Shown here piece after piece: positions 1-64,000 of a stretch of 64,000 nt of DNA. The DNA is taken from positions 17,277,513 to 17,341,512 of the forward strand of contig CM067315.1 in assembly GCA_034231615.1 (NCBI GenBank), read 5' to 3'. The notes beneath the pieces are model-generated. The model saw only the letters and a list, made by a program, of their open reading frames with translations. It had not been told where the DNA came from and did not search any database. Numbering within the stretch: position 1 is the first letter of the stretch; each line of letters begins with the position of its first letter. The stretch comes from Meghimatium bilineatum (lineage: Eukaryota; Mollusca; Gastropoda; Stylommatophora; Philomycidae). The position numbers and the translations under genes were made by a program.

Positions 1-1080
1 ACTCAATTTGTTAGATATGCCAGAATACAACGAGATCTGACATACTAAACAGCAAGAGACCTAATTTGTGTATAGTACGCCAGTTTTCTGACGTCTTAAG
101 CTGCAATACATCATATTAGTGTGTAAATTGCCAGGATATACAGAGTTCTGTTGTAGAAAGCTGCAGTACACTCAATTTGTGAGTAATATGCCAGAATACA
201 ACGAGTTCTAACGTAGTAAGCTACAATACACCAAATTCGTGTGCAGATTACAATTTCTGGTGTAGTAAGCTGCAATACAACGAAATCACGTGTAATAGAC
301 CAGAATACACTCAATTCTAGTGTAGAAAGCTTCAGTACAATGGGTTTGTGAGTAATATGCTAGAATAACAGAGTTTTGGCGTACTAAACTGCAATAGACC
401 CAATTCGTGCGTTATACGACAATTCTGAAGTAGTAAGCTACAATACACCAAATTCGTGTGTCCAGAATACAATTTCTTTTCTAGTAGGCTGCAGTACACT
501 CAATTTGTTAGATATGCCAGAATACAACGAGATCTGACATACTAAACAGCAAGAGACCTAATTTGTGTGTAGTACGCCAGTTTTCTGACGTCTTAAGCTG
601 CAATACATAATATTAGTGTGTAAATTGCCAGGATATACAGAGTTCTATTGTAGAAAGCTGCAGTACACTCAATTTGTGAGTAATATGCCAGAATACAACG
701 AGTTCTAACGTAGTAAGCTACAATACACCAAATTCGTGTGCAGATTACAATTTCTGGTGTAAAAAGCTGCAATACAAAGAAATCACGTGTAATAGGCCAG
801 AATACACTCAATTCTAGCGTAGAAAGCTTCAGTACAATGGGTTTGTGAGTAATATGCTAGAATAACAGAGTTTTGGCGTACTAAACTGCAATAGACCCAA
901 TTCGTGCGTTATACGACAATTCTGAAGTAGTAAGCTACAATACACCAAATTCGTGTGTCCAGAATACAATTTCAGTTCTAGTAAGCTGCAGTACACTCAA
1001 TTTGTTAGATATGCCAGAATACGAGATCTGACATACTAAACAGCAAGAGACCTAATTTGTGTGTAGTACGCCAGTTTTCT

Positions 1081-1737
1081 GACGTCTTAAGCTGCAATAC
1101 ATCAAATTAGTGTGTAAATTGCCAGGATATACAGAGTTCTGTTGTAGAAAGCTGCAGTACACTCAATTTGTGAGTAATATGCCAGAATACAACGAGTTCT
1201 AACGTAGTAAGCTACAATACACCAAATTCGTGTGCAGATTACAATTTCTGGTGTAGTAAGCTGCAATACAACGAAATCACGTGTAATAGACCAGAATACA
1301 CTCAATTCTAGCGTAGAAAGCTTCAGTACAATGGGTTTGTGAGTAATATGCTAGAATAACAGAGTTTTGGCGTACTAAACTGCAATAGACCCAATTCGTG
1401 CGTTATACGACAATTCTGAAGTAGTAAGCTACAATACACCAAATTCGTGTGTCCAGAATACAATTTCTGTTCTAGTAAGCTGCATTACACAATTTGTTAG
1501 TTATATGCCAGAATACAACGAGATCTGACATACTAAACAGCAAGAGACCTAATTTGTGTGTAGTACGCCAGTCTTCTGACGTCTTAAGCTGCAATACATC
1601 AAAGTAGTGTGTCCAGAATACAATTTCTGTTCTAGTAAGCTGCAGTACACTCAATTTGTTAGATATGCCAGAATACAACGAGATCTGACATACTAAACAG
1701 CAAGAGACCTAATTTGTGTGTAGTACGCCAGTTTTCT
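1081..1737. repeat. 657-bp unit with D-E-F/C insertion (class representative)
   Basis: The order is F-G-H-I-A-B-C-D'-E-(F/C)-D-E, that is 497 + 160 bp. The extra 160 bp is close to one trimer. Other members start at 3226, 8956, 11986 and 14517. All five carry the same D' and the same F/C junction, so they descend from one event and were spread by higher-order amplification rather than arising independently. Confidence 0.92.
1578..1628. repeat. F/C chimeric subunit (51 bp)
   Basis: The left part is F (GACGTCTTAAGCTGCAATAC) and the right part is C (CAAAGTAGTGTGTCCAGAATAC and on to the end). The switch lies in the shared stretch CAATACAtCAAA / CAATACAcCAAA. The same chimera is at 3723-3773, 9453-9503, 12483-12533 and 15014-15064. 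It records a misaligned exchange between two subunits that occupy equivalent trimer positions. Confidence 0.88.
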
Positions 1738-2234
1738 GACGTCTTAAGCTGCAATACATCATATTAGTGTGTAAATTGCCAGGATATACAGAGTTCTGTT
1801 GTAGAAAGCTGCAGTACACTCAATTTGTGAGTAATATGCCAGAATACAACGAGTTCAAACGTAGTAAGCTACAATACACCAAATTCGTGTGCAGATTACA
1901 ATTTCTGGTGTAGTAAGCTGCAATACAACGAAATCACGTGTAATAGACCAGAATACACTCAATTCTAGTGTAGAAAGCTTCAGTACAATGGGTTTGTGAG
2001 TAATATGCTAGAATAACAGAGTTTTGGCGTACTAAACTGCAATAGACCCAATTCGTGCGTTATACGACAATTCTGAAGTAGTAAGCTACAATACACCAAA
2101 GTAGTGTGTCCAGAATACAATTTCTGTTCTAGTAAGCTGCAGTACACTCAATTTGTTAGATATGCCAGAATACAACGAGATCTGACATACTAAACAGCAA
2201 GAGACCTAATTTGTGTGTAGTACGCCAGTTTTCT

Positions 2235-4379
2235 GACGTCTTAAGCTGCAATACATCATATTAGTGTGTAAATTGCCAGGATATACAGAGTTCTGTTGTA
2301 GAAAGCTGCAGTACACTCAATTTGTGAGTAATATGCCAGAATACAACGAGTTCTAACGTAGTAAGCTACAATACACCAAATTCGTGTGCAGATTACAATT
2401 TCTGGTGTAGTAAGCTGCAATACAACGAAATCACGTGTAATAGACCAGAATACACTCAATTCTAGTGTAGAAAGCTTCAGTACAATGGGTTTGTGAGTAA
2501 TATGCTAGAATAACAGAGTTTTGGCGTACTAAACTGCAATAGACCCAATTCGTGCGTTATACGACAATTCTGAAGTAGTAAGCTACAATACACCAAATTC
2601 GTGTGTCCAGAATACAATTTCTTTTCTAGTAGGCTGCAGTACACTCAATTTGTTAGATATGCCAGAATACAACGAGATCTGACATGCTAAACAGCAAAAG
2701 ACCTAATTTGTGTGTAGTACGCCAGTTTTCTGACGTCTTAAGCTGCAATACATAATATTAGTGTGTAAATTGCCAGGATATACAGAGTTCTATTGTAGAA
2801 AGCTGCAGTACACTCAATTTGTGAGTAATATGCCAGAATACAACGAGTTCTAACGTAGTAAGCTACAATACACCAAATTCGTGTGCAGATTACAATTTCT
2901 GGTGTAAAAAGCTGCAATACAAAGAAATTACGTGTAATAGGCCAGAATACACTCAATTCTAGCGTAGAAAGCTTCAGTACAATGGGTTTGTGAGTAATAT
3001 GCTAGAATAACAGAGTTTTGGCGTACTAAACTGCAATAGACCCAATTCGTGCGTTATACGACAATTCTGAAGTAGTAAGCTACAATACACCAAATTCGTG
3101 TGTCCAGAATACAATTTCAGTTCTAGTAAGCTGCAGTACACTCAATTTGTTAGATATGCCAGAATACGAGATCTGACATACTAAACAGCAAGAGACCTAA
3201 TTTGTGTGTAGTACGCCAGTTTTCTGACGTCTTAAGCTGCAATACATCAAATTAGTGTGTAAATTGCCAGGATATACAGAGTTCTGTTGTAGAAAGCTGC
3301 AGTACACTCAATTTGTGAGTAATATGCCAGAATACAACGAGTTCTAACGTAGTAAGCTACAATACACCAAATTCGTGTGCAGATTACAATTTCTGGTGTA
3401 GTAAGCTGCAATACAACGAAATCACGTGTAATAGACCAGAATACACTCAATTCTAGCGTAGAAAGCTTCAGTACAATGGGTTTGTGAGTAATATGCTAGA
3501 ATAACAGAGTTTTGGCGTATTAAACTGCAATAGACCCAATTCGTGCGTTATACGACAATTCTGAAGTAGTAAGCTACAATACACCAAATTCGTGTGTCCA
3601 GAATACAATTTCTGTTCTAGTAAGCTGCATTACACAATTTGTTAGTTATATGCCAGAATACAACGAGATCTGACATACTAAACAGCAAGAGACCTAATTT
3701 GTGTGTAGTACGCCAGTCTTCTGACGTCTTAAGCTGCAATACATCAAAGTAGTGTGTCCAGAATACAATTTCTGTTCTAGTAAGCTGCAGTACACTCAAT
3801 TTGTTAGATATGCCAGAATACAACGAGATCTGACATACTAAACAGCAAGAGACCTAATTTGTGTGTAGTACGCCAGTTTTCTGACGTCTTAAGCTGCAAT
3901 ACATCATATTAGTGTGTAAATTGCCAGGATATACAGAGTTCTGTTGTAGAAAGCTGCAGTACACTCAATTTGTGAGTAATATGCCAGAATACAACGAGTT
4001 CAAACGTAGTAAGCTACAATACACCAAATTCGTGTGCAGATTACAATTTCTGGTGTAGTAAGCTGCAATACAACGAAATCACGTGTAATAGACCAGAATA
4101 CACTCAATTCTAGTGTAGAAAGCTTCAGTACAATGGGTGTGTGAGTAATATGCTAGAATAACATAGTTTTGGCGTACTAAACTGCAATAGACCCAATTCG
4201 TGCGTTATACGACAATTCTGAAGTAGTAAGCTACAATACACCAAAGTAGTGTGTCTAGAATACAATTTCTGTTCTAGTAAGCTGCAGTACACTCAATTTG
4301 TTAGATATGCCAGAATACAACGAGATCTGACATACTAAACAGCAAGAGACCTAATTTGTGTGTAGTACGCCAGTTTTCT
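2235..4379. repeat. 2145-bp higher-order repeat, copy 2
   Basis: Units start at 2235 (497), 2732 (494), 3226 (657) and 3883 (497), matching copy 1 in length and variant order. Private changes include GACATGCTAA and CAGCAAAAG in E near 2691-2700, ATTACGTG near 2928, GTATTAAAC near 3518, GGGTGTGTG near 4136 and CATAG near 4152. The near-identity with copy 1 implies a recent tandem duplication of four units. Confidence 0.92.
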
Positions 4380-5870
4380 GACGTCTTAAGCTGCAATACA
4401 TAATATTAGTGTGTAAATTGCCAGGATATACAGAGTTCTATTGTAGAAAGCTGCAGTACACTCAATTTGTGAGTAATATGCCAGAATACAACGAGTTCTA
4501 ACGTAGTAAGCTACAATACACCAAATTCGTGTGCAGATTACAATTTCTGGTGTAAAAAGCTGCAATACAAAGAAATCACGTGTAATAGGCCAGAATACAC
4601 TCAATTCTAGCGTAGAAAGCTTCAGTACAATGGGTTTGTGAGTAATATGCTAGAATAACAGAGTTTTGGCGTACTAAACTGCAATAGACCCAATTCGTGC
4701 GTTATACGACAATTCTGAAGTAGTAAGCTACAATACACCAAATTCGTGTGTCCAGAATACAATTTCAGTTCTAGTAAGCTGCAGTACACTCAATTTGTTA
4801 GATATGCCAGAATACAACGAGATCTGACATACTAAACAGCAAGAGACCTAATTTGTGTGTAGTACGCCAGTTTTCTGACGTCTTAAGCTGCAATACATCA
4901 AATTAGTGTGTAAATTGCCAGGATATACAGAGTTCTGTTGTAGAAAGCTGCAGTACACTCAATTTGTGAGTAATATGCCAGAATACAACGAGTTCTAACG
5001 TAGTAAGCTACAATACACCAAATTCGTGTGCAGATTACAATTTCTGGTGTAGTAAGCTGTAAAACAACGAAATCACGTGTAATAGACCAGAATACACTCA
5101 ATTCTAGTGTAGAAAGCTTCAGTACAATGGGTTTGTGAGTAATATGCTAGAATAACAGAGTTTTGGCGTACTAAACTGCAATAGACCCAATTCGTGCGTT
5201 ATACGACAATTCTGAAGTAGTAAGCTACAATACACCAAAGTCGTGTGTCCAGAATACAATTTCTGTTCTAGTAAGCTGCAGTACACTCAATTTGTTAGAT
5301 ATGCCAGAATACAACGAGATCTGACATACTAAACAGCAAGAGACCTAATTTGTGTGTAGTACGCCAGTTTTCTGACGTCTTAAGCTGCAATACATCATAT
5401 TATTGTGTAAATTGCCAGGATATACAGAGTTCTGTTGTAGAAAGCTGCAGTACACTCAATTTGTGAGTAATATGCCAGAATACAACGAGTTCTAACGTAG
5501 TAAGCTACAATACACCAAATTCGTGTGCAGATTACAATTTCTGGTGTAAACAGCTGCAATACAAAGAAATCACGTGTAATAGGCCAGAATACACTCAATT
5601 CTAGCGTAGAAAGCTTCAGTACAATAGATTTGTGAGTAATATGCTAGAATAACAGAGTTTTGGCGTACTAAACTGCAATAGACCCAATTCGTGCGTTATA
5701 CGACAATTCTGAAGTAGTAAGCTACAATACACCACATTCGTGTGTCCAGAATACAATTTCAGTTCTAGTAAACTGCAGTACACTCAATTTGTTAGATATG
5801 CCAGAATACAACGAGATCTGACATACTAAACAGCAAGAGACCTAATTTGTGTGTAGTACGCCAGTTTTCT

Positions 5871-6586
5871 GACGTCTTAAGCTGCAATACATCATATTAT
5901 TGTGTAAATTGCCAGGATATACAGAGTTCTGTTGTAGAAAGCTGCAGTACACTCAATTTGTGAGTAATATGCCAGAATACAACGAGTTCTAACGTAGTAA
6001 GCTACAATACACCAAATTCGTGTGCAGATTACAATTTCTGGTGTAGTAAGCTGCAATACAACGAAATCACGTGTAATAGACCAGAATACACTCAATTCTA
6101 GCGTAGAAAGCTTCAGTACAATGGGTTTGTGAGTAATATGCTAGAATAACAGAGTTTTGGCGTACTAAACTGCAATAGACACAATTCGTGCGTAATACGA
6201 CAATTCTGAAGTAGTAAGATACAATACACCAAATTCGTGTGTCCAGAATACAATTTCTGGTGTAGTAAGCTGCAATACAACTAAATTACGTGTAATAGAC
6301 CAGAATACACTCAATTCTAGTGTAGAAAGCTTCAGTACAATGGGTTTGTGAGTAATATGCTAGAATAACAGAGTTTTGGCGTACTAAACTGCAATAGAAC
6401 CAATTCGTGCGTTATACGACAATTCTGAAGTAGTAAGCTACAATACACCAAAGTCGTGTGTCCAGAATACAATTTCTGTTCTAGTAAGCTGCAGTACACT
6501 CAATTTGTTAGATATGCCAGAATACAACGAGATCTGACATACTAAACAGCAAGAGACCTAATTTGTGTGTAGTACGCCAGTTTTCT
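5871..6586. repeat. 716-bp unit with out-of-register C-to-I junction (class representative)
   Basis: The order is F-G-H-I-A-B-C-I-A-B-C-D-E, or 497 + 219 bp. C ends at 6258 and is followed directly by I instead of D. C and H are almost the same sequence and H is normally followed by I, so pairing C with H during exchange gives exactly this product. The 17657 and 20248 units are the same; the 24211 unit is a 714-bp version lacking 2 bp near 24650. Confidence 0.9.
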
Positions 6587-7467
6587 GACTTCTTAAGCTG
6601 CAATACATCATATTAGTGTGTAAATTGCCAGGATATACAGAGTTCTGTTGTAGAAAGCTGCAGTACACTCAATTTGTGAGTAATATGCCAGAATACAACG
6701 AGTTCTAACGTAGCAAGCTACAATACACCAAATTCGTGTGCAGATTACAATTTCTGGTGTAGTAAGCTGCAATACAACGAAATCACGTGTAATAGACCAG
6801 AATACACTCAATTCTAGCGTAGAAAGCTTCAGTACAATGGGTTTGTGAGTAATATGCTAGAATAACAGAGTTTTGGCGTACTAAACTGCAATAGACCCAA
6901 TTCGTGCGTAATACGACAATTCTGAAGTAGTAAGCTACAATACACCAAATTCGTGTGTCCAGAATACAATATCTGGTGTAGTAAGCTGAAATACAACGAA
7001 ATCACGTGTAATAGACCAGAATACACTCAATTCTAGTGTAGAAAGCTTCAGTACAATGGGTTTGTGAGTAATATGCCAGAATACAACGAGTTCAAACGTA
7101 GTAAGCTACAATACACCAAATTCGTGTGCAGAATACAATTTCTGGTGTAGTAAGCTGCAATACAACGAAATCACGTGTAATAGACCAGAATACACTCAAT
7201 TCTAGTGTAGAAAGCTTCAGTACAATGGGTTTGTAATATGCTAGAATAACATAGTTTTGGCGTACTAAACTGCAATAGACCCAATTCGTGCGTTATACGA
7301 CAATTCTGAAGTAGTAAGCTACAATACACCAAAGTAGTGTGTCCAGAATACAATTTCTGTTCTAGTAAGCTGCAGTACACTCAATTTGTTAGATATGCCA
7401 GAATACAACGAGATCTGACATACTAAACAGCAAGAGACCTAATTTGTGTGTAGTACGCCAGTTTTCT
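6587..7467. repeat. 881-bp unit, 885-bp class with 4-bp deletion
   Basis: The order is F-G-H-I-A-B-C-I'-(A/G)-H-I-A-B-C-D-E, as in the 885-bp units, but the second A reads GGGTTTGTAATATG near 7229, having lost 4 bp. The same deletion is in the 18373 (near 19015) and 21849 (near 22495) units. The shared lesion shows that these three derive from one ancestor. G has GTAGCAAGC near the G/H joint in all three. Confidence 0.89.
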
Positions 7468-7964
7468 GACGTCTTAAGCTGCAATACATCATATTAGTGT
7501 GTAAATTGCCAGGATATACAGAGTTCTGTTGTAGAAAGCTGCAGTACACTCAATTTGTGAGTAATATGCCAGAATACAACGAGTTCTAACGTAGTAAGCT
7601 ACAATACACCAAATTCGTGTGCAGATTACAATTTCTGGTGTAGTAAGCTGCAATACAACGAAATCACGTGTAATAGACCAGAATACACTCAATTCTAGCG
7701 TAGAATGCTTCAGTACAATGGGTTTGTGAGTAATATGCTAGAATAACAGAGTTTTGGCGTACTAAACTGCAATAGACCCAATTCGTGCGTTATACGACAA
7801 TTCTGAAGTAGTAAGCTACAATACACCAAAGTCGTGTGTCCAGAATACAATTTCTGTTCTAGTAGGCTGCAGTACACTCAATTTGTTAGATATGCCAGAA
7901 TACAACGAGATCTGACATACTAAACAGCAAGAGACCTAATTTGTGTGTAGTACGCCAGTTTTCT

Positions 7965-10900
7965 GACGTCTTAAGCTGCAATACATCAAATTAGTGTATA
8001 AATTGCCAGGATATACAGAGTTCTGTTGTAGAAAGCTGCAGTACACTCAATTTGTGAGTAATATGCCAGAATACAACGAGTTCTAACGTAGTAAGCTACA
8101 ATACACCAAATTCGTGTGCAGATTACAATTTCTGGTGTAGTAAGCTGCAATACAACGAAATCACGTGTAATAGACCAGAATACACTCAATTCTAGTGTAG
8201 AAAGCTTCAGTACAATGGGTTTGTGAGTAATATGCTAGAATAACAGAGTTTTGGCGTACTAAACTGCAATAGACCCAATTCGTGCGTTATACGACAATTC
8301 TGAAGTAGTAAGCTACAATACACCAAATTCGTGTGTCCAGAATACAATTTCTTTTCTAGTAGGCTGCAGTACACTCAATTTGTTAGATATGCCAGAATAC
8401 AACGAGATCTGACATACTAAACAGCAAGAGACCTAATTTGTGTGTAGTACGCCAGTTTTCTGACGTCTTAAGCTGCAATACATAATATTAGTGTGTAAAT
8501 TGCCAGGATATACAGAGTTCTATTGTAGAAAGCTGCAGTACACTCAATTTGTGAGTAATATGCCAGAATACAACGAGTTCTAACGTAGTAAGCTACAATA
8601 CACCAAATTCGTGTGCAGATTACAATTTCTGGTGTAAAAAGCTGAAATACAAAGAAATCACGTGTAATAGGCCAGAATACACTCAATTCTAGCGTAGAAA
8701 GCTTCAGTACAATGGGTTTGTGAGTAATATGCTAGAATAACAGAGTTTTGGCGTACTAAACTGCAATAGACCCAATTCGTGCGTTATACGACAATTCTGA
8801 AGTAGTAAGCTACAATACACCAAATTCGTGTGTCCAGAATACAATTTCAGTTCTAGTAAGCTGCAGTACACTCAATTTGTTAGATATGCCAGAATACGAG
8901 ATCTGACATACTAAACAGCAAGAGACCTAATTTGTGTGTAGTACGCCAGTTTTCTGACGTCTTAAGCTGCAATACATCAAATTAGTGTGTAAATTGCCAG
9001 GATATACAGAGTTCTGTTGTAGAAAGCTGCAGTACACTCAATTTGTGAGTAATATGCCAGAATACAACGAGTTCTAACGTAGTAAGCTACAATACACCAA
9101 ATTCGTGTGCAGATTACAATTTCTGGTGTAGTAAGCTGCAATACAACGAAATCACGTGTAATAGACCAGAATACACTCAATTCTAGCGTAGAAAGCTTCA
9201 GTACAATGGGTTTGTGAGTAATATGCTAGAATAACAGAGTTTTGGCGTACTAAACTGCAATAGACCCAATTCGTGCGTTATACGACAATTCTGAAGTAGT
9301 AAGCTACAATACACCAAATTCATGTGTCCAGAATACAATTTCTGTTCTAGTCAGCTGCATTACACAATTTGTTAGTTATATGCCAGAATACAACGAGATC
9401 TGACATACTAAACAGCAAGAGACCTAATTTGTGTGTAGTACGCCAGTCTTCTGACGTCTTAAGCTGCAATACATCAAAGTAGTGTGTCCAGAATACAATT
9501 TCTGTTCTAGTAAGCTGCAGTACACTCAATTTGTTAGATATGCCAGAATACAACGAGATCTGACATACTAAACAGCAAGAGACCTAATTTGTGTGTAGTA
9601 CGCCAGTTTTCTGACGTCTTAAGCTGCAATACATCATATTAGTGTGTAAATTGCCAGGATATACAGAGTTCTGTTGTAGAAAGCTGCAGTACACTCAATT
9701 TGTGAGTAATATGCCAGAATACAACGAGTTCAAACGTAGTAAGCTACAATACACCAAATTCGTGTGCAGATTACAATTTCTGGTGTAGTAAGCTGCAATA
9801 CAACGAAATCACGTGTAATAGACCAGAATACACTCAATTCTAGTGTAGAAAGCTTCAGTACAATGGGTTTGTGAGTAATATGCTAGAATAACAGAGTTTT
9901 GGCGTACTAAACTGCAATAGACCCAATTCGTGCGTTATACGACAATTCTGAAGTAGTAAGCTACAATACACCAAAGTAGTGTGTCCAGAATACAATTTCT
10001 GTTCTAGTAAGCTGCAGTACACTCAATTTGTTAGATATGCCAGAATACAACGAGATCTGACATACTAAACAGCAAGAGACCTAATTTGTGTGTAGTACGC
10101 CAGTTTTCTGACGTCTTAAGCTGCAATACATCATATTAGTGTGTAAATTGCCAGGATATACAGAGTTCTGTTGTAGAAAGCTGCAGTACACTCAATTTGT
10201 GAGTAATATGCCAGAATACAACGAGTTCTAACGTAGTAAGCTACAATACACCAAATTCGTGTGCAGATTACAATTTCTGGTGTAGTAAGCTGCAATACAA
10301 CGAAATCACGTGTAATAGACCAGAATACACTCAATTCTAGTGTAGAAAGCTTCAGTACAATGGGTTTGTGAGTAATATGCTAGAATAACATAGTTTTGGC
10401 GTACTAAACTGCAATAGACCCAATTCGTGCGTAATACGACAATTCTGAAGTAGTAAGCTACAATACACCAAATTCGTGTGTCCAGAATACAATATCTGGT
10501 GTAGTAAGCTGAAATACAACGAAATCACGTGTAATAGACCAGAATACACTCAATTCTAGTGTAGAAAGCTTCAGTACAATGGGTTTGTGAGTAATATGCC
10601 AGAATACAACGAGTTCAAACGTAGTAAGCTACAATACACCAAATTCGTGTGCAGAATACAATTTCTGGTGTAGTAAGCTGCAATACAACGAAATCACGCG
10701 TAATAGACCAGAATACACTCAATTCTAGTGTAGAAAGCTTCAGTACAATGGGTTTGTGAGTAATATGCTAGAATAACATAGTTTTGGCGTACTAAACTGC
10801 AATAGACCCAATTCGTGCGTTATACGACAATTCTGAAGTAGTAAGCTACAATACACCAAAGTAGTGTGTCCAGAATACAATTTCTGTTCTAGTAAGCTGC

Positions 10901-13900
10901 AGTACACTCAATTTGTTAGATATGCCAGAATACAACGAGATCTGACATACTAAACAGCAAGAGACCTAATTTGTGTATAGTACGCCAGTTTTCTGACGTC
11001 TTAAGCTGCAATACATCATATTAGTGTGTAAATTGCCAGGATATACAGAGTTCTGTTGTAGAAAGCTGCAGTACACTCAATTTGTGAGTAATATGCCAGA
11101 ATACAACGAGTTCTAACGTAGTAAGCTACAATACACCAAATTCGTGTGCAGATTACAATTTCTGGTGTAGTAAGCTGCAATACAACGAAATCACGTGTAA
11201 TAGACCAGAATACACTCAATTCTAGTGTAGAAAGCTTCAGTACAATGGGTTTGTGAGTAATATGCTAGAATAACAGAGTTTTGGCGTACTAAACTGCAAT
11301 AGACCCAATTCGTGCGTTATACGACAATTCTGAAGTAGTAAGCTACAATACACCAAATTCGTGTGTCCAGAATACAATTTCTTTTCTAGTAGGCTGCAGT
11401 ACACTCAATTTGTTAGATATGCCAGAATACAACGAGATCTGACATACTAAACAGCAAGAGACCTAATTTGTGTGTAGTACGCCAGTTTTCTGACGTCTTA
11501 AGCTGCAATACATAATATTAGTGTGTAAATTGCCAGGATATACAGAGTTCTATTGTAGAAAGCTGCAGTACACTCAATTTGTGAGTAATATGCCAGAATA
11601 CAACGAGTTCTAACGTAGTAAGCTACAATACACCAAATTCGTGTGCAGATTACAATTTCTGGTGTAAAAAGCTGCAATACAAAGAAATCACGTGTAATAG
11701 GCCAGAATACACTCAATTCTAGCGTAGAAAGCTTCAGTACAATGGGTTTGTGAGTAATATGCTAGAATAACAGAGTTTTGGCGTACTAAACTGCAATAGA
11801 CCCAATTCGTGCGTTATACGACAATTCTGAAGTAGTAAGCTACAATACACCAAATTCGTGTGTCCAGAATACAATTTCAGTTCTAGTAAGCTGCAGTACA
11901 CTCAATTTGTTAGATATGCCAGAATACGAGATCTGACATACTAAACAGCAAGAGACCTAATTTGTGTGTAGTACGCCAGTTTTCTGACGTCTTAAGCTGC
12001 AATACATCAAATTAGTGTGTAAATTGCCAGGATATACAGAGTTCTGTTGTAGAAAGCTGCAGTACACTCAATTTGTGAGTAATATGCCAGAATACAACGA
12101 GTTCTAACGTAGTAAGCTACAATACACCAAATTCGTGTGCAGATTACAATTTCTGGTGTAGTAAGCTGCAATACAACGAAATCACGTGTAATAGACCAGA
12201 ATACACTCAATTCTAGCGTAGAAAGCTTCAGTACAATGGGTTTGTGAGTAATATGCTAGAATAACAGAGTTTTGGCGTACTAAACTGCAATAGACCCAAT
12301 TCGTGCGTTATACGACAATTCTGAAGTAGTAAGCTACAATACACCAAATTCGTGTGTCCAGAATATAATTTCTGTTCTAGTAAGCTGCATTACACAATTT
12401 GTTAGTTATATGCCAGAATACAACGAGATCTGACATACTAAACAGCAAGAGACCTAATTTGTGTGTAGTACGCCAGTCTTCTGACGTCTTAAGCTGCAAT
12501 ACATCAAAGTAGTGTGTCCAGAATACAATTTCTGTTCTAGTAAGCTGCAGTACACTCAATTTGTTAGATATGCCAGAATACAACGAGATCTGACATACTA
12601 AACAGCAAGAGACCTAATTTGTGTGTAGTACGCCAGTTTTCTGACGTCTTAAGCTGCAATACATCATATTAGTGTGTAAATTGCCAGGATATACAGTTCT
12701 GTTGTAGAAAGCTGCAGTACACTCAATTTGTGAGTAATATGCCAGAATACAACGAGTTCAAACGTAGTAAGCTACAATACACCAAATTCGTGTGCAGATT
12801 ACAATTTCTGGTGTAGTAAGCTGCAATACAACGAAATCACGTGTAATAGACCAGAATACACTCAATTCTAGTGTAGAAAGCTTCAGTACAATGGGTGTGT
12901 GAGTAATATGCTAGAATAACATAGTTTTGGCGTACTAAACTGCAATAGACCCAATTCGTGCGTTATACGACAATTCTGAAGTAGTAAGCTACAATACACC
13001 AAAGTAGTGTGTCCAGAATACAATTTCTGTTCTAGTAAGCTGCAGTACACTCAATTTGTTAGATATGCCAGAATACAACGAGATCTGACATACTAAACAG
13101 CAAGAGACCTAATTTGTGTGTAGTACGCCAGTTTTCTGACGTCTTAAGCTGCAATACATCATATTAGTGTGTAAATTGCCAGGATATACAGAGTTCTGTT
13201 GTAGAAAGCTGCAGTACACTCAATTTGTGAGTAATATGCCAGAATACAACGAGTTCTAACGTAGTAAGCTACAATACACCAAATTCGTGTGCAGATTACA
13301 ATTTCTGGTGTAGTAAGCTGCAATACAACGAAATCACGTGTAATAGACCAGAATACACTCAATTCTAGTGTAGAAAGCTTCAGTACAATGGGTTTGTGAG
13401 TAATATGCTAGAATAACATAGTTTTGGCGTACTAAACTGCAATAGACCCAATTCGTGCGTAATACGACAATTCTGAAGTAGTAAGCTACAATACACCAAA
13501 TTCGTGTGTCCAGAATACAATATCTGGTGTAGTAAGCTGAAATACAACGAAATCACGTGTAATAGACCAGAATACACTCAATTCTAGTGTAGAAAGCTTC
13601 AGTACAATGGGTTTGTGAGTAATATGCCAGAATACAACGAGTTCAAACGTAGTAAGCTACAATACACCAAATTCGTGTGCAGAATACAATTTCTGGTGTA
13701 GTAAGCTGCAATACAACGAAATCACGCGTAATAGACCAGAATACACTCAATTCTAGTGTAGAAAGCTTCAGTACAATGGGTTTGTGAGTAATATGCTAGA
13801 ATAACATAGTTTTGGCGTACTAAACTGCAATAGACCCAATTCGTGCGTTATACGACAATTCTGAAGTAGTAAGCTACAATACACCAAAGTAGTGTGTCCA

Positions 13901-16165
13901 GAATACAATTTCTGTTCTAGTAAGCTGCAGTACACTCAATTTGTTAGATATGCCAGAATACAACGAGATCTGACATACTAAACAGCAAGAGACCTAATTT
14001 GTGTATAGTACGCCAGTTTTCTGACGTCTTAAGCTGCAATACATCATATTAGTGTGTAAATTGCCAGGATATACAGAGTTCTATTGTAGAAAGCTGCAGT
14101 ACACTCAATTTGTGAGTAATATGCCAGAATACAACGAGTTCTAACGTAGTAAGCTACAATACACCAAATTCGTGTGCAGATTACAATTTCTGGTGTAAAA
14201 AGCTGCAATACAAAGAAATCACGTGTAATAGGCCAGAATACACTCAATTCTAGCGTAGAAAGCTTCAGTACAATGGGTTTGTGAGTAATATGCTAGAATA
14301 ACAGAGTTTTGGCGTACTAAACTGCAATAGACCCAATTCGTGCGTTATACGACAATTCTGAAGTAGTAAGCTACAATACACCAAATTCGTGTGTCCAGAA
14401 TACAATTTCAGTTCTAGTAAGCTGCAGTACACTCAATTTGTTAGATATGCCAGAATACGAGATCTGACATACTAAACAGCAAGAGACCTAATTTGTGTGT
14501 AGTACGCCAGTTTTCTGACGTCTTAAGCTGCAATACATCAAATTAGTGTGTAAATTGCCAGGATATACAGAGTTCTGTTGTAGAAAGCTGCAGTACACTC
14601 AATTTGTGAGTAATATGCCAGAATACAACGAGTTCTAACGTAGTAAGCTACAATACACCAAATTCGTGTGCAGATTACAATTTCTGGTGTAGTAAGCTGC
14701 AATACAACGAAATCACGTGTAATAGACCAGAATACACTCAATTCTAGCGTAGAAAGCTTCAGTACAATGGGTTTGTGAGTAATATGCTAGAATAACAGAG
14801 TTTTGGCGTACTAAACTGCAATAGACCCAATTCGTGCGTTATACGACAATTCTGAAGTAGTAAGCTACAATACACCAAATTCGTGTGTCCAGAATACAAT
14901 TTCTGTTCTAGTAAGCTGCATTACACAATTTGTTAGTTATATGCCAGAATACAACGAGATCTGACATACTAAACAGCAAGAGACCTAATTTGTGTGTAGT
15001 ACGCCAGTCTTCTGACGTCTTAAGCTGCAATACATCAAAGTAGTGTGTCCAGAATACAATTTCTGTTCTAGTAAGCTGCAGTACACTCAATTTGTTAGAT
15101 ATGCCAGAATACAACGAGATCTGACATACTAAACAGCAAGAGACCTAATTTGTGTGTAGTACGCCAGTTTTCTGACGTCTTAAGCTGCAATACATCATAT
15201 TAGTGTGTAAATTGCCAGGATATACAGTTCTGTTGTAGAAAGCTGCAGTACACTCAATTTGTGAGTAATATGCCAGAATACAACGAGTTCAAACGTAGTA
15301 AGCTACAATACACCAAATTCGTGTGCAGATTACAATTTCTGGTGTAGTAAGCTGCAATACAACGAAATCACGTGTAATAGACCAGAATACACTCAATTCT
15401 AGTGTAGAAAGCTTCAGTACAATGGGTGTGTGAGTAATATGCTAGAATAACATAGTTTTGGCGTACTAAACTGCAATAGACCCAATTCGTGCGTTATACG
15501 ACAATTCTGAAGTAGTAAGCTACAATACACCAAAGTAGTGTGTCCAGAATACAATTTCTGTTCTAGTAAGCTGCAGTACACTCAATTTGTTAGATATGCC
15601 AGAATACAACGAGATCTGACATACTAAACAGCAAGAGACCTAATTTGTGTGTAGTACGCCAGTTTTCTGACGTCTTAAGCTGCAATACATCATATTAGTG
15701 TGTAAATTGCCAGGATATACAGAGTTCTGTTGTAGAAAGCTGCAGTACACTCAATTTGTGAGTAATATGCCAGAATACAACGAGTTCTAACGTAGTAAGC
15801 TACAATACACCAAATTCGTGTGCAGATTACAATTTCTGGTGTAGTAAGCTGCAATACAACGAAATCACGTGTAATAGACCAGAATACACTCAATTCTAGT
15901 GTAGAAAGCTTCAGTACAATGGGTGTGTGAGTAATATGCTAGAATAACAGAGTTTTGGCGTACTAAACTGCAATAGACCCAATTCGTGCGTTATACGACA
16001 ATTCTGAAGTAGTAAGCTACAATACACCAAATTCGTGTGTCCAGAATACAATTTCTGTTCTAGTAGGCTGCAGTACACTCAATTTGTTAGATATGCCAGA
16101 ATACAACGAGATCTGACATACTAAACAGCAAGAGACCTAATTTGTGTGTAGTACGCCAGTTTTCT
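7965..16165. repeat. Array of 657/497/885/494-bp units with a shrinking 3030-bp repeat
   Basis: Unit starts: 7965, 8462 (494), 8956 (657), 9613, 10110 (885), 10995, 11492 (494), 11986 (657), 12643 (495), 13138 (885), 14023 (494), 14517 (657), 15174 (495) and 15669. Counting from each 657-bp unit gives copies of 3030 bp (8956-11985), 2531 bp (11986-14516) and 1649 bp (14517-16165). The second lacks one 497-bp unit; the third also lacks the 885-494 pair and keeps a 497-bp unit in its place. The 12643 and 15174 units share a 2-bp deletion in F that the 9613 unit lacks, so copies two and three are the closer pair. Confidence 0.9.
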
Positions 16166-19100
16166 GACGTCTTAAGCTGCAATACATAATATTAGTGTGT
16201 AAATTGCCAGGATATACAGAGTTCTATTGTAGAAAGCTGCAGTACACTCAATTTGTGAGTAATATGCCAGAATACAACGAGTTCTAACGTAGTAAGCTAC
16301 AATACACCAAATTCGTGTGCAGATTACAATTTCTGGTGTAAACAGCTGCAATACAAAGAAATCACGTGTAATAGGCCAGAATACACTCAATTCTAGCGTA
16401 GAAAGCTTCAGTACAATAGATTTGTGAGTAATATGCTAGAATAACAGAGTTTTGGCGTACTAAACTGCAATAGACCCAATTCGTGCGTTATACGACAATT
16501 CTGAAGTAGTAAGCTACAATACACCAAATTCGTGTGTCCAGAATACAATTTCAGTTCTAGTAAGCTGCAGTACACTCAATTTGTTAGATATGCCAGAATA
16601 CAACGAGATCTGACATACTAAACAGCAAGAGACCTAATTTGTGTGTAGTACGCCAGTTTTCTGACGTCTTAAGCTGCAATACATCAAATTAGTGTGTAAA
16701 TTGCCAGGATATACAGAGTTCTGTTGTAGAAAGCTGCAGTACACTCAATTTGTGAGTAATATGCCAGAATACAACGAGTTCTAACGTAGTAAGCTACAAT
16801 ACACCAAATTCGTGTGCAGATTACAATTTCTGGTGTAGTAAGCTGTAAAACAACGAAATCACGTGTAATAGACCAGAATACACTCAATTCTAGTGTAGAA
16901 AGCTTCAGTACAATGGGTTTGTGAGTAATATGCTAGAATAACAGAGTTTTGGCGTACTAAACTGCAATAGACCCAATTCGTGCGTTATACGACAATTCTG
17001 AAGTAGTAAGCTACAATACACCAAAGTCGTGTGTCCAGAATACAATTTCTGTTCTAGTAAGCTGCAGTACACTCAATTTGTTAGATATGCCAGAATACAA
17101 CGAGATCTGACATACTAAACAGCAAGAGACCTAATTTGTGTGTAGTACGCCAGTTTTCTGACGTCTTAAGCTGCAATACATCATATTATTGTGTAAATTG
17201 CCAGGATATACAGAGTTCTGTTGTAGAAAGCTGCAGTACACTCAATTTGTGAGTAATATGCCAGAATACAACGAGTTCTAACGTAGTAAGCTACAATACA
17301 CCAAATTCGTGTGCAGATTACAATTTCTGGTGTAAACAGCTGCAATACAAAGAAATCACGTGTAATAGGCCAGAATACACTCAATTCTAGCGTAGAAAGC
17401 TTCAGTACAATAGATTTGTGAGTAATATGCTAGAATAACAGAGTTTTGGCGTACTAAACTGCAATAGACCCAATTCGTGCGTTATACGACAATTCTGAAG
17501 TAGTAAGCTACAATACACCACATTCGTGTGTCCAGAATACAATTTCAGTTCTAGTAAACTGCAGTACACTCAATTTGTTAGATATGCCAGAATACAACGA
17601 GATCTGACATACTAAACAGCAAGAGACCTAATTTGTGTGTAGTACGCCAGTTTTCTGACGTCTTAAGCTGCAATACATCAAATTAGTGTGTAAATTGCCA
17701 GGATATACAGAGTTCTGTTGTAGAAAGCTGCAGTACACTCAATTTGTGAGTAATATGCCAGAATACAACGAGTTCTAACGTAGTAAGCTACAATACACCA
17801 AATTCGTGTGCAGATTACAATTTCTGGTGTAGTAAGCTGCAATACAACGAAATCACGTGTAATAGACCAGAATACACTCAATTCTAGCGTAGAAAGCTTC
17901 AGTACAATGGGTTTGTGAGTAATATGCTAGAATAACAGAGTTTTGGCGTACTAAACTGCAATAGACACAATTCGTGCGTAATACGACAATTCTGAAGTAG
18001 TAAGATACAATACACCAAATTCGTGTGTCCAGAATACAATTTCTGGTGTAGTAAGCTGCAATACAACTAAATTACGTGTAATAGACCAGAATACACTCAA
18101 TTCTAGTGTAGAAAGCTTCAGTACAATGGGTTTGTGAGTAATATGCTAGAATAACAGAGTTTTGGCGTACTAAACTGCAATAGAACCAATTCGTGCGTTA
18201 TACGACAATTCTGAAGTAGTAAGCTACAATACACCAAAGTCGTGTGTCCAGAATACAATTTCTGTTCTAGTAAGCTGCAGTACACTCAATTTGTTAGATA
18301 TGCCAGAATACAACGAGATCTGACATACTAAACAGCAAGAGACCTAATTTGTGTGTAGTACGCCAGTTTTCTGACGTCTTAAGCTGCAATACATCATATT
18401 AGTGTGTAAATTGCCAGGATATACAGAGTTCTGTTGTAGAAAGCTGCAGTACACTCAATTTGTGAGTAATATGCCAGAATACAACGAGTTCTAACGTAGC
18501 AAGCTACAATACACCAAATTCGTGTGCAGATTACAATTTCTGGTGTAGTAAGCTGCAATACAACGAAATCACGTGTAATAGACCAGAATACACTCAATTC
18601 TAGCGTAGAAAGCTTCAGTACAATGGGTTTGTGAGTAATATGCTAGAATAACAGAGTTTTGGCGTACTAAACTGCAATAGACCCAATTCGTGCGTAATAC
18701 GACAATTCTGAAGTAGTAAGCTACAATACACCAAATTCGTGTGTCCAGAATACAATATCTGGTGTAGTAAGCTGAAATACAACGAAATCACGTGTAATAG
18801 ACCAGAATACACTCAATTCTAGTGTAGAAAGCTTCAGTACAATGGGTTTGTGAGTAATATGCCAGAATACAACGAGTTCAAACGTAGTAAGCTACAATAC
18901 ACCAAATTCGTGTGCAGAATACAATTTCTGGTGTAGTAAGCTGCAATACAACGAAATCACGTGTAATAGACCAGAATACACTCAATTCTAGTGTAGAAAG
19001 CTTCAGTACAATGGGTTTGTAATATGCTAGAATAACATAGTTTTGGCGTACTAAATTGCAATAGACCCAATTCGTGCGTTATACGACAATTCTGAAGTAG

Positions 19101-19750
19101 TAAGCTACAATACACCAAAGTAGTGTGTCCAGAATACAATTTCTGTTCTAGTAAGCTGCAGTACACTCAATTTGTTAGATATGCCAGAATACAACGAGAT
19201 CTGACATACTAAACAGCAAGAGACCTAATTTGTGTGTAGTACGCCAGTTTTCTGACGTCTTAAGCTGCAATACATCATATTAGTGTGTAAATTGCCAGGA
19301 TATACAGAGTTCTGTTGTAGAAAGCTGCAGTACACTCAATTTGTGAGTAATATGCCAGAATACAACGAGTTCTAACGTAGTAAGCTACAATACACCAAAT
19401 TCGTGTGCAGATTACAATTTCTGGTGTAGTAAGCTGCAATACAACGAAATCACGTGTAATAGACCAGAATACACTCAATTCTAGCGTAGAATGCTTCAGT
19501 ACAATGGGTTTGTGAGTAATATGCTAGAATAACAGAGTTTTGGCGTACTAAACTGCAATAGACCCAATTCGTGCGTTATACGACAATTCTGAAGTAGTAA
19601 GCTACAATACACCAAATTCGTGTGTCCAGAATACAATTTCTGTTCTAGTAAGCTGCAGTACACAATTTGTTAGTTATATGCCAGAATACAACGAGATCTG
19701 ACATACTAAACAGCAAGAGACCTAATTTGTGTGTAGTACGCCAGTTTTCT
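16166..19750. repeat. Second copy of the 4380-7964 cluster, shifted 11,786 bp
   Basis: Units start at 16166, 16663, 17160, 17657 (716), 18373 (881) and 19254 (497), each exactly 11,786 bp after its partner. Rare variants are shared (CTGTAAAAC near 16843, ACCACATTCG near 17519, AGTAAGATAC near 18000). The match fades at both ends: the 16166 unit has TAAACAGCTGC and AATAGATTTG where 4380 has TAAAAAGCTGC and AATGGGTTTG, and C of the 19254 unit is CAAATTCGTG instead of CAAAGTCGTG, followed by D'. Confidence 0.9.
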
Positions 19751-22700
19751 GACGTCTTAAGCTGCAATACATCAAATTAGTGTATAAATTGCCAGGATAT
19801 ACAGAGTTCTGTTGTAGAAAGCTGCAGTACACTCAATTTGTGAGTAATATGCCAGAATACAACGAGTTCTAACGTAGTAAGCTACAATACACCAAATTCG
19901 TGTGCAGATTACAATTTCTGGTGTAGTAAGCTGCAATACAACGAAATCACGTGTAATAGACCAGAATACACTCAATTCTAGCGTAGAATGCTTCAGTACA
20001 ATGGGTTTGTGAGTAATATGCTAGAATAACAGAGTTTTGGCGTACTAAACTGCAATAGACCCAATTCGTGCGTTATACGACAATTCTGAAGTAGTAAGCT
20101 ACAATACACCAAAGTCGTGTGTCCAGAATACAATTTCTGTTCTAGTAGGCTGCAGTACACTCAATTTGTTAGATATGCCAGAATACAACGAGATCTGACA
20201 TACTAAACAGCAAGAGACCTAATTTGTGTGTAGTACGCCAGTTTTCTGACGTCTTAAGCTGCAATACATCAAATTAGTGTGTAAATTTCCAGGATATACA
20301 GAGTTCTGTTGTAGAAAGCTGCAGTACACTCAATTTGTGAGTAATATGCCAGAATACAACGAGTTCTAACGTAGTAAGCTACAATACACCAAATTCGTGT
20401 GCAGATTACAATTTCTGGTGTAGTAAGCTGCAATACAACGAAATCACGTGTAATAGACCAGAATACACTCAATTCTAGCGTAGAAAGCTTCAGTACAATG
20501 GGTTTGTGAGTAATATGCTAGAATAACAGAGTTTTGGCGTACTAAACTGCAATAGACACAATTCGTGCGTAATACGACAATTCTGAAGTAGTAAGATACA
20601 ATACACCAAATTCGTGTGTCCAGAATACAATTTCTGGTGTAGTAAGCTGCAATACAACTAAATTACGTGTAATAGACCAGAATACACTCAATTCTAGTGT
20701 AGAAAGCTTCAGTACAATGGGTTTGTGAGTAATATGCTAGAATAACAGAGTTTTGGCGTACTAAACTGCAATAGAACCAATTCGTGCGTTATACGACAAT
20801 TCTGAAGTAGTAAGCTACAATACACCAAAGTCGTGTGTCCAGAATACAATTTCTGTTCTAGTAAGCTGCAGTACACTCAATTTGTTAGATATGCCAGAAT
20901 ACAACGAGATCTGACATACTAAACAGCAAGAGACCTAATTTGTGTGTAGTACGCCAGTTTTCTGACGTCTTAAGCTGCAATACATCATATTAGTGTGTAA
21001 ATTGCCAGGATATACAGAGTTCTGTTGTAGAAAGCTGCAGTACACTCAATTTGTGAGTAATATGCCAGAATACAACGAGTTCTAACGTAGCAAGCTACAA
21101 TACACCAAATTCGTGTGCAGATTACAATTTCTGGTGTAGTAAGCTGCAATACAACGAAATCACGTGTAATAGACCAGAATACACTCAATTCTAGCGTAGA
21201 AAGCTTCAGTACAATGGGTTTGTGAGTAATATGCTAGAATAACAGAGTTTTGGCGTACTAAACTGCAATAGACCCAATTCGTGCGTAATACGACAATTCT
21301 GAAGTAGTAAGCTACAATACACCAAATTCGTGTGTCCAGAATACAATATCTGGTGTAGTAAGCTGAAATACAACGAAATCACGTGTAATAGACCAGAATA
21401 CACTCAATTCTAGTGTAGAAAGCTTCAGTACAATGGGTTTGTGAGTAATATGCCAGAATACAACGAGTTCAAACGTAGTAAGCTACAATACACCAAATTC
21501 GTGTGCAGAATACAATTTCTGGTGTAGTAAGCTGCAATACAACGAAATCACGTGTAATAGACCAGAATACACTCAATTCTAGTGTAGAAAGCTTCAGTAC
21601 AATGGGTTTGTGAGTAATATGCTAGAATAACAGAGTTTTGGCGTACTAAACTGCAATAGAACCAATTCGTGCGTTATACGACAATTCTGAAGTAGTAAGC
21701 TACAATACACCAAAGTCGTGTGTCCAGAATACAATTTCTGTTCTAGTAAGCTGCAGTACACTCAATTTGTTAGATATGCCAGAATACAACGAGATCTGAC
21801 ATACTAAACAGCAAGAGACCTAATTTGTGTGTAGTACGCCAGTTTTCTGACGTCTTAAGCTGCAATACATCATATTAGTGTGTAAATTGCCAGGATATAC
21901 AGAGTTCTGTTGTAGAAAGCTGCAGTACACTCAATTTGTGAGTAATATGCCAGAATACAACGAGTTCTAACGTAGCAAGCTACAATACACCAAATTCGTG
22001 TGCAGATTACAATTTCTGGTGTAGTAAGCTGCAATACAACGAAATCACGTGTAATAGACCAGAATACACTCAATTCTAGCGTAGAAAGCTTCAGTACAAT
22101 GGGTTTGTGAGTAATATGCTAGAATAACAGAGTTTTGGCGTACTAAACTGCAATAGACCCAATTCGTGCGTAATACGACAATTCTGAAGTAGTAAGCTAC
22201 AATACACCAAATTCGTGTGTCCAGAATACAATATCTGGTGTAGTAAGCTGAAATACAACGAAATCACGTGTAATAGACCAGAATACACTCAATTCTAGTG
22301 TAGAAAGCTTCAGTACAATGGGTTTGTGAGTAATATGCCAGAATACAACGAGTTCAAACGTAGTAAGCTACAATACACCAAATTCGTGTGCAGAATACAA
22401 TTTCTGGTGTAGTAAGCTGCAATACAACGAAATCACGTGTAATAGACCAGAATACACTCAATTCTAGTGTAGAAAGCTTCAGTACAATGGGTTTGTAATA
22501 TGCTAGAATAACATAGTTTTGGCGTACTAAACTGCAATAGACCCAATTCGTGCGTTATACGACAATTCTGAAGTAGTAAGCTACAATACACCAAAGTAGT
22601 GTGTCCAGAATACAATTTCTGTTCTAGTAAGCTGCAGTACACTCAATTTGTTAGATATGCCAGAATACAACGAGATCTGACATACTAAACAGCAAGAGAC

Positions 22701-23723
22701 CTAATTTGTGTGTAGTACGCCAGTTTTCTGACGTCTTAAGCTGCAATACATCATATTAGTGTGTAAATTGCCAGGATATACAGAGTTCTGTTGTAGAAAG
22801 CTGCAGTACACTCAATTTGTGAGTAATATGCCAGAATACAACGAGTTCTAACGTAGTAAGCTACAATACACCAAATTCGTGTGCAGATTACAATTTCTGG
22901 TGTAGTAAGCTGCAATACAACGAAATCACGTGTAATAGACCAGAATACACTCAATTCTAGCGTAGAATGCTTCAGTACAATGGGTTTGTGAGTAATATGC
23001 TAGAATAACAGAGTTTTGGCGTACTAAACTGCAATAGACCCAATTCGTGCGTTATACGACAATTCTGAAGTAGTAAGCTACAATACACCAAATTCGTGTG
23101 TCCAGAATACAATTTCTGTTCTAGTAAGCTGCAGTACACAATTTGTTAGTTATATGCCAGAATACAACGAGATCTGACATACTAAACAGCAAGAGACCTA
23201 ATTTGTGTGTAGTACGCCAGTTTTCTGACGTCTTAAGCTGCAATACATCAAATTAGTGTATAAATTGCCAGGATATACAGAGTTCTGTTGTAGAAAGCTG
23301 CAGTACACTCAATTTGTGAGTAATATGCCAGAATACAACGAGTTCTAACGTAGTAAGCTACAATACACCAAATTCGTGTGCAGATTACAATTTCTGGTGT
23401 AGTAAGCTGCAATACAACGAAATCACGTGTAATAGACCAGAATACACTCAATTCTAGCGTAGAATGCTTCAGTACAATGGGTTTGTGAGTAATATGCTAG
23501 AATAACAGAGTTTTGGCGTACTAAACTGCAATAGACCCAATTCGTGCGTTATACGACAATTCTGAAGTAGTAAGCTACAATACACCAAAGTCGTGTGTCC
23601 AGAATACAATTTCTGTTCTAGTAGGCTGCAGTACACTCAATTTGTTAGATATGCCAGAATACAACGAGATCTGACATACTAAACAGCAAGAGACCTAATT
23701 TGTGTGTAGTACGCCAGTTTTCT
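19751..23723. repeat. 497-716-885-881-497-497 cluster with a 3476-bp-shifted duplication
   Basis: Unit starts: 19751, 20248 (716), 20964 (885), 21849 (881), 22730 and 23227. The stretch 21849-23723 repeats 18373-20247 at a shift of 3476 bp, sharing the 4-bp deletion in A, GAATGCTT, the D' form GCAGTACACAATTTG and GTGTATAAATTG. The 20964 unit resembles 21849 but lacks the 4-bp deletion, placing it as the less derived neighbour. A private change is AAATTTCCAGG near 20287. Confidence 0.88.
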
Positions 23724-23805
23724 GACGTCTTAAGCTGCAATACATCAAATTAGTGTATAAATTGCCAGGATATACAGAGTTCTGTTGTAGAAAGCTGCAG
23801 TACAC

Positions 23806-23860
23806 TCAATTTGTGAGTAATATGCCAGAATACAACGTAGTAAGCTACAATACACCAAAT
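23806..23860. repeat. 10-bp deletion fusing subunits G and H (representative)
   Basis: The normal joint reads AACGAGTTCTAACGTAG; here it reads AACGTAG, so 10 bp between two AACG direct repeats are missing. The same lesion occurs near 55670, 57320, 58303, 59953, 60937 and 62977. Deletion between 4-bp direct repeats suggests slippage or short-homology repair; later copies come from higher-order amplification. Confidence 0.88.
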
Positions 23861-24924
23861 TCGTGTTCAGAATACAATTTCTGGTGTAGTAAGCTGCAAT
23901 ACAACGAAATCACGTGTAATAGACCAGAATACACTCAATTCTAGTGTAGAAAGCTTCAGTACAATGGGTGTGTGAGTAATATGCTAGAATAACAGAGTTT
24001 TGGCGTACTAAACTGCAATAGACCCAATTCGTGCGTTATACGACAATTCTGAAGTAGTAAGCTACAATACACCAAATTCGTGTGTCCAGAATACAATTTC
24101 TGTTCTAGTAGGCTGCAGTACACTCAATTTGTTAGATATGCCAAAATACAACGAGATCTGACATACTAAACAGCAAGAGACCTAATTTGTGTGTAGTACG
24201 CCAGTTTTCTGACGTCTTAAGCTGCAATACATAATATTCGTGTGTAAATTGCCAGGATATACAGAGTTCTATTGTAGAAAGCTGCAGTACACTCAATTTG
24301 TGAGTAATATGCCAGAATACAACGAGTTCTAACGTAGTAAGCTACAATACACCAAATTCGTGTGCAGATTACAATTTCTGGTGTAAAAAGCTGCAATACA
24401 AAGAAATCACGTGTAATAGGCCAGAATACACTCAATTCTAGCGTAGAAAGCTTCAGTACAATGGGTTTGTGAGTAATATGCTAGAATAACAGAGTTTTGG
24501 CGTACTAAACTGCAATAGACCCAATTCGTGCGTAATACGACAATTCTGAAGTAGTAAGCTACAATACACCAAATTCGTGTGTCCAGAATACAATTTCTGG
24601 TGTAGTAAGCTGCAATACAACTAAATCACGTGTAATAGACCAGAATACACAATTCTAGTGTAGAAAGCTTCAGTACAATGGGTTTGTGAGTAATATGCTA
24701 GAATAACAGAGTTTTGGCGTACTAAACTGCAATAGACCCAATTCGTGCGTTATACGACAATTCTGAAGTAGTAAGCTACAATACACCAAAGTCGTGTGTC
24801 CAGAATACAATTTCTGTTCTAGTAAGCTGCAGTACACTCAATTTGTTAGATATGCCAGAATACAACGAGATCTGACATACTAAACAGCAAGAGACCTAAT
24901 TTGTGTGTAGTACGCCAGTTTTCT

Positions 24925-25587
24925 GACGTCTTAAGCTGCAATACATCATATTAGTGTGTAAATTGCCAGGATATACAGAGTTCTGTTGTAGAAAGCTGCA
25001 GTACACTAAATTTGTGAGTAATATGCCAGAATACGAGTTCTAACGTAGTAAGCTACAATAAACCAAATTCGTGTGCAGAATACAATTTCTGGTGTAGTAA
25101 GCTGAAATACAACGAAATCACGTGTAATAGACCAGAATACACTCAATTCTAGTGTAGAAAGCTTCAGTACAATGGGTTTGTGAGTAATATGCCAGAATAC
25201 AACGAGTTCAAACGTAGTAAGCTACAATACACCAAATTCGTGTGCAGAATACAATTTCTGGTGTAGTAAGCTGCAATACGACGAAATCACGTGTAATAGA
25301 ACAGAAAACACTCAATTCTAGTGTAGAAAGCTTCAGTACAATGGGTTTGTGAGTAATATGCTAGAATAACATAGTTTTGGCGTACTAAACTGCAATAGAC
25401 CCAATTCGTGCGTAATACGACAATTCTGAAGTAGTAAGCTACAATACACCAAAGTAGTGTGTCCAGAATACAATTTCTGTTCTAGTAAGCTGCAGTACAC
25501 TCAATTTGTTAGATATGCCAGAATACAACGAGATCTGACATACTAAACAGCAAGAGACCTAATTTGTGTGTAGTACGCCAGTTTTCT
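24925..25587. repeat. 663-bp unit F-G-H-I'-(A/G)-H-I-A-B-C-D-E (class representative)
   Basis: One extra trimer, (A/G)-H-I, follows I', giving 497 + 169 - 3 bp because G has lost AAC (GAATACGAG). H carries ACAATAAACC near 25055. The same unit is at 56049 and 58682, and from 63352 to the window end. The extra trimer is inserted in phase, unlike the 716- and 885-bp classes. Confidence 0.89.
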
Positions 25588-27445
25588 GACGTCTTAAGCT
25601 GCAATACATCATATTAGTGTGTAAATTGCCAGGATATACAGAGTTCTGTTGTAGAAAGCTGCAGTACACTCAATTTGTGAGTAATATGCCAGAATACAAC
25701 GAGTTCTAACGTAGTAAGCTACAATACACCAAATTCGTGTGCAGATTACAATTTCTGGTGTAGTAAGCTGCAATACAACGAAATCACGTGTAATAGACCA
25801 GAATACACTCAATTCTAGTGTAGAAAGCTTCAGTACAATGGGTGTGTGAGTAATATGCTAGAATAACAGAGTTTTGGCGTACTAAACTGCAATAGACCCA
25901 ATTCGTGCGTTATACGACAATTCTGAAGTAGTAAGCTACAATACACCAAATTCGTGTGTCCAGAATACAATTTCAGTTCTAGTAAGCTGCAGTACACTCA
26001 ATTTGTTAGATATGCCAGAATACAACGAGATCTGACATACTAAACAGCAAGAGACCTAATATGTGTGTAGTACGCCAGTTTTCTGACGTCTTAAGCTGCA
26101 ATACATCATATTAGTGTGTAAATTGCCAGGATATACAGAGTTCTGTTGTAGAAAGCTGCAGTACACTAAATTTGTGAGTAATATGCCAGAATACTTCTAA
26201 CGTAGTAAGCTACAATAAACCAAATTCGTGTGCAGAATACAATTTCTGGTGTAGTAAGCTGCAATACAACGAAATCACGTGTAATAGACCAGAATACACT
26301 CAATTCTAGCGTAGAAAGCTTCAGTACAATGGGTTTGTGAGTAATATGCTAGAATAACAGAGTTTTGGCGTACTAAACTGCAATAGACCCAATTCGTGCG
26401 TAATACGACAATTCTGAAGTAGTAAGCTACAATACACCAAATTCGTGTGTCCAGAATACAATATCTGGTGTAGTAAGCTGAAATACAACGAAATCACGTG
26501 TAATAGACCAGAATACACTCAATTCTAGTGTAGAAAGCTTCAGTACAATGGGTTTGTGAGTAATATGCCAGAATACAACGAGTTCAAACGTAGTAAGCTA
26601 CAATACACCAAATTCGTGTGCAGAATACAATTTCTGGTGTAGTAAGCTGCAATACAACGAAATCACGTGTAATAGACCAGAATACACTCAATTCTAGTGT
26701 AGAAAGCTTCAGTACAATGGGTTTGTGAGTAATATGCTAGAATAACATAGTTTTGGCGTACTAAACTGCAATAGACCCAATTCGTGCGTTATACGACAAT
26801 TCTGAAGTAGTAAGCTACAATACACCAAAGTAGTGTGTCCAGAATACAATTTCTGTTCTAGTAAGCTGCAGTACACTCAATTTGTTAGATATGCCAGAAT
26901 ACAACGAGATCTGACATACTAAACAGCAAGAGACCTAATTTGTGTATAGTACGCCAGTTTTCTGACGTCTTAAGCTGCAATACATCATATTAGTGTGTAA
27001 ATTGCCAGGATATACAGAGTTCTGTTGTAGAAAGCTGCAGTACACTCAATATGTGAGTAATATGCCAGAATACAACGAGTTCTAACGTAGTAAGCTACAA
27101 TACACCAAATTCGTGTGCAGATTACAATTTCTGGTGTAGTAAGCTGCAATACAACGAAATCACGTGTAATAGACCAGAATACACTCAATTCTAGTGTAGA
27201 AAGCTTCAGTACAATGGGTTTGTGAGTAATATGCTAGAATAACAGAGTTTTGGCGTACTAAACTGCAATAGACCCAATTCGTGCGTTATACGACAATTCT
27301 GAAGTAGTAAGCTACAATACACCAAATTCGTGTGTCCAGAATACAATTTCAGTTCTAGTAAGCTGCAGTACACTCAATTTGTTAGATATGCCAGAATACG
27401 AGATCTGACATACTAAACAGCAAGAGACCTAATTTGTGTGTAGTA

Positions 27446-27453
27446 CGCCAGCC
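27446..27453. repeat. 4-bp duplication CCAGCCAG in subunit E (representative)
   Basis: E normally reads ACGCCAGTTTT. In five units CCAG is doubled: near 27448, 36346, 40698, 46938 and 51299. All five sit directly downstream of a CTCAATATGTG unit and after a D with the 3-bp deletion, forming one linked haplotype. It is a useful marker for ordering long reads. Confidence 0.88.
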
Positions 27454-27461
27454 AGTTTTCT

Positions 27462-27521
27462 GACGTCTTAAGCTGCAATACATCAAATTAGTGTGTAAAT
27501 TGCCAGGATATACAGAGTTCT
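27462..27521. repeat. Subunit F, reference copy (60 bp)
   Basis: Starts GACGTCTTAAGCTGCAATAC and ends CAGAGTTCT. It is the handiest phase marker for the array. Variants at its centre separate families: CATCATATTAG, CATCAAATTAG, CATAATATTAG and CATCATATTATTG. A further set (for example 29835, 31714, 34478, 43578) starts GATGTCTTAAGTTGC and carries AAATTCCCAAG. Two copies (12643 and 15174 units) lack 2 bp in the terminal ACAGAGTTC. Confidence 0.93.
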
Positions 27522-27581
27522 GTTGTAGAAAGCTGCAGTACACTCAATTTGTGAGTAATATGCCAGAATACAACGAGTTCT
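27522..27581. repeat. Subunit G, reference copy (60 bp); two visible 30-bp halves
   Basis: Two ungapped 30-bp halves (27522-27551 and 27552-27581) agree at roughly 14 of 30 positions, including GTA near the start, GC in the middle and ATACA towards the end. This makes G one of the clearest traces of a 30-bp ancestral motif. It carries CTGCAG at 27533-27538. Its end is CGAGTTCT in most copies and CGAGTTCA in a linked subset (for example 1738, 3883, 9613, 12643 and 15174 units). Confidence 0.92.
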
Positions 27582-27630
27582 AACGTAGTAAGCTACAATA
27601 CACCAAATTCGTGTGCAGATTACAATTTCT
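27582..27630. repeat. Subunit H, reference copy (49 bp, short class)
   Basis: Begins AACGTAGTAAGCTACAATAC and ends with TTACAATTTCT. The first 30-bp half is intact and the second half is about 10 bp short. It is very close to subunit C over nearly its full length, a similarity that explains some of the out-of-register exchanges. A GCAGAATAC form (instead of GCAGATTAC) marks the H that follows A/G chimeras. Confidence 0.91.
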
Positions 27631-27690
27631 GGTGTAGTAAGCTGCAATACAACGAAATCACGTGTAATAGACCAGAATACACTCAATTCT
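27631..27690. repeat. Subunit I, reference copy (60 bp) with CACGTG
   Basis: Begins GGTGTAGTAAGCTGCAATAC, contains ATCACGTG at its midpoint, and ends ACTCAATTCT. The midpoint is also the joint between its two 30-bp halves. Variants: a CTGAAATAC form (I') found next to chimeric junctions; a TAAAAAGCTGC or TAAACAGCTGC form with CAAAGAAATC (for example 587, 2732, 8462, 28841 units); and a CTGTAAAAC form (4877, 16663, 38229, 42587, 47446, 53187). Confidence 0.92.
27657..27664. other. ATCACGTG motif (E-box / CDEI-like), reference copy
   Basis: This 8-bp sequence in subunit I contains the palindrome CACGTG, the classic bHLH E-box, and fits the budding-yeast centromere element CDEI (RTCACRTG). One copy is expected per I subunit. 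I count about 156 I subunits from the unit structure, most with the motif intact. Seen exceptions are ATTACGTG near 2925, 6283, 18072 and 20664 and ATCACGCG near 10696 and 13725. The motif is seen; binding of any factor is not shown. Confidence 0.55.
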
Positions 27691-27749
27691 AGCGTAGAAA
27701 GCTTCAGTACAATGGGTTTGTGAGTAATATGCTAGAATAACAGAGTTTT
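27691..27749. repeat. Subunit A, reference copy (59 bp)
   Basis: Begins AGCGTAGAAAGCTTCAGTAC or AGTGTAGAAAGCTTC and contains AATGGGTTTGTGAG and GCTAGAATAACAGAG. It carries AAGCTT at 27699-27704. A family of copies has GAATGCTT, which removes this palindrome (for example 7468, 19254, 19751, 44463, 55063, 57696 units). AATAGATTTG replaces AATGGGTTTG in the 5374, 16166, 17160, 28841, 30720 and related units. Confidence 0.92.
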
Positions 27750-27798
27750 GGCGTACTAAACTGCAATAGACCCAATTCGTGCGTTATACGACAATTCT
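27750..27798. repeat. Subunit B, reference copy (49 bp, short class)
   Basis: Begins GGCGTACTAAACTGCAATAG. It shares TACTAAAC-GCAA-AGACC with subunit E, more than with its immediate neighbours. Its second half is short by about 10 bp. GCGTTATACG and GCGTAATACG forms distinguish B copies; the latter sits mainly upstream of the C-to-I' junction. A TATACCCTATTCG form marks six units listed under the 1879-bp repeat and the macro-copies. Confidence 0.91.
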
Positions 27799-27849
27799 GA
27801 AGTAGTAAGCTACAATACACCAAATTCGTGTGTCCAGAATACAATTTCT
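27799..27849. repeat. Subunit C, reference copy (51 bp, short class)
   Basis: Begins GAAGTAGTAAGCTACAATAC and ends CCAGAATACAATTTCT. It is nearly the same as H apart from the first bases and TGTCCAGAATAC in place of TGCAGATTAC. Forms CAAATTCGTG, CAAAGTCGTG and CAAAGTAGTG, together with endings AATTTCT and AATATCT, define its subfamilies. The AATATCT ending is the form that precedes I'. Confidence 0.91.
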
Positions 27850-27907
27850 GTTCTAGTAAGCTGCAGTACACTCAATTTGTTAGATATGCCAGAATACAAC
27901 GAGATCT
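27850..27907. repeat. Subunit D, reference copy (58 bp)
   Basis: Begins GTTCTAGTAAGCTGCAGTAC and ends CGAGATCT. It is close to G (about 90% by eye) apart from a TTAGATATG segment. It carries CTGCAG (27861-27866) and AGATCT (27902-27907). A D' form with ACACAATTTGTTAGTTATATG loses and gains 2 bp, so its length stays 58. A 3-bp deletion (GAATACGAGATCT) produces the 494-bp units. Confidence 0.92.
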
Positions 27908-27958
27908 GACATACTAAACAGCAAGAGACCTAATTTGTGTGTAGTACGCCAGTTTTCT
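27908..27958. repeat. Subunit E, reference copy (51 bp, short class)
   Basis: Begins GACATACTAAACAGCAAGAG and ends GCCAGTTTTCT. It is related most closely to B. A CCAGTCTTCT form accompanies D' in the 657-bp units and some 494/497-bp units. A 4-bp duplication (GCCAGCCAG) marks five units and yields the 498-bp length. Confidence 0.92.
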
Positions 27959-29834
27959 GACGTCTTAAGCTGCAATACATCATATTAGTGTGTAAATTGC
28001 CAGGATATACAGAGTTCTGTTGTAGAAAGCTGCAGTACACTCAATTTGTGAGTAATATGCCAGAATACGAGTTCTAACGTAGTAAGCTACAATAAACCAA
28101 ATTCGTGTGCAGATTACAATTTCTGGTGTAGTAAGCTGCAATACAACGAAATCACGTGTAATAGACCAGAATACACTCAATTCTAGTGTAGAAAGCTTCA
28201 GTACAATGGGTGTGTGAGTAATATGCTAGAATAACAGAGTTTTGGCGTACTAAACTGCAATAGACCCAATTCGTGCGTAATACGACAATTCTGAAGTAGT
28301 AAGCTACAATACACCAAATTCGTGTGTCCAGAATACAATATCTGGTGTAGTAAGCTGAAATACAACGAAATCACGTGTAATATACCAGAATACACCCAAT
28401 TCTAGTGTAGAAAGCTTCAGTACAATGGGTTTGTAAGTAATATGCCAGAATACAACGAGTTCAAACGTAGTAAGCTACAATACACCAAATTCGTGTGCAG
28501 AATACAATTTCTGGTGTAGTAAGCTGCAATACAACGAAATCACGTGTAATAGACCAGAATACACTCAATTCTAGTGTAGAAAGCTTCAGTACAATGGGTT
28601 TGTGAGTAATATGCTAGAATAACATAGTTTTGGCGTACTAAACTGCAATAGACCCAATTCGTGCGTTATACGACAATTCTGAAGTAGTAAGCTACAATAC
28701 ACCAAAGTAGTGTGTCCAGAATACAATTTCTGTTCTAGTAAGCTGCAGTACACTCAATTTGTTAGATATGCCAGAATACAACGAGATCTGACATACTAAA
28801 CAGCAAGAGACCTAATTTGTGTGTAGTACGCCAGTTTTCTGACGTCTTAAGCTGCAATACATCATATTAGTGTGTAAATTGCCAGGATATACAGAGTTCT
28901 GTTGTAGAAAGCTGCAGTACACTCAATTTGTGAGTAATATGCCAGAATACAACGAGTTCTAACGTAGTAAGCTACAATACACCAAATTCGTGTGCAGATT
29001 ACAATTTCTGGTGTAAACAGCTGCAATACAAAGAAATCACGTGTAATAGACCAGAATACACTCAATTCTAGCGTAGAAAGCTTCAGTACAATAGATTTGT
29101 GAGTAATATGCTAGAATAACAGAGTTTTGGCGTACTAAACTGCAATAGACCCAATTCGTGCGTTATACGACAATTCTGAAGTAGTAAGCTACAATACACC
29201 AAATTCGTGTGTCCAGAATACAATTTCAGTTCTAGTAAGCTGCAGTACACTCAATTTGTTAGATATGCCAGAATACAACGAGATCTGACATACTAAACAG
29301 CAAGAGACCTAATTTGTGTGTAGTACGCCAGTTTTCTGACGTCTTAAGCTGCAATACATCATATTATTGTGTAAATTGCCAGGATATACAGAGTTCTGTT
29401 GTAGAAAGCTGCAGTACACTCAATTTGTGAGTAATATGCCAGAATACAACGAGTTCTAACGTAGTAAGCTACAATACACCAAATTCGTGTGCAGATTACA
29501 ATTTCTGGTGTAGTAAGCTGCAATACAACTAAATCACGTGTAATAGACCAGAATACACTCAATTCTAGCGTAGAAAGCTTCAGTACAATGGGTTTGTGAG
29601 TAATATGCTAGAATAACAGAGTTTTGGCGTACTAAACTGCAATATACCCTATTCGTGTGTTATACGACAATTCTGAAGTAGTAAGCTACAATACACCAAA
29701 TTCGTGTGTCCAGAATACAATTTCTGTTCTAGTAAGCTGCATTACACAATTTGTTAGTTATATGCCAGAATACAACGAGATCTGACATACTAAACAGCAA
29801 GAGACCTAATTTGTGTGTAGTACGCCAGTCTTCT

Positions 29835-30719
29835 GATGTCTTAAGTTGCAATACATCAAATTAGTGTGTAAATTCCCAAGATATACAGAGTTCTGTTGTA
29901 GAAAGCTGCAGTACACTCAATTTGTGAGTAATATGCCAGAATACAACGAGTTCTAACGTAGCAAGCTACAATACACCAAATTCGTGTGCAGATTACAATT
30001 TCTGGTGTAGTAAGCTGCAATACAACGAAATCACGTGTAATAGACCAGAATACACTCAATTCTAGCGTAGAAAGCTTCAGTACAATGGGTTTGTGAGTAA
30101 TATGCTAGAATAACAGAGTTTTGGCGTACTAAACTGCAATAGACCCAATTCGTGCGTAATACGACAATTCTGAAGTAGTAAGCTACAATACACCAAATTC
30201 GTGTGTCCAGAATACAATATCTGGTGTAGTAAGCTGAAATACAACGAAATCACGTGTAATAGACCAGAATACACTCAATTCTAGTGTAGAAAGCTTCAGT
30301 ACAATGGGTTTGTGAGTAATATGCCAGAATACAACGAGTTCAAACGTAGTAAGCTACAATACACCAAATTCGTGTGCAGAATACAATTTCTGGTGTAGTA
30401 AGCTGCAATACAACGAAATCACGTGTAATAGACCAGAATACACTCAATTCTAGTGTAGAAAGCTTCAGTACAATGGGTTTGTGAGTAATATGCTAGAATA
30501 ACATAGTTTTGGCGTACTAAACTGCAATAGACCCAATTCGTGCGTTATACGACAATTCTGAAGTAGTAAGCTACAATACACCAAAGTAGTGTGTCCAGAA
30601 TACAATTTCTGTTCTAGTAAGCTGCAGTACACTCAATTTGTTAGATATGCCAGAATACAACGAGATCTGACATACTAAACAGCAAGAGACCTAATTTGTG
30701 TGTAGTACGCCAGTTTTCT
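29835..30719. repeat. 885-bp unit (class representative)
   Basis: Subunits: F 29835, G 29895, H 29955, I 30004, A 30064, B 30123, C 30172, I' 30223, A/G 30283, H 30343, I 30392, A 30452, B 30511, C 30560, D 30611 and E 30669. The extra 388 bp is I' plus two trimers. Full 885-bp members start at 10110, 13138, 20964, 29835, 31714, 32599, 34478, 43578, 48437 and 54178; 882-bp members at 27959, 36850, 41208 and 51808; 881-bp members at 6587, 18373 and 21849; and an 879-bp member at 26085. Confidence 0.92.
30283..30342. repeat. A/G chimeric subunit (60 bp), representative
   Basis: The left part is A (AGTGTAGAAAGCTTCAGTAC, then AATGGG) and the right part is G (GCCAGAATACAACGAG, then TTCA). The switch lies inside TTTGTGAGTAATATGC, which A and G share. 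Chimeras of this type are in all 879-885-bp and 663-bp units. Almost all end TTCA instead of TTCT, which ties them to the G variant in the 1738, 3883 and 9613 units. Confidence 0.89.
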
Positions 30720-32598
30720 GACGTCTTAAGCTGCAATACATCATATTAGTGTGTAAATTGCCAGGATATACAGAGTTCTGTTGTAGAAAGCTGCAGTACA
30801 CTCAATTTGTGAGTAATATGCCAGAATACAACGAGTTCTAACGTAGTAAGCTACAATACACCAAATTCGTGTGCAGATTACAATTTCTGGTGTAAACAGC
30901 TGCAATACAAAGAAATCACGTGTAATAGACCAGAATACACTCAATTCTAGCGTAGAAAGCTTCAGTACAATAGATTTGTGAGTAATATGCTAGAATAACA
31001 GAGTTTTGGCGTACTAAACTGCAATAGACCCAATTCGTGCGTTATACGACAATTCTGAAGTAGTAAGCTACAATACACCAAATTCGTGTGTCCAGAATAC
31101 AATTTCAGTTCTAGTAAGCTGCAGTACACTCAATTTGTTAGATATGCCAGAATACAACGAGATCTGACATACTAAACAGCAAGAGACCTAATTTGTGTGT
31201 AGTACGCCAGTTTTCTGACGTCTTAAGCTGCAATACATCATATTATTGTGTAAATTGCCAGGATATACAGAGTTCTGTTGTAGAAAGCTGCAGTACACTC
31301 AATTTGTGAGTAATATGCCAGAATACAACGAGTTCTAACGTAGTAAGCTACAATACACCAAATTCGTGTGCAGATTACAATTTCTGGTGTAGTAAGCTGC
31401 AATACAACTAAATCACGTGTAATAGACCAGAATACACTCAATTCTAGCGTAGAAAGCTTCAGTACAATGGGTTTGTGAGTAATATGCTAGAATAACAGAG
31501 TTTTGGCGTACTAAACTGCAATATACCCTATTCGTGTGTTATACGACAATTCTGAAGTAGTAAGCTACAATACACCAAATTCGTGTGTCCAGAATACAAT
31601 TTCTGTTCTAGTAAGCTGCATTACACAATTTGTTAGTTATATGCCAGAATACAACGAGATCTGACATACTAAACAGCAAGAGACCTAATTTGTGTGTAGT
31701 ACGCCAGTCTTCTGATGTCTTAAGTTGCAATACATCAAATTAGTGTGTAAATTCCCAAGATATACAGAGTTCTGTTGTAGAAAGCTGCAGTACACTCAAT
31801 TTGTGAGTAATATGCCAGAATACAACGAGTTCTAACGTAGCAAGCTACAATACACCAAATTCGTGTGCAGATTACAATTTCTGGTGTAGTAAGCTGCAAT
31901 ACAACGAAATCACGTGTAATAGACCAGAATACACTCAATTCTAGCGTAGAAAGCTTCAGTACAATGGGTTTGTGAGTAATATGCTAGAATAACAGAGTTT
32001 TGGCGTACTAAACTGCAATAGACCCAATTCGTGCGTAATACGACAATTCTGAAGTAGTAAGCTACAATACACCAAATTCGTGTGTCCAGAATACAATATC
32101 TGGTGTAGTAAGCTGAAATACAACGAAATCACGTGTAATAGACCAGAATACACTCAATTCTAGTGTAGAAAGCTTCAGTACAATGGGTTTGTGAGTAATA
32201 TGCCAGAATACAACGAGTTCAAACGTAGTAAGCTACAATACACCAAATTCGTGTGCAGATTACAATTTCTGGTGTAGTAAGCTGCAATACAACGAAATCA
32301 CGTGTAATAGACCAGAATACACTCAATTCTAGCGTAGAATGCTTCAGTACAATGGGTTTGTGAGTAATATGCTAGAATAACAGAGTTTTGGCGTACTAAA
32401 CTGCAATAGACCCAATTCGTGCGTTATACGACAATTCTGAAGTAGTAAGCTACAATACACCAAATTCGTGTGTCCAGAATACAATTTCTGTTCTAGTAAG
32501 CTGCAGTACACAATTTGTTAGTTATATGCCAGAATACAACGAGATCTGACATACTAAACAGCAAGAGACCTAATTTGTGTGTAGTACGCCAGTTTTCT
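30720..32598. repeat. 1879-bp higher-order repeat, copy 2
   Basis: Units start at 30720, 31217 and 31714 (885). Copies 1 and 2 are virtually the same through the first and second units. The second half of the 885-bp unit differs: H here reads GCAGATTAC (near 32257) instead of GCAGAATAC, A has GAATGCTT and D is the D' form, so the right-hand part was taken from a different unit family. Confidence 0.91.
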
Positions 32599-33483
32599 GA
32601 CGTCTTAAGCTGCAATACATCAAATTAGTGTATAAATTGCCAGGATATACAGAGTTCTGTTGTAGAAAGCTGCAGTACACTCAATTTGTGAGTAATATGC
32701 CAGAATACAACGAGTTCTAACGTAGTAAGCTACAATACACCAAATTCGTGTGCAGATTACAATTTCTGGTGTAGTAAGCTGCAATACAACGAAATCACGT
32801 GTAATAGACCAGAATACACTCAATTCTAGCGTAGAAAGCTTCAGTACAATGGGTTTGTGAGTAATATGCTAGAATAACAGAGTTTTGGCGTACTAAACTG
32901 CAATAGACCCAATTCGTGCGTAATACGACAATTCTGAAGTAGTAAGCTACAATACACCAAATTCGTGTGTCCAGAATACAATATCTGGTGTAGTAAGCTG
33001 AAATACAACGAAATCACGTGTAATAGACCAGAATACACTCAATTCTAGTGTAGAAAGCTTCAGTACAATGGGTTTGTGAGTAATATGCCAGAATACAACG
33101 AGTTCAAACGTAGTAAGCTACAATACACCAAATTCGTGTGCAGAATACAATTTCTGGTGTAGTAAGCTGCAATACAACGAAATCACGTGTAATAGACCAG
33201 AATACACTCAATTCTAGTGTAGAAAGCTTCAGTACAATGGGTTTGTGAGTAATATGCTAGAATAACATAGTTTTGGCGTACTAAACTGCAATAGACCCAA
33301 TTCGTGCGTTATACGACAATTCTGAAGTAGTAAGCTACAATACACCAAAGTAGTGTGTCCAGAATACAATTTCTGTTCTAGTAAGCTGCAGTACACTCAA
33401 TTTGTTAGATATGCCAGAATACAACGAGATCTGACATACTAAACAGCAAGAGACCTAATTTGTGTGTAGTACGCCAGTTTTCT
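32599..33483. repeat. Solitary 885-bp unit between 1879-bp copies
   Basis: An 885-bp unit with GTGTATAAATTG in F lies between copies 2 and 3 of the 1879-bp repeat. Its left end resembles the 44463/55063 family and its right end (GCAGAATAC, CATAG, CAAAGTAGTG) resembles that of the 29835 unit. It looks like the product of one unequal exchange between 1879-bp neighbours. Confidence 0.87.
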
Positions 33484-35362
33484 GACGTCTTAAGCTGCAA
33501 TACATCATATTAGTGTGTAAATTGCCAGGATATACAGAGTTCTGTTGTAGAAAGCTGCAGTACACTCAATTTGTGAGTAATATGCCAGAATACAACGAGT
33601 TCTAACGTAGTAAGCTACAATACACCAAATTCGTGTGCAGATTACAATTTCTGGTGTAAACAGCTGCAATACAAAGAAATCACGTGTAATAGACCAGAAT
33701 ACACTCAATTCTAGCGTAGAAAGCTTCAGTACAATAGATTTGTGAGTAATATGCTAGAATAACAGAGTTTTGGCGTACTAAACTGCAATAGACCCAATTC
33801 GTGCGTTATACGACAATTCTGAAGTAGTAAGCTACAATACACCAAATTCGTGTGTCCAGAATACAATTTCAGTTCTAGTAAGCTGCAGTACACTCAATTT
33901 GTTAGATATGCCAGAATACAACGAGATCTGACATACTAAACAGCAAGAGACCTAATTTGTGTGTAGTACGCCAGTTTTCTGACGTCTTAAGCTGCAATAC
34001 ATCATATTATTGTGTAAATTGCCAGGATATACAGAGTTCTGTTGTAGAAAGCTGCAGTACACTCAATTTGTGAGTAATATGCCAGAATACAACGAGTTCT
34101 AACGTAGTAAGCTACAATACACCAAATTCGTGTGCAGATTACAATTTCTGGTGTAGTAAGCTGCAATACAACTAAATCACGTGTAATAGACCAGAATACA
34201 CTCAATTCTAGCGTAGAAAGCTTCAGTACAATGGGTTTGTGAGTAATATGCTAGAATAACAGAGTTTTGGCGTACTAAACTGCAATATACCCTATTCGTG
34301 TGTTATACGACAATTCTGAAGTAGTAAGCTACAATACACCAAATTCGTGTGTCCAGAATACAATTTCTGTTCTAGTAAGCTGCATTACACAATTTGTTAG
34401 TTATATGCCAGAATACAACGAGATCTGACATACTAAACAGCAAGAGACCTAATTTGTGTGTAGTACGCCAGTCTTCTGATGTCTTAAGTTGCAATACATC
34501 AAATTAGTGTGTAAATTCCCAAGATATACAGAGTTCTGTTGTAGAAAGCTGCAGTACACTCAATTTGTGAGTAATATGCCAGAATACAACGAGTTCTAAC
34601 GTAGCAAGCTACAATACACCAAATTCGTGTGCAGATTACAATTTCTGGTGTAGTAAGCTGCAATACAACGAAATCACGTGTAATAGACCAGAATACACTC
34701 AATTCTAGCGTAGAAAGCTTCAGTACAATGGGTTTGTGAGTAATATGCTAGAATAACAGAGTTTTGGCGTACTAAACTGCAATAGACCCAATTCGTGCGT
34801 AATACGACAATTCTGAAGTAGTAAGCTACAATACACCAAATTCGTGTGTCCAGAATACAATATCTGGTGTAGTAAGCTGAAATACAACGAAATCACGTGT
34901 AATAGACCAGAATACACTCAATTCTAGTGTAGAAAGCTTCAGTACAATGGGTTTGTGAGTAATATGCCAGAATACAACGAGTTCAAACGTAGTAAGCTAC
35001 AATACACCAAATTCGTGTGCAGATTACAATTTCTGGTGTAGTAAGCTGCAATACAACGAAATCACGTGTAATAGACCAGAATACACTCAATTCTAGCGTA
35101 GAATGCTTCAGTACAATGGGTTTGTGAGTAATATGCTAGAATAACAGAGTTTTGGCGTACTAAACTGCAATAGACCCAATTCGTGCGTTATACGACAATT
35201 CTGAAGTAGTAAGCTACAATACACCAAATTCGTGTGTCCAGAATACAATTTCTGTTCTAGTAAGCTGCAGTACACAATTTGTTAGTTATATGCCAGAATA
35301 CAACGAGATCTGACATACTAAACAGCAAGAGACCTAATTTGTGTGTAGTACGCCAGTTTTCT
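33484..35362. repeat. 1879-bp higher-order repeat, copy 3
   Basis: Units start at 33484, 33981 and 34478 (885). TATACCCTATTCG (near 34286) and GATGTCTTAAGTTGC (34478) are present as in the other copies. The right-hand part of the 885-bp unit follows copy 2 (GCAGATTAC, GAATGCTT, D'), so copies 2 and 3 are the closer pair. Confidence 0.91.
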
Positions 35363-38300
35363 GACGTCTTAAGCTGCAATACATCAAATTAGTGTATAAA
35401 TTGCCAGGATATACAGAGTTCTGTTGTAGAAAGCTGCAGTACACTCAATTTGTGAGTAATATGCCAGAATACAACGAGTTCTAACGTAGTAAGCTACAAT
35501 ACACCAAATTCGTGTGCAGATTACAATTTCTGGTGTAGTAAGCTGCAATACAACGAAATCACGTGTAATAGACCAGAATACACTCAATTCTAGTGTAGAA
35601 AGCTTCAGTACAATGGGTTTGTGAGTAATATGCTAGAATAACATAGTTTTGGCGTACTAAACTGCAATAGACCCAATTCGTGCGTTATACGACAATTCTG
35701 AAGTAGTAAGCTACAATACACCAAAGTAGTGTGTCCAGAATACAATTTCTGTTCTAGTAAGCTGCAGTACACTCAATTTGTTAGATATGCCAGAATACAA
35801 CGAGATCTGACATACTAAACAGCAAGAGACCTAATTTGTGTATAGTACGCCAGTTTTCTGACGTCTTAAGCTGCAATACATCATATTAGTGTGTAAATTG
35901 CCAGGATATACAGAGTTCTGTTGTAGAAAGCTGCAGTACACTCAATATGTGAGTAATATGCCAGAATACAACGAGTTCTAACGTAGTAAGCTACAATACA
36001 CCAAATTCGTGTGCAGATTACAATTTCTGGTGTAGTAAGCTGCAATACAACGAAATCACGTGTAATAGACCAGAATACACTCAATTCTAGTGTAGAAAGC
36101 TTCAGTACAATGGGTTTGTGAGTAATATGCTAGAATAACAGAGTTTTGGCGTACTAAACTGCAATAGACCCAATTCGTGCGTTATACGACAATTCTGAAG
36201 TAGTAAGCTACAATACACCAAATTCGTGTGTCCAGAATACAATTTCAGTTCTAGTAAGCTGCAGTACACTCAATTTGTTAGATATGCCAGAATACGAGAT
36301 CTGACATACTAAACAGCAAGAGACCTAATTTGTGTGTAGTACGCCAGCCAGTTTTCTGACGTCTTAAGCTGCAATACATCAAATTAGTGTGTAAATTGCC
36401 AGGATATACAGAGTTCTGTTGTAGAAAGCTGCAGTACACTCAATTTGTGAGTAATATGCCAGAATACAACGAGTTCTAACGTAGTAAGCTACACCAAATT
36501 CGTGTGCAGATTACAATTTCTGGTGTAGTAAGCTGCAATACAACGAAATCACGTGTAATAGACCAGAATACACTCAATTCTAGCGTAGAAAGCTTCAGTA
36601 CAATGGGTTTGTGAGTAATATGCTAGAATAACAGAGTTTTGGCGTACTAAACTGCAATAGACCCAATTCGTGCGTTATACGACAATTCTGAAGTAGTAAG
36701 CTACAATACACCAAATTCGTGTGTCCAGAATACAATTTCTGTTCTAGTAAGCTGCAGTACACTCAATTTGTTAGATATGCCAGAATACAACGAGATCTGA
36801 CATACTAAACAGCAAGAGACCTAATTTGTGTGTAGTACGCCAGTTTTCTGACGTCTTAAGCTGCAATACATCATATTAGTGTGTAAATTGCCAGGATATA
36901 CAGAGTTCTGTTGTAGAAAGCTGCAGTACACTCAATTTGTGAGTAATATGCCAGAATACGAGTTCTAACGTAGTAAGCTACAATAAACCAAATTCGTGTG
37001 CAGATTACAATTTCTGGTGTAGTAAGCTGCAATACAACGAAATCACGTGTAATAGACCAGAATACACTCAATTCTAGTGTAGAAAGCTTCAGTACAATGG
37101 GTGTGTGAGTAATATGCTAGAATAACAGAGTTTTGGCGTACTAAACTGCAATAGACCCAATTCGTGCGTAATACGACAATTCTGAAGTAGTAAGCTACAA
37201 TACACCAAATTCGTGTGTCCAGAATACAATATCTGGTGTAGTAAGCTGAAATACAACGAAATCACGTGTAATATACCAGAATACACCCAATTCTAGTGTA
37301 GAAAGCTTCAGTACAATGGGTTTGTGAGTAATATGCCAGAATACAACGAGTTCAAACGTAGTAAGCTACAATACACCAAATTCGTGTGCAGAATACAATT
37401 TCTGGTGTAGTAAGCTGCAATACAACGAAATCACGTGTAATAGACCAGAATACACTCAATTCTAGTGTAGAAAGCTTCAGTACAATGGGTTTGTGAGTAA
37501 TATGCTAGAATAACATAGTTTTGGCGTACTAAACTGCAATAGACCCAATTCGTGCGTTATACGACAATTCTGAAGTAGTAAGCTACAATACACCAAAGTA
37601 GTGTGTCCAGAATACAATTTCTGTTCTAGTAAGCTGCAGTACACTCAATTTGTTAGATATGCCAGAATACAACGAGATCTGACATACTAAACAGCAAGAG
37701 ACCTAATTTGTGTGTAGTACGCCAGTTTTCTGACGTCTTAAGCTGCAATACATCATATTAGTGTGTAAATTGCCAGGATATACAGAGTTCTGTTGTAGAA
37801 AGCTGCAGTACACTCAATTTGTGAGTAATATGCCAGAATACAACGAGTTCTAACGTAGTAAGCTACAATACACCAAATTCGTGTGCAGATTACAATTTCT
37901 GGTGTAAACAGCTGCAATACAAAGAAATCACGTGTAATAGACCAGAATACACTCAATTCTAGCGTAGAAAGCTTCAGTACAATAGATTTGTGAGTAATAT
38001 GCTAGAATAACAGAGTTTTGGCGTACTAAACTGCAATAGACCCAATTCGTGCGTTATACGACAATTCTGAAGTAGTAAGCTACAATACACCAAATTCGTG
38101 TGTCCAGAATACAATTTCAGTTCTAGTAAGCTGCAGTACACTCAATTTGTTAGATATGCCAGAATACAACGAGATCTGACATACTAAACAGCAAGAGACC
38201 TAATTTGTGTGTAGTACGCCAGTTTTCTGACGTCTTAAGCTGCAATACATCAAATTAGTGTGTAAATTGCCAGGATATACAGAGTTCTGTTGTAGAAAGC

Positions 38301-38721
38301 TGCAGTACACTCAATTTGTAATATGCCAGAATACAACGAGTTCTAACGTAGTAAGCTACAATACACCAAATTCGTGCGCAGATTACAATTTCTGGTGTAG
38401 TAAGCTGTAAAACAACGAAATCACGTGTAATAGACCAGAATACACTCAATTCTAGTGTAGAAAGCTTCAGTACAATGGGTTTGTGAGTAATATGCTAGAA
38501 TAACAGAGTTTTGGCGTACTAAACTGCAATAGACCCAATTCGTGCGTTATACGACAATTCTGAAGTAGTAAGCTACAATACACCAAAGTCGTGTGTCCAG
38601 AATACAATTTCTGTTCTAGTAAGCTGCAGTACACTCAATTTGTTAGATATGCCAGAATACAACGAGGTCTGACATACTAAACAGCAAGAGACCTAATTTG
38701 TGTGTAGTACGCCAGTTTTCT
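35363..38721. repeat. Mixed unit stretch 497-498-492-882-497-493
   Basis: Unit starts: 35363, 35860 (498), 36358 (492), 36850 (882), 37732 and 38229 (493). The 35860-37731 part is copy 2 of the 498-497-882 cassette; its middle unit lost 5 bp in H (GCTACACCAAATTC near 36490). The 38229 unit has a 4-bp deletion in G (TTTGTAATATG near 38318) and the CGTGCGCAG / CTGTAAAAC markers seen at 42587. CGAGGTCT near 38664 abolishes the AGATCT of D. Confidence 0.89.
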
Positions 38722-41700
38722 GACGTCTTAAGCTGCAATACATCATATTATTGTGTAAATTGCCAGGATATACAGAGTTCTGTTGTAGAAAGCTGCAGTA
38801 CACTCAATTTGTGAGTAATATGCCAGAATACAACGAGTTCTAACGTAGTAAGCTACAATACACCAAATTCGTGTGCAGATTACAATTTCTGGTGTAGTAA
38901 GCTGCAATACAACGAAATCACGTGTAATAGACCAGAATACACTCAATTCTAGTGTAGAAAGCTTCAGTACAATGGGTTTGTGAGTAATATGCTAGAATAA
39001 CATAGTTTTGGCGTACTAAACTGCAATAGACCCAATTCGTGCGTTATACGACAATTCTGAAGTAGTAAGCTACAATACACCAAAGTAGTGTGTCCAGAAT
39101 ACAATTTCTGTTCTAGTAAGCTGCAGTACACTCAATTTGTTAGATATGCCAGAATACAACGAGATCTGACATACTAAACAGCAAGAGACCTAATTTGTGT
39201 ATAGTACGCCAGTTTTCTGACGTCTTAAGCTGCAATACATCATATTAGTGTGTAAATTGCCAGGATATACAGAGTTCTGTTGTAGAAAGCTGCAGTACAC
39301 TCAATATGTGAGTAATATGCCAGAATACAACGAGTTCTAACGTAGTAAGCTACAATACACCAAATTCGTGTGCAGATTACAATTTCTGGTGTAGTAAGCT
39401 GCAATACAACGAAATCACGTGTAATAGACCAGAATACACTCAATTCTAGTGTAGAAAGCTTCAGTACAATGGGTTTGTGAGTAATATGCTAGAATAACAG
39501 AGTTTTGGCGTACTAAACTGCAATAGACCCAATTCGTGCGTTATACGACAATTCTGAAGTAGTAAGCTACAATACACCAAAGTCGTGTGTCCAGAATACA
39601 ATTTCTGTTCTAGTAAGCTGCAGTACACTCAATTTGTTAGATATGCCAGAATACAACGAGATCTGACATACTAAACAGCAAGAGACCTAATTTGTGTGTA
39701 GTACGCCAGTTTTCTGACGTCTTAAGCTGCAATACATCATATTATTGTGTAAATTGCCAGGATATACAGAGTTCTGTTGTAGAAAGCTGCAGTACACTCA
39801 ATTTGTGAGTAATATGCCAGAATACAACGAGTTCTAACGTAGTAAGCTACAATACACCAAATTCGTGTGCAGATTACAATTTCTGGTGTAGTAAGCTGCA
39901 ATACAACGAAATCACGTGTAATAGACCAGAATACACTCAATTCTAGTGTAGAAAGCTTCAGTACAATGGGTTTGTGAGTAATATGCTAGAATAACATAGT
40001 TTTGGCGTACTAAACTGCAATAGACCCAATTCGTGCGTTATACGACAATTCTGAAGTAGTAAGCTACAATACACCAAAGTAGTGTGTCCAGAATACAATT
40101 TCTGTTCTAGTAAGCTGCAGTACACTCAATTTGTTAGATATGCCAGAATACAACGAGATCTGACATACTAAACAGCAAGAGACCTAATTTGTGTATAGTA
40201 CGCCAGTTTTCTGACGTCTTAAGCTGCAATACATCATATTAGTGTGTAAATTGCCAGGATATACAGAGTTCTGTTGTAGAAAGCTGCAGTACACTCAATA
40301 TGTGAGTAATATGCCAGAATACAACGAGTTCTAACGTAGTAAGCTACAATACACCAAATTCGTGTGCAGATTACAATTTCTGGTGTAGTAAGCTGCAATA
40401 CAACGAAATCACGTGTAATAGACCAGAATACACTCAATTCTAGTGTAGAAAGCTTCAGTACAATGGGTTTGTGAGTAATATGCTAGAATAACAGAGTTTT
40501 GGCGTACTAAACTGCAATAGACCCAATTCGTGCGTTATACGACAATTCTGAAGTAGTAAGCTACAATACACCAAATTCGTGTGTCCAGAATACAATTTCA
40601 GTTCTAGTAAGCTGCAGTACACTCAATTTGTTAGATATGCCAGAATACGAGATCTGACATACTAAACAGCAAGAGACCTAATTTGTGTGTAGTACGCCAG
40701 CCAGTTTTCTGACGTCTTAAGCTGCAATACATCAAATTAGTGTGTAAATTGCCAGGATATACAGAGTTCTGTTGTAGAAAGCTGCAGTACACTCAATTTG
40801 TGAGTAATATGCCAGAATACAACGAGTTCTAACGTAGTAAGCTACAATACACCAAATTCGTGTGCAGATTACAATTTCTGGTGTAGTAAGCTGCAATACA
40901 ACGAAATCACGTGTAATAGACCAGAATACACTCAATTCTAGCGTAGAAAGCTTCAGTACAATGGGTTTGTGAGTAATATGCTAGAATAACAGAGTTTTGG
41001 CGTACTAAACTGCAATAGACCCAATTCGTGCGTTATACGACAATTCTGAAGTAGTAAGCTACAATACACCAAATTCGTGTGTCCAGAATACAATTTCTGT
41101 TCTAGTAAGCTGCAGTACACTCAATTTGTTAGATATGCCAGAATACAACGAGATCTGACATACTAAACAGCAAGAGACCTAATTTGTGTGTAGTACGCCA
41201 GTTTTCTGACGTCTTAAGCTGCAATACATCATATTAGTGTGTAAATTGCCAGGATATACAGAGTTCTGTTGTAGAAAGCTGCAGTACACTCAATTTGTGA
41301 GTAATATGCCAGAATACGAGTTCTAACGTAGTAAGCTACAATAAACCAAATTCGTGTGCAGATTACAATTTCTGGTGTAGTAAGCTGCAATACAACGAAA
41401 TCACGTGTAATAGACCAGAATACACTCAATTCTAGTGTAGAAAGCTTCAGTACAATGGGTGTGTGAGTAATATGCTAGAATAACAGAGTTTTGGCGTACT
41501 AAACTGCAATAGACCCAATTCGTGCGTAATACGACAATTCTGAAGTAGTAAGCTACAATACACCAAATTCGTGTGTCCAGAATACAATATCTGGTGTAGT
41601 AAGCTGAAATACAACGAAATCACGTGTAATATACCAGAATACACCCAATTCTAGTGTAGAAAGCTTCAGTACAATGGGTTTGTGAGTAATATGCCAGAAT

Positions 41701-44700
41701 ACAACGAGTTCAAACGTAGTAAGCTACAATACACCAAATTCGTGTGCAGAATACAATTTCTGGTGTAGTAAGCTGCAATACAACGAAATCACGTGTAATA
41801 GACCAGAATACACTCAATTCTAGTGTAGAAAGCTTCAGTACAATGGGTTTGTGAGTAATATGCTAGAATAACATAGTTTTGGCGTATTAAACTGCAATAG
41901 ACCCAATTCGTGCGTTATACGACAATTCTGAAGTAGTAAGCTACAATACACCAAAGTAGTGTGTCCAGAATACAATTTCTGTTCTAGTAAGCTGCAGTAC
42001 ACTCAATTTGTTAGATATGCCAGAATACAACGAGATCTGACATACTAAACAGCAAGAGACCTAATTTGTGTGTAGTACGCCAGTTTTCTGACGTCTTAAG
42101 CTGCAATACATCATATTAGTGTGTAAATTGCCAGGATATACAGAGTTCTGTTGTAGAAAGCTGCAGTACACTCAATTTGTGAGTAATATGCCAGAATACA
42201 ACGAGTTCTAACGTAGTAAGCTACAATACACCAAATTCGTGTGCAGATTACAATTTCTGGTGTAAACAGCTGCAATACAAAGAAATCACGTGTAATAGAC
42301 CAGAATACACTCAATTCTAGCGTAGAAAGCTTCAGTACAATAGATTTGTGAGTAATATGCTAGAATAACAGAGTTTTGGCGTACTAAACTGCAATAGACC
42401 CAATTCGTGCGTTATACGACAATTCTGAAGTAGTAAGCTACAATACACCAAATTCGTGTGTCCAGAATACAATTTCAGTTCTAGTAAGCTGCAGTACACT
42501 CAATTTGTTAGATATGCCAGAATACAACGAGATCTGACATACTAAACAGCAAGAGACCTAATTTGTGTGTAGTACGCCAGTTTTCTGACGTCTTAAGCTG
42601 CAATACATCAAATTAGTGTGTAAATTGCCAGGATATACAGAGTTCTGTTGTAGAAAGCTGCAGTACACTCAATTTGTGAGTAATATGCCAGAATACAACG
42701 AGTTCTAACGTAGTAAGCTACAATACACCAAATTCGTGCGCAGATTACAATTTCTGGTGTAGTAAGCTGTAAAACAACGAAATCACGTGTAATAGACCAG
42801 AATACACTCAATTCTAGTGTAGAAAGCTTCAGTACAATGGGTTTGTGAGTAATATGCTAGAATAACAGAGTTTTGGCGTACTAAACTGCAATAGACCCAA
42901 TTCGTGCGTTATACGACAATTCTGAAGTAGTAAGCTACAATACACCAAAGTCGTGTGTCCAGAATACAATTTCTGTTCTAGTAAGCTGCAGTACACTCAA
43001 TTTGTTAGATATGCCAGAATACAACGAGATCTGACATACTAAACAGCAAGAGACCTAATTTGTGTGTAGTACGCCAGTTTTCTGACGTCTTAAGCTGCAA
43101 TACATCATATTATTGTGTAAATTGCCAGGATATACAGAGTTCTGTTGTAGAAAGCTGCAGTACACTCAATTTGTGAGTAATATGCCAGAATACAACGAGT
43201 TCTAACGTAGTAAGCTACAATACACCAAATTCGTGTGCAGATTACAATTTCTGGTGTAGTAAGCTGCAATACAACGAAATCACGTGTAATAGACCAGAAT
43301 ACACTCAATTCTAGCGTAGAAAGCTTCAGTACAATGGGTTTGTGAGTAATATGCTAGAATAACAGAGTTTTGGCGTACTAAACTGCAATATACCCTATTC
43401 GTGTGTTATACGACAATTCTGAAGTAGTAAGCTACAATACACCAAATTCGTGTGTCCAGAATACAATTTCTGTTCTAGTAAGCTGCATTACACAATTTGT
43501 TAGTTATATGCCAGAATACGAGATCTGACATACTAAACAGCAAGAGACCTAATTTGTGTGTAGTACGCCAGTCTTCTGATGTCTTAAGTTGCAATACATC
43601 AAATTAGTGTGTAAATTCCCAAGATATACAGAGTTCTGTTGTAGAAAGCTGCAGTACACTCAATTTGTGAGTAATATGCCAGAATACAACGAGTTCTAAC
43701 GTAGCAAGCTACAATACACCAAATTCGTGTGCAGATTACAATTTCTGGTGTAGTAAGCTGCAATACAACGAAATCACGTGTAATAGACCAGAATACACTC
43801 AATTCTAGCGTAGAAAGCTTCAGTACAATGGGTTTGTGAGTAATATGCTAGAATAACAGAGTTTTGGCGTACTAAACTGCAATAGACCCAATTCGTGCGT
43901 AATACGACAATTCTGAAGTAGTAAGCTACAATACACCAAATTCGTGTGTCCAGAATACAATATCTGGTGTAGTAAGCTGAAATACAACGAAATCACGTGT
44001 AATAGACCAGAATACACTCAATTCTAGTGTAGAAAGCTTCAGTACAATGGGTTTGTGAGTAATATGCCAGAATACAACGAGTTCAAACGTAGTAAGCTAC
44101 AATACACCAAATTCGTGTGCAGATTACAATTTCTGGTGTAGTAAGCTGCAATACAACGAAATCACGTGTAATAGACCAGAATACACTCAATTCTAGCGTA
44201 GAATGCTTCAGTACAATGGGTTTGTGAGTAATATGCTAGAATAACAGAGTTTTGGCGTACTAAACTGCAATAGACCCAATTCGTGCGTTATACGACAATT
44301 CTGAAGTAGTAAGCTACAATACACCAAATTCGTGTGTCCAGAATACAATTTCTGTTCTAGTAAGCTGCAGTACACAATTTGTTAGTTATATGCCAGAATA
44401 CAACGAGATCTGACATACTAAACAGCAAGAGACCTAATTTGTGTGTAGTACGCCAGTTTTCTGACGTCTTAAGCTGCAATACATCAAATTAGTGTATAAA
44501 TTGCCAGGATATACAGAGTTCTGTTGTAGAAAGCTGCAGTACACTCAATTTGTGAGTAATATGCCAGAATACAACGAGTTCTAACGTAGTAAGCTACAAT
44601 ACACCAAATTCGTGTGCAGATTACAATTTCTGGTGTAGTAAGCTGCAATACAACGAAATCACGTGTAATAGACCAGAATACACTCAATTCTAGCGTAGAA

Positions 44701-44959
44701 TGCTTCAGTACAATGGGTTTGTGAGTAATATGCTAGAATAACAGAGTTTTGGCGTACTAAACTGCAATAGACCCAATTCGTGCGTTATACGACAATTCTG
44801 AAGTAGTAAGCTACAATACACCAAATTCGTGTGTCCAGAATACAATTTCTGTTCTAGTAGGCTGCAGTACACTCAATTTGTTAGATATGCCAGAATACAA
44901 CGAGATCTGACATACTAAACAGCAAGAGACCTAATTTGTGTGTAGTACGCCAGTTTTCT
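38722..44959. repeat. Macro higher-order repeat, copy 1 (6238 bp)
   Basis: Unit starts: 38722, 39219, 39716, 40213 (498), 40711, 41208 (882), 42090, 42587, 43084 (494), 43578 (885) and 44463. It holds two CTCAATATGTG units (39219, 40213), one GCCAGCCAG unit (near 40697), the GTGCGCAG unit (42587) and the TATACCCTATTCG unit (near 43389). The portion 39219-44462 (5244 bp) is matched unit for unit at 49819-55062. Confidence 0.91.
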
Positions 44960-47900
44960 GACGTCTTAAGCTGCAATACATCAAATTAGTGTATAAATTG
45001 CCAGGATATACAGAGTTCTGTTGTAGAAAGCTGCAGTACACTCAATTTGTGAGTAATATGCCAGAATACAACGAGTTCTAACGTAGTAAGCTACAATACA
45101 CCAAATTCTTGTGCAGATTACAATTTCTGGTGTAGTAAGCTGCAATACAACGAAATCACGTGTAATAGACCAGAATACACTCAATTCTAGTGTAGAAAGC
45201 TTCAGTACAATGGGTTTGTGAGTAATATGCTAGAATAACATAGTTTTGGCGTACTAAACTGCAATAGACCCAATTCGTGCGTTATACGACAATTCTGAAG
45301 TAGTAAGCTACAATACACCAAAGTAGTGTGTCCAGAATACAATTTCTGTTCTAGTAAGCTGCAGTACACTCAATTTGTTAGATATGCCAGAATACAACGA
45401 GATCTGACATACTAAACAGCAAGAGACCTAATTTGTGTATAGTACGCCAGTTTTCTGACGTCTTAAGCTGCAATACATCATATTAGTGTGTAAATTGCCA
45501 GGATATACAGAGTTCTGTTGTAGAAAGCTGCAGTACACTCAATATGTGAGTAATATGCCAGAATACAACGAGTTCTAACGTAGTAAGCTACAATACACCA
45601 AATTCGTGTGCAGATTACAATTTCTGGTGTAGTAAGCTGCAATACAACGAAATCACGTGTAATAGACCAGAATACACTCAATTCTAGTGTAGAAAGCTTC
45701 AGTACAATGGGTTTGTGAGTAATATGCTAGAATAACAGAGTTTTGGCGTACTAAACTGCAATAGACCCAATTCGTGCGTTATACGACAATTCTGAAGTAG
45801 TAAGCTACAATACACCAAAGTCGTGTGTCCAGAATACAATTTCTGTTCTAGTAAGCTGCAGTACACTCAATTTGTTAGATATGCCAGAATACAACGAGAT
45901 CTGACATACTAAACAGCAAGAGACCTAATTTGTGTGTAGTACGCCAGTTTTCTGACGTCTTAAGCTGCAATACATCATATTATTGTGTAAATTGCCAGGA
46001 TATACAGAGTTCTGTTGTAGAAAGCTGCAGTACACTCAATTTGTGAGTAATATGCCAGAATACAACGAGTTCTAACGTAGTAAGCTACAATACACCAAAT
46101 TCGTGTGCAGATTACAATTTCTGGTGTAGTAAGCTGCAATACAACGAAATCACGTGTAATAGACCAGAATACACTCAATTCTAGTGTAGAAAGCTTCAGT
46201 ACAATGGGTTTGTGAGTAATATGCTAGAATAACATAGTTTTGGCGTACTAAACTGCAATAGACCCAATTCGTGCGTTATACGACAATTCTGAAGTAGTAA
46301 GCTACAATACACCAAAGTAGTGTGTCCAGAATACAATTTCTGTTCTAGTAAGCTGCAGTACACTCAATTTGTTAGATATGCCAGAATACAACGAGATCTG
46401 ACATACTAAACAGCAAGAGACCTAATTTGTGTATAGTACGCCAGTTTTCTGACGTCTTAAGCTGCAATACATCATATTAGTGTGTAAATTGCCAGGATAT
46501 ACAGAGTTCTGTTGTAGAAAGCTGCAGTACACTCAATATGTGAGTAATATGCCAGAATACAACGAGTTCTAACGTAGTAAGCTACAATACACCAAATTCG
46601 TGTGCAGATTACAATTTCTGGTGTAGTAAGCTGCAATACAACGAAATCACGTGTAATAGACCAGAATACACTCAATTCTAGTGTAGAAAGCTTCAGTACA
46701 ATGGGTTTGTGAGTAATATGCTAGAATAACAGAGTTTTGGCGTACTAAACTGCAATAGACCCAATTCGTGCGTTATACGACAATTCTGAAGTAGTAAGCT
46801 ACAATACACCAAATTCGTGTGTCCAGAATACAATTTCAGTTCTAGTAAGCTGCAGTACACTCAATTTGTTAGATATGCCAGAATACGAGATCTGACATAC
46901 TAAACAGCAAGAGACCTAATTTGTGTGTAGTACGCCAGCCAGTTTTCTGACGTCTTAAGCTGCAATACATCAAATTAGTGTGTAAATTGCCAGGATATAC
47001 AGAGTTCTGTTGTAGAAAGCTGCAGTACACTCAATTTGTGAGTAATATGCCAGAATACAACGAGTTCTAACGTAGTAAGCTACAATACACCAAATTCGTG
47101 TGCAGATTACAATTTCTGGTGTAGTAAGCTGCAATACAACGAAATCACGTGTAATAGACCAGAATACACTCAATTCTAGCGTAGAAAGCTTCAGTACAAT
47201 GGGTTTGTGAGTAATATGCTAGAATAACAGAGTTTTGGCGTACTAAACTGCAATAGACCCAATTCGTGCGTTATACGACAATTCTGAAGTAGTAAGCTAC
47301 AATACACCAAATTCGTGTGTCCAGAATACAATTTCTGTTCTAGTAAGCTGCAGTACACTCAATTTGTTAGATATGCCAGAATACAACGAGATCTGACATA
47401 CTAAACAGCAAGAGACCTAATTTGTGTGTAGTACGCCAGTTTTCTGACGTCTTAAGCTGCAATACATCATATTAGTGTGTAAATTGCCAGGATATACAGA
47501 GTTCTGTTGTAGAAAGCTGCAGTACACTCAATTTGTGAGTAATATGCCAGAATACAACGAGTTCTAACGTAGTAAGCTACAATACACCAAATTCGTGCGC
47601 AGATTACAATTTCTGGTGTAGTAAGCTGTAAAACAACGAAATCACGTGTAATAGACCAGAATACACTCAATTCTAGTGTAGAAAGCTTCAGTACAATGGG
47701 TTTGTGAGTAATATGCTAGAATAACAGAGTTTTGGCGTACTAAACTGCAATAGACCCAATTCGTGCGTTATACGACAATTCTGAAGTAGTAAGCTACAAT
47801 ACACCAAAGTCGTGTGTCCAGAATACAATTTCTGTTCTAGTAAGCTGCAGTACACTCAATTTGTTAGATATGCCAGAATACAACGAGATCTGACATACTA

Positions 47901-49321
47901 AACAGCAAGAGACCTAATTTGTGTGTAGTACGCCAGTTTTCTGACGTCTTAAGCTGCAATACATCATATTATTGTGTAAATTGCCAGGATATACAGAGTT
48001 CTGTTGTAGAAAGCTGCAGTACACTCAATTTGTGAGTAATATGCCAGAATACAACGAGTTCTAACGTAGTAAGCTACAATACACCAAATTCGTGTGCAGA
48101 TTACAATTTCTGGTGTAGTAAGCTGCAATACAACGAAATCACGTGTAATAGACCAGAATACACTCAATTCTAGCGTAGAAAGCTTCAGTACAATGGGTTT
48201 GTGAGTAATATGCTAGAATAACAGAGTTTTGGCGTACTAAACTGCAATATACCCTATTCGTGTGTTATACGACAATTCTGAAGTAGTAAGCTACAATACA
48301 CCAAATTCGTGTGTCCAGAATACAATTTCTGTTCTAGTAAGCTGCATTACACAATTTGTTAGTTATATGCCAGAATACGAGATCTGACATACTAAACAGC
48401 AAGAGACCTAATTTGTGTGTAGTACGCCAGTCTTCTGATGTCTTAAGTTGCAATACATCAAATTAGTGTGTAAATTCCCAAGATATACAGAGTTCTGTTG
48501 TAGAAAGCTGCAGTACACTCAATTTGTGAGTAATATGCCAGAATACAACGAGTTCTAACGTAGCAAGCTACAATACACCAAATTCGTGTGCAGATTACAA
48601 TTTCTGGTGTAGTAAGCTGCAATACAACGAAATCACGTGTAATAGACCAGAATACACTCAATTCTAGCGTAGAAAGCTTCAGTACAATGGGTTTGTGAGT
48701 AATATGCTAGAATAACAGAGTTTTGGCGTACTAAACTGCAATAGACCCAATTCGTGCGTAATACGACAATTCTGAAGTAGTAAGCTACAATACACCAAAT
48801 TCGTGTGTCCAGAATACAATATCTGGTGTAGTAAGCTGAAATACAACGAAATCACGTGTAATAGACCAGAATACACTCAATTCTAGTGTAGAAAGCTTCA
48901 GTACAATGGGTTTGTGAGTAATATGCCAGAATACAACGAGTTCAAACGTAGTAAGCTACAATACACCAAATTCGTGTGCAGATTACAATTTCTGGTGTAG
49001 TAAGCTGCAATACAACGAAATCACGTGTAATAGACCAGAATACACTCAATTCTAGCGTAGAATGCTTCAGTACAATGGGTTTGTGAGTAATATGCTAGAA
49101 TAACAGAGTTTTGGCGTACTAAACTGCAATAGACCCAATTCGTGCGTTATACGACAATTCTGAAGTAGTAAGCTACAATACACCAAATTCGTGTGTCCAG
49201 AATACAATTTCTGTTCTAGTAAGCTGCAGTACACAATTTGTTAGTTATATGCCAGAATACAACGAGATCTGACATACTAAACAGCAAGAGACCTAATTTG
49301 TGTGTAGTACGCCAGTTTTCT
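44960..49321. repeat. Macro higher-order repeat, copy 2 (4362 bp, internally deleted)
   Basis: Unit starts: 44960, 45457, 45954, 46451 (498), 46949, 47446, 47943 (494) and 48437 (885). Compared with copy 3 it lacks 1379 bp, the sum of one 882-bp and one 497-bp unit. The 47446 unit is the scar: its F has CATCATATTAG as in the 41208/51808 units, while the rest (CGTGCGCAG near 47597, CTGTAAAAC) is of the 42587/53187 type. The 44960 unit shares the rare AAATTCTTGTG in H (near 45105) with the 49322 unit. Confidence 0.9.
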
Positions 49322-52300
49322 GACGTCTTAAGCTGCAATACATCAAATTAGTGTATAAATTGCCAGGATATACAGAGTTCTGTTGTAGAAAGCTGCAGTA
49401 CACTCAATTTGTGAGTAATATGCCAGAATACAACGAGTTCTAACGTAGTAAGCTACAATACACCAAATTCTTGTGCAGATTACAATTTCTGGTGTAGTAA
49501 GCTGCAATACAACGAAATCACGTGTAATAGACCAGAATACACTCAATTCTAGTGTAGAAAGCTTCAGTACAATGGGTTTGTGAGTAATATGCTAGAATAA
49601 CATAGTTTTGGCGTACTAAACTGCAATAGACCCAATTCGTGCGTTATACGACAATTCTGAAGTAGTAAGCTACAATACACCAAAGTAGTGTGTCCAGAAT
49701 ACAATTTCTGTTCTAGTAAGCTGCAGTACACTCAATTTGTTAGATATGCCAGAATACAACGAGATCTGACATACTAAACAGCAAGAGACCTAATTTGTGT
49801 ATAGTACGCCAGTTTTCTGACGTCTTAAGCTGCAATACATCATATTAGTGTGTAAATTGCCAGGATATACAGAGTTCTGTTGTAGAAAGCTGCAGTACAC
49901 TCAATATGTGAGTAATATGCCAGAATACAACGAGTTCTAACGTAGTAAGCTACAATACACCAAATTCGTGTGCAGATTACAATTTCTGGTGTAGTAAGCT
50001 GCAATACAACGAAATCACGTGTAATAGACCAGAATACACTCAATTCTAGTGTAGAAAGCTTCAGTACAATGGGTTTGTGAGTAATATGCTAGAATAACAG
50101 AGTTTTGGCGTACTAAACTGCAATAGACCCAATTCGTGCGTTATACGACAATTCTGAAGTAGTAAGCTACAATACACCAAAGTCGTGTGTCCAGAATACA
50201 ATTTCTGTTCTAGTAAGCTGCAGTACACTCAATTTGTTAGATATGCCAGAATACAACGAGATCTGACATACTAAACAGCAAGAGACCTAATTTGTGTGTA
50301 GTACGCCAGTTTTCTGACGTCTTAAGCTGCAATACATCATATTATTGTGTAAATTGCCAGGATATACAGAGTTCTGTTGTAGAAAGCTGCAGTACACTCA
50401 ATTTGTGAGTAATATGCCAGAATACAACGAGTTCTAACGTAGTAAGCTACAATACACCAAATTCGTGTGCAGATTACAATTTCTGGTGTAGTAAGCTGCA
50501 ATACAACGAAATCACGTGTAATAGACCAGAATACACTCAATTCTAGTGTAGAAAGCTTCAGTACAATGGGTTTGTGAGTAATATGCTAGAATAACATAGT
50601 TTTGGCGTACTAAACTGCAATAGACCCAATTCGTGCGTTATACGACAATTCTGAAGTAGTAAGCTACAATACACCAAAGTAGTGTGTCCAGAATACAATT
50701 TCTGTTCTAGTAAGCTGCAGTACACTCAATTTGTTAGATATGCCAGAATACAACGAGATCTGACATACTAAACAGCAAGAGACCTAATTTGTGTATAGTA
50801 CGCCAGTTTTCTGACGTCTTAAGCTGCAATACATCATATTAGTGTGTAAATTGCCAGGATATACAGAGTTCTGTTGTAGAAAGCTGCAGTACACTCAATA
50901 TGTGAGTAATATGCCAGAATACAACGAGTTCTAACGTAGTAAGCTACAATACACCAAATTCGTGTGCAGATTACAATTTCTGGTGTAGTAAGCTGCAATA
51001 CAACGAAATCACGTGTAATAGACCAGAATACACTCAATTCTAGTGTAGAAAGCTTCAGTACAATGGGTTTGTGAGTAATATGCTAGAATAACAGAGTTTT
51101 GGCGTACTAAACTGCAATAGACCCAATTCGTGCGTTATACGACAATTCTGAAGTAGTAAGCTACAATACACCAAATTCGTGTGTCCAGAATACAATTTCA
51201 GTTCTAGTAAGCTGCAGTACACTCAATTTGTTAGATATGCCAGAATACGAGATCTGACATACTAAACAGCAAGAGACCTAATTTGTGTGTAGTACGCCAG
51301 CCAGTTTTCTGACGTCTTAAGCTGCAATACATCAAATTAGTGTGTAAATTGCCAGGATATACAGAGTTCTGTTGTAGAAAGCTGCAGTACACTCAATTTG
51401 TGAGTAATATGCCAGAATACAACGAGTTCTAACGTAGTAAGCTACAATACACCAAATTCGTGTGCAGATTACAATTTCTGGTGTAGTAAGCTGCAATACA
51501 ACGAAATCACGTGTAATAGACCAGAATACACTCAATTCTAGCGTAGAAAGCTTCAGTACAATGGGTTTGTGAGTAATATGCTAGAATAACAGAGTTTTGG
51601 CGTACTAAACTGCAATAGACCCAATTCGTGCGTTATACGACAATTCTGAAGTAGTAAGCTACAATACACCAAATTCGTGTGTCCAGAATACAATTTCTGT
51701 TCTAGTAAGCTGCAGTACACTCAATTTGTTAGATATGCCAGAATACAACGAGATCTGACATACTAAACAGCAAGAGACCTAATTTGTGTGTAGTACGCCA
51801 GTTTTCTGACGTCTTAAGCTGCAATACATCATATTAGTGTGTAAATTGCCAGGATATACAGAGTTCTGTTGTAGAAAGCTGCAGTACACTCAATTTGTGA
51901 GTAATATGCCAGAATACGAGTTCTAACGTAGTAAGCTACAATAAACCAAATTCGTGTGCAGATTACAATTTCTGGTGTAGTAAGCTGCAATACAACGAAA
52001 TCACGTGTAATAGACCAGAATACACTCAATTCTAGTGTAGAAAGCTTCAGTACAATGGGTGTGTGAGTAATATGCTAGAATAACAGAGTTTTGGCGTACT
52101 AAACTGCAATAGACCCAATTCGTGCGTAATACGACAATTCTGAAGTAGTAAGCTACAATACACCAAATTCGTGTGTCCAGAATACAATATCTGGTGTAGT
52201 AAGCTGAAATACAACGAAATCACGTGTAATATACCAGAATACACCCAATTCTAGTGTAGAAAGCTTCAGTACAATGGGTTTGTGAGTAATATGCCAGAAT

Positions 52301-55062
52301 ACAACGAGTTCAAACGTAGTAAGCTACAATACACCAAATTCGTGTGCAGAATACAATTTCTGGTGTAGTAAGCTGCAATACAACGAAATCACGTGTAATA
52401 GACCAGAATACACTCAATTCTAGTGTAGAAAGCTTCAGTACAATGGGTTTGTGAGTAATATGCTAGAATAACATAGTTTTGGCGTATTAAACTGCAATAG
52501 ACCCAATTCGTGCGTTATACGACAATTCTGAAGTAGTAAGCTACAATACACCAAAGTAGTGTGTCCAGAATACAATTTCTGTTCTAGTAAGCTGCAGTAC
52601 ACTCAATTTGTTAGATATGCCAGAATACAACGAGATCTGACATACTAAACAGCAAGAGACCTAATTTGTGTGTAGTACGCCAGTTTTCTGACGTCTTAAG
52701 CTGCAATACATCATATTAGTGTGTAAATTGCCAGGATATACAGAGTTCTGTTGTAGAAAGCTGCAGTACACTCAATTTGTGAGTAATATGCCAGAATACA
52801 ACGAGTTCTAACGTAGTAAGCTACAATACACCAAATTCGTGTGCAGATTACAATTTCTGGTGTAAACAGCTGCAATACAAAGAAATCACGTGTAATAGAC
52901 CAGAATACACTCAATTCTAGCGTAGAAAGCTTCAGTACAATAGATTTGTGAGTAATATGCTAGAATAACAGAGTTTTGGCGTACTAAACTGCAATAGACC
53001 CAATTCGTGCGTTATACGACAATTCTGAAGTAGTAAGCTACAATACACCAAATTCGTGTGTCCAGAATACAATTTCAGTTCTAGTAAGCTGCAGTACACT
53101 CAATTTGTTAGATATGCCAGAATACAACGAGATCTGACATACTAAACAGCAAGAGACCTAATTTGTGTGTAGTACGCCAGTTTTCTGACGTCTTAAGCTG
53201 CAATACATCAAATTAGTGTGTAAATTGCCAGGATATACAGAGTTCTGTTGTAGAAAGCTGCAGTACACTCAATTTGTGAGTAATATGCCAGAATACAACG
53301 AGTTCTAACGTAGTAAGCTACAATACACCAAATTCGTGCGCAGATTACAATTTCTGGTGTAGTAAGCTGTAAAACAACGAAATCACGTGTAATAGACCAG
53401 AATACACTCAATTCTAGTGTAGAAAGCTTCAGTACAATGGGTTTGTGAGTAATATGCTAGAATAACAGAGTTTTGGCGTACTAAACTGCAATAGACCCAA
53501 TTCGTGCGTTATACGACAATTCTGAAGTAGTAAGCTACAATACACCAAAGTCGTGTGTCCAGAATACAATTTCTGTTCTAGTAAGCTGCAGTACACTCAA
53601 TTTGTTAGATATGCCAGAATACAACGAGATCTGACATACTAAACAGCAAGAGACCTAATTTGTGTGTAGTACGCCAGTTTTCTGACGTCTTAAGCTGCAA
53701 TACATCATATTATTGTGTAAATTGCCAGGATATACAGAGTTCTGTTGTAGAAAGCTGCAGTACACTCAATTTGTGAGTAATATGCCAGAATACAACGAGT
53801 TCTAACGTAGTAAGCTACAATACACCAAATTCGTGTGCAGATTACAATTTCTGGTGTAGTAAGCTGCAATACAACGAAATCACGTGTAATAGACCAGAAT
53901 ACACTCAATTCTAGCGTAGAAAGCTTCAGTACAATGGGTTTGTGAGTAATATGCTAGAATAACAGAGTTTTGGCGTACTAAACTGCAATATACCCTATTC
54001 GTGTGTTATACGACAATTCTGAAGTAGTAAGCTACAATACACCAAATTCGTGTGTCCAGAATACAATTTCTGTTCTAGTAAGCTGCATTACACAATTTGT
54101 TAGTTATATGCCAGAATACGAGATCTGACATACTAAACAGCAAGAGACCTAATTTGTGTGTAGTACGCCAGTCTTCTGATGTCTTAAGTTGCAATACATC
54201 AAATTAGTGTGTAAATTCCCAAGATATACAGAGTTCTGTTGTAGAAAGCTGCAGTACACTCAATTTGTGAGTAATATGCCAGAATACAACGAGTTCAAAC
54301 GTAGTAAGCTACAATACACCAAATTCGTGTGCAGAATACAATTTCTGGTGTAGTAAGCTGCAATACAACGAAATCACGTGTAATAGACCAGAAAACACTC
54401 AATTCTAGTGTAGAAAGCTTCAGTACAATGGGTTTGTGAGTAATATGCTAGAATAACATAGTTTTGGCGTACTAAACTGCAATAGACCCAATTCGTGCGT
54501 AATACGACAATTCTGAAGTAGTAAGCTACAATACACCAAAGTAGTGTGTCCAGAATACAATATCTGGTGTAGTAAGCTGAAATACAACGAAATCACGTGT
54601 AATAGACCAGAATACACTCAATTCTAGTGTAGAAAGCTTCAGTACAATGGGTTTCTGAGTAATATGCCAGAATACAACGAGTTCAAACGTAGTAAGCTAC
54701 AATACACCAAATTCGTGTGCAGATTACAATTTCTGGTGTAGTAAGCTGCAATACAACGAAATCACGTGTAATAGACCAGAATACACTCAATTCTAGCGTA
54801 GAATGCTTCAGTACAATGGGTTTGTGAGTAATATGCTAGAATAACAGAGTTTTGGCGTACTAAACTGCAATAGACCCAATTCGTGCGTTATACGACAATT
54901 CTGAAGTAGTAAGCTACAATACACCAAATTCGTGTGTCCAGAATACAATTTCTGTTCTAGTAAGCTGCAGTACACAATTTGTTAGTTATATGCCAGAATA
55001 CAACGAGATCTGACATACTAAACAGCAAGAGACCTAATTTGTGTGTAGTACGCCAGTTTTCT
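49322..55062. repeat. Macro higher-order repeat, copy 3 (5741 bp)
   Basis: Unit starts: 49322, 49819, 50316, 50813 (498), 51311, 51808 (882), 52690, 53187, 53684 (494) and 54178 (885). It is matched by copy 1 at a shift of 10,600 bp from 49819 onward, including GTATTAAAC near 52493 (partner 41893). The exception is a patch inside the 54178 unit. Confidence 0.91.
54290..54545. repeat. Patch of foreign variants inside an 885-bp unit (conversion-like)
   Basis: The partner unit at 43578 has CGAGTTCT, GTAGCAAGC, GCAGATTAC, GAATACACTC, AACAGAG and CAAATTCGTG here. This stretch instead has CGAGTTCA, GTAGTAAGC, GCAGAATAC, GAAAACACTC, AACATAG and CAAAGTAGTG, with overall unit length unchanged at 885 bp. 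The same combination is found in the right half of the 24925 unit (about 25205-25460) and mostly in the 56049 and 58682 units. Both flanks match the 43578 unit. Nonreciprocal transfer is the simplest reading; a double exchange would look the same. Confidence 0.72.
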
Positions 55063-57695
55063 GACGTCTTAAGCTGCAATACATCAAATTAGTGTATAAA
55101 TTGCCAGGATATACAGAGTTCTGTTGTAGAAAGCTGCAGTACACTCAATTTGTGAGTAATATGCCAGAATACAACGAGTTCTAACGTAGTAAGCTACAAT
55201 ACACCAAATTCGTGTGCAGATTACAATTTCTGGTGTAGTAAGCTGCAATACAACGAAATCACGTGTAATAGACCAGAATACACTCAATTCTAGCGTAGAA
55301 TGCTTCAGTACAATGGGTTTGTGAGTAATATGCTAGAATAACAGAGTTTTGGCGTACTAAACTGCAATAGACCCAATTCGTGCGTTATACGACAATTCTG
55401 AAGTAATAAGCTACAATACACCAAAGTCGTGTGTCCAGAATACAATTTCTGTTCTAGTAGGCTGCAGTACACTCAATTTGTTAGATATGCCAGAATACAA
55501 AGAGATCTGACATACTAAACAGCAAGAGACCTAATTTGTGTGTAGTACGCCAGTTTTCTGACGTCTTAAGCTGCAATACATCAAATTAGTGTATAAATTG
55601 CCAGGATATACAGAGTTCTGTTGTAGAAAGCTGCAGTACACTCAATTTGTGAGTAATATGCCAGAATACAACGTAGTAAGCTACAATACACCAAATTCGT
55701 GTGTCCAGAATACAATTTCTGGTGTAGTAAGCTGCAATACAACTAAATCACGTGTAATAGACCAGAATACACTCAATTCTAGTGTAGAAAGCTTCAGTAC
55801 AATGGGTTTGTGAGTAATATGCTAGAATAACAGAGTTTTGGCGTACTAAACTGCAATAGACCCAATTCGTGCGTTATACGACAATTCTGAAGTAGTAAGC
55901 TACAATACACCAAAGTCGTGTGTCCAGAATACAATTTCTGTTCTAGTAAGCTGCAGTACACTCAATTTGTTAGATATGCCAGAATACAACGAGATCTGAC
56001 ATACTAAACAGCAAGAGACCTAATTTGTGTGTAGTACGCCAGTTTTCTGACGTCTTAAGCTGCAATACATCATATTAGTGTGTAAATTGCCAGGATATAC
56101 AGAGTTCTGTTGTAGAAAGCTGCAGTACACTAAATTTGTGAGTAATATGCCAGAATACGAGTTCTAACGTAGTAAGCTACAATAAACCAAATTCGTGTGC
56201 AGAATACAATTTCTGGTGTAGTAAGCTGAAATACAACGAAATCACGTGTAATAGACCAGAATACACTCAATTCTAGTGTAGAAAGCTTCAGTACAATGGG
56301 TTTGTGAGTAATATGCCAGAATACAACGAGTTCAAACGTAGTAAGCTACAATACACCAAATTCGTGTGCAGAATACAATTTCTGGTGTAGTAAGCTGCAA
56401 TACAACGAAATCACGTGTAATAGACCAGAAAACACTCAATTCTAGTGTAGAAAGCTTCAGTACAATGGGTTTGTGAGTAATATGCTAGAATAACATAGTT
56501 TTGGCGTACTAAACTGCAATAGACCCAATTCGTGCGTAATACGACAATTCTGAAGTAGTAAGCTACAATACACCAAATTCGTGTGTCCAGAATACAATTT
56601 CTGTTCTAGTAAGCTGCAGTACACTCAATTTGTTAGATATGCCAGAATACAACGAGATCTGACATACTAAACAGCAAGAGACCTAATTTGTGTGTAGTAC
56701 GCCAGTTTTCTGACGTCTTAAGCTGCAATACATCATATTAGTGTGTAAATTGCCAGGATATACAGAGTTCTGTTGTAGAAAGCTGCAGTACACTCAATTT
56801 GTGAGTAATATGCCAGAATACAACGAGTTCTAACGTAGTAAGCTACAATACACCAAATTCGTGTGCAGATTACAATTTCTGGTGTAGTAAGCTGCAATAC
56901 AACGAAATCACGTGTAATAGACCAGAATACACTCAATTCTAGTGTAGAAAGCTTCAGTACAATGGGTGTGTGAGTAATATGCTAGAATAACAGAGTTTTG
57001 GCGTACTAAACTGCAATAGACCCAATTCGTGCGTTATACGACAATTCTGAAGTAGTAAGCTACAATACACCAAATTCGTGTGTCCAGAATACAATTTCAG
57101 TTCTAGTAAGCTGCAGTACACTCAATTTGTTAGATATGCCAGAATACAACGAGATCTGACATACTAAACAGCAAGAGACCTAATTTGTGTGTAGTACGCC
57201 AGTTTTCTGACGTCTTAAGCTGCAATACATCAAATTAGTGTATAAATTGCCAGGATATACAGAGTTCTGTTGTAGAAAGCTGCAGTACACTCAATTTGTG
57301 AGTAATATGCCAGAATACAACGTAGTAAGCTACAATACACCAAATTCGTGTGCAGATTACAATTTCTGGTGTAGTAAGCTGCAATACAACGAAATCACGT
57401 GTAATAGACCAGAATACACTCAATTCTAGCGTAGAATGCTTCAGTACAATGGGTTTGTGAGTAATATGCTAGAATAACAGAGTTTTGGCGTACTAAACTG
57501 CAATAGACCCAATTCGTGCGTTATACGACAATTCTGAAGTAGTAAGCTACAATACACCAAATTCGTGTGTCCAGAATACAATTTCTGTTCTAGTAAGCTG
57601 CAGTACACAATTTGTTAGTTATATGCCAGAATACAACGAGATCTGACATACTAAACAGCAAGAGACCTAATTTGTGTGTAGTACGCCAGTTTTCT
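55063..57695. repeat. 2633-bp higher-order repeat, copy 1
   Basis: Unit starts: 55063 (497), 55560 (489), 56049 (663), 56712 (497) and 57209 (487). Markers are GAAGTAATAAGC near 55402, CAAAGAGATCT near 55498 and the 10-bp G/H deletion near 55670 and 57320. In the 489-bp units H also has the C-type TGTCCAGAATAC, adding 2 bp. Confidence 0.92.
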
Positions 57696-60328
57696 GACGT
57701 CTTAAGCTGCAATACATCAAATTAGTGTATAAATTGCCAGGATATACAGAGTTCTGTTGTAGAAAGCTGCAGTACACTCAATTTGTGAGTAATATGCCAG
57801 AATACAACGAGTTCTAACGTAGTAAGCTACAATACACCAAATTCGTGTGCAGATTACAATTTCTGGTGTAGTAAGCTGCAATACAACGAAATCACGTGTA
57901 ATAGACCAGAATACACTCAATTCTAGCGTAGAATGCTTCAGTACAATGGGTTTGTGAGTAATATGCTAGAATAACAGAGTTTTGGCGTACTAAACTGCAA
58001 TAGACCCAATTCGTGCGTTATACGACAATTCTGAAGTAATAAGCTACAATACACCAAAGTCGTGTGTCCAGAATACAATTTCTGTTCTAGTAGGCTGCAG
58101 TACACTCAATTTGTTAGATATGCCAGAATACAAAGAGATCTGACATACTAAACAGCAAGAGACCTAATTTGTGTGTAGTACGCCAGTTTTCTGACGTCTT
58201 AAGCTGCAATACATCAAATTAGTGTATAAATTGCCAGGATATACAGAGTTCTGTTGTAGAAAGCTGCAGTACACTCAATTTGTGAGTAATATGCCAGAAT
58301 ACAACGTAGTAAGCTACAATACACCAAATTCGTGTGTCCAGAATACAATTTCTGGTGTAGTAAGCTGCAATACAACTAAATCACGTGTAATAGACCAGAA
58401 TACACTCAATTCTAGTGTAGAAAGCTTCAGTACAATGGGTTTGTGAGTAATATGCTAGAATAACAGAGTTTTGGCGTACTAAACTGCAATAGACCCAATT
58501 CGTGCGTTATACGACAATTCTGAAGTAGTAAGCTACAATACACCAAAGTCGTGTGTCCAGAATACAATTTCTGTTCTAGTAAGCTGCAGTACACTCAATT
58601 TGTTAGATATGCCAGAATACAACGAGATCTGACATACTAAACAGCAAGAGACCTAATTTGTGTGTAGTACGCCAGTTTTCTGACGTCTTAAGCTGCAATA
58701 CATCATATTAGTGTGTAAATTGCCAGGATATACAGAGTTCTGTTGTAGAAAGCTGCAGTACACTAAATTTGTGAGTAATATGCCAGAATACGAGTTCTAA
58801 CGTAGTAAGCTACAATAAACCAAATTCGTGTGCAGAATACAATTTCTGGTGTAGTAAGCTGAAATACAACGAAATCACGTGTAATAGACCAGAATACACT
58901 CAATTCTAGTGTAGAAAGCTTCAGTACAATGGGTTTGTGAGTAATATGCCAGAATACAACGAGTTCAAACGTAGTAAGCTACAATACACCAAATTCGTGT
59001 GCAGAATACAATTTCTGGTGTAGTAAGCTGCAATACAACGAAATCACGTGTAATAGACCAGAAAACACTCAATTCTAGTGTAGAAAGCTTCAGTACAATG
59101 GGTTTGTGAGTAATATGCTAGAATAACATAGTTTTGGCGTACTAAACTGCAATAGACCCAATTCGTGCGTAATACGACAATTCTGAAGTAGTAAGCTACA
59201 ATACACCAAATTCGTGTGTCCAGAATACAATTTCTGTTCTAGTAAGCTGCAGTACACTCAATTTGTTAGATATGCCAGAATACAACGAGATCTGACATAC
59301 TAAACAGCAAGAGACCTAATTTGTGTGTAGTACGCCAGTTTTCTGACGTCTTAAGCTGCAATACATCATATTAGTGTGTAAATTGCCAGGATATACAGAG
59401 TTCTGTTGTAGAAAGCTGCAGTACACTCAATTTGTGAGTAATATGCCAGAATACAACGAGTTCTAACGTAGTAAGCTACAATACACCAAATTCGTGTGCA
59501 GATTACAATTTCTGGTGTAGTAAGCTGCAATACAACGAAATCACGTGTAATAGACCAGAATACACTCAATTCTAGTGTAGAAAGCTTCAGTACAATGGGT
59601 GTGTGAGTAATATGCTAGAATAACAGAGTTTTGGCGTACTAAACTGCAATAGACCCAATTCGTGCGTTATACGACAATTCTGAAGTAGTAAGCTACAATA
59701 CACCAAATTCGTGTGTCCAGAATACAATTTCAGTTCTAGTAAGCTGCAGTACACTCAATTTGTTAGATATGCCAGAATACAACGAGATCTGACATACTAA
59801 ACAGCAAGAGACCTAATTTGTGTGTAGTACGCCAGTTTTCTGACGTCTTAAGCTGCAATACATCAAATTAGTGTATAAATTGCCAGGATATACAGAGTTC
59901 TGTTGTAGAAAGCTGCAGTACACTCAATTTGTGAGTAATATGCCAGAATACAACGTAGTAAGCTACAATACACCAAATTCGTGTGCAGATTACAATTTCT
60001 GGTGTAGTAAGCTGCAATACAACGAAATCACGTGTAATAGACCAGAATACACTCAATTCTAGCGTAGAATGCTTCAGTACAATGGGTTTGTGAGTAATAT
60101 GCTAGAATAACAGAGTTTTGGCGTACTAAACTGCAATAGACCCAATTCGTGCGTTATACGACAATTCTGAAGTAGTAAGCTACAATACACCAAATTCGTG
60201 TGTCCAGAATACAATTTCTGTTCTAGTAAGCTGCAGTACACAATTTGTTAGTTATATGCCAGAATACAACGAGATCTGACATACTAAACAGCAAGAGACC
60301 TAATTTGTGTGTAGTACGCCAGTTTTCT
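57696..60328. repeat. 2633-bp higher-order repeat, copy 2
   Basis: Unit starts: 57696 (497), 58193 (489), 58682 (663), 59345 (497) and 59842 (487). GAAGTAATAAGC (near 58035) and CAAAGAGATCT (near 58131) are shared with copy 1 and absent from copy 3. I saw no clear difference from copy 1 on reading, so this is among the most recent duplications in the window. Confidence 0.92.
58222..58446 (+). other. Plus-strand open frame created by a 10-bp deletion, judged non-coding
   Basis: A 74-codon frame appears in the 489-bp units (also 55589-55813, 60855-61079 and 62892-63116), because a 10-bp deletion at the G/H joint removes a stop and shifts frame. A related 63-codon frame occurs at 23753, 57238 and 59871. 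Its first 30 residues show the same 10-residue periodicity as the minus-strand frame. There is no sign of coding selection; the frame is a consequence of the deletion. Confidence 0.8.
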
Positions 60329-62365
60329 GACGTCTTAAGCTGCAATACATCAAATTAGTGTATAAATTGCCAGGATATACAGAGTTCTGTTGTAGAAAGC
60401 TGCAGTACACTCAATTTGTGAGTAATATGCCAGAATACAACGAGTTCTAACGTAGTAAGCTACAATACACCAAATTCGTGTGCAGATTACAATTTCTGGT
60501 GTAGTAAGCTGCAATACAACGAAATCACGTGTAATAGACCAGAATACACTCAATTCTAGCGTAGAATGCTTCAGTACAATGGGTTTGTGAGTAATATGCT
60601 AGAATAACAGAGTTTTGGCGTACTAAACTGCAATAGACCCAATTCGTGCGTTATACGACAATTCTGAAGTAGTAAGCTACAATACACCAAAGTCATGTGT
60701 CCAGAATACAATTTCTGTTCTAGTAGGCTGCAGTACACTCAATTTGTTAGATATGCCAGAATACAACGAGATCTGACATACTAAACAGCAAGAGACCTAA
60801 TTTGTGTGTAGTACGCCAGTTTTCTGACGTCTTAAGCTGCAATACATCAAATTAGTGTATAAATTGCCAGGATATACAGAGTTCTGTTGTAGAAAGCTGC
60901 AGTACACTCAATTTGTGAGTAATATGCCAGAATACAACGTAGTAAGCTACAATACACCAAATTCGTGTGTCCAGAATACAATTTCTGGTGTAGTAAGCTG
61001 CAATACAACTAAATCACGTGTAATAGACCAGAATACACTCAATTCTAGTGTAGAAAGCTTCAGTACAATGGGTTTGTGAGTAATATGCTAGAATAACAGA
61101 GTTTTGGCGTACTAAACTGCAATAGACCCAATTCGTGCGTTATACGACAATTCTGAAGTAGTAAGCTACAATACACCAAAGTCGTGTGTCCAGAATACAA
61201 TTTCTGTTCTAGTAAGCTGCAGTACACTCAATTTGTTAGATATGCCAGAATACAACGAGATCTGACATACTAAACAGCAAGAGACCTAATTTGTGTGTAG
61301 TACGCCAGTTTTCTGACGTCTTAAGCTGCAATACATCATATTAGTGTGTAAATTGCCAGGATATACAGAGTTCTGTTGTAGAAAGCTGCAGTACACTAAA
61401 TTTGTGAGTAATATGCCAGAATACGAGTTCTAACGTAGTAAGCTACAATAAACCAAATTCGTGTGCAGAATACAATTTCTGGTGTAGTAAGCTGAAATAC
61501 AACGAAATCACGTGTAATAGACCAGAATACACTCAATTCTAGTGTAGAAAGCTTCAGTACAATGGGTTTGTGAGTAATATGCCAGAATACAACGAGTTCA
61601 AACGTAGTAAGCTACAATACACCAAATTCGTGTGCAGAATACAATTTCTGGTGTAGTAAGCTGCAATACAACGAAATCACGTGTAATAGACCAGAAAACA
61701 CTCAATTCTAGTGTAGAAAGCTTCAGTACAATGGGTTTGTGAGTAATATGCTAGAATAACAGAGTTTTGGCGTACTAAACTGCAATAGACCCAATTCGTG
61801 CGTAATACGACAATTCTGAAGTAGTAAGCTACAATACACCAAATTCGTGTGTCCAGAATACAATATCTGGTGTAGTAAGCTGAAATACAACGAAATCACG
61901 TGTAATAGACCAGAATACACTCAATTCTAGTGTAGAAAGCTTCAGTACAATGGGTTTGTGAGTAATATGCCAGAATACAACGAGTTCAAACGTAGTAAGC
62001 TACAATACACCAAATTCGTGTGCAGATTACAATTTCTGGTGTAGTAAGCTGCAATACAACGAAATCACGTGTAATAGACCAGAATACACTCAATTCTAGC
62101 GTAGAATGCTTCAGTACAATGGGTTTGTGAGTAATATGCTAGAATAACAGAGTTTTGGCGTACTAAACTGCAATAGACCCAATTCGTGCGTTATACGACA
62201 ATTCTGAAGTAGTAAGCTACAATACACCAAATTCGTGTGTCCAGAATACAATTTCTGTTCTAGTAAGCTGCAGTACACAATTTGTTAGTTATATGCCAGA
62301 ATACAACGAGATCTGACATACTAAACAGCAAGAGACCTAATTTGTGTGTAGTACGCCAGTTTTCT
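60329..62365. repeat. 2633-bp repeat, rearranged copy (2037 bp) with a 1051-bp unit
   Basis: Unit starts: 60329 (497), 60826 (489) and 61315 (1051). The 1051-bp unit is a 663-type front joined to an 885-type back: F-G-H-I'-(A/G)-H-I-A-B-C-I'-(A/G)-H-I-A-B-C-D'-E. The joint lies in or near the first A, about 61705-61765, where GAAAACAC (663-type) is followed by AACAGAG rather than AACATAG. The 497- and 487-bp units that should follow are missing. CAAAGTCATGTG near 60690 is private. Confidence 0.87.
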
Positions 62366-64000
62366 GACGTCTTAAGCTGCAATACATCAAATTAGTGTAT
62401 AAATTGCCAGGATATACAGAGTTCTGTTGTAGAAAGCTGCAGTACACTCAATTTGTGAGTAATATGCCAGAATACAACGAGTTCTAACGTAGTAAGCTAC
62501 AATACACCAAATTCGTGTGCAGATTACAATTTCTGGTGTAGTAAGCTGCAATACAACGAAATCACGTGTAATAGACCAGAATACACTCAATTCTAGCGTA
62601 GAATGCTTCAGTACAATGGGTTTGTGAGTAATATGCTAGAATAACAGAGTTTTGGCGTACTAAACTGCAATAGACCCAATTCGTGCGTTATACGACAATT
62701 CTGAAGTAGTAAGCTACAATACACCAAAGTCGTGTGTCCAGAATACAATTTCTGTTCTAGTAGGCTGCAGTACACTCAATTTGTTAGATATGCCAGAATA
62801 CAACGAGATCTGACATACTAAACAGCAAGAGACCTAATTTGTGTGTAGTACGCCAGTTTTCTGACGTCTTAAGCTGCAATACATCAAATTAGTGTATAAA
62901 TTGCCAGGATATACAGAGTTCTGTTGTAGAAAGCTGCAGTACACTCAATTTGTGAGTAATATGCCAGAATACAACGTAGTAAGCTACAATACACCAAATT
63001 CGTGTGTCCAGAATACAATTTCTGGTGTAGTAAGCTGCAATACAACTAAATCACGTGTAATAGACCAGAATACACTCAATTCTAGTGTAGAAAGCTTCAG
63101 TACAATGGGTTTGTGAGTAATATGCTAGAATAACAGAGTTTTGGCGTACTAAACTGCAATAGACCCAATTCGTGCGTTATACGACAATTCTGAAGTAGTA
63201 AGCTACAATACATTAAAGTCGTGTGTCCAGAATACAATTTCTGTTCTAGTAAGCTGCAGTACACTCAATTTGTTAGATATGCCAGAATACAACGAGATCT
63301 GACATACTAAACAGCAAGAGACCTAATTTGTGTGTAGTACGCCAGTTTTCTGACGTCTTAAGCTGCAATACATCATATTAGTGTGTAAATTGCCAGGATA
63401 TACAGAGTTCTGTTGTAGAAAGCTGCAGTACACTAAATTTGTGAGTAATATGCCAGAATACGAGTTCTAACGTAGTAAGCTACAATAAACCAAATTCGTG
63501 TGCAGAATACAATTTCTGGTGTAGTAAGCTGAAATACAACGAAATCACGTGTAATAGACCAGAATACACTCAATTCTAGTGTAGAAAGCTTCAGTACAAT
63601 GGGTTTGTGAGTAATATGCCAGAATACAACGAGTTCAAACGTAGTAAGCTACAATACACCAAATTCGTGTGCAGAATACAATTTCTGGTGTAGTAAGCTG
63701 CAATACAACGAAATCACGTGTAATAGACCAGAAAACACTCAATTCTAGTGTAGAAAGCTTCAGTACAATGGGTTTGTGAGTAATATGCTAGAATAACATA
63801 GTTTTGGCGTACTAAACTGCAATAGACCCAATTCGTGCGTAATACGACAATTCTGAAGTAGTAAGCTACAATACACCAAATTCGTGTGTCCAGAATACAA
63901 TTTCTGTTCTAGTAAGCTGCAGTACACTCAATTTGTTAGATATGCCAGAATACAACGAGATCTGACATACTAAACAGCAAGAGACCTAATTTGTGTGTAG
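62366..64000. repeat. 2633-bp repeat, partial copy running off the window
   Basis: Unit starts: 62366 (497), 62863 (489) and 63352 (663-type, cut by the window end inside E). The order is the same as the first three units of copies 1 and 2. CATTAAAGTCG near 63211 is private to this copy. The array clearly continues beyond 64000. Confidence 0.9.

Follow-up and report, generated by a model that had tools for sequence, protein, structure and literature searches.

The 64,000-bp window, by which we mean the whole stretch of DNA that was analysed, is very probably a eukaryotic, nested higher-order satellite array whose layers were built by repeated rounds of copying; this confidence covers the nature of the array and its mode of growth, and leaves its chromosomal place aside. 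A whole-window parse into nine subunit types assigned 63,960 of the 64,000 bases (1-63960) to 1,161 subunits, with a mean divergence of 1.85% from their type (18.6% in the worst case) and a 40-base tail at the window end outside the parse. No foreign insert was found by this parse across the 64 kb. A derivation of the array from a decayed coding sequence or transposon is extremely improbable, given that the 64-kb window contains no ORF of at least 80 aa and no match to a tRNA or an Rfam family; a coding origin is further opposed by the unit length of 497 bp, which is not divisible by three. The window thus presents itself as a long, tandem, non-coding and homogenised array, with diverged subunits set within near-identical higher-order units. 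The coordinates of its features are collected in Table 1.

Table 1. Features of the array in window coordinates; higher-order repeats (HORs) are mapped at an identity of at least 98% at the given lag.
Feature	Position	Strand	Remarks
Satellite array, single, uninterrupted, one orientation	1..64000	+	nine-type subunit parse
First complete canonical 497-bp unit, subunits 1-9	374..870	+	one of 93
Trimer 5-6-7, 60+60+49 = 169 bp	583..751	+	in first canonical unit
Subunit 8, 60 bp	752..811	+	consensus is the clearest two-half subunit, 18/30 at lag 30
Cassette 1-2-3-4-2-3-4-5-6-7-8-9, 657 bp, 5/2 chimera	1365..2021	+	5 complete in window
Cassette 1-2-8-9, 219 bp, 2>8 junction	6155..6373	+	4 in window
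Cassette 1-2-8-9-7-8-9, 384-388 bp, 2>8 junction and 9/6 chimera	6871..7254	+	19 in window
Cassette 1-2-3-4-5-6-(7/2)-8-9, 487-489 bp, 7/2 chimera, 10-bp deletion	55347..55835	+	5 in window
Cassette 123456789789, 663 bp, 789 doubled via 9>7 junction	55836..56498	+	5 in window
2145-bp HOR, tandem	1..5324	+	at least 98% at lag 2145
11,786-bp repeat	3681..20667	+	at least 98% at lag 11786
1879-bp HOR, tandem	28027..33016	+	length equals three 497-bp cassettes plus one of 388
5741-bp HOR	38378-46401 and 46903-55700		at least 98% at lag 5741
10,600-bp repeat	38298..55709	+	4,825 bp exactly identical; overlaps 5741-bp and 4362-bp repeats
4362-bp repeat	44460-51973		at least 98% at lag 4362
2633-bp HOR, tandem	54628..61932	+	3,353 bp exactly identical

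The layers are visible in the autocorrelation of the window, which peaks at 497 (0.654), 169 (0.416), 60 (0.386), 30 (0.374) and 49 bp (0.342) against a chance level of 0.269, with further peaks at 994, 388, 885, 328 and 109 bp. Periods of 49, 58, 60, 169, 217-219, 388 and 497 bp were recovered by TRF. Signal below 497 bp had been predicted by the earlier note, and both methods find it.

At the smallest well-resolved scale, the nine subunit consensuses are 49-60 bp long and share 64-95% pairwise identity, as expected from the nine diverged subunits proposed earlier. The canonical unit 123456789 measures 497 bp and consists of three trios in long-long-short order, 169, 168 and 160 bp in length, the one exception to these thrice-run lengths being the shortened subunit 2. 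The trimer level, previously only apparent, is borne out by these lengths and by the mean identity between subunits at offset 3 (0.811, permutation p 0.019; 0.752, 0.744 and 0.766 at offsets 1, 2 and 4). The proposed two-half motif of about 30 bp gains support from the majority 60-mer but is faint in single subunits. In a hand-written majority 60-mer, the halves match at 18 of 30 positions, a value equalled at any lag from 10 to 44 by 17 of 20,000 shuffles; an alignment-computed version, differing at two positions, gives 0.567 (17/30; 2 of 4000 within-class shuffles). In the six of the nine subunits that were checked, the half match is 38-60% at the best lag within 26-34. An origin of the subunits from two 30-bp halves is supported, but the trace is faint.

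In contrast to this divergence between subunits, 23 of 24 sampled 497-bp units show 97.6-99.2% identity to their consensus, and the full set of 47 distinct canonical units shows a median difference of 12 edits (maximum 33). This divergence gradient, together with exact repeats of up to 4,825 bp, upholds the reading of an old amplification at the small scale followed by recent homogenisation at the large scale. The 497-bp unit is confirmed as canonical, accounting for 93 of the 131 complete cassettes; the array is nevertheless no uniform run of it, since the other 38 differ in subunit content. Among the 131, 70 distinct sequences were counted. Similarity between canonical cassettes is nearly unrelated to their distance (Mantel r 0.036; 326/2000), and neighbour-to-neighbour spreading therefore fails to describe them.

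The unit variants trace to four classes of junction between related subunits, all in subunit register. The 9/6 crossover lies inside a 16-bp identity tract in 22 of 24 copies measured, the 7/2 crossover inside one of 31 bp in 4 of 5 copies, and the 5/2 crossover inside one of 4 bp in all 5 copies; the pairs 2/7, 2/5 and 6/9 rank within the top six or seven of 36 by similarity, ties included. For the 2>8 junction, the commonest form (14 of 28 copies) has one base unlike either parent, while another form (4 of 28) did not resolve; the measurements cover these 14 and 4 copies. The chimeric junctions reveal which subunit pairs recombine, and inside which identity tracts.

At the multi-kilobase scale, 13 lags were tried. 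The HORs of 1879, 2145, 2633 and about 5.7 kb (5741 bp) listed in the earlier note were all recovered, and repeats of 10600, 11786 and 4362 bp were found beyond that list; lags of 1382, 1876, 2373, 3368 and 8457 gave no repeat at 98% identity or above in the window. The exact blocks of 4,825 and 3,353 bp could be products of mis-assembly, and some of the HOR structure might stem from near-identical units that were falsely duplicated or collapsed. We consider this improbable, as neither the variety of cassette sequences nor the adjoining of several different HORs is expected from a simple assembler loop.

Taking the array as a product of repeated copying, we infer growth by successive rounds of duplication, divergence and amplification. 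An A/T-phased motif of about 30 bp would have doubled to 60 bp, and some copies would have been shortened to about 50 bp. The next layer would have been the trio of long, long and short subunits, about 166 bp in all, and three diverged trios would have become fixed as the 497-bp nonamer. Recombination between related subunits, either as unequal exchange in register or as break-induced replication out of register, could have produced the variants of 4, 7 and 12 subunits, and blocks of mixed cassettes may subsequently have been amplified into HORs of 1.9-11.8 kb. The layers, the divergence gradient and the junctions in register are observed; the order of these events and the recombination pathway are the inferred part of this scheme. 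Several ages of satellite growth can be read within one 64-kb stretch, and, with its informative chimeric junctions, this offers a clean setting in which to compare models of how HORs arise, where unequal exchange is set against break-induced replication. The array likewise lends itself to asking whether selection or inheritance accounts for the A/T phasing.

Such phasing is evident at the scale of the helical turn. A/T (WW) steps recur every 9.94 bp (497/50), with a single phase across the nine subunit consensuses. Of 248 WW harmonics, number 50 is the strongest, and its power was reached at any harmonic by none of 1000 dinucleotide shuffles; 2 of 3000 column shuffles preserving subunit kinship reached the line. 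Neither AA nor TA steps alone give a 9.94-bp line (995 and 322 of 1000 shuffles, respectively, reach it). Identity at lag 20 exceeds the expectation from A/T composition (14/4000), and that at lag 10 is not significant (639/4000). The phase may help nucleosome wrapping. An unlikely extension is that the layering was selected as helical-turn quanta fixing the rotational phase of nucleosomes, with 30, 49/60, 169 and 497 bp corresponding, at 9.94 bp per turn, to about 3, 5/6, 17 and 50 turns. The common WW phase would agree with this, as would the near-whole turns of the canonical (50.0), 388-bp (39.03), 219-bp (22.03) and 487-bp (48.99) cassettes; however, lengths of 494 (12 copies), 663 (5) and 384 bp (3), and a few others, miss whole turns, the phase drifts along the window, and independent length changes are too few for a test. 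Moreover, when the 57 substitution events were relocated, the phase was at least equal in 1646 of 4000 trials for W and in 1168 for WW; with gaps alone the WW power is 70.8, and the substitutions have lowered it to 45.0. Selection on the A/T phase is thus unsupported by the relocation test, which gives no sign that substitutions maintain the phase, so that inheritance suffices. It is similarly doubtful that the hierarchy grew and was filtered for a continuous rotational face on centromeric nucleosomes, with a phase that predates the nonamer and may go back to a 10-bp repeat.

A WW periodicity of about 10 bp, common in but not exclusive to centromeric satellites, is reported for many of them in the available text of PMC12321929, and for rice CentO and other centromeric satellites through citations in parts of PMC5844345 and PMC12321929. 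In the CentO-type satellites nucleosome phasing has been measured, according to these parts, whereas here the rhythm is known from sequence alone. The array is most likely (peri)centromeric. A lesser but substantial possibility, which concerns place only, is that the same satellite lies elsewhere (in a subtelomeric region, on a B chromosome or sex chromosome, or within interstitial heterochromatin) and that any chromatin role is incidental: nothing within the 64 kb marks a centromere, but a long, HOR-rich, insert-free and WW-phased array resembles the centromeric satellites described in portions of PMC12321929 and PMC11917152.

Full-text literature searches found no satellite with a 497-bp unit and nothing relevant for fragments of the window sequence. 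Three window patterns had no match in viral contigs, nor a 667-base window query in plasmids; genome contigs gave four single 18-mer matches in bacterial MAGs, below the approximately 7 expected by chance by our own arithmetic. One candidate considered for the family was the Rana S1 satellite, which has a unit of about 494 bp. Alpha-satellite HOR arrays consist of 171-bp monomers in fixed order, with near-identical higher-order units and chimeric monomers. The window resembles them in its diverged monomers in fixed order, near-identical HOR units and chimeras, but differs in sequence and in that its 166-bp level is a trio of 50/60-bp subunits and not a 171-bp monomer. In the Drosophila ananassae subgroup, the Fam1 complex satellites are peri/centromeric, with HORs, long arrays and variants of 109 to 411 bp (PMC11917152, in part); agreement of the 109-bp variant with the 109-bp period in the window is a lead only, and Fam1 arrays are described there as sporadically interrupted by transposons, whereas the window is uninterrupted. 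The centromeric D. simulans simcent1, or 500-bp repeat, shares a unit near 500 bp (PMC5844345, in part), but identity with it was rejected, as none of the 15 simcent1/simcent2 centromere-enriched 10-mers in Table 4 of that paper occurs exactly in the window.

The closest parallel in organisation is the mouse major (gamma) satellite, MaSat, for which excerpts of PMC3218096 describe halves of 28/30 bp assembled from parts of 7-11 bp, units of 58/60 bp, a tetramer of 234 bp and an HOR of 2154 bp. Like the window, it combines halves, 58/60-bp units, a diverged heteromer and a kb-scale HOR in A/T-rich sequence. Compared by description, the array does not belong to the MaSat family, having a 497-bp nonamer with a trio level and short units of about 50 bp where MaSat has a 234-bp heterotetramer. 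The novelty of the hierarchy implied earlier finds no support, the same layering being published for MaSat in those excerpts; the correspondence with a described satellite of this hierarchy is one of kind and not of sequence. The array is a new example of an already described layered kind of satellite, clear and well preserved; should its family prove unreported, what is gained is a sequence and no new kind of system.

A dyad or cruciform reading, likely by eye, was rejected as a main feature: perfect dyads of at least 5 bp are not enriched (7 versus 10.3 expected), and folding z-scores are weak, ranging from +1.8 to -1.8 for the nine subunits and reaching, for one 497-bp unit, -1.4 on the plus strand (6/100 shuffles) and -2.4 on the minus strand (4/100). 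Predicted static curvature, computed with wedge values (phased A-tract control, 2.99), is not raised (1.058 versus a shuffle mean of 1.083; 178 of 200 shuffles reach it). Counted over subunit copies whose length equals that of the consensus, changes of the C>T or G>A type affect 4 of 28 CpG versus 20 of 159 other C/G positions, with no excess of the CpG decay that would be a sign of methylation. The CENP-B box core is TTCGNNNNANNCGGG; none of the 200 listed of 251 matches shows it intact, each having 2 mismatches. The 251 CENP-B-like matches, versus 32 in shuffles, represent one or two motifs tandemly repeated.

One tandem array fills the window, with an autocorrelation of 0.654 at lag 497, against 0.269 by chance, and further clear peaks at lags 30, 49, 60, 109, 169, 328 and 388; TRF run on the window agrees with these periods. 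The 497-bp period, and shorter ones beneath it, had been expected in an earlier note and are borne out by the peaks at 497, 169, 60, 49 and 30. A 497-bp consensus was built from 24 units, 23 of them in register, and cut into nine subunits, with which the window was decomposed into 1,161 subunits (mean divergence 1.85%, worst 18.6%); throughout the decomposed bases 1-63960 there is no foreign stretch and no change of orientation. Just 1,453 different 12-mers occur in the window, and ORFs of at least 80 aa, tRNAs and Rfam families are all absent from it. By its anatomy the array is an ordinary eukaryotic higher-order repeat (HOR) satellite. The mouse major satellite, according to its description, has the same architecture, with 28+30-bp halves that in turn consist of 7-11 bp pieces, units of 58/60 bp, and above these a heterotetramer and HORs (PMC3218096); the numbers differ, and presumably the sequence too, but the kind does not. 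Relatives were sought in viral contigs, plasmids, prokaryote genomes and open papers and none relevant was found, which carries little weight for a eukaryotic satellite.

Within the 497-bp unit, subunits 1-9 have consensus lengths of 49, 51, 59, 50, 60, 60, 49, 60 and 59 bp. The trios 5-6-7 (169 bp) and 8-9-1 (168 bp) run long-long-short, as does 2-3-4 (160 bp), but with subunit 2, which is closest to subunit 7 (94%), short in the expected long slot. The trio consensuses are 71-81% identical, and the apparent trimer level proposed earlier is upheld by a mean identity between subunits of 0.811 at offset 3, where other offsets give 0.744-0.766 (p 0.019 by permutation). The 30-bp halves match at 18/30 positions in a majority 60-mer written by hand, a score that 17 of 20,000 shuffles reach when every lag between 10 and 44 is allowed; a computed majority 60-mer gives 17/30, and the signal is weaker in single subunits (38-60% at the best lag between 26 and 34; six of the nine checked). 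Of the 36 pairs of consensuses, subunits 3 and 6 form the closest (95% identity), which suggests later exchange or conversion between trios.

Among 131 complete cassettes (complete runs of subunits), 93 are the canonical 123456789 and 19 are 1289789; 123423456789, 123456-2-89 and 123456789789 occur five times each and 1289 four times. Small indels account for further lengths, 494 and 498 bp among them. Variants in subunit content arise from the only four irregular kinds of neighbour pair out of 13, all of which keep the subunit register. Three of these junctions carry chimeric subunits whose parents (2/7, 94%; 2/5, 86%; 6/9, 84%) are among the six or seven closest of the 36 pairs, ties included. 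At 2>8 the switch sits at the subunit border, so that pairing of either 2/7 or 3/8 may be responsible; two of its forms, with 14 and 4 of the 28 copies, were measured, and the first of these, the commonest, has one base unlike either parent. One base is likewise unexplained by a 7/2 switch in the fifth 6>2 copy. The junctions look as expected if related subunits undergo homologous exchange or template switching, and are compatible with both unequal crossing-over and break-induced replication; the latter is preferred for satellites in what a recent review says of them (PMC12321929). The 7/2 chimera at 6>2 also lacks, as read by eye, 10 bp between AACG direct repeats, a deletion of about one helical turn.

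Features of the array (positions in the window; repeats at >=98% identity at their lag)
Feature	Position	Copies	Detail
2145-bp HOR	1-5324		
11,786-bp repeat	3681-20667		
1879-bp HOR	28027-33016		
10,600-bp repeat	38298-55709		
5741-bp HOR	38378-46401, 46903-55700		
4362-bp repeat	44460-51973		
2633-bp HOR	54628-61932		
9>7 junction		24	9/6 chimera; switch within 16-bp identical tract (22 copies measured)
6>2 junction	55616-55716, 58249, 60882, 62919, 23780	5	7/2 chimera; switch within 31-bp tract in 4 copies
4>2 junction		5	5/2 chimera; 4-bp tract
2>8 junction		28	7 sequences
Subunit 3, copy	474-532		
Subunit 6, copy	643-702		
Unparsed tail	final 40 bases		left by subunit decomposition

Thirteen lags were searched in the window at >=98% identity, and each of the HORs named in the earlier note (1879, 2145, 2633 and about 5.7 kb, here 5741) was recovered. 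Lag 497 itself gives many short runs, and lags 1382, 1876, 2373, 3368 and 8457 give no such repeat in the window. Exact repeats extend up to 4,825 bp; it is possible that the largest repeats contain assembly artefacts. The cassettes have 70 distinct sequences, of which 47 are canonical, and between these 47 the median difference is 12 edits (maximum 33). Among canonical cassettes distance has no effect on similarity (Mantel r 0.036; 326/2000 permutations), which fits copying by blocks rather than by neighbours.

The top Fourier line of A/T-only dinucleotide (WW) steps has a period of 9.94 bp, exactly 1/50 of the 497-bp unit (its 50th harmonic). The power of this line is 45.0, and 1000 dinucleotide shuffles never exceed 21.9. 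The line is also present in AA/TT jointly (15.3) and in G/C-only steps (16.9), neither reached in 1000 shuffles, and is lacking in AA alone (reached by 995/1000) and TA alone (322/1000). The nine subunit consensuses share a phase within ~3 bp, and the A/T fraction goes from 0.88 to 0.38 over one turn. Under a stricter null, in which alignment columns were permuted and subunit kinship retained, the rhythm was matched at any harmonic in 2/3000 (WW) and 24/3000 (W, A/T) permutations, and near 10 bp in none of 3000. The best period is 9.90-9.95 in all 32 blocks of 2 kb, with a phase that drifts along the window; power per kilobase has a median of 81.7 and drops to 2.7 in one of 64.

When 57 substitution events were relocated at random in 4000 trials, the phase was at least as strong as observed in 1646 (W) and 1168 (WW), and the actual substitutions brought WW power down from 70.8 to 45.0; there is no sign that the phase is protected. 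Descent from a phased ancestor explains the rhythm. In the 60-mer, identity at lag 20 exceeds what its own A/T pattern gives (14/4000) and identity at lag 10 does not (639/4000), a pattern that hints, weakly, at a root of 10 bp. Predicted static curvature is not raised.

Since a WW periodicity of ~10 bp is described for many centromeric satellites (PMC12321929, PMC5844345), a (peri)centromeric place would be our best guess for the array. The 10-mer AATAACATAG occurs 29 times in the window, and a single variant of subunit 9 accounts for at least 23 of these. It equals the unit of the D. melanogaster Prod satellite, a match that is probably a coincidence within an A/T-phased repeat.
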